A stretch of DNA of 44,335 nucleotides from the NCBI GenBank assembly GCA_026988245.1, contig JALSLR010000072.1, positions 1-44,335 on the forward strand, given 5' to 3'. The position numbers and the translations under genes are program-made. Below are positions 1 to 44,335 of this stretch, piece after piece. This DNA comes from Sulfurimonas sp. Its GTDB lineage: Bacteria > Campylobacterota > Campylobacteria > Campylobacterales > Sulfurimonadaceae. Position 1 is the first letter of the stretch, and each line of letters opens with the position of its first letter. The notes below the pieces were generated by a model, which was given only the letters and a program-made list of their open reading frames with translations, searched no databases and was not told the DNA's origin.

Positions 1-14
1 AGTTTGGAATGACG
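1..14 (-). repeat. Palindrome family 1, truncated copy
   Basis: The first bases (AGTTTGGAATGACG) are the inner half of the family-1 palindrome described at 21108-21203, cut by the window edge. It lies directly upstream of the 5S rRNA gene, in the 23S-5S spacer if the operon has the usual order. Confidence 0.7.
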
Positions 15-32
15 AATGTATTGAAATGTGAC

Positions 33-153
33 TTGTCTAGGTGGCTATAGAGAGAGGGAAACGCCTGGCTCCATTCCGAACCCAGAAGCTAAGCCTCTCA
101 TCGCTGATAATACTTGCCCTTTCAGGGTTGGAAATGTAGGTCGCTGCCTAGTT
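33..153 (+). rRNA. rrf: 5S ribosomal RNA
   Basis: The sequence shows the conserved 5S core: GGAAACGCCTGG, CCATTCCGAACCC, GAAGCTAAGC and CGCTGATAATACT in the right order and spacing. The ends TCTAGG and CCTAG pair as the terminal helix. Length is about 120 nt, typical of bacterial 5S. The 23S gene is presumably just left of the window. The exact ends are uncertain by a few bases. A short reading frame crossing this RNA is not a gene. Confidence 0.95.
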
Positions 154-194
154 ATAAGTCATTTTTACTTCACATTTATCTTTAAAAAAATTAC

Positions 195-215
195 TCACGT
201 ACTGATGTACGCTTC
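195..215 (+). repeat. Short palindromic repeat, family 3
   Basis: TCACGTAC-TGAT-GTACGCTTC is repeated at 22479-22499 with only the loop changed (TAGA). The core CGTAC/GTACG can form a 5-bp stem with a 4-nt loop. Only two copies are seen, both in spacers after genes, so a terminator role or a third repeat family are both possible. Confidence 0.5.
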
Positions 216-340
216 GCAATGTTTTTCAAGATAACTGCTTTGTAAAACTGATTATAACTCTTCAACTATTATTTTAAACAAACAAACCGCATTCTGAATA
301 AACAAATCGTCATTAGAACAAATACCTCGTCATTCTGAAC

Positions 341-436
341 CAACAACCGTCATTTGAACCAACAACCGTCATTTGAACCAACAACCGTCATTTGAACCAA
401 CAACCGTCATTTGAACCAACAACCGTCATTCTGAAC
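341..436 (+). repeat. 19-bp tandem array built from half of a family-1 palindrome
   Basis: The unit CAACAACCGTCATTTGAAC repeats with exact 19-bp period from 341, 360, 379 and 398. A fifth, slightly longer copy (417-436) runs straight into the complete family-1 palindrome at 424-451. Two degenerate copies precede it (about 300-340). Each unit contains CGTCATT, the inner end of the palindrome. Confidence 0.9.
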
Positions 437-451
437 TCGATTCAGAATCTA
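424..451 (+). repeat. Palindrome family 1, intact copy
   Basis: Starts CGTCATTC and ends GAATCTA, with the stem TTCTGAA/TTCAGAA around a CTCGA loop. It sits at the end of the 19-bp array. Confidence 0.85.
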
Positions 452-491
452 CAGTAGATTCCTTTCTCACAACACCTCAGAAGAGATATCT

Positions 492-583
492 CTCGTTCCC
501 ATCGTCCTCGATGGGAATGTATATGATGGCATAGTTCTTTTCATATTATCTCGTTACACCTCTCCTGAGGTGCAATGCATATA
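492..583 (+). repeat. Two palindrome family 2 copies
   Basis: Copies at 492-524 and 550-583. Each begins CTCGTT and ends AATGTATAT or AATGCATATA, with a palindromic centre: CCCATCG/CGATGGG in the first and CACCTC/GAGGTG in the second. Other copies lie at 34191-34222 (reverse) and 37008-37040. The ends are constant while the stem bases differ but still pair. Confidence 0.75.
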
Positions 584-593
584 TTAAAAGCCG

Positions 594-1607
594 TTAATTT
601 AATTCTATAATAAACTTTGCAGTAACAGCTAAGTGATCAGAATAACCTTTACCTTTATGTTGAGGAACCTTTCCTTGTGATACTTTCCATCTGTATGGAT
701 ATTTCCCTTTGTAGAGTAAATAATCTTTTGAAAAATTAGATATACTCTTATGTTTGTAATACATTGATTGTTGCTTAATTAATGATTGAGATATTAAGAT
801 ATTATCTAGCGCTTCTTTTTTGCCTCTGAATATGTATGAGTATCTTTTTTCTTTTTTTGTATCATACCAAAGGTTATAGAAGCTATTTTTATTATACTTT
901 ACACTATTAGCATCATCTACTTGATGTTTTGATTTGAGAACATCATTTATACCTGTTTTTCCATTGCTATCATTATGTTTACGATTGCGTATGAATAATT
1001 TATTTTCTTCATAGTGTGAATTGAAATCACCAAGTAAGATGATATTTTTCTTAAAGCCTATTTGATGTATTCTTTTTTTGAGTACTTTTGCAGAAGTTAT
1101 TCTCATACTTTCTGGCCCACTTTTTGACTTCCAGTGGTTGTTAAATACATAAAATTCTTGATGATTGATTTTAAACTTTGTTTCTAAAATATTTCTATAT
1201 TTATATGAATAAGTAACTTCTAGCTCTTTTGAATATAGGTAAGGAATTTTGCTTAGCATTGCTACCTTTATGGCTGTAGGTTTTTTGTCTGCAATTACAT
1301 AGTATTGGTAATATAATCCTTTTTGTTTGAGTGCATATCTTAAATCTAATAAGGCTTGCTTAGAATGTATCTCTTGTAAAAAAATCATATCAGCATTAAT
1401 ATCCATGATAGCTGTTGCTATGTTATTGAGTTTTATTTTATAATTTTTTTTATTCCATAATGATTTACCATATGGTTTATACTCTTTATATTTGTAGCCT
1501 TTTGTTTCTAAGTCAAAAAGGTTTTCAACATTATACGTTGCTATTTTCAATTCAGTACTCCCATAGATGATACTTACTAATAAAAATAAAAGGGATATTA
1601 ATCTCAA
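594..1607 (-). CDS. Secreted endonuclease/exonuclease/phosphatase (EEP) family protein
   Basis: A 337-residue member of the EEP superfamily, Mg-dependent phosphodiesterases related to DNase I and exonuclease III. The family motifs appear in order: ATYNVENLFD near the N terminus, LQEI, an NNHWKSK stretch, GDFNSH, DNILIS and a final SDHLAV. The first 16 or so residues are a hydrophobic signal peptide ending near YGS, so it probably acts outside the cytoplasm, for example on extracellular DNA. The start overlaps the end of the upstream M3 peptidase gene by four bases, so the two are co-transcribed and probably translationally coupled. The substrate (DNA, RNA, lipid or another phosphodiester) cannot be told from the sequence. 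Confidence 0.85.
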   Translation of the reverse strand: MRLISLLFLLVSIIYGSTELKIATYNVENLFDLETKGYKYKEYKPYGKSLWNKKNYKIKLNNIATAIMDINADMIFLQEIHSKQALLDLRYALKQKGLYYQYYVIADKKPTAIKVAMLSKIPYLYSKELEVTYSYKYRNILETKFKINHQEFYVFNNHWKSKSGPESMRITSAKVLKKRIHQIGFKKNIILLGDFNSHYEENKLFIRNRKHNDSNGKTGINDVLKSKHQVDDANSVKYNKNSFYNLWYDTKKEKRYSYIFRGKKEALDNILISQSLIKQQSMYYKHKSISNFSKDYLLYKGKYPYRWKVSQGKVPQHKGKGYSDHLAVTAKFIIELN

Positions 1608-3556
1608 TGATAGATACCACTTAATCTGAGTAAATTATCTGGATTTGCCTCACGTCCCATAAGTTGAACAAAAAATTCACTCATACTTCTGGAACCTCCA
1701 CCTTTTAAGATTATATTTAAATAGTTCTTTGCTGTTTTTGAATAAAATATGCCTTCATCCATAACGCTGTAAAACGCATCTGCACTTAAAACTTCAGCCC
1801 ATTTATAGGAGTAATAACCAGCAGCATATCCACCTGCAAAGATGTGTGCAAAACCATTTTGAAATTTGTTGTAAGATGGTGTTTTTATAAGTGCAGTATC
1901 TTTTCTGATTTCATTGAGTAAGTCTTGAACTTCATCACCTTGGATTAAAGTAGAATGTAGCTTAAAGTCAAATAGAGAAAACTCTAACTGTCTTAGCATC
2001 CCTGATGCAGATAAAAAGTTTTTTGCCTTAACTAATTTTTGGCACATATCATCAGAGATAATTTCTTTATTTTTGTAGTGAGTTGCAAACATTTTCAGAA
2101 TCTCTGGTTCATAAGCAAAATTTTCTAAAAATTGAGAAGGAAATTCAACTGCATCCCACTCAACTCCATTTACGCCACTTACTTCACTCTCATTTACTTC
2201 AGAGAGTAGATGATGAATAGCATGTCCCATCTCATGAAAGAGTGTAACTACATCATCATGTCGTAATAGGGAAGGTGTTTTCTCATCTGAAGCTGGAAAG
2301 TTACATACTACAAATGCTGACGCTAAGACTTCAGCACCATTTTCATCTTTATGATGTGTTTGGTAATTATGCATCCACGCACCACCCCGTTTAGATTTTC
2401 TTACTTCAAGGTCTAAGTATAATCGTGCACGTAGTTTGTTATTTACATATAAATCATAAGCTGTCGCTTTAGCATCCCATAGTTGTTCGTTTATCTCTTT
2501 GAAGGTAATTCCAAAAAGTTTATGTAAAAAATTAAACATCCCATTTACGACACTTATTTTTTCAAAATATGGACGATATAACTCTTCATCTAAATCATAC
2601 TTTTTCTTTTTAAGTATTTCACTATAATACCCAGTATCAAAGCTTTGAAGTTTTTTTTCTGAAAGTTCTTGAACCTCTTTAAGTTCTTCTTTAGCTTGAT
2701 GTTTTGAGTTTATTACGAGTTTATTTAAAAATGAAAGTACACTAGAAGTGTCTTGTGCCATTTTTGATGCTAAGGAATACTCAGCATAGGAGCTAAAACC
2801 TAAGAGCTTTGCCATTTCATCTTTTAGTTTTAGTATCTCATCTATTATTTGAGCGTTTTGTGGTGCACGTGTTGTATAAGCTTTGTATAATTCTTCTCTT
2901 ATTTTAGAATTTGCTCCATAAGTCATATAGGCTATATACGAGGGCATTTGTAATGTAAACTTATATTTTGTAACTCCATCTTCTTCAAAACTTGCTGCGT
3001 CTATATCACTTTGGGGGAGACCCTCTAAGTCAGACTCATCTGTTATGACTTTTTCATAAGCATTTGTAGCATCAAGTAAGTTTTGTGAAAACTCATTTGA
3101 TAGTTCACTTTTTTTGATGTTTATCTCACCAAGTCTCTCTTTAGTCTTAGCATCAAGATGGGCACCACTTAATTCAAAACCTTGTATATTTAATTCTAAT
3201 ACACGAAGTTGTTCGTAGTTTAATGTGTCTTTTTCATTTTTGAGTATCTCTTTATAGGCATTATACATATTTAAGTTTTGAGATAAATTTGTTGAATACT
3301 CTGTTATGATTGGAAGAGATTCTGTATATACTTTTTGAGTTTCATCTGAGTTGTTTACAGCATTAAGGTGTGAAAGCGGAGTGAAAAAGAGTTCGAGTTT
3401 ATCATCAAGCATTTGTAGCTTTTTTACAAATGAAGCATAGCTCTTATTTTTTTGTTTTAGTAGGTTATCTATTTGCTTATTATTATGTTCTAGTATGGTA
3501 TTGAGATTATCTATGAAGTTTTCTAAATCACATTCAAATTTTACAAATTGGTTCAT
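1604..3556 (-). CDS. prlC: M3 family oligopeptidase (oligopeptidase A type)
   Basis: A 650-residue zinc metallopeptidase of family M3. The catalytic motif HEMGHAIHH (HExxH) follows VVTLF in the C-terminal half. The N-terminal segment FTPLSHLNAVNNS resembles oligopeptidase A rather than PepF. There is no signal peptide, so it should be cytoplasmic, degrading short peptides released by other proteases or by signal-peptide processing. The C-terminal region has the usual Tyr/Gly-rich helix (AHIFAGGYAAGYYSYKW) that lines the substrate channel. Three copies of the GATGCTAAG 9-mer lie in this gene (1992, 2766, 3146). It is followed by the EEP gene with a 4-bp overlap. The family is certain; the subgroup symbol is less so. 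Confidence 0.85.
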   Translation of the reverse strand: MNQFVKFECDLENFIDNLNTILEHNNKQIDNLLKQKNKSYASFVKKLQMLDDKLELFFTPLSHLNAVNNSDETQKVYTESLPIITEYSTNLSQNLNMYNAYKEILKNEKDTLNYEQLRVLELNIQGFELSGAHLDAKTKERLGEINIKKSELSNEFSQNLLDATNAYEKVITDESDLEGLPQSDIDAASFEEDGVTKYKFTLQMPSYIAYMTYGANSKIREELYKAYTTRAPQNAQIIDEILKLKDEMAKLLGFSSYAEYSLASKMAQDTSSVLSFLNKLVINSKHQAKEELKEVQELSEKKLQSFDTGYYSEILKKKKYDLDEELYRPYFEKISVVNGMFNFLHKLFGITFKEINEQLWDAKATAYDLYVNNKLRARLYLDLEVRKSKRGGAWMHNYQTHHKDENGAEVLASAFVVCNFPASDEKTPSLLRHDDVVTLFHEMGHAIHHLLSEVNESEVSGVNGVEWDAVEFPSQFLENFAYEPEILKMFATHYKNKEIISDDMCQKLVKAKNFLSASGMLRQLEFSLFDFKLHSTLIQGDEVQDLLNEIRKDTALIKTPSYNKFQNGFAHIFAGGYAAGYYSYKWAEVLSADAFYSVMDEGIFYSKTAKNYLNIILKGGGSRSMSEFFVQLMGREANPDNLLRLSGIYH

Positions 3557-3590
3557 CTATTAATATCCTTTAGTTAAAAGGATATTATAT

Positions 3591-5225
3591 CTAAGAGTTT
3601 AAAAGAATAATTAATATAATGTTCATTATAAACATAAGTATAAAACCAGTTTTATAAAATGTTAAAGGGGAACGTTCAATGAGTGATGAACTTTTCGAAA
3701 AAAATGGTTTTACTTTTTCTGGTTTAGAGAGTTCAAAATGCATCTCTGAGTAATGCTGGTAACGTAATGTTTTATCTGCAACTATAGAACGCATTATGAC
3801 ACTGTCTAACCAGTCTGGTATATTTTTATTATAGGTGCTAGGTTTCTTGACCTCTTTAAAAGAAGGGTTTTGAAAAGGCTCTATCTCTCCGTAGGGATAT
3901 CTTTTACTTAAAGCTAAGTAGAGTGTAACCCCTATAGAAAATATTTCACTACTTTCACTTATAGCTTCATTTAAAAATCTTTCAGGTGATAAAAATGAGG
4001 GAGTACCAGCTTTTGTATCAGTAGAAAATATTTCCGTAATGCTTCCAAAATCAATAATTTTAAAACTAACTTTATCTTCATCGCTTGTTACCATAATATT
4101 TTGAGGTTTTATATCGCCATGGACTAAATCATATTTTAAGAGATGTTGTTCCATATTGAGTAAGGTTTTAGCAAGGTCAACAGCATCATCGATGCTAAGA
4201 TTTTTATGAGAAAGGTAGGAGTCTAAATCCTCTCCATCAATAAGTCTCATTACATAGTAACGGTGGGTACGATTTTTTGGTATTACTGCTTTTGCAAAAT
4301 AAGGAGATTTAAGTCGTTTTGCATTCCACGCTTCTTTTACAAATAAGTCAAGAACTATTTCACTTTCTAAGGCTTCTGTTGGTGCAAATTTAATAACATA
4401 TTGTTTTGTTTTTTTAGAACATAACCAAGTTCTATCATTTTGGATAAGTGATTTTTCTAGTAAATAACCATCTATTATATCACCGATTTTTAAACTTTTT
4501 TGAATTGTCAACTTCTGTTGTTTGAGTGTTTGGATTTCATTTGCTTCTAGAATTTCTACAATGACAGCTGTTGTATCATCTGGTAAGTTGTCATCCATCA
4601 ATTTACTAGCTTTTTTTATGAGTGAACTAGCACCTAGGGAAAGAGATTGTTGTATTATGTCTTCAGCCATGATTGTGTATAGCCCATCACTACATAAAAG
4701 AATTTTATCATTCTTTTGAATGATATTTTCAAAGTAGTAAAGTTCTACTTCATTTTCAATACCTATAGCCTGTGTCAAAACACCCTCATAACCAATTTCA
4801 TCCATTGCATGATCATGTGAGAGTTGTTCAAACATATTGTTGCGTTGTAAGTAGACACGAGAGTCACCTACATTTGCCCCATAGAGTTTATTCCCCTCTA
4901 TAATCACTATAGTAAGTGTAGTAACTATCTCACTTCTTTCATAATTAACCTGTGATTCTTGGTAAAGGATAGAATTTATAGAGTTAATAAAAGTCTTAAT
5001 AGATTTTTCAATACTCCAAGTCTTTGGACGTGATTTAAGATTGTTCATAAGATATGTAGTAACTCTTTTAGCAGCGATTGCACCTTCTTCAGCACTTCCT
5101 ACACCATCACATACTATAGCTACAGTTAAGCTACCTATTGTTTTAGTGTCGTAAAAGTCATCACCAGTTAAGTTCTGACCTTTTGCAAGGGAGAAACCAG
5201 ATGTTTTAATATTTTTTGTTGGCAT
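3591..5225 (-). CDS. Bifunctional PP2C phosphatase / Ser-Thr protein kinase with C-terminal anchor
   Basis: One 544-residue chain carries two opposing activities. Residues 1 to about 230 are a PP2C-type phosphatase with the metal-binding motifs CDGVGSAEEG, GDSR and SDG. Residues from about 250 to 505 are a Hanks-type kinase: the lysine in YVIKF, the catalytic loop HGDIKPQN near residue 366, DFG and GTPSFLSPE. All key catalytic residues appear intact. The last 20 or so residues are hydrophobic, giving a tail anchor that holds both domains at the inner face of the membrane. It stands alone, followed by the peptidase gene after a 34-bp gap. Substrates are unknown. Such fusions occur in several proteobacteria, sometimes beside nitrogen assimilation genes, but no such link is visible here. 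Confidence 0.9.
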   Translation of the reverse strand: MPTKNIKTSGFSLAKGQNLTGDDFYDTKTIGSLTVAIVCDGVGSAEEGAIAAKRVTTYLMNNLKSRPKTWSIEKSIKTFINSINSILYQESQVNYERSEIVTTLTIVIIEGNKLYGANVGDSRVYLQRNNMFEQLSHDHAMDEIGYEGVLTQAIGIENEVELYYFENIIQKNDKILLCSDGLYTIMAEDIIQQSLSLGASSLIKKASKLMDDNLPDDTTAVIVEILEANEIQTLKQQKLTIQKSLKIGDIIDGYLLEKSLIQNDRTWLCSKKTKQYVIKFAPTEALESEIVLDLFVKEAWNAKRLKSPYFAKAVIPKNRTHRYYVMRLIDGEDLDSYLSHKNLSIDDAVDLAKTLLNMEQHLLKYDLVHGDIKPQNIMVTSDEDKVSFKIIDFGSITEIFSTDTKAGTPSFLSPERFLNEAISESSEIFSIGVTLYLALSKRYPYGEIEPFQNPSFKEVKKPSTYNKNIPDWLDSVIMRSIVADKTLRYQHYSEMHFELSKPEKVKPFFSKSSSLIERSPLTFYKTGFILMFIMNIILIILLNS

Positions 5226-5289
5226 GAAAAGCTATCACCTTTTAGTTTTACACTATTATAGCAAGTAGTTTAAAAATAAAACTCTATAT

Positions 5290-5313
5290 ATAGTATAAAT
5301 TTTATACTATAAT
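5290..5313 (+). promoter_or_regulatory. rlmI promoter with overlapping AT-rich palindrome
   Basis: A perfect -10 box TATAAT lies at 5308-5313, only 5 nt before the ATG at 5319. Overlapping it is a 21-bp palindrome (5290-5310; ATAGTATAAA, T, TTTATACTAT). The palindrome could be an operator or chance in AT-rich DNA. The spacing predicts a transcript with almost no leader. Confidence 0.55.
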
Positions 5314-5318
5314 CTCAT

Positions 5319-6515
5319 ATGGAAAATGAAATTGATGTAATTATAAAATCGGGATATGAAAAAGAGTATAGTGATGGTTATCCATTAGTTTCTAAAGAAT
5401 CTATAGTAGATGTATCAGGTATTGATGAAGAAGGTTTAGTGCTAAATCTCTATGATGCTAAGAAAAAATTTATAGTAAAAGCATATCATGGAAATCAAAA
5501 CAAAGGTTTTGGTTGGATCTTAAGTACAGATAAAGAAGAACAGATAGATAAAGATTTTTTTAAACAAAAGATAGTTGCGGCTATAGAGTACAGAAAAGAG
5601 TATTATGATGCTACGGATACAACCGCCTTTAGAGTTTTTAATGGTGAGGGTGATGGAGTAGGGGGGTTGACGATAGACTACTTTGATGGTTATTATCTTT
5701 TAACTTGGTATAGCCTTGGAATCTATGAGTTTAGAGAGTATATTTTAGAGGCTCTTAAGGATGTAATAGAGTGTAAAGGTATATATCAGAAAAAACGTTT
5801 TGATGCTAAGGGGAAATACCTTGATGCTAAGGATGATTTTCTTTTCGGTGTAAAAGCACCTGAGCCATTGATAGTCAAAGAAAATGGTGTTAAGTTTGCA
5901 ATATACTTGGATGATGGTGCTATGGTGGGAGTTTTTTTAGATCAAAGAGACGTAAGAAAAAATATAAGAGATACGTATGCAAAAGGTAAAACAGTTTTAA
6001 ATACCTTTTCTTATACAGGTGCCTTTTCTCTTTTTGCAATGATGGGTGATGCTAAGAAAACTACAAGTGTAGATTTAGCAAAAAGAAGTTTACCTAAAAC
6101 AAGTGAGATGTTTGAGATAAATAGTATTGATGCTACGACACAAGAGATAGTAGTGGAAGATGTCTTTAAATACTTTAAGTATGCGGTAAGAAAAAAGTTA
6201 CTTTTTGATATTGTAGTTCTTGATCCACCTAGTTTTGCAAGAAGTAAAAAACATACTTTTTCAGCTACAAAAGATTATAAGAATTTGCTCAAAGAGGCTA
6301 TTTTGATAACTACTAAGGGTGGGATTATAGTAGCCTCTACTAATGCTTCAAATGTTTCAATGATGCGTTTTCGAGAGTTCATAAAAAAAGCATTTCAAGA
6401 GCTCAATGTAAGGTTTGAAGTTTTAGAGAGTTATTCTTTACCAAAAGATTTTAAAGTTAATCCAAGCTATAAAGAGGGTGATTATTTAAAAGTTGTTTTT
6501 ATAAAAAAACTATAG
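5319..6515 (+). CDS. rlmI: RlmI-type 23S rRNA cytosine-C5 methyltransferase
   Basis: A 398-residue class I SAM-dependent methyltransferase of the COG1092 family, which methylates a cytosine of 23S rRNA (C1962 in E. coli). An N-terminal PUA-like RNA-binding region (about 1-75) precedes the hallmark GVFLDQRDVR (about 204-213), the SAM-binding LNTFSYTGAFS (about 227-237) and VLDPPSF (about 300), which supplies the catalytic region. The start is the only ATG that keeps the PUA domain, although the -10 box is just 5 nt upstream. Four GATGCTAAG 9-mers are in this gene, all read as Asp-Ala-Lys; the pair at 5802 and 5823 is only 21 bp apart. Its 3' end converges with the LuxR-type gene after 3 bp. 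Confidence 0.88.
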   Translation: MENEIDVIIKSGYEKEYSDGYPLVSKESIVDVSGIDEEGLVLNLYDAKKKFIVKAYHGNQNKGFGWILSTDKEEQIDKDFFKQKIVAAIEYRKEYYDATDTTAFRVFNGEGDGVGGLTIDYFDGYYLLTWYSLGIYEFREYILEALKDVIECKGIYQKKRFDAKGKYLDAKDDFLFGVKAPEPLIVKENGVKFAIYLDDGAMVGVFLDQRDVRKNIRDTYAKGKTVLNTFSYTGAFSLFAMMGDAKKTTSVDLAKRSLPKTSEMFEINSIDATTQEIVVEDVFKYFKYAVRKKLLFDIVVLDPPSFARSKKHTFSATKDYKNLLKEAILITTKGGIIVASTNASNVSMMRFREFIKKAFQELNVRFEVLESYSLPKDFKVNPSYKEGDYLKVVFIKKL

Positions 6516-6518
6516 CAC

Positions 6519-7127
6519 CTACTTTAGAAGTAGGACTAAAGATACTCTATCGTTAACATGTAGTTTTATGAAGATAGAACTAATATGCGCTTTAACAGTT
6601 CGAATAGTTATATCTAAAGCTTTAGCAATGGCATCATTAGTTAAACCCTCTAGTATTAAAAGAACAACTTCTTCTTCTTTATCTGTAAGTCTGGTATGTA
6701 TAAGTTCTTTAGCATCATCATTGAGTTTTGTTTTTTTACTAAGCTTTATTAAAGAGGCTGTGAGCTCTGGATATGTCCATATATCTCCCCTAGCTACTGT
6801 TTCAACGAGCTGAAGGTAGTGAGTATTTAGCATTCTGGAATTTCCGTAAGCTTTTATTCCATGACTGATAAGTATTTTTCCAGTACTAATAGCAGGAGAT
6901 TTTTCTAGTACTATACAGTTTTGTGGTATTGTGTTTGATGCGATAAGACTATTTAGCTCATGGGCAATACTATCGTAATCACATATCAAGATATAGCCCT
7001 CAGATGCCTTTTTGATTTCATTATTAAGAGTACCTACCTCATAACAAGATATAGTGTTTTGTAGATTATGTCTTTTCTTCCATTCGTTTATCATGTCCAT
7101 GTTTGAACTAAAAAATATTGTTTGCAT
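6519..7127 (-). CDS. LuxR/NarL-type transcriptional regulator at end of secretion operon
   Basis: A 202-residue protein. The C-terminal 60 residues form a LuxR-type helix-turn-helix: LTDKEEEVVLLILEGLTNDA, then IAKALDITIRTVKAHISS. The N-terminal region (about 1-110) has the size and alternating pattern of a receiver-like fold, but the usual cluster of acidic residues and the conserved phosphorylated Asp are not obvious. It may therefore be an atypical receiver that works without phosphorylation. It follows the HlyD-type adaptor gene after 1 bp, so it is probably the last gene of the type I secretion operon and may regulate it or the adhesin it exports. Confidence 0.8.
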   Translation of the reverse strand: MQTIFFSSNMDMINEWKKRHNLQNTISCYEVGTLNNEIKKASEGYILICDYDSIAHELNSLIASNTIPQNCIVLEKSPAISTGKILISHGIKAYGNSRMLNTHYLQLVETVARGDIWTYPELTASLIKLSKKTKLNDDAKELIHTRLTDKEEEVVLLILEGLTNDAIAKALDITIRTVKAHISSIFIKLHVNDRVSLVLLLK

Positions 7128-7128
7128 C

Positions 7129-8463
7129 TTATCTCTCCGAAAATACGTATTGTTTTGATTTAAGTATAGGTTTTAAAATGTATTGCATTACAGTTTTTTT
7201 CCCAGTCACTAGATCAACACTCACTGTCATACCTGGTATTATTTTAAGTGGATGCTCTTCGCTCCCAAGATAATTTTTATTTGTTTCAATATAGATGAGA
7301 TAAAAAGTATTTTCTTGTTTATCTGTAATAGTATCAGGTGAAATATTTACCACTTTACCTACTAAACCACCGTGAATAGCAAAATCATAAGCTGAGACCT
7401 TTACCTTAGCTTCAGCACCAGGATGAATAAAGGCTATATCGCTTGGTTTTATTTTTACTTCGAGATAAAGTTTTTCACTTGTTGGAACAATCTCAACTAA
7501 GTCAGCTCCAGGTTGCACTACTCCACCGATAGTATTTACATGGAGTTTTTGAATAATACCGTCCACTGGAGATTTTACTACAGTACGAGATACTTGATCA
7601 CTAAAAGCAACTTGTTGCGTTTGAAGCCTTGATATTTCAGCAGTAACCTCATTCAATTCCTTCTTAGCATCATTTAAAAATGCTTGTTTTGACTCTTTAC
7701 GCTTGTTTCTATATTCTGATATTGCTGAAGCTAAACGAGGAAGTGAAAGTTGAGCAGCTTCTATATCATTTTCAATAGTATTTGCTTCTCTTTTTAATTT
7801 TAAAAAATCTACTTTAGACTTTATTCCTTCACGAACCATTGGAGCTGTCATTGCAATCTCTTGGGTTACGTATTCTAGAGATTTTTTAAGTGAACGAATT
7901 CTAGCTATTGCTTCTCTGTATTCTTGTTTTTTTTGCTCTATCTGTTGGATAATAGTATTGTCTTTTGCTTTAAACTCTTGTATATCTGAGTCGTAAAGAT
8001 CTTTTGCTAGTTGCATTTGTTTGCTTGCAGTCTCGTCAATTATCAAGAGTTTATCATTTGCTTCGGCGTAGAGTCTATTTCTTTTGGCTTCGAGTTCTTC
8101 AAATTTCATTTGGTTAGTTTGGGAACTTGATAATGATTTTGCATTATTAATTTTAAGGATAGTTTGCCCTTGTTTTATCTCTTCACCTTCATGCACTAAA
8201 ATGGCACTTATGATACCTCCCTCAAGATTTTGAATAATTTTGTTTTGTCCATAAGGAATGACATCACCATTACCTCTTGTGATTTCATCTATCTCGGCTA
8301 AACTTGCCCAGATTAAGAATAAAGTGATAGTAATGAGCCAAATTTTTAAAACTCGACTAATTCTTGAAGGAGTTTGCTCAAGTATAGCTGAACTCAAAGA
8401 GTTCATAAATTCATAATCTTTTTTATTAAATTCTAATGGTGTAGTATTATTTTTTTTGCTCAA
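7129..8463 (-). CDS. Type I secretion periplasmic adaptor (HlyD/LapC family)
   Basis: A 444-residue membrane fusion protein. A single transmembrane helix near residues 40-60 (LKIWLITITLFLIWASLAEI) is followed by the lipoyl half-motif GNGDVIPYGQNKIIQNLEGG, a long coiled-coil hairpin (about 110-290), the second lipoyl half (VVKSPVDGIIQKLHVNTIGG) and a beta-barrel with LVEIVPTSEKLYLEVKI. It bridges the inner-membrane ABC exporter and the TolC-type outer-membrane channel. It overlaps the ABC exporter gene by 17 bp, indicating tight co-expression. The architecture matches adaptors of the LapBCE class that export large surface adhesins. Confidence 0.9.
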   Translation of the reverse strand: MSKKNNTTPLEFNKKDYEFMNSLSSAILEQTPSRISRVLKIWLITITLFLIWASLAEIDEITRGNGDVIPYGQNKIIQNLEGGIISAILVHEGEEIKQGQTILKINNAKSLSSSQTNQMKFEELEAKRNRLYAEANDKLLIIDETASKQMQLAKDLYDSDIQEFKAKDNTIIQQIEQKKQEYREAIARIRSLKKSLEYVTQEIAMTAPMVREGIKSKVDFLKLKREANTIENDIEAAQLSLPRLASAISEYRNKRKESKQAFLNDAKKELNEVTAEISRLQTQQVAFSDQVSRTVVKSPVDGIIQKLHVNTIGGVVQPGADLVEIVPTSEKLYLEVKIKPSDIAFIHPGAEAKVKVSAYDFAIHGGLVGKVVNISPDTITDKQENTFYLIYIETNKNYLGSEEHPLKIIPGMTVSVDLVTGKKTVMQYILKPILKSKQYVFSER

Positions 8464-10621
8464 TGTTTTTCCCTCCCCCTTGTAGTTTTTCTAAGGCTTC
8501 TTCTTTAGGAGCATCTATAAAGACCTTACCTTCATTCATAACAATTACTCTATCTACTATTTTTAAAAGAGTCATTTTTTGAGTGACTAGCAAAGATGTG
8601 GAACCTTTGAGGTTAATTGCTAAGTTATTGAGTAGCCTTGCTTCGGTTATCTGATCCATTGCATTGCTTGGTTCATCCATGAGCATAATAGGTGCATTGA
8701 GTAAAAATGCACGAGCAATCCCTATGCTTTGTCTTTGTCCCCCTGATAGACCTTGACCACGTTCGCCAACAGGCATTTCATATCCCTTAGGGTGTTTTTT
8801 GATAAACTCAGCAGTCCCACTGATTTGAGCTGCTCTAATCATCTCAGGATCACTAGCATGTGTAGCGCGGTAGGTTATATTATCTTTAACAGTTCCACGA
8901 AATAGCATGATATCTTGCGATACATAGCCCATATTTTTTCTCAAGTCTGCTGGATCAATTTGTTTTATATCGATTCCATCTATAAGTATTTGACCAGAAT
9001 CTGGTTCATACAAACCAAGTAAAAGTTTTTGAATGGTGCTTTTTCCGCTCCCTATGCGACCTATAATCGCTACATGTTCCCCTGGATGTATCACGAAAGA
9101 GATATTTTTTATGGCAGGGACATCTGTATTTGGGTAAGCAAAAGTAACATCAACAAACTCTATATGCCCGCTAAATTTAGGACGTTCAACAAACTTCTTA
9201 CCACTTGGTCTCTCACTAGGTTGTGAGATGATTTCATTGAGTGTCTCATAGGATGTTTTTGTATCTTCATAGTTCGTGAGAAGTGCTGCGACTTGACCCA
9301 TAGGTGCTAAGGTTCTTGATGTTAAGATGATTATAGCGATAAGTCCACCCATAGATAGTTCAAACTCTTGTATGAGATAAACACCAAATATAATAGTAGC
9401 TACTGTGTTGAGTTGTATAAGTAGTTGTGTTATAGTTGGAATGGATGCAGAAATAAGACGGGATTTTAAACTTTTTTCAGCTATTTCGCCCGTTGATTCT
9501 TCCCATTTAAATTGAACCTGAGAAAGAGTCCCAAGCGTTTTCAGTGTTTCAATGTTGTTGAGTGTCTCTATGAGTATAGAACTTTTTTTGGCACTTGCTT
9601 CATGGGTAGACTCTATACTTTCACGAAGTGGTTTTTTTATGATGAAGGCATAGGCTAAAATGATAAACATAGTGACTAAAGGGATAAGAGCAATCGCACC
9701 GCCTATATACCAAATCACAGCTATAAAAATTATAGCAAATGGAAGGTCTATAACAGCAGCCATAGTGGCATTTGTTAAAAAACTTCTTATAGAGTCAAAA
9801 TCTTTAAGGTTAGATGAAAAGGAACCAACGGAACTAGGGTGATGTGCCATTTTTAAATCAAGTACTTTTTCAAAAATAATCGATGACATAATGATGTCAC
9901 TTTTTTTAGCAGCACTTTCTAGTAAATAGGTTCTAGTAAATTTTAAAAAAGTATCTATGACATATATGATGCTAACACCAATAGCAAATACCCATAAGGT
10001 CTCAGTAGCATTATTTGGTACGACTCTATCGTAGACATTCATAGTAAAGAGTGGTGATGCTAAAACAAAAAGGTTTATCAGTAAGGAAGCAAAAAGTACA
10101 TCTTTATAAATTCCAGCCGAGAGTTTTATAGTACTCCAAAACCAATGTTTTTGATTAAGATGGAGGTTCCTAGAGTTTTCATCTGCATATTCAAATGCTT
10201 TTTTAACCATAAAACCAAAGCCTATGTACTCATCTTCTAGAGTGTCTCTATCTACCCATTGTTCAATCGCTTCTTCGGTTGGCATGATGATTTTTGCTTG
10301 CGTCCCATCTTTAGAAAATCTATCTAAGATGCAAGCACTTTGATTTGATAATAAAATAATCATTGGCAATTGTAGTGGAGATATTTGAGAAAGAGGACGA
10401 CGTGTCAGAGATGATTTGAGTCCAGCTCTTTCAGCTGCACGTGAAAAAAGTCCCTTTGCATTATTGATAGAAAAAAGCTCTGGAGATTCTTTGCCTGGTT
10501 CTATAGGAAGACCTGCTGTAAGCGCTTCTGCAGAGAATGGTTTGTGATAAAGTTTAGTAAATAAAACTAGACAATCTAAGAGTGAATCCATTCTTAGATT
10601 GTCAACGCTAGTTAATAGCAT
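8447..10621 (-). CDS. Type I secretion ABC exporter (LapB class)
   Basis: A 724-residue exporter with three parts. Residues 1 to about 130 form a C39-like domain without the full catalytic Cys/His arrangement; in RTX exporters this domain binds substrate instead of cutting it. A six-helix transmembrane domain follows (about 150-430), then an ATPase with Walker A GRIGSGKST (near 520), signature LSGGQRQ and Walker B IMLMDEPS. This matches the LapB-type export ATPases for giant adhesins lacking a double-glycine leader. It lies 25 bp downstream of the TolC-OmpA gene. No adhesin gene is present in the window, so the substrate must be encoded elsewhere. Confidence 0.9.
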   Translation of the reverse strand: MLLTSVDNLRMDSLLDCLVLFTKLYHKPFSAEALTAGLPIEPGKESPELFSINNAKGLFSRAAERAGLKSSLTRRPLSQISPLQLPMIILLSNQSACILDRFSKDGTQAKIIMPTEEAIEQWVDRDTLEDEYIGFGFMVKKAFEYADENSRNLHLNQKHWFWSTIKLSAGIYKDVLFASLLINLFVLASPLFTMNVYDRVVPNNATETLWVFAIGVSIIYVIDTFLKFTRTYLLESAAKKSDIIMSSIIFEKVLDLKMAHHPSSVGSFSSNLKDFDSIRSFLTNATMAAVIDLPFAIIFIAVIWYIGGAIALIPLVTMFIILAYAFIIKKPLRESIESTHEASAKKSSILIETLNNIETLKTLGTLSQVQFKWEESTGEIAEKSLKSRLISASIPTITQLLIQLNTVATIIFGVYLIQEFELSMGGLIAIIILTSRTLAPMGQVAALLTNYEDTKTSYETLNEIISQPSERPSGKKFVERPKFSGHIEFVDVTFAYPNTDVPAIKNISFVIHPGEHVAIIGRIGSGKSTIQKLLLGLYEPDSGQILIDGIDIKQIDPADLRKNMGYVSQDIMLFRGTVKDNITYRATHASDPEMIRAAQISGTAEFIKKHPKGYEMPVGERGQGLSGGQRQSIGIARAFLLNAPIMLMDEPSNAMDQITEARLLNNLAINLKGSTSLLVTQKMTLLKIVDRVIVMNEGKVFIDAPKEEALEKLQGGGKNIEQKK

Positions 10622-10646
10622 ATAGATTCCTTTTTATTATCTCTAG

Positions 10647-12611
10647 TTATTGGGCAGATTCTTTTGCTAAAGCAGCTGCTTTAGCTTCCTCTTCCCTGAT
10701 TTTTTTGAGTTCATCTCGAACTCTTTTTTCCTCAGCTTCTTTAGCTAATTGTTCTTCAGATTTTTTGAGTTTTCTCACAACGATATCTGCTCTATTATTT
10801 TTTGCAACACCTTCACTTAACTCATCAGAATAAATTGGTGCTTTGTCAGCATTCGCATGGACAACTATGCTTGACTCTATAGCTCCAGCTTTTACGAGTC
10901 TCTCTTTTACATACTCTGCACGGTCTTGAGAGATTTGCATTTTTTGTTCTGGAGTAAGTGTATCATCTTGTACATTTCCAAGTATGTCGAATTTTAAGAA
11001 CTCAAATCCATATTGGGCAACTTGTTTGATGAGTAAGTCAAGTCTTTGCTCCCCTTCCTCACTGAGAACCTCACTACCATCAAATAAGAAACCAGTATAA
11101 CGGTCTATTTTAGCAGTATCCTCAAAAACAAATTTGCAACCATAAAGTCCTCTCATCTCGTCTTTAAGAGAGTTATTACAGATATCGAGTTCATCCACTA
11201 TAAGGTCTAAATCTTTGTCATAAGATATTGGTAATGTATCTAGGTTTTCAGGGGTAGAGCCTACTAATCCTACATTTGCATAAACAACATCAGTATTGCC
11301 AATAACTGTGGTGACTAAAGTTCCCATTGCATCAAGGATTCTATATTTTGCAAATAACATAGAGTATTGTGTGTTTATTATTTGTTGCTTTGCTCCAATA
11401 AAATCATTTTGTGCAGCAAGAAGATCAAGAAGCGAACGACGACCTAAGTCATACTCTTTTGCATAAAGAGTAAGTGTTTTCAATGAGAATTTTTTATAAT
11501 TTTCAAGATGCTCTAGTTGGACACCTAGTTTTTCATTGGCCGCCCAAGAAAGATTTAATCCTTCTATTACTTGTCTTCTTAAGTCATTTTTACTTTCAAC
11601 TTCTTGGTGAATTTGGGAGACACTTTTTTGTAAAGCACTTTGGTCTGCAAAACCATTAAATATATTGTAAGAAAGATATGCCATTGCACGGAACCTATCA
11701 TCCTTCCCTGGAATCCCACTAAGATTTTTATTCATATTTTCAGAAAGTTCTATATCGATTCTAGGATAATAAACAGATTTTTTATTTTTATATGTAGCTT
11801 GAGCTAATTTAACATTATATTTAGCAACTAAAAGCGATGGATTGTTCTCCATGGAGTATTGGGCTGCTTCTTCTATGTTAGCAGGAAGGGCTACATTTAA
11901 AACTGGTCTTTGCATCTCATCGACGTTGAGTTTACGTCCTAAGACTCTTTGTAGGTTATAATTCACGTCTAAAAGTGTATTTTCTTGTACAACATAGTTA
12001 GATTCTGCTAGCGAAAGAGAAGATTCTACTTTATTGACTTCTGATAAAGTAGTCAATCCCGCATCATAAAGTTTTTGTACTTTTTTAAAAATTTCTTTAT
12101 TAATCTCAACATTCGCTTTAGCTGTGTCAAGTAGTTCTCTGTTTCGCATAACTTGTAAGTAAGTATCAACCATTTTAAAAGAAATATCATTTACTTTTTC
12201 TATGTAGCTATATGCAGCTGAAACAGTTCTATGCGTTTGTTGTTCAACTTGAGAGTCTGTTTCAAATCCAGCAAAGACGTTATGCGTGTACTTCAGCGAT
12301 GTTTGATATACGTTCATTGTTGAAGAATCTATGAGGTTACCGGCTGTATTATCCGGGTCTTGCAGGGTAGTGTCTCCATCTACATTTGTTCTTTTTTGGT
12401 TATTTTCTATACCTACACCGATAGAGAGGTCTAGTTTAGGATAGTATCCTGCTTGTGCAGTTGTTATGTCCTCTTTTGTAGCATTATAGTTTTTTAAACG
12501 CTCTAGGACTACTGGGTTAGTTGAGAGAACTTCTGTCACTGTCATTTTCAGGTCTTGTGAAAACAATGAAGAAGTAAGACTTAAGACTAATAATAATTTT
12601 GTTTTATTCAT
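10647..12611 (-). CDS. TolC-family outer-membrane channel fused to an OmpA-like domain
   Basis: A 654-residue protein with a signal peptide (LLLVLSLTSSLFSQ). Residues about 25-440 are a TolC-type efflux protein with two repeats rich in coiled coil. After a linker, residues about 500-620 are an OmpA-like domain (FLFDGSEVLSEEGEQRLDLL, later NNRADIVVRKL) that could bind peptidoglycan. The C terminus is a charged Ala/Glu/Lys helix. TolC proteins are usually about 430-480 residues, so the extension is substantial. The start at 12611 is preferred because it gives the signal peptide at residue 1 and has AAGGGA about 6 nt upstream; an upstream ATG at 12629 that overlaps the preceding stop is also possible. 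Confidence 0.88.
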   Translation of the reverse strand: MNKTKLLLVLSLTSSLFSQDLKMTVTEVLSTNPVVLERLKNYNATKEDITTAQAGYYPKLDLSIGVGIENNQKRTNVDGDTTLQDPDNTAGNLIDSSTMNVYQTSLKYTHNVFAGFETDSQVEQQTHRTVSAAYSYIEKVNDISFKMVDTYLQVMRNRELLDTAKANVEINKEIFKKVQKLYDAGLTTLSEVNKVESSLSLAESNYVVQENTLLDVNYNLQRVLGRKLNVDEMQRPVLNVALPANIEEAAQYSMENNPSLLVAKYNVKLAQATYKNKKSVYYPRIDIELSENMNKNLSGIPGKDDRFRAMAYLSYNIFNGFADQSALQKSVSQIHQEVESKNDLRRQVIEGLNLSWAANEKLGVQLEHLENYKKFSLKTLTLYAKEYDLGRRSLLDLLAAQNDFIGAKQQIINTQYSMLFAKYRILDAMGTLVTTVIGNTDVVYANVGLVGSTPENLDTLPISYDKDLDLIVDELDICNNSLKDEMRGLYGCKFVFEDTAKIDRYTGFLFDGSEVLSEEGEQRLDLLIKQVAQYGFEFLKFDILGNVQDDTLTPEQKMQISQDRAEYVKERLVKAGAIESSIVVHANADKAPIYSDELSEGVAKNNRADIVVRKLKKSEEQLAKEAEEKRVRDELKKIREEEAKAAALAKESAQ

Positions 12612-12628
12612 ATTTATTCCCTTTTTCA

Positions 12629-13390
12629 TTATTGTAGAAGTTCCACTTCAATACGACGGTTTTTAGCACGACCCTCTTTTGTTTTGTTGTCAGCTACTGG
12701 ATCAGCTTCACCCTTACCAATTGCTGTGAGTCTAATAGAACTTATACTATATCTTGTAAGTGCTTCTTTGACAGCATCTGCTCTTCTTTGAGATAGCTTT
12801 TGATTGACACTTGCTTTACCAAGACTATCTGTATAACCGTATATGATTACATCATAACCAGGGTTATTTCTTAAAAATGCTGCAAAATCTTCTAGTTGAC
12901 CTATTAGCTTTTCATCAACATTAAATTTATTTGGAGGAAATGTAACACTGAGTGTTGCTGTTTGTGGGCAACCATAACCATCAACTGTAAATTCATGAGA
13001 TGTACCAGGACATTGATCTTTAGAATCTACTATTCCATCTTCATCACTATCTAGTTCACAACCATTTTCATCAACAGGAGTTCCCTCTTTTGTTGTTGGA
13101 CATTTGTCATCTTTATCTGGTACGCCATCATTGTCTGAATCCTTTGAAGTTAAACAACCAAACCTATCAACTTCCTCACCAAACTTTGTGTTTGGACACT
13201 TGTCGTCATTATCAAAAATACCATCACCATCACCATCTAATGGAGCTGTATCAATAGCTTTTTGAACAGGAGCAACTTCAATTGCTATAGGTTGTATATA
13301 CATATACTCTGGATCTACTGGATTAGTCTCTTGGGCACTCAAGGCTGCGATAAAGATAAAAAGTAGTACAAAAGTCAATATTTTTTTCAT
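12629..13390 (-). CDS. OmpA-family protein with thrombospondin type 3 repeats
   Basis: A 253-residue secreted protein. The signal peptide (KKILTFVLLFIFIAALSAQ) is followed by calcium-binding TSP3-like repeats from about 50 to 140 (DGDGDGIFDNDDKCPN, DSDNDGVPDKDDKCP, DSDEDGIVDSKDQCPG) and a C-terminal OmpA/MotB domain (about 150-253) with the peptidoglycan-binding motif TDSLGKASVNQKLSQRRADA. It is the first gene of the secretion operon, has a good AGGGAA ribosome-binding site, and ends one base into the longer possible TolC start. It probably anchors the secretion machinery or the exported adhesin to the cell wall. Confidence 0.9.
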   Translation of the reverse strand: MKKILTFVLLFIFIAALSAQETNPVDPEYMYIQPIAIEVAPVQKAIDTAPLDGDGDGIFDNDDKCPNTKFGEEVDRFGCLTSKDSDNDGVPDKDDKCPTTKEGTPVDENGCELDSDEDGIVDSKDQCPGTSHEFTVDGYGCPQTATLSVTFPPNKFNVDEKLIGQLEDFAAFLRNNPGYDVIIYGYTDSLGKASVNQKLSQRRADAVKEALTRYSISSIRLTAIGKGEADPVADNKTKEGRAKNRRIEVELLQ

Positions 13391-13488
13391 ATTTAATTCC
13401 CTAATTTAAATTATTTAAGAAAAGTATAACTAAGACTAGTGAGTTATTAGTGAGTTATAGACTTAATTGTATAAAGAAAGCTTTATGT

Positions 13489-13494
13489 TATAAT
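13489..13494 (+). promoter_or_regulatory. -10 box for mutS7
   Basis: TATAAT, 32 bp before the MutS7 start, in the divergent spacer with the secretion operon. Confidence 0.55.
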
Positions 13495-13526
13495 CTCATC
13501 AATTAAATAAGTGGAAATTTGTATAT

Positions 13527-16500
13527 ATGAAATCATCAGATGTAAAAGCTATATTAGACTCTAAAGAGAAACTTTTAACCCAGATTTATTTTGATTTACA
13601 GAGATATTTTGAAAAAAAATATGGAAAAGATACTATCGTGTTTATGGAAATAGGCACTTTTTTTGAAGTATATGAAGTAAATAATGATGATGAACAGATT
13701 GGTAAAGCTAAAGAGATAGCTGAACTTTTAAATATTCAACTCACTAAAAAAAATAAAAGTATAGTTGAAAACTCAGATAAAAACCCACTTTTAGCGGGAG
13801 TTCCTGCCGTTAGTTTTGATAGATACTTAAATCGTGTTATCCAAGAACAAAAATATACAGTCATCGTCGTAAAACAAAGCAAAGCTACTTTAGAAAAAGG
13901 AAATCCGCCTAAAATAAGTCGTTATATCTCTCAAATTGTTTCCCCTGGAACAAATTTTGAACATATAGTTGACAATGATGATAATTACATAGTTTCACTA
14001 TTGGTCGATAAACATAAAAACATATTTACTGTTGGTTATAGTGCCATCGATGTGACTACTGGGAAAACTTGGCTTTATGAATCTCATGGAACAAGTGAAG
14101 ACCCATCTTATGCCCTAGATGAAGTTTTTAACCTCTTAAATGTTTATAGAACGAGTGAAGTGGTTGTTACTTTTTTAGATGGAATAGAAGATCAACGTCA
14201 TCTGATGCAATACTTAGAGATAGCAGAACATTATCACTATAGTGTCAACAATGATAGACCACGCATAGATTTTCAAAATGAGTTGTTTTCTGAGGTGTAT
14301 CAAATACGCTCCCTTCTTTCTCCAATAGAGCATTTAGATTTAGAGAGAAGCCCTATGATAACAGAATCTTTGGCAACTTTAATCAACTTTGTTATAGAAC
14401 ATGATTATCATATAGTACAAAAACTCTCTATGCCTTCGCTTATTGATAATCGTCGTTTTATGTATTTAGGAAATAATGCATTAGAACAGATGGGAATAAT
14501 ATCCAAAGATAAAAAAGAGTTCACCCTTTTAAAAATGTTAGATAAAAGCTCCACAGCCATTGGAAGACGTTTGTTAAAAGAGAGGTTGTTAAACCCTATA
14601 ATGGAAACCCAAGAACTTGAGCGTCGTTACAACCTTATAGATAGAGTCTCTTCTCACATCCGTATACTAGATGAAACTATGCGTGGTATTTATGATTTAC
14701 AAAGACTCTCTCGGCGTTTAAGACTAGCTAGATTACACCCTTTTGAGATGAACCATATATATGATTCTGTTCTTAGCATCAAAGAGTTGATGTTGTATGT
14801 TAAAAAACATAAAATTCAAAAAACTCCTTTTTCAGAATTTGAGATAGATGAATTTTTAAGAGATATAAGAAAAAGTATAGATTTAGATGTATCTCGTCGT
14901 TTTACTAACAGTACAATAGATGAAAATTTTTTAATGGGTGGAGTGGATGAAGCCATAGATACTTTGGTAAAAGAAAACTCTGTGATGTTAATAGTTTTTG
15001 AAGATATCATGAAAAAAATTGAGGACTTACTTAAAGAAAATAATGCAGGAAGTTCTAGTAAACTAGTCACTTTAGGATTATTAGAAAAAGAGGGTTATTA
15101 CATATCATTGAGTAAAAATAGATACTCAATGATTGAAAGTCGATTTAAAAAAGAGGAAGATTTTAAAGACTTTATAGTAAAAAAATTGACAAATAATGTA
15201 AAAATAACCTCAGAATTTACAGATAATCTCTCGGATAAGATTATGAAAAATCGTAGAAAAATTATAGCACTAGTAAAAGAAAGATATATTTCTTTACAGA
15301 GTGTATACGAAAGACGATATACCCTTTTATTTGATAGGGTTATAAACTATGTAGCTGACTTAGATGTAGGGGTAAGCTCTTCAAAAGTAGCACAAACTTA
15401 CAACCATTGCCGACCTATGATAACAGAAGTAAAAGATGATGATAATTTTATGCAACTGATGCAACTTCGTCATCCTCTTATAGAGCTACAAGAAAGTAGT
15501 GGTCTATATGTTCCAAATGACATAGTTATGGGTAACCGTGAGTATATGGATTTGCCACATCCAACGACAGTGATGCTAAATGTTAGTGTTCATGATGGAC
15601 ATGATGTAAATGGTGTTTTGCTTTATGGAATAAACTCAAGTGGTAAATCATCTTTAATGAAGAGTATAGGTATAGCAGTCCTTATGGCACAGTCTGGCTT
15701 TTTTGTTTCCGCCTCCGTTATGAAGTTTTCTCTTTATGACTCACTTTTTACTAGAATAGTCTCAAAAGACAATCTAGCAAAAGGCTTGTCAACTTTTGCC
15801 GTAGAGATGTTAGAGATGAAAAATATTTTCAATCGTGCAACTCTACGCTCTTTAGTTTTAGGCGATGAAATAAGTCATGGAACAGAGACCCTCTCTGGTG
15901 TATCTATAGTAGCATCTGCCATCATTAAGCTTGCAAAGCTTCGTTCCCTTTTTTTGTTTGCAACGCATCTACATCAACTCTCAACTATGAAAGAGATTAC
16001 GAGTCTCGATAATGTAGTAGATTTGCACCTTAGTGTAGAATATGATGAAGAGAAAGATACTTTGATATTTAACAGAGTCTTACAAGAGGGAAGTGGTAGT
16101 AGCATCTATGGACTGGAATTTGCAAAGTCACTCCATATGGATTCGGAGTTCTTAGATACTGCAAACAAAATTCGTAAACGCCTAGCAAAAGATTTTGATG
16201 AGTTAGAACTTCTTGTGAAGAAAAAAACTTCTAAGTACAATAAAGAATTATACGTGACTAAGTGTGTTATTTGTGGTGCTATGGCAGAAGATGTTCACCA
16301 TATAACGAACCAAAGTTTAGCTAATTCAGCTGGTTTCATAGACCACTATCATAAAGATTCAAAACATAATCTAGTACCATTGTGTAAAGAGCATCACAAT
16401 GAGATACATGAAGGTAAAATAAGAGTGGATGGGTTTGTGATGACCTCCAATGGACTAGAACTAAAATATGAAGAGCTAATAAGTAAGCCACAAGAGAAAA

Positions 16501-16574
16501 AAGAGCAAGAACCACAAATCAATGATACGAAGCAAGAGATTGATGGTGCTTTTATCTTAGATGACTGGGATTGA
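13527..16574 (+). CDS. MutS7-type mismatch repair protein with C-terminal HNH nuclease
   Basis: A 1015-residue MutS homologue. It has the N-terminal mismatch-reading domain ([11 protein letters not shown] near residue 40, equivalent to the GxFYE motif), connector, lever and clamp regions, and an ATPase with Walker [11 protein letters not shown] near 698 and the Walker B region [11 protein letters not shown]. Beyond it, residues from about 912 form a zinc-ribbon HNH domain: CVICG, then HHI, then [14 protein letters not shown]. This architecture matches the MutS7 subfamily known from Campylobacterota, some giant viruses and octocoral mitochondria. It combines mismatch recognition and a nuclease in one chain, consistent with the usual absence of MutL/MutH in this phylum. 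It is transcribed alone, divergent from the secretion operon. Confidence 0.92.
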
Positions 16575-16619
16575 TTAAAAATTAATCACTAATTAGTATT
16601 GAGTGCCTTCATTAAGAAG

Positions 16620-16625
16620 TATAAT
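16620..16625 (+). promoter_or_regulatory. -10 box for first amt gene
   Basis: TATAAT 28 bp before the Amt start, followed by an AAGGAT ribosome-binding site about 7 nt before the ATG. No sigma-54 type GG/GC pair was recognised upstream. Confidence 0.55.
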
Positions 16626-16653
16626 TTTCCTAGATTAATTATAAGGATTATTA

Positions 16654-17955
16654 ATGAAGAGATTTCTTTTAGCTTTATTGGCATTACCAACTTTGGTTTT
16701 TGCAGAGGATACTTTAAACAGTGGTGACACTGCTTGGATGATGGTTTCAACAGCATTTGTATTGCTAATGACTCCTGCAGGTTTAGCACTATTTTATGGT
16801 GGTATGACACGTTCTAAAAATATACTAAATACTTACGCTATGGTATTTATGGCATTTGTAGTGGCATTTGTAGTATGGATAATTGCTGGTTATTCTATAG
16901 CATTTGGAACTGCAGAATCTGCTAGTGTTCAAACAGTTATAGGTGGATTTTCAAATGTATTTTTAAGTGGAATATCATGGACTGATCTAAGTGGTTCATA
17001 CCCAACATATGTATTTATAGCATTTCAAGGTACATTTGCGGCTATTACAGTTGCTATCGCTTCTGGTTCAGTTATAGAACGTATTAAGTTTTCAACATGG
17101 ATAGTATTTGTTGCTATCTGGGGACTTGTTGTATATGCTCCAATTACACACATGGTATGGGGTGGAGATGGTGCATTATTATTTGATGCTGGTGCTCTAG
17201 ACTTTGCTGGTGGTACAGTTGTTCATATGAATGGTGGATTAGCTGGTTTAGTTTTAGCTGTTCTTGTTGGTAAACGTGCAGGCTACCCAAAAGTAGCAAT
17301 GAAACCTGCTTCAGTTATCTTAACTGCAGTTGGTGCATCTCTTCTTTGGTTTGGTTGGTATGGATTTAATGGTGGATCTGCATTTGGTGCAAATGCAATC
17401 GCTGGATTAGCATATTTAACTACAACTATTGCAGCGTCTATAGCTACTATTACTTGGGTACTACTTGAGTGGTTTGTATACAAAAAACCGACTCTTTTAG
17501 GTGCTGCAACTGGTGCTATAGCTGGTCTAGTAGCTATTACCCCTGCTGCTGGTTTTGTTGATGTTGGTGGAGCTTTCATTATAGGTACAATTGGTTCAGT
17601 ATTTGCATTTTATGGTGTAACTGTTATGAAGAAAAAACTTGGGTATGATGATTCTCTAGATGCATTTGGTGTTCACTTTTTAGCTGGTTTATGGGGTGCA
17701 TTAGCAACTGCACTCTTTGCTTTAAAAGATAATGACTTACTATGGGATGGACCTTTAAAAGAATCAGGTGATAGATTTGGACAGTTTATAGTTCAGGTAG
17801 AATCAGTTGTAGTTGTTGGTCTCTTTACTCTTATCGGTACAGTTGTGGTTTATTATATTGCTGTAGCTCTTACTGGTGGAAGACGTGTTGATGAGGAAGA
17901 AGAACAAATGGGTCTTGATGAGTCAACTCATGGTGAACGTGGGTTTAACATATAA
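16654..17955 (+). CDS. amt: Ammonium transporter (Amt family), first copy
   Basis: A 433-residue Amt/Rh channel with a cleavable-looking signal peptide (RFLLALLALPTLVFA) and about 11 transmembrane helices. The pore histidines are in VVHMNGGLAG and GVHFLAGLWG. The Phe gate region and the family signature DFAGGTVVHMNGG are present. The cytoplasmic tail is acidic (DEEEEQ). It moves ammonium or ammonia across the inner membrane and would be blocked by deuridylylated PII. The PII gene follows 63 bp downstream, the classical amtB-glnK neighbourhood in reversed order. Confidence 0.93.
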   Translation: MKRFLLALLALPTLVFAEDTLNSGDTAWMMVSTAFVLLMTPAGLALFYGGMTRSKNILNTYAMVFMAFVVAFVVWIIAGYSIAFGTAESASVQTVIGGFSNVFLSGISWTDLSGSYPTYVFIAFQGTFAAITVAIASGSVIERIKFSTWIVFVAIWGLVVYAPITHMVWGGDGALLFDAGALDFAGGTVVHMNGGLAGLVLAVLVGKRAGYPKVAMKPASVILTAVGASLLWFGWYGFNGGSAFGANAIAGLAYLTTTIAASIATITWVLLEWFVYKKPTLLGAATGAIAGLVAITPAAGFVDVGGAFIIGTIGSVFAFYGVTVMKKKLGYDDSLDAFGVHFLAGLWGALATALFALKDNDLLWDGPLKESGDRFGQFIVQVESVVVVGLFTLIGTVVVYYIAVALTGGRRVDEEEEQMGLDESTHGERGFNI

Positions 17956-17961
17956 CCTTAA

Positions 17962-18357
<396 letters not shown>

Positions 18358-18365
18358 ACTTTTTT

Positions 18366-18389
18366 ATTCCACCAATCTTATGGTGGAAT
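18366..18389. terminator. Hairpin between glnK and second amt
   Basis: ATTCCACCA-ATCTTA-TGGTGGAAT forms a 9-bp stem 8 bp after the glnK stop. A run of six T precedes it, not follows it, so it is only a weak intrinsic terminator for glnK. Confidence 0.45.
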
Positions 18390-18443
18390 AGATAAAATCG
18401 CTCACTTTAAAATAATCACAAATATATTTCGCTAAAATAAACC

Positions 18444-18449
18444 TATAAT
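18444..18449 (+). promoter_or_regulatory. -10 box for second amt gene
   Basis: TATAAT followed by AAAAGGG ribosome-binding site upstream of the ATG at 18469. Confidence 0.55.
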
Positions 18450-18468
18450 TTTACAAAAGGGTTTTTTT

Positions 18469-19644
18469 ATGTCTGAAGCAGATTTTAAATACATCATCGA
18501 CACATTCTTCGCAATTTTTTCTATGACACTTATCATTTTTATGGTCCCAGGTTTTGCAATGCTTGAGGCTGGTCTTGTCCGTACAAAAAATGTTAGTAGT
18601 GTTCTTACAATAAATGTAATGATATATGCAGTAGCATCACTTGCTTTTTTACTTATAGGGTATAAATTTGCCTTTGGTTCATGGGATAATGATTCGATGA
18701 GCAAGTGGGCAGCATTTATGTTTCAAATGGCATTTGTTGGCAAGACTATTAACATTATGAGTGGTGGAGTGAGTGAGCGTGTTAAAATTATTCCTTTGAC
18801 TATGTTTGCTGTCATCATGGGTGGTCTTATCTATCCATTTGTTGTAAATATCTCTTGGGGTGCTGATATGTTAGCTGGAGGAATGTTTGATATCAACATG
18901 TACGACCTTGCAGGTTCTACAGTTATTCACTCAACAGGTGGATGGGCACTACTCGCTGCTATACTTATCATGGGTTCAAGAAAAGGACGTTATGTAAATG
19001 GTAAGATTAGAGTGATCCCCGCTTCAAATATTCCTCTTGTAGTGTTAGGAGCTTTTCTTTTATGGATAGGTTGGTTTGGTTTTAACGGTGGAAGTGTAGG
19101 CTCAATATCTTCAGTTGAAAATGCTAATGCAGTTGCTAAAACTATTATGAATACCAACACAGCAGGATTAGCTGGTGCTATAATCGCTGGAATTATAATG
19201 TATGCAAGATATAAACTTTTTGACATCACGATGATTTTAAATGGTGCCTTAGGTGGTTTAGTCGCTGTAACTGCAGGACCAGACCTTTATGATATGTATA
19301 CCCCGATTTGGATTGGTCTCATTGGTGGGGCTTTAGTTGTGTTTGCAGTTCCACTTTTTGATAAACTTCAACTTGATGATCCGGTTGGTGCTCTTTCAGT
19401 ACACCTTGTAAATGGTATCTGGGGTACATTAGCTGTTGGTGTTTTTGTAGAGAGTGTTTCTTTTGTGGATCAGTTAAAAGGTGTAGCGATTGTTGCTATC
19501 TTTGCTTTTACAAGTTCATTTATTGTGCTTTTTATTATAAATAAATTTGTAAAATTCAGAGCAGAAGACGATACTCAAGTCGAAGGCATGGATGTGAATG
19601 AATGTGGAGTTGAGGCCTATCCAGAATTTAAACGTGCAATATAA
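18469..19644 (+). CDS. amt: Ammonium transporter (Amt family), second copy
   Basis: A 391-residue Amt channel without a signal peptide, clearly diverged from the copy at 16654. Pore histidines are in TVIHSTGGWALL and LSVHLVNGIWG, and FGFNGGS and the helix-5 signature are present. It starts MSEADFKYIIDTFFAIFSMT, typical of Amt proteins whose N terminus lies outside without processing. Having two paralogues around one PII gene suggests channels of different affinity or regulation, not simple duplication, since the sequences differ throughout. It has its own promoter. Confidence 0.92.
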   Translation: MSEADFKYIIDTFFAIFSMTLIIFMVPGFAMLEAGLVRTKNVSSVLTINVMIYAVASLAFLLIGYKFAFGSWDNDSMSKWAAFMFQMAFVGKTINIMSGGVSERVKIIPLTMFAVIMGGLIYPFVVNISWGADMLAGGMFDINMYDLAGSTVIHSTGGWALLAAILIMGSRKGRYVNGKIRVIPASNIPLVVLGAFLLWIGWFGFNGGSVGSISSVENANAVAKTIMNTNTAGLAGAIIAGIIMYARYKLFDITMILNGALGGLVAVTAGPDLYDMYTPIWIGLIGGALVVFAVPLFDKLQLDDPVGALSVHLVNGIWGTLAVGVFVESVSFVDQLKGVAIVAIFAFTSSFIVLFIINKFVKFRAEDDTQVEGMDVNECGVEAYPEFKRAI

Positions 19645-19678
19645 ACAATACACTTAATGTTATATTAACTTTATTTGA

Positions 19679-21094
<1,416 letters not shown>

Positions 21095-21107
21095 TAGACT
21101 TAAAATA

Positions 21108-21203
21108 TAGATTCCAAATCAAGTTTGGAATGACGTGTAGAATATATTTTGAGTAACGTGTAGAACGCAGCTAGCCGTCATTCTGAACTTGATTCAGAAT
21201 CTA
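21108..21203. repeat. Head-to-head pair of family-1 palindromes (thiC-mrp spacer)
   Basis: The left copy at 21108-21135 is in reverse orientation: TAGATTCC then GGAATGACG, stem ATTCCAAA/TTTGGAAT. The right copy at 21176-21203 is forward: CGTCATTC then GAATCTA, stem TTCTGAA/TTCAGAA. A 40-bp spacer between them contains ACGTGTAGAA twice. The two ends can also pair with each other, which could give a long hairpin acting as a terminator after thiC. Confidence 0.85.
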
Positions 21204-21313
21204 TGTTATGCTAAAAGTCTAATAAAAAATAGATTTTTAATATAAATCAGACTAAAATTGTCTTATTTATGATATAGTACAAAAATTAATAATAAATATA
21301 AGGAATATTAACA

Positions 21314-22420
21314 ATGACTGAACAAATTGTAAATGAAGCTTTATCAAAAGTTATGTATCCTGGTTTTACCAAAGATATTGTAACTTTTGGTTTTGTAAAA
21401 GATATTAAAATAGAGGGGATTGATGTAAGTTTTACAGTAGATATAACCTCGTCAGCTCCAGAGGTAGCACAGCAAATTACTGATGATGCTACAAGAGAAT
21501 TAAAAGCAGTATCTGCTGGAAAAGTTACTTGTAATATTAAATCACCTCAAATGCCTAAAGAGTCTTCATCTAAGGGTAAAAATATTGCGCCACAAGTGAA
21601 AAACTTCTTAATGGTAAGTTCTGGTAAGGGAGGGGTTGGTAAATCCACTACATCAGTAAATATAGCTATATCCTTAGCAAAACAAGGACTTAAAGTAGGT
21701 CTTTTAGATGCAGATATCTATGGTCCAAATATCCCTCGTATGATGGGTGTTTCAGATATTAAACCTGAAGTGACAGGAAATAAAGTCCTTCCTCTAAAAG
21801 CATATGGTATAGAGCTTATGTCTATGGGAAGTCTTATGGAAGAGGGTCAGTCACTTATGTGGCGCGGGGCTATGATTATGAAAGCTATTGAGCAGTTCTT
21901 GCGTGATATTTTATGGTCAGAGTTAGATGTGTTAGTTATAGATATGCCTCCTGGGACTGGTGATGCTCAGCTTACTCTTGCTCAGTCTGTACCAGTTACA
22001 GTTGGTTTAACTGTAACAACTCCACAAAGTGTATCTTTAGATGACTCTCGTCGTTCATTAGATATGTTTAAAAAATTAAATATTCCTATCGCTGGAATAG
22101 TGGAAAATATGAGTGGATTTATCGCTCCAGATACTGGAGTTGAGTATGACATTTTTGGTAAAGGTACTTCAGGCCCAATGGCTGAAGAGTTTGAAACAAA
22201 AATCATAGCTGAAATCCCTATCGAGCCAAGTATCCGTACTGGTGGAGATGAGGGGAAACCAATCACATTTGTGGATCCAACATCAGAATCGGCTAAACGT
22301 TACGCAGTTGCAGCTGAGTCTATCTGGGCACAGATAGAAGAGATTAATGCAAATGGTGGAGTTGACAACGAATCAGTACAGCCCACAACTCCCCCCGGAG
22401 TATCGGCTTGCTCAGTATAG
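21314..22420 (+). CDS. apbC: Mrp/ApbC family iron-sulfur cluster carrier ATPase
   Basis: A 368-residue P-loop protein. A small N-terminal MIP18/DUF59 domain (about 1-80) precedes the deviant Walker A KGGVGKSTT near residue 107, the switch region DADIYGPNIPRMMG and DMPPGTGDAQLTLAQ. It binds and transfers Fe-S clusters to apo-proteins in the cytoplasm. ThiC upstream is an Fe-S client, but the genes are split by a palindrome pair, so co-transcription is doubtful. The typical CxxC seen in many Mrp proteins is not obvious here; the C-terminal tail ends GVSACSV. Confidence 0.92.
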   Translation: MTEQIVNEALSKVMYPGFTKDIVTFGFVKDIKIEGIDVSFTVDITSSAPEVAQQITDDATRELKAVSAGKVTCNIKSPQMPKESSSKGKNIAPQVKNFLMVSSGKGGVGKSTTSVNIAISLAKQGLKVGLLDADIYGPNIPRMMGVSDIKPEVTGNKVLPLKAYGIELMSMGSLMEEGQSLMWRGAMIMKAIEQFLRDILWSELDVLVIDMPPGTGDAQLTLAQSVPVTVGLTVTTPQSVSLDDSRRSLDMFKKLNIPIAGIVENMSGFIAPDTGVEYDIFGKGTSGPMAEEFETKIIAEIPIEPSIRTGGDEGKPITFVDPTSESAKRYAVAAESIWAQIEEINANGGVDNESVQPTTPPGVSACSV

Positions 22421-22478
22421 AATAAGTTCTTCTTGACATAATTCAAATAGCGGCGCATTTTCTGCGTCGTTACGCTCG

Positions 22479-22499
22479 TCACGTACTAGAGTACGCTTC
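22479..22499 (+). repeat. Short palindromic repeat, family 3
   Basis: Second copy of the sequence at 195-215, in the spacer between apbC and the convergent diguanylate cyclase gene. The stem is CGTAC/GTACG (22482-22495). Just before it, GCGCA-TTTTC-TGCGT could form another small hairpin. The rest of this 215-bp spacer shows nothing else. Confidence 0.5.
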
Positions 22500-22635
22500 C
22501 TTACTAGACTCCTTGAAACTACACCACTCTTTAAATTATTCTACTCTTTGTTTGTCTTTTTATTGTTTCAAATTTTGTAGTATTTAACTCGTTGTGCAAT
22601 TTGGAAACTAGGAATGGTACTTCAGCCTTGAACGT

Positions 22636-24498
22636 TTAGTAATCGTCGTTGTCTGCGTTGTTATCAAACATATCAGGTTGAAATACTACTATCTTATTTC
22701 TTCCCGTATTTTTAGCCTCATAAAGAGCTGTGTCAGCATACTTGATACATTTCCAAATAGTATCACCATCACTTGGGTACTTTGCCATACCTATACTTAT
22801 GGTTTTATGCAATTTCTCATTTACACCTACATCAAATATAAGTTTTGCAAATGCAGAGTGAATTTTTTGTGCTACTTTGAGGGCACCTTCATCTGTTGAG
22901 TTATGAAGCATGATGATAAACTCTTCCCCTCCATAACGGATAGCTAAATCAGCTTCACGTATATTGTCTTTGAGTATTTTAGCAAGAGCTACTATGACAG
23001 TATCACCTACATCATGTCCGTAAGTATCATTAACCATTTTAAAGAAGTCAACATCTATCATCATAATGTGGTAATTATTTTCTTCTCTTTGTGCTTGGCT
23101 CATGAGTTTATCTATAAACTCTTCTAAAAATCGACGGTTGTAAAGATTTGTCATACCATCTCTTAAAGAAGAATCATGGAGTTTTTCCATAAGTATACGA
23201 GACTCTATAACTGGTTTAGCTGCTTCAAGATAGTTTTTAATACTTGGTATAGATGCAGTAAACTTTGCAATATCAACCTCTTTTTTTGTCGTTATAGATA
23301 TAAGGATAGATGCATCTTCATTAATGTTAAATGGTAGACATATATAGTGTGAATCTTCTGCTGTACAGTTTTTACATAAATTTTCAAACTCTGTTGATAT
23401 CACTGTTGACCCAGTCCTATGTGCTCGACATTTTTGTGCATCATCATTTACCATTTGCTCATGACAAATACTTTGAGATTGCTCATCAGTAATGTAGATA
23501 AGAGTTCTTTTATTATGCTTGTTGTTGATCTCATACATAGCAAAATGTGTAAGGTGAAATTTTGACTTAAGTATATCACGTATCCGAGTATAAACAACTT
23601 TTTTATTTTCATCTAGCTCTATAGTTTTTTTGAATCTATATATATCTGAGAGTTCATTAATAACTGTTTTAGCTTCATGTAAAGGGTCATCTGAGGTAGA
23701 ATTTTGTGTTACAAAGGTGGCTAGGTTTATTTTGATTTCGCCAAAGGCTTCGTGCATCTTATGAAACAGAGTGTTGAGTTGACTGACGACACTACCAGCT
23801 TCACCACCAACTTTTGACGTGAAAATATGTGTAAAATCTCCACGATATGCTTTGCGAATCCCCTCTTGTAAGTTGGAAAAAAGTTTGATGAAGGGGCTTA
23901 CATAATAGTTTATTAATACGAGCGCGACAATGATGAATAAAAGATTGATACCAAGAATTTTAAGGATAGTAATCATCCCATCACTTCTCATATCAGTAAT
24001 GTCAAATTCCATACTGATAGCACCAAGAGTATCTCCCCGGTTAACATCATGGCAGCTCAGACAATTTATATTACCTCCGTTAATTGTTGCTTTGTAAGGG
24101 ATAGTTACACGAAGGGTTATATTACCTGTTTTTTCAGATATTTTTTTTAGCATTTTTCCAGAAGATAACACTTGTGTGTCAATGCTATCACGTATAGTTT
24201 CATCATTGTATCCTTGACCATATTGATCAATAACTTTTTCTCCACGAACAAGCCAAAGAGACTTTACTTCATCATTTGCAGAGATTTGCTCAAGATAGTA
24301 TTGTCTTTTATCCATCATGCCATTAACCATATGGGAGGTTAAGCCATCTTTTACAATGATAGCAGTCATCTTCGCTTTATCTACAGCACTTGCAATACTA
24401 TAGTCTCTAAAGTTAAGTGATACATTGATAATGGTCGCTAAAGCAAGACCCAGCAACATAAAAGTGACGATGGCAAGAAGTTTAAATTTTGTTTTCAT
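22636..24498 (-). CDS. Diguanylate cyclase with haem-type periplasmic sensor
   Basis: A 620-residue membrane protein. An N-terminal transmembrane helix (LLAIVTFMLLGLALATIINV) leads into a periplasmic domain of about 150 residues with one c-type haem motif, CLSCH (near residue 145). A second helix at about 175-200 follows, then a HAMP-like linker, a GAF-like region containing several cysteines (KNCTAEDSHYICLPF), and a C-terminal GGDEF domain. The active-site loop is GGEEF near residue 519, and the inhibitory RxxD site (READ) lies five residues before it, so it should be active and product-inhibited. It makes cyclic di-GMP, probably in response to redox state, oxygen or NO. It follows glmS by 92 bp but its partner is unclear. 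Confidence 0.9.
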   Translation of the reverse strand: MKTKFKLLAIVTFMLLGLALATIINVSLNFRDYSIASAVDKAKMTAIIVKDGLTSHMVNGMMDKRQYYLEQISANDEVKSLWLVRGEKVIDQYGQGYNDETIRDSIDTQVLSSGKMLKKISEKTGNITLRVTIPYKATINGGNINCLSCHDVNRGDTLGAISMEFDITDMRSDGMITILKILGINLLFIIVALVLINYYVSPFIKLFSNLQEGIRKAYRGDFTHIFTSKVGGEAGSVVSQLNTLFHKMHEAFGEIKINLATFVTQNSTSDDPLHEAKTVINELSDIYRFKKTIELDENKKVVYTRIRDILKSKFHLTHFAMYEINNKHNKRTLIYITDEQSQSICHEQMVNDDAQKCRAHRTGSTVISTEFENLCKNCTAEDSHYICLPFNINEDASILISITTKKEVDIAKFTASIPSIKNYLEAAKPVIESRILMEKLHDSSLRDGMTNLYNRRFLEEFIDKLMSQAQREENNYHIMMIDVDFFKMVNDTYGHDVGDTVIVALAKILKDNIREADLAIRYGGEEFIIMLHNSTDEGALKVAQKIHSAFAKLIFDVGVNEKLHKTISIGMAKYPSDGDTIWKCIKYADTALYEAKNTGRNKIVVFQPDMFDNNADNDDY

Positions 24499-24590
24499 GA
24501 GGTGACTTTATGGTTTATTTAAGAATATAATTAATAATGATAGCTAATCAAAAATAAATATAAAGTAAAATTTGATTAAATACTTAAATA

Positions 24591-26405
24591 TTATTCAACA
24601 GTAACACTTTTTGCCAAGTTTCTAGGCATATCTACATCATTACCCAGTCTAATGGATATCTCAAGTGAAAGGAGTTGTACTACAACCATCATCTCAAAAA
24701 ATTCCAACATATAATCTTTACATACATTTATAGGTATAAAATCATCTGCCTTGTCAAAGTTTATTGGACTTATAGCACATATAGTACTATCTCTTGCGCT
24801 TAATTCCTCTACATTACTTTTGCTTTTTTCATAGAGTAGATGTTGTGGGAGGAGGGCTATCGTGAAAAGCTCAGGGTCAGCAAGCGCAATAGGTCCATGT
24901 TTCATCTCTCCACTTGGATAACCCTCTGCATGAAGATAAGATATCTCTTTGAGTTTGAGTGCACCTTCTAAGGCAAGAGGAAAGAAAACATCACGACCTA
25001 TAAAGAAAAATCCATGCCCATGCAAGTATCGTTTTGAGAGCCTTTTGATGCGTTCATGCATCTCATCTGTAACTATAACAGAAGTTGGTATTTCACGTAA
25101 AAGGTGAATTTGGTGCTTTAATCCATCAGTGTTTAAAGCATCGCGAAGCTTAGCTACATAAAGACTTAACATCCAAAACACAGTAACTTGAGTTGCAAAT
25201 GCTTTTGTAGAGGCGACCCCTTTTTCTATCCCTGCGCGTGTTAAGATGCATGCATCAGCTAAGCGAACCATAGAGGAGTTGTCAACATTACACACTACAA
25301 GCGTTTTAAGTCCAGCATTTTTTGCCATTTTTAAAGTCTCTAGTGTATCGGCAGTCTCTCCACTTTGAGATATTACAACGAACAAAGTATCTTTACTCAT
25401 AAGTGGTTCACGGTATCTAAATTCACTTGCTATCTCAACTGAGCATCGTACTTTTGCATATCTCTCAAACATATACGATGCACAGAGTGCAGAGTGGTAG
25501 GATGTTCCACAGGCACAGAGTTTTATCTCATTTATCCCATCAAAGAGCGACTTGTCTAGTTCATCAAATATAATTTCATCATCACAAAGTCTTCCCATTA
25601 GAGTATCTGCAATAACATCGCTTTGCTCGTAAATCTCTTTTTCCATAAAAAATCTATAACCATCTTTTTGTGCTGAGAGTTTGTCTGTAGCAAGAGAGGT
25701 AAATTTAGGCTCTACGAGCTCATTGTTTTTGTTGTATATAACAAGTTCATCTTTGTTGACATAACCATAATCACCATCTTCAAAATAGTTCACTTCCTTA
25801 GCAAGACCTATGAGTGGAGAGTCAGATGAAGCGAAAAATTTCTCGCCCGCATCATTGACTCCAACAAGCATAGGACTCCCATGTTTTGCAAAGTATATAG
25901 TCTCTGGCATGCTTTTTGTCACTAAAAGAGTAGCATAAGCACCCTCTAGTTCAGTTATAGTCTTGCTAAATGCCTTGAAGGCATCCTTAGCATCATAAAG
26001 ATTTTCTTCAAACTGATGCACTATAACTTCAGTGTCAGTTTGGCTTAAAAAGTTTATACCTTTGGCTTGAAGCTTTGTTTTGAGTTGCACATAGTTCTCT
26101 ATGATACCATTGTGAACTACATAAGAACTCTCCCCTAAATGTGGATGTGCGTTAAGCTCGGTAGGTTTTCCATGCGTAGCCCAACGAGTATGACCGATGC
26201 CAACTGCAAAGCCATCTGTTGTGAACTCTTTTGTTTTTTCTTCAAGATTAACAAGCTTCCCTATAGCTTTGTAGCTCTCAAAAGAATCACCTTGAAGTAC
26301 TGCTATCCCTGCAGAGTCATAGCCTCGATATTCAAGCTCTTTGAGTCCAGAGAGTAAAATCTCTTTAGTATTATTTTTTCCTAAATATCCAACGATTCCA
26401 CACAT
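24591..26405 (-). CDS. glmS: Glutamine-fructose-6-phosphate aminotransferase GlmS
   Basis: A 604-residue enzyme making glucosamine-6-phosphate from fructose-6-phosphate and glutamine, the first step to UDP-GlcNAc for peptidoglycan, LPS and glycans. Cys2 of the start MCGIVGYLG is the glutaminase nucleophile. The N-terminal half is a class II amidotransferase (RWATHGKPTELNAHPH), and two SIS domains follow (CGTSYHSAL, SQSGETADTLE, KGVASTKAFATQ). The C terminus DMPRNLAKSVTVE is the conserved end. It lies 1 bp after glnD, so the two form an operon linking nitrogen status with amino-sugar synthesis. No glmS ribozyme is seen, consistent with its start next to glnD. Confidence 0.96.
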   Translation of the reverse strand: MCGIVGYLGKNNTKEILLSGLKELEYRGYDSAGIAVLQGDSFESYKAIGKLVNLEEKTKEFTTDGFAVGIGHTRWATHGKPTELNAHPHLGESSYVVHNGIIENYVQLKTKLQAKGINFLSQTDTEVIVHQFEENLYDAKDAFKAFSKTITELEGAYATLLVTKSMPETIYFAKHGSPMLVGVNDAGEKFFASSDSPLIGLAKEVNYFEDGDYGYVNKDELVIYNKNNELVEPKFTSLATDKLSAQKDGYRFFMEKEIYEQSDVIADTLMGRLCDDEIIFDELDKSLFDGINEIKLCACGTSYHSALCASYMFERYAKVRCSVEIASEFRYREPLMSKDTLFVVISQSGETADTLETLKMAKNAGLKTLVVCNVDNSSMVRLADACILTRAGIEKGVASTKAFATQVTVFWMLSLYVAKLRDALNTDGLKHQIHLLREIPTSVIVTDEMHERIKRLSKRYLHGHGFFFIGRDVFFPLALEGALKLKEISYLHAEGYPSGEMKHGPIALADPELFTIALLPQHLLYEKSKSNVEELSARDSTICAISPINFDKADDFIPINVCKDYMLEFFEMMVVVQLLSLEISIRLGNDVDMPRNLAKSVTVE

Positions 26406-26406
26406 A

Positions 26407-28929
26407 TTATTGAACCTTTTTATCTGTATTTGTTAATAAATCATAAATTTTTTCGACATTATTGCATATATCGTGCTCTTTGTCCATTAAAAAGATATCT
26501 CGCACCTTATATTTGCTTGAGTGAATTTTTGCAGTCACAATGTTGATGCTAAGCTTCTCGAAACACTCCATCATGTAGGCAAGAAGACCTATCTGGTTTT
26601 TCGTGTGAATGCTTACCTCGGCATGAGTAAGGGAGTGTTCACAATCTATCTCTATCTCCTCTCTTTTAATATCTATATTTTTTATATCTACAACTCTATC
26701 CATCTCAAAAGCAGCATCAACGATATCTTGAACCTCTACAAGCTCACTCCCCTCAACATTTTTCTTAAACTCAATTTTGAAGTATTTGATATCGTCAAAA
26801 AGAGTAAATATTTCCATGCTTCCAACATCAAGATGGCTGAGGATGCCAAGTAAAAAACCAACATTAAGCGGTACTTTTCTATATATCTCTATACTCAAAG
26901 ATGACTCGTTATGTACAGAAAATTGATACTCTTTAGTCTCTTTGGCTTTTTGAGCAATCTTGATGATATCTAAAGGGGTATGCTTAAAAAAGAAAAGATT
27001 AGACTCGATGCTAAGAAGCTTTTTTTGCAATACTTTTGTTAAAGTAGAAAATGCAAGATTGTTTTTTACTCGTTTTTCTATGATGAGCCTTTTCTTAGCA
27101 TCAGTGATTCTGTCGCTATTTTGTGAGACTTCTAGGGCACTTTTGTATAAATCATGGAGTAATTTAGAGTTAAATGAGTTATAAATATCACCACCTACAC
27201 CATTGATATCAGCATAAGTAAGTATATATAAAAGTTTGAGGTTTTTTTCATCTTTGATTTTTGACATAAACTTGTAGAGCGTTTTTTCATTGTGAATGTT
27301 CTGTTTAAAGGCAGTATTGCTCATCTCTACATGGTTTTTAATGAGCAGTACGGCTCGCTCTATCAACGCTTCACTGAGACCAAGACGTTTGACAAATCCT
27401 AAGATCAGTTTTGCACCCACTTCACTATGATTTTGTATGCGACCTTTTCCAGTGTCATGAAATAACACGACTACTTTAAGAAGCAGTTTTTCATCATCAT
27501 CTAGTTCATCAAACAGTTCTTTAATAAGTGGCTCTTTAATGTTCTCTAAGGCTTGAATACACTTAATGGAATGTATATCAACAGGGTAGCTATGATAACC
27601 ATCAAACTGAGGAAGGTGCATCACTTTTCTAAAGTTAGGAAACAGTTCATGGAGTATACCCGCATCATAAAAGAGTTTTAAAAAGCTATAAATATTTTCT
27701 TTTTTAAGTAGTTCTTTGAGGAGTTCATAGATTTTTTTGTTTAATGGGTGGGGTATCTTGGTATAGGTTAGTTGGTTTAAAAATCCAGCATCAAAATGGT
27801 ACAACTTATCATCTAAATTTATGAGTATTTCTAAAAGCTCACTGATGGGAAGAATACTAAGGTTAAAAGAAGCATAGAGTCTATCATCTAAGAGATAGAT
27901 ACCTTTTTGAAGTCTATTGTGTCTAAATTTTTTAATATAACTCGCCTCTTCTATATATGGTCGTACCATTTTTTTAACAAATATCTGAGTAAAGTTGCTA
28001 ATACGCCATTGGGCTTCTAAAACCTTAGAGACCATTTTTTGTTGCTTGGTAAAGCCTAACATCTTAGTGACACTTGGGATGTGTTCAAGTCGAAGCTTAT
28101 CCTCTTGTTTGTTAGTTATAAGATGAAGAGCACTCCTCACACGAAAAAGTAGCTCCAGAGCTATGCGGTACTCTTTGTACTCCTCATCACTAAAAACATC
28201 ACCACTTAAATCTTTTAAAGAGCTAATCCCATAGATGGTTTGTGCTATCCAAAAAAGAAGGTTTGTATCGCGAAGTCCACCAACTCCCTCTTTTATGTTT
28301 GGTTCCATAGTAGTTGGGTATTTTTTGCGTCTTATTTGAGCCTCTTCAACCTTAGCAAGGATAAATTCTTTTTGTTTATGTAATCTAATGTTATTTAATT
28401 GTCTTGAGGTTTCATGCCATGTAAAAGTGGAACCTATGATAAACCTAGCTTCCATTAAAGAGGTACGAATAGTATCATCTTCATTACTCGCTTTAAAAAG
28501 ATCTTTAACTTCATGTACCCTATGACCCAGTTTTAGTCCAGCATCAAGTGCAAGGTAAAAAAGTTTTTCTATGATTAACTGCGAATTGAAACCATCATTT
28601 TCTTCATATACTATGAGAAGGTCGATGTCGCTATGGACACACAACTGTTCGCGTCCATAAGAGCCAAGTGCTACTATGCTTATAGGGATAGAGTTTCGCA
28701 TAGGTAAGTAGTTCCCAAAAATACGACGCAGAATAGTGTTGTACATAAGGGCGATGATAGAGTCTAGTTTTTTAGTATGACGCACTAAAAAATCTTTGCC
28801 TTGGTTTTTTATGAAAAGTTCATCCAAAGAGTCTTTATACTCTTTTATGTAAGCTTTGAAAAGTTTACTGAGTTCAAAGTCACTTCCATTGCTTTCTATA
28901 ATCTCTTCTATTTGTAATTTAATATCCAT
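26407..28929 (-). CDS. glnD: PII uridylyltransferase / uridylyl-removing enzyme GlnD
   Basis: An 840-residue bifunctional enzyme. The nucleotidyltransferase domain has GSYGREQLCVHSDIDLLIV (near residue 90), followed by a GlnE-like helical region (NIKEGVGGLRDTNLLFWIAQ), an HD hydrolase domain (VVLFHDTGKGR near residue 486) and C-terminal ACT domains that sense glutamine. It adds UMP to the T-loop tyrosine of PII when glutamine is low and removes it when high. The PII target is encoded at 18019-18357. Three GATGCTAAG 9-mers occur in this gene. It is divergent from the ABM/LsrK genes with a 36-bp shared control region. Confidence 0.92.
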   Translation of the reverse strand: MDIKLQIEEIIESNGSDFELSKLFKAYIKEYKDSLDELFIKNQGKDFLVRHTKKLDSIIALMYNTILRRIFGNYLPMRNSIPISIVALGSYGREQLCVHSDIDLLIVYEENDGFNSQLIIEKLFYLALDAGLKLGHRVHEVKDLFKASNEDDTIRTSLMEARFIIGSTFTWHETSRQLNNIRLHKQKEFILAKVEEAQIRRKKYPTTMEPNIKEGVGGLRDTNLLFWIAQTIYGISSLKDLSGDVFSDEEYKEYRIALELLFRVRSALHLITNKQEDKLRLEHIPSVTKMLGFTKQQKMVSKVLEAQWRISNFTQIFVKKMVRPYIEEASYIKKFRHNRLQKGIYLLDDRLYASFNLSILPISELLEILINLDDKLYHFDAGFLNQLTYTKIPHPLNKKIYELLKELLKKENIYSFLKLFYDAGILHELFPNFRKVMHLPQFDGYHSYPVDIHSIKCIQALENIKEPLIKELFDELDDDEKLLLKVVVLFHDTGKGRIQNHSEVGAKLILGFVKRLGLSEALIERAVLLIKNHVEMSNTAFKQNIHNEKTLYKFMSKIKDEKNLKLLYILTYADINGVGGDIYNSFNSKLLHDLYKSALEVSQNSDRITDAKKRLIIEKRVKNNLAFSTLTKVLQKKLLSIESNLFFFKHTPLDIIKIAQKAKETKEYQFSVHNESSLSIEIYRKVPLNVGFLLGILSHLDVGSMEIFTLFDDIKYFKIEFKKNVEGSELVEVQDIVDAAFEMDRVVDIKNIDIKREEIEIDCEHSLTHAEVSIHTKNQIGLLAYMMECFEKLSINIVTAKIHSSKYKVRDIFLMDKEHDICNNVEKIYDLLTNTDKKVQ

Positions 28930-28933
28930 AAGA

Positions 28934-28939
28934 TATAAT
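28934..28939 (+). promoter_or_regulatory. -10 box for ABM-lsrK genes
   Basis: TATAAT, 26 bp before the ABM protein ATG and immediately upstream of the divergent glnD start. Confidence 0.5.
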
Positions 28940-28965
28940 ACTCAAAAAAAGATTAGGAACAAATA

Positions 28966-29262
28966 ATGTCAACAATAACTAAACGTGTAACATTCATAGC
29001 AAAAGATGATGCAACTTCTATAGCAAAGATGAAGGAGCTTTTAAGTGCGATGGTTAAACCAAGCCAAGTTGAAGATGGATGTATCTTTTATGAGATATTT
29101 CAATACGAGGGGAATCGTAGAAAGTTTATGGCATATGAGAGCTGGAGAGATGAAGCTGCACTTGATGGTCATAAAACAAGTGCGCATTATGCTGTTTACA
29201 AATCTTCTTATGAGCCATATTGCGAGAAAAAATATAGTGATGAGTTAGAAGTTTTAGGTTAG
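28966..29262 (+). CDS. ABM-domain small protein (LsrG/YgiN-like)
   Basis: A 98-residue protein with the antibiotic-biosynthesis-monooxygenase (ABM) ferredoxin-like fold: VTFIAKDDATSIAKMKELL, then EDGCIFYEIFQ, then FMAYESWRDEAALDGHKTSAH. The family includes quinol monooxygenase YgiN and LsrG, which isomerises phosphorylated autoinducer-2. The gene sits 4 bp upstream of an LsrK-like AI-2 kinase, which favours the LsrG-like role, but the sequence alone does not separate the two. The start has an AGGAACA site upstream. Confidence 0.75.
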   Translation: MSTITKRVTFIAKDDATSIAKMKELLSAMVKPSQVEDGCIFYEIFQYEGNRRKFMAYESWRDEAALDGHKTSAHYAVYKSSYEPYCEKKYSDELEVLG

Positions 29263-29266
29263 GCGG

Positions 29267-30829
29267 ATGCACTACTTAATGGCGATAGACGCAGGGACAG
29301 GAAGTATCCGTGCTGTAATATTTGACACTCTTGGCAATCAAATAAGTGTAGCCCAACAAGAGTGGACGCATGTAGAAGAATCTGGAGTACCTAACTCTAT
29401 GAGCTTTGATTGTGTGAAAAATGCTCAATTACTTACTTGGTGTATAAAAGAGGCTATATCTCAAGGAGATATTGACCCAGAGGATATTTTAGCCCTGAGT
29501 GCTACAAGTATGCGTGAAGGGATTGTCCTTTATGATGAAGATGGCGAAGAGCTTTGGGCGGTAGCGAATGTTGATGCTAGAGCTGATAAAGAGGTAAGAG
29601 AGTTAAAAGAAGAGTTTGAGAGTATAGAGAAAGATTTTTATGAAATCTCTGGTCAAACCTTTGCATTAGGGGCCCTTCCACGAATACTATGGCTTAAAAA
29701 TAATCATCCTGAAATATACGCTAAAGTTGCACGAGTATCTATGATAGGTGATTGGGTCTTATCTCGCCTCAGTGGTGTTATAGCTACAGACCCAAGTAAT
29801 GCTGGAACAACAGGTATATTTTGTTTAGCATCAAGAGAGTGGATGCCAAGCATGGCGGAGAGAGTAGGGATAAGTGCAGATATATTTCCTGAACCATATG
29901 AAGATGGAACTATCATAGGCTATGTGAGTGAGAGTGCTTCTGGCTTAACAGGTCTATCTACAAAAACAAAAGTTGTAACAGGTGGTGGCGATGTCCAGTT
30001 AGGCTCCGCTGGTTTAGGTGTAGTCGATGAGGGTGATGTAGCTATACTAGGTGGTTCATTTTGGCAACAAGTGGTAAACATTCCAAGTGATACGCCTCCC
30101 CCTAAAGATATGTCTATAAGAGTAAACCCCCATGTGATACCAAACCAATCACAAGCAGAGGGGATAACTTTTTTTAGTGGTCTCGTGATGCGATGGTTTC
30201 GTGATGCTTTTTGTGAATTAGAAGAACTTGAAGCGCAAGACTTAGGGGTAGATACCTATGAAGTTTTAGAGAAAAAAGCCGCGCAAGTTCCAGTAGGCTC
30301 AAACGGAATCATTCCAATATTTTCAGACAGTATGAAGTATGGTAAGTGGTATCATGCAAGTCCAAGCTTTATAAACCTTTCATTGGATGCTAACAAGTGT
30401 AACCGTGCATCTATGTTTAGAAGTCTGCAAGAAAATGCTTGTATAGTGAGTGCTATAAACTTAGAGAAAATTAAAGAGTTTACAGGGATAGAGATAGATG
30501 AGGTAGTATTTGCTGGTGGAGCTTCAAAGGGTGAGTTATGGTCGCAAATACTTAGTGATGTACTTGGTGTAAAAGTGAAGATTCCAAAAGTAAAAGAAGC
30601 AACTGCTCTAGGGGCTGCAATGGCAGCGGGAGTTGGAGCTGGGATATACAAAGACATAGCCTCAGCTGCTAAAGAGTTAGTAGTATGGGAGAAGACCTAT
30701 GAGCCAAATATGGATAATTATAAAATATATCAAGAGTTAAAAGTAAAATTCCAAGAGGTTTACGAGGTACAACTCGCATTAGTAGATAGAGGATTAACAG
30801 AATCTATGTGGAAAGCTCCAGGACTTTAG
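29267..30829 (+). CDS. lsrK: FGGY-family kinase, LsrK-like autoinducer-2 kinase
   Basis: A 520-residue FGGY carbohydrate kinase. From memory it strongly resembles E. coli LsrK along its full length: LMAIDAGTGSIRAVIFD, SMREGIVLYDEDGEELWA, VTGGGDVQLGSAGLGVV, ITFFSGLVMRWFRDAF, WYHASPSFINLSLD and the C-terminal end SMWKAPGL. LsrK phosphorylates the AI-2 precursor DPD in the cytoplasm. There is no lsr transporter (LsrACDB) or LsrR nearby. Instead the gene neighbours mtnK and mtnA, so it may serve salvage or detoxification of DPD arising from the LuxS reaction and not signalling. An alternative is a pentulose kinase of another specificity. Confidence 0.85.
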   Translation: MHYLMAIDAGTGSIRAVIFDTLGNQISVAQQEWTHVEESGVPNSMSFDCVKNAQLLTWCIKEAISQGDIDPEDILALSATSMREGIVLYDEDGEELWAVANVDARADKEVRELKEEFESIEKDFYEISGQTFALGALPRILWLKNNHPEIYAKVARVSMIGDWVLSRLSGVIATDPSNAGTTGIFCLASREWMPSMAERVGISADIFPEPYEDGTIIGYVSESASGLTGLSTKTKVVTGGGDVQLGSAGLGVVDEGDVAILGGSFWQQVVNIPSDTPPPKDMSIRVNPHVIPNQSQAEGITFFSGLVMRWFRDAFCELEELEAQDLGVDTYEVLEKKAAQVPVGSNGIIPIFSDSMKYGKWYHASPSFINLSLDANKCNRASMFRSLQENACIVSAINLEKIKEFTGIEIDEVVFAGGASKGELWSQILSDVLGVKVKIPKVKEATALGAAMAAGVGAGIYKDIASAAKELVVWEKTYEPNMDNYKIYQELKVKFQEVYEVQLALVDRGLTESMWKAPGL

Positions 30830-30862
30830 TTTTTACATAAACTTTTTTGAATATTTAACAGT

Positions 30863-30999
30863 TAGATTCTGAATCAAGTTCAGAATGACGGAACTTTATC
30901 GTTATTTCAAATTTTATCGTCATTGAATCAAGTTCAGAATGACGGAACTTTATCGTTATTTCAAATTTTATCGTCATTCCAAACTTGATTTGGAATCTA
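30863..30999. repeat. Family-1 palindrome pair with 54-bp tandem duplication (lsrK-mtnK spacer)
   Basis: A reverse copy (30863-30890) and a forward copy (30972-30999) face each other. Between them a 54-bp unit is duplicated exactly (30871-30924 and 30925-30978), creating a third, partial palindrome at 30918-30944. The unit contains the inner half GAATCAAGTTCAGAATGACG plus TTATCGTTATTTCAAATTTT. Confidence 0.88.
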
Positions 31000-31007
31000 C
31001 ACAAAGG

Positions 31008-32240
31008 ATGAAAGTGCAATACAAAGAATTAGATGTCAATAGTGTTTTAGACTTTATAATAGATATACCAAGCATAAAAGAATACTTTGGTGATGCTAGC
31101 CTTAATGTCGCAGAGATTGGCGATGGGAACCTTAACTATGTCTACATAGTCCGTTCAGATGATGATGCTAACAAAGCCCTCATAGTTAAACAAGCCGTTG
31201 AGTATCTTCGGTGTGTAGGTGAAGAGTATGCCCTCTCACGAGAGCGTATGAGCTTTGAGATACGAGCTATGAAAAAAGCATATGCTATTTTGCCCAAGCA
31301 TATCCCAAAGATATATTATGAAAACGAAGATATGTCCTTAGTTATCATGGAGTTTTTAGGCAGACATGAGATTATGAGAAAAGGTTTGATAGAAAAAGAG
31401 CAATATCCAAACTTTACTGAGCATATATCTACTTACTTAAGTTTTTTTCTTTTTTATACCTCTTCTTTGTATTTGTCAAGTGATGCTAAGAGAAAACTAA
31501 TAGATGAATTTAATGCAAATACTGAATTGTGTAAGCTGAGTGAAGATTTTGTTTTTACCACAGCTTATATGGATGATGAGACAAACGATAATGAAAACAT
31601 AGTTAATAATGATGATGCTAAGAGACTTTTTAACGATATGGAGTTTAAAGCTAAAGTACTAGAGTTAAAATACAAGTTTATGACACAAACTGATGCACTT
31701 CTTCATGGGGATTTGCATACGGGTTCTATCATGCTCAACAAAGAGCAAACTTTTGTCATAGACCCAGAGTTTGCCTTTGTAGGGCCTTTTGGTTTTGACA
31801 TCGGAGCACTCATTGCAAACTTGGTAAATAACTACATCCATCACAGTATAGTTACGCATGATGCTAAGCAACAAGCCTATCTTCTAACTACCATACAAGA
31901 GGTTCTTAAAAAATTTGAACGTAAGTTTTTAGACCTTTGGACGCAACATACAAGTTCAGCATTGATAGCGGATGGTTTTTTAGATGCAAGGTATTTAGAT
32001 ATCTATAAAAAGAAATTTATTTTAAATATATTGAGAGAGAGTATAGGCTTTGCAGGGGCTAAGATGGCACGACGCGTGTATGGTGTCGCAGGAGTTGAGG
32101 AGATTCGAGGTATAGATGATATGATGCTAAGACACAAAGCTGAGAAAATGGCGCTAAGCATCGCAAGAGAGTTTGTGATGCATTATGAAAATATTAAAAC
32201 TATAGATGAGGTTTTGGAGATGATACAAAGTGAACGGTAA
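31008..32240 (+). CDS. mtnK: S-methyl-5-thioribose kinase MtnK
   Basis: A 410-residue kinase of the choline-kinase/APH-like fold. It phosphorylates 5-methylthioribose, and in related pathways 5-deoxyribose, on C1. Visible motifs are AEIGDGNLNYVYIV (phosphate loop region), LIVKQAVEYLR with the ATP-binding lysine, the Brenner motif HGDLHTGSIM near residue 232, and DPEFAFVGPFGFDIG near 251. A longer frame from 30939 begins inside the family-1 repeats and encodes repeat-derived residues (FYRHSKLDLEST), so it is not used. ATG 31008 directly abuts an AAAGG, making GTG 31014 a rival with better spacing. The next gene, mtnA, overlaps by 11 bp. Confidence 0.88.
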   Translation: MKVQYKELDVNSVLDFIIDIPSIKEYFGDASLNVAEIGDGNLNYVYIVRSDDDANKALIVKQAVEYLRCVGEEYALSRERMSFEIRAMKKAYAILPKHIPKIYYENEDMSLVIMEFLGRHEIMRKGLIEKEQYPNFTEHISTYLSFFLFYTSSLYLSSDAKRKLIDEFNANTELCKLSEDFVFTTAYMDDETNDNENIVNNDDAKRLFNDMEFKAKVLELKYKFMTQTDALLHGDLHTGSIMLNKEQTFVIDPEFAFVGPFGFDIGALIANLVNNYIHHSIVTHDAKQQAYLLTTIQEVLKKFERKFLDLWTQHTSSALIADGFLDARYLDIYKKKFILNILRESIGFAGAKMARRVYGVAGVEEIRGIDDMMLRHKAEKMALSIAREFVMHYENIKTIDEVLEMIQSER

Positions 32241-33297
32241 ATACAAAGCCCTATGGCTCAACGAAGAGAACTACTTAGAAGTGATAGACCAGCAAAAACT
32301 CCCTTTTGAGTATGTGTCAAAGGTTTTAAAAACGACTGATGAGGTTGTTGAGGCTATAAAAGATATGACAGTTCGTGGTGCTGGAGTTATAGGAAGTGTA
32401 GCTGCCTTTGGGATATATACAGCATGTTTAGAAGTGAAAAACTATGAAGAGTTAAAACAAAAAGCTTCGCTTATTCGCAAATCACGCCCAACAGCAGTAA
32501 ACCTGATGTGGGCAGTTGATAGTATGATGCTAAGACTAAAAAACTCTACAAACCTAGCAGATGATGCTAAGAAGTTTGCTATAGAACTTAACGATGCTGA
32601 GGCAAAAGAGAGTCAAAAAATAGCCTCATATGGTGCTGATATCATTGAAGATATTATGACGAAGAAAAATAAAAAAACTATAAATATTTTAACGCATTGT
32701 AATGCTGGTTGGCTTGCGGTAATAGATGAGGGGACAGCATTAGCCCCCATCTATGAAGCACAAAGACGTGGCATAGATGTCCATGTCTGGGTAGATGAAA
32801 CAAGACCAAGAAACCAAGGTGCGAGTTTGACTGCGTGGGAACTTACTCAAAGCAAAGTAAAACATACCATCATAGCTGACAACACAGGTGGACACTTAAT
32901 GCAAATAGGCGATGTAGATATGGTTATCGTTGGGGCGGACAGAGTAAGTGCTAATGGTGATGTAGCTAACAAGATAGGCACATATCTCAAAGCCTTAGCA
33001 TCATATGATAACAAGGTGCCTTTTTATGTAGCTATCCCTGAGTCAACATTTGACTTTGATATAAAAGATGGAATGAAAGATATTCCCATAGAACTAAGAA
33101 GTGAAGACGAAGTGAAGTATATGCGTGGGGTAGATGCAGATGGAGTTCTAAGAGAAGTATTAGTAACTCCAAAAGATTCTCCCGCGATTAACTATGGTTT
33201 TGATGTCACTCCTGCACGGCTTGTAACGGGGTTGATAACAAATAAAGGGGTTTGTAAAGCAGACTTCGAAGAGATAAAACAAAAGTTTATGCTATAA
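32230..33297 (+). CDS. mtnA: S-methyl-5-thioribose-1-phosphate isomerase MtnA
   Basis: A 355-residue member of the eIF2B-related isomerase family. It converts methylthioribose-1-phosphate to methylthioribulose-1-phosphate, downstream of MtnK. The catalytic cysteine is in ILTHCNAGW (near residue 156) and the catalytic aspartate in GADRVSANGDVANKIGTY (near 236). The signature MTVRGAGVIG near the N terminus binds the phosphate. It starts with GTG, overlapping mtnK by 11 bp, so the pair is translationally coupled. Three GATGCTAAG 9-mers lie within it. The stop codon overlaps a TATAAT box for the downstream region. Confidence 0.94.
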   Translation: MNGKYKALWLNEENYLEVIDQQKLPFEYVSKVLKTTDEVVEAIKDMTVRGAGVIGSVAAFGIYTACLEVKNYEELKQKASLIRKSRPTAVNLMWAVDSMMLRLKNSTNLADDAKKFAIELNDAEAKESQKIASYGADIIEDIMTKKNKKTINILTHCNAGWLAVIDEGTALAPIYEAQRRGIDVHVWVDETRPRNQGASLTAWELTQSKVKHTIIADNTGGHLMQIGDVDMVIVGADRVSANGDVANKIGTYLKALASYDNKVPFYVAIPESTFDFDIKDGMKDIPIELRSEDEVKYMRGVDADGVLREVLVTPKDSPAINYGFDVTPARLVTGLITNKGVCKADFEEIKQKFML

Positions 33298-33298
33298 T
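33293..33298 (+). promoter_or_regulatory. -10 box overlapping the mtnA stop codon
   Basis: GC-TATAAT at the end of mtnA could start transcription of the structured leader and the aldolase gene. Confidence 0.45.
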
Positions 33299-33437
33299 TT
33301 TAGCTGAAAAGGTAGAGGGTGTTAGACCCTCTTAACCTTTATGCTAATTCTAAATCCGAGAAAATTTAGAGTTAGCCTTAAATTGAACCGTTTCATGGTT
33401 CACCTTTCAGCTAAATTGCCCCACAAATTTTGTGGGC
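33299..33437 (+). ncRNA. Structured RNA element of unknown class (leader or small RNA)
   Basis: The spacer between mtnA and the aldolase folds into a compact branched structure by eye. A 14-bp closing helix with one bulged A joins 33299-33313 and 33402-33415. Inside it are three hairpins: 33314-33332 (AGAGGG/CCCTCT), 33343-33376 (13 bp, one G-U) and 33384-33402 (GAACC/GGTTC). A further hairpin, CCCACAA/TTGTGGG, is at 33420-33436. The segment near 33335 resembles the 3' strand of the closing helix (ACCTTTATGCTAA against ACCTTTCAGCTAA), so two alternative pairings are possible, as in a switch. It does not match SAM-I, TPP, tRNA or tmRNA patterns I know. Confidence 0.6.
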
Positions 33438-33512
33438 GCAGTACAATAATATCATCAAATTTAATGTAACTATAAAAATATTGCAAAATGACATATAAAA
33501 CAAGGAAAAAAA

Positions 33513-35546
33513 ATGAAAAGTTTATGGAATGAAAACGAAGCAAAAAAATACAAAACAGATTTAGATTTACGGGTATATACATCAAGACTTTTAGGGCAAG
33601 ATAGCTCACTTGTTCTTCATGGTGGGGGTAATACTTCTGTAAAATCAACTGCGACTAATCTTTTTGGTGAGAGTGAAGATATACTTTATGTTAAAGGAAG
33701 CGGTTGGGATTTGGCGACCATAGAGGCTGAGGGTTTTGCTCCTGTTAAGATGGAGATGCTTTTAAAAATGGCTGAGTTAAAAGAATTAAACGACCCAGAT
33801 ATGGTGAAGTACCAACGACTTGCTATGACAAATCCATCTGCACCAAACCCCTCTGTTGAAGCTATACTTCATGCTATCATCCCTTTTAAGTTTGTAGACC
33901 ATACTCATACTGATGCAGTTGTTACCATTACAAATACTGAGGGTGGAGAAGATAAGATAAAAGAGTTGTATGGTGATAAAGTGCTTATCATCCCCTACAT
34001 CATGCCAGGTTTTGTTCTTGCTAAACTTATCTACGATATGACACGTGATGTTGAGTGGTCACAACTTGAAGGTATGGTTCTTATGAATCATGGTCTTTTT
34101 ACATTTGCCGATGATGCTAAGAAGTCTTATGAGAAGACTATAGAGTTAGTGGATAAGGCTGAGAGGTATTTAGCAGATAATGGAGCTGAGTATGCATTCC
34201 CAAGCGATAGCTTGGGAACGAGCGGGGATGGTGTGTCTAATCACACCGTACCTGACACATCTCGTCATTCCGTGCTTGACACGGAATCTACACACCTACT
34301 AAACCTAGCAAAAATAAGACGTGAAATCTCAACACTCAAAGGGCACGCAACTATCTCAATTTTGAACGATTCACCCTTAGCATCATACTTCTCTTCGCAA
34401 GATATACAAAAAATTTCACAACAAGGTCCACTCACCCCAGACCATGTGATACGTACAAAAAGAATACCTGCAATCCTTGGCGATGATGCTAAGGCGGACT
34501 TAGCATCATATATGCTTGAGTATGAAAAATATTTTCAAGAAAACAAAACAGGTGAAACGCTTTTAAACCCAGCCCCAAACTTTGCAATACTTAAAAGTGG
34601 AGGTGCACTTTCTTTTGGAAAGAACGCAAAAGAAGCTAACATCATAAAAGATATAAACGAGCATACTTTTGAAGCGATTTTAAAAGCTGAAAAACTGGGT
34701 GGCTATAAGGCACTTGAAGCAGACAAGATTTTTGAAGTAGAGTACTGGTCACTTGAACAAGCAAAACTGAAAAAAAGTGGTAATGCACCGGAGTTTAATG
34801 GTAAGGTAGCCTTGGTTACTGGTGGGGCTAGCGGCATTGGTAAGGCTATAGCTGAGATGCTTAACGCTCGTGGTTGTGCAGTTGTGGTTTTAGATATTAA
34901 TCCAGAGGTTGAAAACATTTTCAATACTCATGATGCTAAGGGTATAAAATGTGATTTAACTTCAAGTGAAGATATCCAAAATGCTGTTACATTTGCAGTA
35001 GAGAATTTTGGTGGTATAGATATAGTCGTATCAAACGCGGGTATCTTTACTCCAAGTGAAAATTTAGAAGATCTAAGTGATGATAATTGGGATAAAAGTA
35101 TAAGTATAAACCTCACATCTCATCAAAAACTCATCAAATACACAACACCATTTTTAAAGCTTGGTGTTGATGCTTGCATAGTGATGGTAGCATCGAAAAA
35201 CTTTCCAGCACCAGGAAAAGGTGCAGCTGCATACTCTGTTGCAAAGGCAGGACAGACACAACTCGCTCGCATCGCAGCGCTGGAACTTGGAGAATACGGG
35301 GTACGCGTAAACACACTACATCCTCATGCAGTATTTGATACAGCTATATGGACTGATGAAGTCTTAGCCTCTCGCGCAAAAGCATATGGTATGAGTGTAG
35401 CGGAGTATAAAACAAATAATGTACTAAAAACAGAGATAAAATCAAGCGATATTGCAGAGCTTGTATGTGCCATGGCAGGGAAACCTTTTGCAAAAACAAC
35501 AGGTTCTCAGGTCGCAATAGATGGTGGAAGCGATAGAATTATATAA
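33513..35546 (+). CDS. Class II aldolase / short-chain dehydrogenase fusion
   Basis: A 677-residue two-domain protein. Residues 1-225 are a class II aldolase/adducin domain: LHGGGNTS near 34, zinc ligands in DHTHTDA near 130, and MNHGLFT near 191. Residues from about 427 are an SDR: TGGASGIG near 434, SNAGIF, and YSVAK near 573. The aldolase would split a ketose-1-phosphate into DHAP and an aldehyde, and the SDR would reduce or oxidise the aldehyde. After mtnK-mtnA the natural substrate is methylthioribulose- or deoxyribulose-1-phosphate; rhamnulose-1-phosphate is the family alternative. Two palindromic repeats (34191-34290) add about 34 residues between the domains, in frame. Five GATGCTAAG 9-mers occur, two as an inverted pair. 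AAGGAA precedes the start. Confidence 0.88.
   Translation: MKSLWNENEAKKYKTDLDLRVYTSRLLGQDSSLVLHGGGNTSVKSTATNLFGESEDILYVKGSGWDLATIEAEGFAPVKMEMLLKMAELKELNDPDMVKYQRLAMTNPSAPNPSVEAILHAIIPFKFVDHTHTDAVVTITNTEGGEDKIKELYGDKVLIIPYIMPGFVLAKLIYDMTRDVEWSQLEGMVLMNHGLFTFADDAKKSYEKTIELVDKAERYLADNGAEYAFPSDSLGTSGDGVSNHTVPDTSRHSVLDTESTHLLNLAKIRREISTLKGHATISILNDSPLASYFSSQDIQKISQQGPLTPDHVIRTKRIPAILGDDAKADLASYMLEYEKYFQENKTGETLLNPAPNFAILKSGGALSFGKNAKEANIIKDINEHTFEAILKAEKLGGYKALEADKIFEVEYWSLEQAKLKKSGNAPEFNGKVALVTGGASGIGKAIAEMLNARGCAVVVLDINPEVENIFNTHDAKGIKCDLTSSEDIQNAVTFAVENFGGIDIVVSNAGIFTPSENLEDLSDDNWDKSISINLTSHQKLIKYTTPFLKLGVDACIVMVASKNFPAPGKGAAAYSVAKAGQTQLARIAALELGEYGVRVNTLHPHAVFDTAIWTDEVLASRAKAYGMSVAEYKTNNVLKTEIKSSDIAELVCAMAGKPFAKTTGSQVAIDGGSDRII
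34191..34290. repeat. Family-2 and family-1 palindromes inserted in the aldolase gene
   Basis: A reverse family-2 copy (34191-34222; stem CCCAAGC/GCTTGGG) is followed by a small hairpin (GGTGTG/CACACC, 34230-34247) and a forward family-1 copy (34263-34290; stem TTCCGTG/CACGGAA). The reading frame stays open and encodes AFPSDSLGTS and RHSVLDTEST in the protein. Confidence 0.88.
34485..34507. repeat. Inverted pair of GATGCTAAG 9-mers
   Basis: GATGCTAAG (34485-34493), five bases, then its reverse complement CTTAGCATC (34499-34507). This makes a perfect 9-bp stem with a 5-nt loop inside the aldolase reading frame (DAKADLAS). Confidence 0.85.
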
Positions 35547-35644
35547 ATTAATGAGTTTTTAGATAATATACCAATCTTTAAATGTGCAAAGTGTAATGAC
35601 TTCGGTCAAAATTAAATATGCTTTGTGAACTAGTGATTTATCTT

Positions 35645-35668
35645 ATTCCAAAACTAGATTTGGAATCT
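35645..35668 (+). repeat. Degenerate family-1 palindrome upstream of metK
   Basis: ATTCCAAA then TTTGGAATCT with the outer CGTC end lost. It lies about 35 bp before the metK start, in the leader. Confidence 0.65.
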
Positions 35669-35703
35669 CATAAATTGCTGATAATAATTCTAAGGATTAA
35701 TTT

Positions 35704-36900
35704 ATGTACCTATTTACAAGTGAAGTGGTAGCCCCTGGGCACCCAGATAAAGTTGCGGATATCATCGCAGATAGTATAGTTGATAAGCTTATTATTGGAG
35801 ATGCAAAGTCTCGTGTGGCAAGTGAAGTTTTTGTTGCAGGGCGTCACATCGTCATCGGTGGAGAGGTTACCTCGCATACAAAAGTTACTACTGAGGAATA
35901 TAAGCAAATAGTGCACGACGCACTGGTAAACATAGGCTACGATGGAAATCCTTACTTTTCACGTCAAGAGTGTCTTCATCCTGAAGATGCAGAGGTGCAA
36001 GTCCTTTTAAATGCTCAATCCCCAGACATCAACCAGGGTGTAGACCAAGAAGATGGTGAGACTGGTGCAGGGGATCAAGGTATCATGTTTGGTTATGCAG
36101 ATAGTGAAACTGCAAACTATATGCCTTCAGCTATCACTTATGCTAGAATTTTAATGGAAAAAGTGTATGCATATGCAAAAAAGAATCCTCATGAACTAGG
36201 CGTTGATATAAAAACTCAAGTTACAGTTGATTATGGAGAGAAAGACAACTTTGAGAACTGCCAGCCTCAAAAGATAAACACTATAGTAGTCTCTGCTCCT
36301 TGTGTAGCGACTATGAGTATTGAGACTGTAAGAGAGCTTATTCAAGGGCTTATAGATGATGCAGGGTTGCCAACTGATATGTATGATAAAAACGATTGTA
36401 TCATCCATATAAATCCAACAGGAAAATATGTTTCTCATTCTCCTTTACATGATTCTGGCTTAACGGGTAGAAAACTTATAGTAGATAGTTTTGGTGGTTA
36501 TTCACCAATAGGTGGGGGTGCTCAGAGTTCAAAAGATTATACTAAAGTTGACAGATCTGGACTTTATGCTGCGCGTTACATCGCCAAACATATAGTAGCA
36601 GCTGGACTTGCTAAAAAATGTGTAGTGCAACTTTCATACGCGATAGGTGTTGCAAAACCAACCTCCGTTGCAGTTGATACGTATGGAACTTTTACATCAA
36701 AAAATGATGATGAGTTATCAACGTTTGTGCAAGATAATTTTGCCCTAACTCCAAACTGGATTACGAAAAAGTTCAATCTTGATAGACCAAGTAAAGAGAC
36801 TTTCCTTTACGCAGATGTAGCCGCTCGTGGTCAAGTTGGTCAAGCGGATTACCCTTGGGAGCAGTTGGATGGACTTAGTATTTTTGAGGCATTAAAGTAG
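35704..36900 (+). CDS. metK: S-adenosylmethionine synthetase
   Basis: A 398-residue enzyme making SAM from methionine and ATP. Motifs seen: the start TSEVVAPGHPDKVADIIADS with the phosphate-binding His-Pro-Asp-Lys, GAGDQGIMFGYA, and the P-loop-like GGGAQSSKDYTKVDRSGLY (near 265-285). The start has AAGGAT 7 nt upstream. Its TAG stop is the first three bases of a family-1 palindrome, so the repeat has joined the gene exactly at its end. MetK supplies the SAM whose by-products the preceding genes recycle. Confidence 0.96.
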   Translation: MYLFTSEVVAPGHPDKVADIIADSIVDKLIIGDAKSRVASEVFVAGRHIVIGGEVTSHTKVTTEEYKQIVHDALVNIGYDGNPYFSRQECLHPEDAEVQVLLNAQSPDINQGVDQEDGETGAGDQGIMFGYADSETANYMPSAITYARILMEKVYAYAKKNPHELGVDIKTQVTVDYGEKDNFENCQPQKINTIVVSAPCVATMSIETVRELIQGLIDDAGLPTDMYDKNDCIIHINPTGKYVSHSPLHDSGLTGRKLIVDSFGGYSPIGGGAQSSKDYTKVDRSGLYAARYIAKHIVAAGLAKKCVVQLSYAIGVAKPTSVAVDTYGTFTSKNDDELSTFVQDNFALTPNWITKKFNLDRPSKETFLYADVAARGQVGQADYPWEQLDGLSIFEALK

Positions 36901-37040
36901 ATTCCGTGTCAAGCACGGAATGACGAACTGTGCATGGAATGACGAACTGTGCATGGAATGACGAACTGTGCATGGAATGACGAACTGTGCATGGAATGAC
37001 GAACACTCTCGTTCCCATGCTCTGCATGGGAATGCATATA
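36898..37040. repeat. Family-1 palindrome, 19-bp tandem array and family-2 palindrome
   Basis: A reverse family-1 copy (36898-36925, stem TTCCGTG/CACGGAA) runs into four exact copies of CGAACTGTGCATGGAATGA (19 bp; 36924-36999), then a forward family-2 copy (37008-37040; stem CCCATGC/GCATGGG). The array unit contains the inner GGAATGACG end of the palindrome. The unit length matches the 341-436 array. Confidence 0.9.
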
Positions 37041-37061
37041 TAAATTGAATTGGTACTAAAG

Positions 37062-38099
37062 ATGAATAAAAGAATTACATACGACGAAGCACTAGCACTA
37101 TATGATTTAGACCTTTTTGAATTAGGTGAGATGGCTGACAAAATTCGCCAAGATAAACATGGTAAAAAAACCTACTTCAATATCAACCGTCATATAAACC
37201 CAACCAATGTATGCGCGGATATTTGTAAGTTTTGTGCATACTCTGCGAACCGTAAAAACCCTAACCCTTATACTATGAGCCATGATGAGATTATGGAGAT
37301 AGTAAAAGATGTAGAATCTCGTGGTATCAAAGAGGTGCATATAGTCTCAGCACATAATCCTGATACTGGCTTAAAGTGGTATTTAGATATCTTTAAAACA
37401 ATTAAAACTACCTATCCAGACCTTCATGTAAAAGCACTTACAGCTGCTGAAGTGGACTTTTTAGCAAGGGAGTACGATAAAACGTATGATGAGATACTAG
37501 ACTTGATGGTGGAAAATGGAGTTGATTCTATGCCTGGCGGTGGTGCTGAGATATTTGATGAGAATGTTCGTGATTATATCTGCAAGGGGAAGGTTACATC
37601 TGAACAATGGCTAGACATCCATCAAAAGTGGCATGAGCGTGGAAAAATGTCAAATGTTACTATGCTTTTTGGTCATGTAGAATCTCGTGCAAATCGAATA
37701 GACCATATGATGCGTATCCGTGATTTGCAAGATAAAACGGGTGGGTTTAACGCCTTCATCCCTCTTGTGTACCAAACTGAAAATAATTATCTTAAAATAG
37801 AAAATGCAGTAACTGCGAACGAGGTACTTAAAACGATGGCAATATCTCGCATAGTTTTAGACAATGTGCCAAATCTAAAAGCCTACTGGGTGACTTCAAC
37901 TGTAAACTTAGCTCTAGTATGTCAAGAGTTTGGTGCAAATGATTTAGATGGGACTATAGAAAAAGAGTCTATCAACTCAGCCGCAGGTGCTAAAAGTGCC
38001 AATGGGGTTGACTTAGAAAACTTTGTAGCACTCATAAAAAATAGTGGCTTTGAACCAGTTGAGCGAGATAGTGTTTATAATGAGATAAAAGAGTGGTGA
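37062..38099 (+). CDS. mqnE: Aminodeoxyfutalosine synthase MqnE
   Basis: A 345-residue radical SAM enzyme of the futalosine menaquinone pathway; it joins SAM to the chorismate-derived 3-[(1-carboxyvinyl)oxy]benzoate. The cluster motif is CADICKFCAYS (CxxxCxxC, about residues 50-57), with NINRHINPTNVC before it, and the family pattern MPGGGAEIF, CKGKVTSEQWL and TMLFGHVESRANRIDHM follows. ATG 37062 is chosen; a TTG 12 bp earlier is possible but less likely. The start follows the family-2 repeat directly. Menaquinone is the main quinone of Campylobacterota, so this is a core metabolic gene. Confidence 0.92.
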   Translation: MNKRITYDEALALYDLDLFELGEMADKIRQDKHGKKTYFNINRHINPTNVCADICKFCAYSANRKNPNPYTMSHDEIMEIVKDVESRGIKEVHIVSAHNPDTGLKWYLDIFKTIKTTYPDLHVKALTAAEVDFLAREYDKTYDEILDLMVENGVDSMPGGGAEIFDENVRDYICKGKVTSEQWLDIHQKWHERGKMSNVTMLFGHVESRANRIDHMMRIRDLQDKTGGFNAFIPLVYQTENNYLKIENAVTANEVLKTMAISRIVLDNVPNLKAYWVTSTVNLALVCQEFGANDLDGTIEKESINSAAGAKSANGVDLENFVALIKNSGFEPVERDSVYNEIKEW

Positions 38100-38106
38100 A
38101 GTAAGG

Positions 38107-39129
38107 ATGAATGTATCGGTTATAATTCCTACCTATAATCGATATATATTCTTAAAAAGAGCCTTAGTATCACTCTACGCTCAAACGTATCCCCCAAAAG
38201 AGATTATCGTTGTTGATGATGGCTCAACTGATGATACATCTTATATAACTGTCATTCTGAACTCGATTCAGAATCTAAATCCAAATATAATAATAAAATA
38301 TATTTATCAAAATAACTCTGGTGTTTCAAGTGCTAGAAATATGGGGATTAGAAATGCTAGTTTTGAATGGATAGCTTTTTTAGATTCTGATGATGAGTGG
38401 CACAAAACAAAGTTAGAAAAACAAGTAGATTTTCATAAAAATAATATTAATATTTTGATGAGTTATACAGATGAATTATGGATACGTGATGGTGTTGAAG
38501 TTAAAATTCCTAAAAAGTTCAAAAAGATAGGTAAAGATATATTTTCTGAAAATATAGAGTATTGTAATATTGCACCGTCTTCGGTTTTGGTTAGTAGGGA
38601 GATTCTGAATTATCATGCCCTTGTGGTACGAGTTCAGAATGACGGAACTGTTCAGAATGACGGAGAATTTTTTGATGAAAGCTTAGAAGTTTGTGAAGAT
38701 TATGACTTATGGCTTCGTATCGCTTTAAAACATGAGATAGGATTAGTGGATGAGCCGTTGATAACCAAGTATGCTGGACATGATGACCAACTTAGTTTTA
38801 AACACTGGGGGATGGATAGATTTAGAGTTGTTGCCTTAGAAAAGTTACTAAAAAGTGAGGCTAAAGCCACACCTCTGAAAAAGACTGAGCTTCTCGGAGG
38901 TACGACTTCAGTCGTACACGAACAACAAAGTGAGCCTAAAGCCACATCTCTGAGAAATACCACATCTTCGTCATTCTCGGGCTTGACCCGGGAATCTACT
39001 CAAGCACTAATATTGAAAGAACTTAGAAAAAAATACACCATACTCCTCAAAGGTGCCATAAAACATGATAAAATATCAGACAAAAAAAATTATCTAAAAA
39101 GATTAAGAGAACTCAATGAACCTAACTAA
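38107..39129 (+). CDS. Family 2 glycosyltransferase enlarged by repeat insertions
   Basis: A 340-residue GT-A glycosyltransferase. The nucleotide-sugar site is VSVIIPTYNR and VVDDGSTDDTS, and the metal-binding motif is FLDSDDEW. It probably adds sugars to a lipid-linked glycan, since the oligosaccharyltransferase PglB follows with a 14-bp overlap. Three palindromic inserts change the protein: 38250-38277 (VILNSIQN, just after the GST motif), 38600-38663 (ALVVRVQNDGT), and 38853-38998 (C-terminal KATPLKK, KATSLRN and SFSGLTREST). Residues of the C-terminal part are largely repeat-derived, so the true domain is shorter than the reading frame. The sugar donor is not predictable. Confidence 0.88.
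   Translation: MNVSVIIPTYNRYIFLKRALVSLYAQTYPPKEIIVVDDGSTDDTSYITVILNSIQNLNPNIIIKYIYQNNSGVSSARNMGIRNASFEWIAFLDSDDEWHKTKLEKQVDFHKNNINILMSYTDELWIRDGVEVKIPKKFKKIGKDIFSENIEYCNIAPSSVLVSREILNYHALVVRVQNDGTVQNDGEFFDESLEVCEDYDLWLRIALKHEIGLVDEPLITKYAGHDDQLSFKHWGMDRFRVVALEKLLKSEAKATPLKKTELLGGTTSVVHEQQSEPKATSLRNTTSSSFSGLTRESTQALILKELRKKYTILLKGAIKHDKISDKKNYLKRLRELNEPN
38250..38277 (+). repeat. Family-1 palindrome in glycosyltransferase gene
   Basis: Stem TTCTGAA/TTCAGAA, loop CTCGA; encodes VILNSIQNL in frame. Confidence 0.88.
38600..38663 (-). repeat. Family-1 variant with extended loop in glycosyltransferase gene
   Basis: Outer ends AGATTCTGAA and TTCAGAATGACGG are those of a reverse family-1 copy, but the loop is replaced by about 23 bp (TATCATGCCCTTGTGGTAC core). 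The same core with two changes is at 42863-42881 in pgi. A partial half copy (38651-38663) follows. Confidence 0.78.
38853..38998 (+). repeat. Direct repeat, palindrome and family-1 copy at 3' end of glycosyltransferase gene
   Basis: A 28-bp imperfect direct repeat at 38853-38880 and 38928-38955 is separated by exactly 75 bp (25 codons). Between them lies the perfect palindrome GTACGACT-TC-AGTCGTAC (38900-38917). A forward family-1 copy follows at 38969-38998 (stem TTCTCGGG/CCCGGGAA). Confidence 0.82.
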
Positions 39130-41392
39130 AGAAACTAAACTCACACTTGTTTACATCAGCATTGCTTTTTTATTTTCAGTATCTATGCGTCTTATTTGGA
39201 TTTATCAATTTGGTGGGTATGAACCATTTATGTTTAATGGGCAGTTTATGATAAACACTAATGATGGGTACTTTTGGGCTGAGGGTGCTAGAGATTTGCT
39301 TAGTGGCTCTAGTACTAATCCGTCGGCTGAGAATTTTTATGATACATTTCATCAATTACATGACTTATCTCCAGTATCAAGTGCAGCTTCTCAACTTACC
39401 GCTTTCTTTGCGTACATATTGCCATTTAGTTTTGAATCGGTCATTTTATATATGCCTATATTTTTAGGTTCATTAGTAGTCGTCCCCATCATCTTAATCG
39501 CTAAAAACTTAAAAAACTTAGAGATGGGACTCATAGCTGCACTCTTAGCATCGATAGCTTGGAGTTACTACAACCGTACCATGGTAGGCTACTATGACAC
39601 TGACATGCTCAATATTGTCATCCCAACTTTTTTACTTTGGTCTATCATCTGGGCGATGACTACGAACCAAAACAGATATCTACTCATCACCGCTTTGGAT
39701 ATCTTAGTCTATCGTTGGTGGTATCCTCAATCTTATGCTTTGGAATTTTCGTTCTTTGGATTAATCTTACTTTATACCCTCATATACGATAGAAAAAATA
39801 TCTATAACTATAAACTCCTTAGCATCATGATGTTTGCAATGTTAAATATAGATGGATATATTCGATTTCCACTAGTCTTAGGGATATTTTATATCTTTAG
39901 ACAAGAGAAGTTTGACAAATACATTTATTATATTTTTGGTGTATCAGTGCTTGCTTTTTTTATGAGTGGTGGTTTTAATCCTATATGGTCACAATTAAAA
40001 GGTTATGTATTTACAGATGCTATAAGTCAAGCCGAAAAAGGGATGCAACTTCATTTTTACTCTGTGATGCAAACAGTCCGAGAAGCTGGAAAAATCCCCT
40101 TTGAAACCTTTGCAAATCGTATAAGCGGACATACTGTAACTTTTTTACTCTCTGTCATTGGGTATGCTTGGCTTTCCTATAAACATCGCATCATGCTTTT
40201 TGCATTGCCTCTTGTTGGACTTGGGTTTTTAGCCTGGTTTGGTGGACTTCGCTTTACTATCTACGCTGTGCCACCTTTAGCTTTAGGAATGGCTTTTTTG
40301 ATAGTAGAGGTGAGTAGATTCCCAGTCAAGCTGAGAATGACGGGTAAGTCAAAACATGAAATGACGGGTAAGTCAAAACATGAAATGACGGGTAAGTCAA
40401 AGCATAACATCACGGGTAAGTCGACCTTTTCGTCATCCTTGGGCTTGACCCGAGGATCTATACTTATACTATTAACATCAGCAATACTAGCTCCAAATAT
40501 TCAACATATCATAGAGTATAAAGTACCAACAGTCTTCACAAAAGATGAAGTAAAAGTTCTTGACAACTTAGGCAAAATCACCTCAAGAGAGGACTATGTA
40601 GTCTCGTGGTGGGATTATGGTTACCCTATTCGTTACTACGCTGATGTCAAAACTCTTGTAGATGGTGGAAAACATGGAGGAAGCGTAAACTTTCCAGTGA
40701 GTTATATACTAACAAATTCTCAAGATGAAGCAGCAAGGATGGCACGACTTGATGTGGAGTATACGGAGAAGACTTTTACGTTTAGAGATGAAAATAAACA
40801 GCTCATCATAGATAAAAATCTTACAATATTTTCCAACATAGAACAGATGACAAAAGAGTATGGATACGATGATACAAATGACTTTTTACTCTCACTAGAT
40901 ACAGATATAAAACTTCCTAAAAAAACAAGAGATATCTACTTGTTTCTTCCTTTTAGAATGCTAAACATCTACCCAACAGTCAAGGTGTTTTCAAATTTAG
41001 ACTTAATGAGTGGTCAAAAATATAACAGACCACTGTTTTATATCTCTACAAACTATAAACAGATTAAAAATATATTGCATCTAGGTAACGGTGTCTCTTT
41101 AGACTTAAACACAAAAATATTAAGCTTGGGTGATAAAAAAACAATGATAAGAAGGTTTGTGACTACAGTATATGATAAAAAAATGCGCTTAAAAAAGAAA
41201 GTTGATTTGGTAGATTTTAGCTCAAATATAAGCGTGATTTATATGAAAAACTATAACACTTTTTTAATCCTTGATGAGGCTACATATAACTCAACATACA
41301 TACAACTGATGGTCTTAGAAGAGTATGATGCTAAGCTTTTTGAACCAGTAGAGTTAACCCCACATGCTAAAGTGTATAAACTTAAGATATAA
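39116..41392 (+). CDS. pglB: STT3/PglB oligosaccharyltransferase
   Basis: A 758-residue membrane enzyme that transfers a lipid-linked glycan to Asn in periplasmic proteins. About 13 transmembrane helices (1-470) carry the catalytic acidic residues in INTNDGYFWAEG and YYDTDMLN. The periplasmic C-terminal domain has the family motif WWDYGYP near residue 497, which recognises the +2 Ser/Thr of the sequon. Between the last two helices the protein carries an insert encoded by 40315-40460: two opposed family-1 palindromes with a tandem MTGKSKHE repeat, a loop predicted to lie on the cytoplasmic side and rich in Lys, so it obeys the positive-inside rule. Native PglB lacks this. The gene overlaps the preceding glycosyltransferase by 14 bp. 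Confidence 0.93.
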   Translation: MNLTKETKLTLVYISIAFLFSVSMRLIWIYQFGGYEPFMFNGQFMINTNDGYFWAEGARDLLSGSSTNPSAENFYDTFHQLHDLSPVSSAASQLTAFFAYILPFSFESVILYMPIFLGSLVVVPIILIAKNLKNLEMGLIAALLASIAWSYYNRTMVGYYDTDMLNIVIPTFLLWSIIWAMTTNQNRYLLITALDILVYRWWYPQSYALEFSFFGLILLYTLIYDRKNIYNYKLLSIMMFAMLNIDGYIRFPLVLGIFYIFRQEKFDKYIYYIFGVSVLAFFMSGGFNPIWSQLKGYVFTDAISQAEKGMQLHFYSVMQTVREAGKIPFETFANRISGHTVTFLLSVIGYAWLSYKHRIMLFALPLVGLGFLAWFGGLRFTIYAVPPLALGMAFLIVEVSRFPVKLRMTGKSKHEMTGKSKHEMTGKSKHNITGKSTFSSSLGLTRGSILILLTSAILAPNIQHIIEYKVPTVFTKDEVKVLDNLGKITSREDYVVSWWDYGYPIRYYADVKTLVDGGKHGGSVNFPVSYILTNSQDEAARMARLDVEYTEKTFTFRDENKQLIIDKNLTIFSNIEQMTKEYGYDDTNDFLLSLDTDIKLPKKTRDIYLFLPFRMLNIYPTVKVFSNLDLMSGQKYNRPLFYISTNYKQIKNILHLGNGVSLDLNTKILSLGDKKTMIRRFVTTVYDKKMRLKKKVDLVDFSSNISVIYMKNYNTFLILDEATYNSTYIQLMVLEEYDAKLFEPVELTPHAKVYKLKI
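40315..40460. repeat. Family-1 pair with 24-bp tandem array in pglB
   Basis: Reverse copy 40315-40343 (stem ATTCCCAG/CTGAGAAT) and forward copy 40431-40460 (ATCCTTGGG/CCCGAGGAT) face each other. Between them, units of ATGACGGGTAAGTCAAAACA plus TGAA (24 bp) repeat at 40337, 40361, 40385 and partly at 40409. The 24-bp unit is eight codons, MTGKSKHE, and frame is kept. Confidence 0.92.
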
Positions 41393-41393
41393 G

Positions 41394-42248
41394 ATGAAAA
41401 TATACCTCATTCTCTTACTTAGCATCTCTCTTTTTGCAGGCAAACCAGACCTGTTTTTACTAAAAGTTTATAATAATGATGTAGATATTGCAGGGTGGTA
41501 TATGAGTGAAAAACTTGATGGTGTACGGGCTTACTGGGATGGAAAACAGCTTATATCAAGAAACGGACATAAGTTTGATGTGCCTAGTTTTTTTACGAAA
41601 GATTTTCCTAGACACGAGTTAGATGGTGAGTTGTGGAGCAAGAGAGGAAGTTTTGATAGTATTAGTTCTATTGCTAGAACAAAAATATTAGATCCTCAGA
41701 TCAAGCCTAAGGATGACGTACTATCTGTCATTCCAAACTCCGATTTGGAATCTCCTTGGATACAACTTACATACAACATCTTTGAAGTCCCAAACGCAAA
41801 AGGCAACTTACTTCAAAGACTCTCGATTGTAAAACCAACAAAATACCTAAAAGTGATACCGCAAATAAAGATAAAAAATAAAAAAGATTTATTTAACTAC
41901 CAAAAAATTATAGAAGCTAAAGGTGGGGAGGGTGTAGTTGTTCGTGATGGAGAACTTCCATACTTCACGGGAAGAACGAAAAATGCACTGAAAGTAAAAA
42001 GTTATTTGGACGCAGAATGTAAAGTAGTAGGACACAACAAAGGTAAAGGTAAGTACAAAAATAAACTAGGTTCATTGGCGTGTAAACTAAAAAGTGGTAA
42101 AATCGTAAAAATAGGTTCAGGTTTTGATGATGCAAAGAGAAATAATCCACCGAAGATAGGCTCTGTCATCACTTTTAAATACTATGGACTCACTTCAAAA
42201 GGAAATCCTAGGTTTCCAGTATATCTAAGGAAAAGAAGCATAAAATGA
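41394..42248 (+). CDS. Secreted ATP-dependent DNA ligase (LigE type)
   Basis: A 284-residue minimal ATP-dependent DNA ligase. The nucleotidyl-lysine motif is SEKLDGVRAYWDG (KLDGVR, Lys near residue 39). ELDGELW, GGEGVVVRDG and LKVKSYLDAECKVVGH match later ligase motifs. A signal peptide (KIYLILLLSISLFAG) is present with the start at 41394; an upstream ATG at 41364 would place extra residues before it and is rejected. LigE enzymes are periplasmic and have been associated with natural competence. Two opposed family-1 palindromes (41689-41754) insert about 25 residues (KILDPQIKPKDDVLSVIPNS) between the adenylation-domain motifs, in frame. Starts 1 bp after pglB and overlaps pgi by 4 bp. Confidence 0.92.
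   Translation: MKIYLILLLSISLFAGKPDLFLLKVYNNDVDIAGWYMSEKLDGVRAYWDGKQLISRNGHKFDVPSFFTKDFPRHELDGELWSKRGSFDSISSIARTKILDPQIKPKDDVLSVIPNSDLESPWIQLTYNIFEVPNAKGNLLQRLSIVKPTKYLKVIPQIKIKNKKDLFNYQKIIEAKGGEGVVVRDGELPYFTGRTKNALKVKSYLDAECKVVGHNKGKGKYKNKLGSLACKLKSGKIVKIGSGFDDAKRNNPPKIGSVITFKYYGLTSKGNPRFPVYLRKRSIK
41689..41754. repeat. Head-to-head family-1 pair in ligase gene
   Basis: Reverse copy 41689-41718 (TAGATCCTCAG and CTAAGGATGACG, partly decayed stem) and forward copy 41726-41754 (stem TTCCAAA/TTTGGAA), separated by only 7 bp. Confidence 0.87.
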
Positions 42249-43531
42249 AATATACACATAACTTTAACCCAACCATATCTGATGAGGAACTCTTTGATGA
42301 GATAAAAAAAGAGCGTGAGAGTATAGGCTACTATAACCTAGTACATCAAGATATAGGTGCTATAAAAGAGTATGCAAAAGGTGTGAAGCAAAAAAATGTT
42401 GTAGTTATCGGCATAGGTGGTTCAACCCTTGGAACTTATGCTATATATAAGTTTTTAAAACACTCTAAAAAGCTTAGTAAAAAACTCCATTTTATAGAAA
42501 GTACAGACCCTATAGAGTTAAAGTCTAAGATAGATGCTATTGACTTGAATGATACTCTTTTTGTCGTTATATCTAAGTCTGGGACTACTGTTGAGACTGT
42601 GTCTATATTTAAGTATATAAACTCTCTTATGAAGTGTGATAAAGACAATACTATAGTGATAACGGAGAGTGATTCTAAGCTTGATGCCTTTGCAAAATTT
42701 CATAAGATGAAAACATTTGAAGTGCCTAAGGATGTTGGGGGAAGATTTTCTGTTTTCTCTACTGTAGGGCTAGTGCCTCTTGCTATAGTTGGGATAGATA
42801 TTGATGAGATAATTAAAGGTATCAAAGAGGTGTATGACGGCTTTTTTGAGGAGGTTCCCAGTTATAATGCCCTTGCGGTACAAGCTGAGAATGACTTCCC
42901 TTCCGTCATTCCGGACTCCGATCCGGAATCTACTCCAAAACACCGCATTCTAAAAAAAGCCCGTTTCTTCGCCGAATACAAAAACAGCTTTAACATAAAC
43001 GTAGTCTTTTCATATTCCTCGCGACTTGAGGGTTTTAATAAATGGTATGTACAACTTTGGGGGGAGAGCCTAGGAAAGATAGATATTAACGAGTCACGAC
43101 AAGGTCTCACCCCAGTTGGCATCATAGGACCTATAGACCAACACTCTTTTTTACAGCTTGTAGTTGAAGGTAGACGAGACAAGACGATAACTATAGTGAA
43201 AGTAGATAATTTTGAAAGTGATATACAGATACCAGAGCTTACACTAGAGGGTTTAGAAGAGCTAGACTACTTAAACAAAAGAGATTTCTCTGAGCTTATT
43301 AACATGCAAGCTGACGCTACCATAGAGGCTATACAAAATCTAGATGACATCCCATGTGATGTGATAACTATAGATGCAGTAGATGAGCGAAGTATAGCAG
43401 CTCTTATGTATGAATATGAGCTGCTCACCTCTGTCGTTGCAAAGTTCCTCTATATCAACGCATATGACCAACCTGGTGTTGAAGCTGGAAAAATTATACT
43501 TAAAGAAAAACTGAGTAAGCAACAGAAATAG
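42245..43531 (+). CDS. pgi: Glucose-6-phosphate isomerase
   Basis: A 428-residue SIS-fold isomerase interconverting glucose-6- and fructose-6-phosphate. Motifs seen: GIGGSTLGTYAI, ISKSGTTVETVS, DVGGRFSVFSTVGLVPLAI, and GPIDQHSFLQLVVEG near the active site. The product fructose-6-phosphate feeds GlmS, and glucose-6-phosphate leads to UDP-glucose via GalU, the next gene. Two opposed family-1 palindromes (42855-42932) insert about 28 residues (YNALAVQAENDFPSVIPDSD) before a core helix, in frame. It overlaps the ligase by 4 bp and is followed by galU after 81 bp. Confidence 0.93.
   Translation: MKYTHNFNPTISDEELFDEIKKERESIGYYNLVHQDIGAIKEYAKGVKQKNVVVIGIGGSTLGTYAIYKFLKHSKKLSKKLHFIESTDPIELKSKIDAIDLNDTLFVVISKSGTTVETVSIFKYINSLMKCDKDNTIVITESDSKLDAFAKFHKMKTFEVPKDVGGRFSVFSTVGLVPLAIVGIDIDEIIKGIKEVYDGFFEEVPSYNALAVQAENDFPSVIPDSDPESTPKHRILKKARFFAEYKNSFNINVVFSYSSRLEGFNKWYVQLWGESLGKIDINESRQGLTPVGIIGPIDQHSFLQLVVEGRRDKTITIVKVDNFESDIQIPELTLEGLEELDYLNKRDFSELINMQADATIEAIQNLDDIPCDVITIDAVDERSIAALMYEYELLTSVVAKFLYINAYDQPGVEAGKIILKEKLSKQQK
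42855..42932. repeat. Head-to-head family-1 pair in pgi
   Basis: Reverse copy with the extended loop (42855-42895; ends TTCCCAG and CTGAGAATGAC) and forward copy (42904-42932; stem TTCCGGA/TCCGGAA), separated by 8 bp. Confidence 0.87.
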
Positions 43532-43560
43532 TTTTAAGAAGTTCTAAATAAGTTTTTAGC

Positions 43561-43594
43561 TAAAATGCTCTTACTAAATGGGTCGCCCCCCCCC
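43561..43594 (+). promoter_or_regulatory. galU promoter region with homopolymeric C tract
   Basis: A TAAAAT -10 candidate at 43561-43566 is followed by an unbroken run of nine C (43586-43594) and an AGAGAG ribosome-binding site, 18 bp before the TTG start. A run of this length is unusual in such AT-rich DNA and is the type of tract that slips in Campylobacterota. Confidence 0.55.
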
Positions 43595-43612
43595 ATAAAC
43601 AAGAGAGAAAAT

Positions 43613-44335
43613 TTGAAAATTAAAAAGTGTTTATTTCCCGCTGCTGGTTACGGTACAAGATTTCTACCAGCTACTAAAGCTACTCCAAAAGAGATGTTAC
43701 CAGTGTTAACTAAACCACTCATCCAGTATGGAGTAGAAGAAGCACTTGAAGCTGGCATAGAGACTATGGCTATAGTTACAGGTCGAGGTAAAAGGGCTAT
43801 AGAGGATCACTTTGACATAAGTTATGAGTTAGAACATCAGATAAAAGGTACTGCTAAAGAGTATTACTTGACTGAGATAAGAGATGTTATAACGAAGTGT
43901 ACATTTTCATATACTCGTCAAGTGGAAATGAAAGGTCTAGGTCACGCTATACTCTGCGGTGAAACCCTCATAGGCAACGAACCCTTTGCAGTTGTACTTG
44001 CAGATGACTTGTGTGATAACCCCGTCATTCCAAACTCCGATTTGGAATCTAATGGAGTCCTCGCTCAAATGATAGAAGTATATGAAAAGTACCAATGCTC
44101 TATAGTAGCAATAGAAGAAGTTCCAATGGAAGATACAAACAAATATGGTGTCATAGCAGGTAAAGAGATAGAAAGTGGAGTTTATCGTGTAAAAGACATG
44201 GTAGAAAAACCAGACCCAAAAGACGCACCAACAAACATGGCTATCATAGGACGCTACATCTTAACTCCAGACATTTTTGAAATCTTAAAAAGTACGAAGC
44301 CAGGAAAAGGTGGAGAGATACAGATAACCGATGCA
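43613..44335 (+). CDS. galU: UTP-glucose-1-phosphate uridylyltransferase, cut by window end
   Basis: The first 241 residues are present; the gene runs off the window. It makes UDP-glucose from UTP and glucose-1-phosphate. The nucleotide-binding signature AAGYGTRFLPATKATPKEML, then VTGRGKRAIEDHFD, GLGHAILCGE and VLADDL are typical. It starts with TTG, preceded by AGAGAG. A family-1 palindrome (44023-44051) has inserted just after the conserved LADDL and adds about nine residues (VIPNSDLES) in frame. The family is certain; the start is inferred from homology and ribosome-binding site. Confidence 0.92.
   Translation, partial: MKIKKCLFPAAGYGTRFLPATKATPKEMLPVLTKPLIQYGVEEALEAGIETMAIVTGRGKRAIEDHFDISYELEHQIKGTAKEYYLTEIRDVITKCTFSYTRQVEMKGLGHAILCGETLIGNEPFAVVLADDLCDNPVIPNSDLESNGVLAQMIEVYEKYQCSIVAIEEVPMEDTNKYGVIAGKEIESGVYRVKDMVEKPDPKDAPTNMAIIGRYILTPDIFEILKSTKPGKGGEIQITDA
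44023..44051 (+). repeat. Family-1 palindrome in galU
   Basis: Stem TTCCAAA/TTTGGAA with CTCCGA loop, almost identical to the copy at 41726-41754. Confidence 0.88.

Follow-up and report, generated by a model that had tools for sequence, protein, structure and literature searches.

What keeps one nine-base word, GATGCTAAG, so common in the DNA of a Sulfurimonas species (phylum Campylobacterota), and could it be a tag by which the cell recognizes its own DNA? The window analysed here, the whole stretch of 44,335 nt, holds 30 exact copies, 18 on the plus and 12 on the minus strand, just as a preliminary description had counted them (Table 1), compared with a mean of 0.48 and a maximum of 3 in 100 dinucleotide shuffles. 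Across the whole 2.19 Mb genome (G000) we found 1,028 copies, 524 forward and 504 reverse, and 911 copies of a ten-base core, TGATGCTAAG; the reversed nine-base word, used as a control, occurred only 8 times. The fold-enrichment varied with the null model. The dinucleotide shuffle of the window gave about 60-fold, and in 341 kb of the genome the 186 copies of GATGCTAAG compared with 6.8 expected from an order-3 Markov model (27-fold) and 16.2 from an order-4 model (11-fold). Synonymous-codon shuffles yielded 14.5 coding copies (10 shuffles, sd 2.5, maximum 19) where 181 were observed, a 12.5-fold excess that extended to all four usable frames. Given these values, the enrichment of about 100-fold first put forward was too high, and the genome-wide counts are strongly favourable to the uptake sequence that was then suspected. 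One gene label also changed: the gene at 1604-3556, called pepA-like in the preliminary description, is an M3 peptidase gene according to Pfam.

Table 1. Exact copies of GATGCTAAG in the window and the genes that contain them; "formerly" marks gene names of the preliminary description.
Position	Strand	Gene	Gene span and strand	Remark
1992..2000	-	M3 peptidase	1604-3556 -	
2766..2774	+	M3 peptidase	1604-3556 -	
3146..3154	-	M3 peptidase	1604-3556 -	
4191..4199	+	PP2C and kinase domains	3591-5225 -	
5454..5462	+	PUA/methyltransferase	5319-6515 +	formerly rlmI
5802..5810	+	PUA/methyltransferase	5319-6515 +	
5823..5831	+	PUA/methyltransferase	5319-6515 +	21 bp past 5802 copy, same strand
6048..6056	+	PUA/methyltransferase	5319-6515 +	
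7663..7671	-	HlyD-type	7129-8463 -	
14772..14780	-	MutS	13527-16574 +	sole copy within 7672-25985
25986..25994	-	SIS/glutamine amidotransferase (GlmS-like)	24591-26405 -	
26545..26553	+	GlnD	26407-28929 -	
27007..27015	+	GlnD	26407-28929 -	relative G438: same LLSIE peptide, 4/9 bases differ
27094..27102	-	GlnD	26407-28929 -	
31482..31490	+	kinase-like	30939-32240 +	formerly mtnK
31614..31622	+	kinase-like	30939-32240 +	
31860..31868	+	kinase-like	30939-32240 +	
32123..32131	+	kinase-like	30939-32240 +	
32526..32534	+	IF-2B family	32230-33297 +	formerly mtnA
32563..32571	+	IF-2B family	32230-33297 +	
32994..33002	-	IF-2B family	32230-33297 +	
34113..34121	+	aldolase/short-chain dehydrogenase	33513-35546 +	
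34376..34384	-	aldolase/short-chain dehydrogenase	33513-35546 +	
34485..34493	+	aldolase/short-chain dehydrogenase	33513-35546 +	inverted pair with 34499..34507, 5 bp gap
34499..34507	-	aldolase/short-chain dehydrogenase	33513-35546 +	second arm of inverted pair
34932..34940	+	aldolase/short-chain dehydrogenase	33513-35546 +	
39544..39552	-	STT3/PglB	39116-41392 +	
39818..39826	-	STT3/PglB	39116-41392 +	
41327..41335	+	STT3/PglB	39116-41392 +	
41418..41426	-	DNA ligase	41364-42248 +	

The extent of the word was read from its flanks and its near-misses. Among the 30 window copies, the base directly before the nine-mer is T in 25 (0.86 bits) and the one before that is A in 16 (0.22 bits). The near-miss profile yields a ten-mer, TGATGCTAA followed by G, in which places 2-9 are nearly fixed and the last place partly tolerates A or C. 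Flanks and profile together support ten bases, and the 12-mer consensus proposed earlier was therefore overstated. Ten-mers with one mismatch numbered 145, as compared to 51.5 expected, with the excess falling chiefly at the last and first place, and single-base variants inside the word barely exceeded expectation. The paucity of inner variants counts against an uptake sequence, as an old word would be expected to leave some behind as it decays.

The enrichment acts on DNA, not on protein. In the window, 16 copies encode Asp-Ala-Lys, 3 x-Met-Leu-Arg/Ser, 6 Leu-Ser-Ile and 5 x-Leu-Ala-Ser; the 341 kb of genome hold 102 Asp-Ala-Lys, 10 Met-Leu-Arg/Ser, 32 Leu-Ser-Ile and 39 Leu-Ala-Ser copies, and the two frames that contain a stop codon were occupied in neither sample. 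Asp-Ala-Lys tripeptides are spelled with the motif in 100 of 141 cases, where codon usage predicts 10.9. The same holds for Leu-Ser-Ile (32 of 91, 0.57 predicted), for Leu-Ala-Ser contexts (39 of 92, 1.06 predicted) and for Met-Leu-Arg/Ser (10 of 34, 0.55 predicted), giving a codon excess of 9- to 56-fold in each of the four frames. Both the exclusive use of the four stop-free frames and the selection on DNA instead of peptide had been proposed from the window; the former holds in both samples, and the latter is supported by frames, codon choice and synonymous shuffles. As to how copies come about, the three sites compared in GlnD acquired the word by substitution and not by insertion, because 29 relatives align gap-free across all of them and G438 keeps the peptide of one site with a different spelling (Table 1).

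We found the ten-base word to be enriched in only one of 135 Sulfurimonas genomes, G000, the next highest count being 37 copies. A second word, AGATGCWAR, was enriched in 15 of the 135 (281-667 per Mb, with the remainder at or below about 200). It has the core GATGC in common with TGATGCTAAG, and the comparison with relatives, proposed earlier as a check, thus revealed enrichment of a related word. Synonymous shuffles back the enrichment of AGATGCWAR in all nine genomes sampled from the 15. In one of the enriched genomes, G317, AGATGC reached 2.67 per kb, and pooled densities were 1.80 for six others and 0.94 for four control genomes; relative to synonymous shuffles, the hexamer was elevated in all six frames of G317. 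Two genomes from another family are likewise enriched. We infer that the two words share a common descent. On the GlnD tree, G438 and G472 stand closest to G000, and neither of the two words is enriched in them, an observation that counts against an uptake sequence. K-mer discovery in G247, G438, G453, G406 and G422 returned words of repeat character, and no scattered motif reached the strength of that in G000.

We consider it likely that TGATGCTAAG serves one Sulfurimonas species as a DNA uptake sequence for recognizing its own DNA. Its sharp specificity, its use of both strands, the dialect-like change between species and the presence of ComEC and pilin genes are consistent with this assignment, and the word seems to behave like a DUS or USS, which would make it a motif driving DNA uptake. 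According to this model, a DNA receptor on the cell surface, most probably one of the minor pilins, would bind the word in free DNA, and word-bearing DNA would be taken up preferentially. DNA of the same species would enter through the pilus and ComEC and then recombine. Because of the preferential uptake, copies arising by point mutation would spread through repeated transformation and lost copies would be restored, and related species would use a shorter dialect around the common GATGC core. On balance, though with distinctly less assurance, we favour a broader view, in which uptake words enriched across whole genomes have evolved independently a third time, and for the first time in Campylobacterota. 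Dialects with a GATGC core, in Sulfurimonas and one more family, would change between related species and wall off gene exchange via a putative receptor.

According to the excerpted text of a 2025 paper, selection of DNA through enriched words is known from no families other than Neisseriaceae and Pasteurellaceae (PMC12616744). From the same excerpts, the DUS of Neisseriaceae has the core CTG, eight dialects and the minor pilin ComP as receptor, and the USS of Pasteurellaceae, enriched genome-wide, comes in two types, one of them AAGTGCGGT, whose inner core is fixed (GCGG) (PMC12616744); excerpts of another paper describe thousands of DUS copies and their dialects (PMC3630211). As with DUS/USS-type words, a short asymmetric sequence is heavily over-represented here throughout the genome (1,028 copies versus 8 reversed; 181 versus 14.5), on both strands and in all four open frames. 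Neither CTG nor GCGG occurs in TGATGCTAAG or its complement CTTAGCATCA, which offers no sign of homology through a shared core. To the extent that the excerpts describe it, the DUS resembles our word in having about ten bases, no palindrome and on the order of a thousand copies or more, and in varying between species as dialects that keep a short core unchanged. It differs in sequence, in phylum and in location, with Neisseria DUS found in transcription terminators and the sampled copies here being nearly all genic and without preference for inverted pairs. The USS, as excerpted, is of similar length, is enriched genome-wide and has two types whose inner core is fixed, but word and phylum are unrelated, and inner near-misses are few in our case. 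The preliminary description knew of no uptake sequence in Campylobacterota. This stands for enriched words, none of which was found among the literature matches listed, but not for the methylated RAATTY of Campylobacter jejuni, which the excerpted part of one paper, citing earlier work, calls a DNA uptake sequence affecting transformation (PMC12603785). RAATTY comes from the same phylum and is a methylated six-base motif, whereas ours has ten bases and is recognized by its abundance in the sequence. Matches to the nine letters of GATGCTAAG in the literature had unrelated titles among those listed.

The uptake machinery typical of DUS/USS systems, pilus and ComEC, is present. Of 36 genus genomes tested, 35 have ComEC, among them G000, which also carries eight prepilin signatures above the Pfam cut-off; ComEC and prepilin signatures are equally common in genomes without the motif. 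Among the matches listed for 32 genomes, no pilin was found that tracks the motif. The best-looking candidate for the receptor, the orphan pilin L014:134-817, had full-length matches (E <1e-36) in 27 of the 32, namely G000, 12 of the 15 genomes with the AGATGC word and 14 of the 16 background genomes, and its presence does not follow the motif. Further candidate receptors are the pilins beside the priA-like gene and the C67 set. The negative receptor search and the failure of ComEC and prepilins to follow the motif count against an uptake sequence.

Along the genome, 183 of the 186 copies in 341 kb are genic, two are intergenic and one is partial. With about 6% of the DNA outside ORFs, intergenic copies are scarce (p 0.004). 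Copies occur in clumps, with a mean of 2.75 and a variance of 6.65 per 5-kb bin, and 19 close neighbouring copies divide into 9 inverted and 10 direct. The single copy noted earlier in the stretch 7672-25985 was borne out, with 12.4 expected at the window rate (Poisson p ~6e-5). This stretch is not a fresh foreign island, because almost its entire length can be matched, piece by piece, to the DNA of relatives; among the matches listed, all ten relatives compared were represented, though not each piece in each. Intergenic scarcity, clumping and a conserved 18-kb stretch with one copy count against the uptake reading. The same applies to a mild leading-strand excess in G000, which is unexpected for an uptake word (103:69, 60% leading, p 0.012; p 0.054 given gene strand). 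Other leading-strand counts were 106:70 and, by the G-rich strand, 92:57. Strong polarity had been named beforehand as a point that would speak against uptake; genome-wide (524/504) and by leading strand, polarity proved absent or weak.

Could another function hold a word at such numbers? HIP1 of cyanobacteria, a highly iterated palindrome, is likewise short and recurs within genes at high frequency, and TGATGCTAAG might have a comparable DNA-level role: as a site for a nucleoid protein, in repair or in organising the chromosome, it would be maintained by selection rather than by transformation. We regard such a role as unlikely. By themselves, the statistics do demonstrate selection or drive at the DNA level but not uptake, and the high genic share and the competence genes that do not follow the motif fit as well; TGATGCTAAG, however, is non-palindromic on direct reading, occupies both strands and is spread genome-wide, and in other species a related word substitutes for it, as known uptake words do in the excerpts of PMC3630211. 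Somewhat less probable again is a methylation or restriction target, where a methylated base in the GATGC/GCATC core would mark self DNA in the manner of RAATTY. Restriction disfavours its target sites, and a methylated site does not have to become more numerous. A ten-base word with eight nearly fixed places, moreover, exceeds the length of a simple asymmetric methylase site, even if the common five-base core has the length of an ordinary one. A precedent in the same phylum, the methylated RAATTY as described in excerpts of PMC12603785, speaks for this possibility.

The chance of a Chi-like recombination hotspot, serving a RecBCD/AddAB-type nuclease in double-strand break repair, appears smaller still. 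Reading on a single strand would explain both the leading-strand excess of G000 (103:69) and the high genic share. Chi is also an over-represented, asymmetric and mostly genic word, but known Chi words span 5-8 bases, whereas TGATGCTAAG is longer, is confined to one species of 135, a narrow range, and has weak or absent strand bias: AGATGC in G317 lacks polarity (630:602; with WA 265:235), and the bias in G000 reaches p 0.054 given gene strand. A KOPS/FtsK polarity word or another segregation signal is highly improbable; abundance alone favours it, and the near-even or mildly skewed strands are far from the strong polarity of KOPS-type words. A coding artefact, be it a recurrent peptide, a codon habit or a mobile repeat, is the least credible of all. 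Asp-Ala-Lys does form the largest class (102 of 183 genic copies), but four frames, both strands, the codon excess in each frame, the synonymous shuffles and the gap-free GlnD orthologs argue against it and rule out a protein-level or mobile-repeat origin.

If TGATGCTAAG is indeed an uptake sequence, preference for self DNA through an enriched genome-wide tag would have arisen at least three times, and such tags would now extend to a second phylum, in free-living sulfur oxidisers. Relatives with either word or none would make the gain, change and loss of a tag directly testable, the word would predict which Sulfurimonas species can exchange genes, and the system would provide an independent case for finding the kind of surface protein that reads DNA sequence.

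Two kinds of stretches stood out by their copy content. In G317, the 20-kb stretch L225 contains no AGATGCWA, where about 21 would be usual, which counts for the uptake reading. Its composition is foreign (mostly 42-54% G+C versus 33%), we read the domains of its proteins as Bacteroidota-like, and the evidence from Pfam, PHROGs and base composition suggests a foreign island. An rRNA operon, the first guess from the ORFs, was discarded when an Rfam search of L225 found no RNA. Furthermore, 46 viral stretches carry two close copies of the word. Apart from one opposite-strand pair in L312, the copies within each viral stretch lie on the same strand, and for this reason they look like repeats in single genes.

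A recount of the 9-mer GATGCTAAG in the window agreed with the preliminary description, giving 30 copies (18 plus, 12 minus) spread over twelve genes of differing function. The genome-wide count it had called for returned 1,028 copies in the Sulfurimonas sp. assembly (G000; 120 contigs including the window as contig C72, 94% complete, 2,192,805 bases), 524 forward and 504 reverse or one per 2.1 kb, as compared to 8 copies of the reversed word. For detailed analysis, we used 341 kb in 19 stretches, the window among them, which were chosen from contigs with known copies or pilins and are slightly richer in the word than the genome (5.5 vs 4.7 copies per 10 kb). This sample held 186 copies, compared to 6.8 and 16.2 expected from order-3 and order-4 Markov models, respectively, expectations that are themselves inflated by the motif. 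With regard to a coding artefact, the strictest null shuffled synonymous codons only, leaving all protein sequences and the general codon usage intact. Ten such shuffles averaged 14.5 copies (sd 2.5, maximum 19), as compared to 181 observed in 313,527 coding bases, with each usable frame in excess (observed/shuffled 100/11.9, 10/0.7, 32/0.3 and 39/1.6). Asp-Ala-Lys tripeptides were written as GATGCTAAG in 100 of 141 cases. Because this tripeptide is commoner in G000 (141 per 104,509 codons) than in the compared genomes G317 (89 per 144,570) or G438 (11 per 27,353), the word seems to have drawn amino acids along with it.

A profile built from one-base variant counts revealed that places 2 to 9 of the extended 10-mer, GATGCTAA, are nearly fixed, although A is slightly in excess at place 2 (8 vs 1.5 expected) and place 9 shows a small surplus of alternative bases (16 vs 4.9 expected). 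At place 1, T was strongly favoured and C came second (14 vs 0.6), while place 10 held G in 163 cases, A in 44 (vs 5.8) and C in 15 (vs 1.9); a purine was favoured after the 10-mer (25 of 30 window copies). One-mismatch words numbered 145 vs 51.5 expected, mostly exceeding expectation at the last and first place, and two-mismatch words 580 vs 507. The GlnD gene carries three copies of GATGCTAAG. Codon alignments with 29 relatives had no gap at any of these sites, where the relatives' GlnD is ordinary protein written in different bases; at the second of them, G438, a near relative, encodes an identical LLSIE while differing at four of the nine motif bases. Within the GlnD gene, to which the comparison was confined, the copies thus originated through base substitutions, part of which were silent.

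Among 398 genomes drawn from the order, the four runners-up for GATGCTAAG (146, 126, 123 and 120 copies) belong to the same genus as G000. The 10-mer occurred 911 times in G000 vs at most 37 times in the other 134 genus genomes, with at least one copy in 133 of 135. A k-mer comparison showed AGATGC followed by W and A to be enriched in G317 and others. Whole-genome counts of AGATGCWAR placed 15 of the 135 genus genomes at 281-667 per Mb and the remainder no higher than about 200 per Mb, with 158 in G000 (genome sizes rounded). In G317 genes, AGATGC numbered 1,229 vs 432 (sd 15.6) in synonymous shuffles, with all six frames raised. Observed/shuffled ratios for AGATGCWA were 2.2-2.9 in eight other AGATGC genomes (43-75 kb coding DNA each) and 0.7, 1.3 and 1.7 in three controls, the gap being clear in G317 and modest in the small samples. 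Outside the genus, AGATGCWAR reached 979 in G026 and 925 in G119 (family f7, genus g29), with 297-408 in the other four of six genomes there, and was borderline in G155 from a third family (437 in 1.8 Mb). GATGC, common to both words, occurred at about three times the base-composition expectation in five profiled genomes, and we infer that the two words are likely dialects of one system. A tree built from the 30 top-ranking GlnD matches included nine of the 15 AGATGC genomes; of the other six, G238 and G482 yielded no match to GlnD, and four had a match that was either lower in rank or broken. Six of the nine formed one group with high support, two a pair inside the wider group of G000, and one stood apart; G000 grouped with G438 and G472, neither enriched in either word. 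Of note, GATGCTAAG was mildly common, far below G000, in G155 (68), G199 (51) and G236 (67) of family f14. The reversed control word GAATCGTAG was unusually common (55 to 72 copies) in four further genomes of this family, G298, G328, G358 and G394 of genus g20, and is perhaps another over-represented word. In 49 kb of G482 (L198-L201), a repeated element contains CTCTGCGTGG, present 12 times, and TCCCACGC, present 22 times.

Set against another DNA-level role, methylation, Chi, KOPS or a coding artefact, we consider it fairly probable that GATGCTAAG is a DNA uptake sequence. Long, sharp, used on both strands and silent where possible, with a related word taking its place in related species, it looks like the uptake words DUS of Neisseriaceae and USS of Pasteurellaceae. 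Uptake, a receptor and spread by transformation would be the steps of such a system. A passage of PMC12603785 refers to methylated RAATTY as an uptake sequence of C. jejuni, a member of the same phylum. On the preliminary description's point that Chi or KOPS would be biased relative to replication, the outcome was divided: G000 had a mild bias (103 leading vs 69 lagging, p 0.012; p 0.054 once gene orientation is given), its leading strand being roughly inferred contig by contig from skew at four-fold sites, and G317 had no polarity at 24 sampled places (265:235 and 630:602). This mild bias counts against the uptake reading, as do the absence of the motif from the nearest relatives, the failure to find a gene that tracks it, and its clumping, including a poor stretch of shared DNA. 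The same applies to the few copies between genes, 183 of 186 sampled copies lying inside ORFs of at least 100 residues, which cover 94% of the sampled DNA as called by a greedy, overcalling procedure.

Under a self tag, recently arrived DNA would be expected to lack the word, and L225, a stretch of the closed G317 genome, is likely a foreign island. It has zero AGATGCWA, where 24 sampled G317 stretches average about 21, a count that its composition alone would also lower (42-54% G+C in nine of ten 2-kb windows vs 33% for the G317 sample). The protein domains encoded there (M56 peptidase, regulator-propeller and Por-type secretion-tail) are Bacteroidota-like in our reading; the stretch also has penicillinase-repressor-like genes, and no RNA gene was found in it.

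Regarding the uptake machinery, G000 encodes ComEC; of the 36 genus genomes tested, 35 had it, the single miss being an 84% complete genome. Eight prepilin signatures of G000 scored above the Pfam cut-off. Contig C4 encodes a type II secretion operon (GspG above the NCBIfam cut-off, GspD just below), C67 a further pilin set, and C44 a pilin at the contig end. The counterpart of the C44 pilin in relatives belongs to a group of two or three pilins flanked by flagellar genes on one side and a priA-like gene on the other (names from resemblance). C44-type pilins lie within about 13 kb of comEC in several genomes, G317, G365, G403 and G405 among them, though not in G404. On C41, an orphan pilin neighbours genes that, in our reading, resemble citrate lyase subunits. 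Its N-terminal signature alone was recognised by family searches, and an FD-x-x-GRP stretch is retained in 27 aligned sequences, the GR part resembling that of FimT. Across genomes, presence of this pilin does not follow the motif.

Coordinates of the stretches and genes discussed
Sequence	Positions	Feature	Observation
Window	7672-25985	Stretch poor in GATGCTAAG	One copy vs about twelve expected; 18 kb of DNA common to relatives
Window	13527-16574	MutS	C-terminal stretch weakly HNH nuclease-like, below Pfam cut-offs
Window	19718-21094	ThiC	After four Campylobacterota records, best are Bryobacteraceae and cyanobacteria among the matches listed
Window	21100-21236	Intergenic stretch	Numerous short matches in relatives G472, G438 and G413
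G317, C1	2360001-2380000	L225	20 kb

Further features of the window include the MutS gene, whose product we take to resemble the MutS7 type, and the ThiC gene region, which was nonetheless matched in most of ten relatives searched. The 12-mer GTCATTCTGAAC has 8 copies in the window; like the intergenic stretch at 21100-21236, these have the look of small repeats of a mobile or REP-like kind, and the two may be one repeat.
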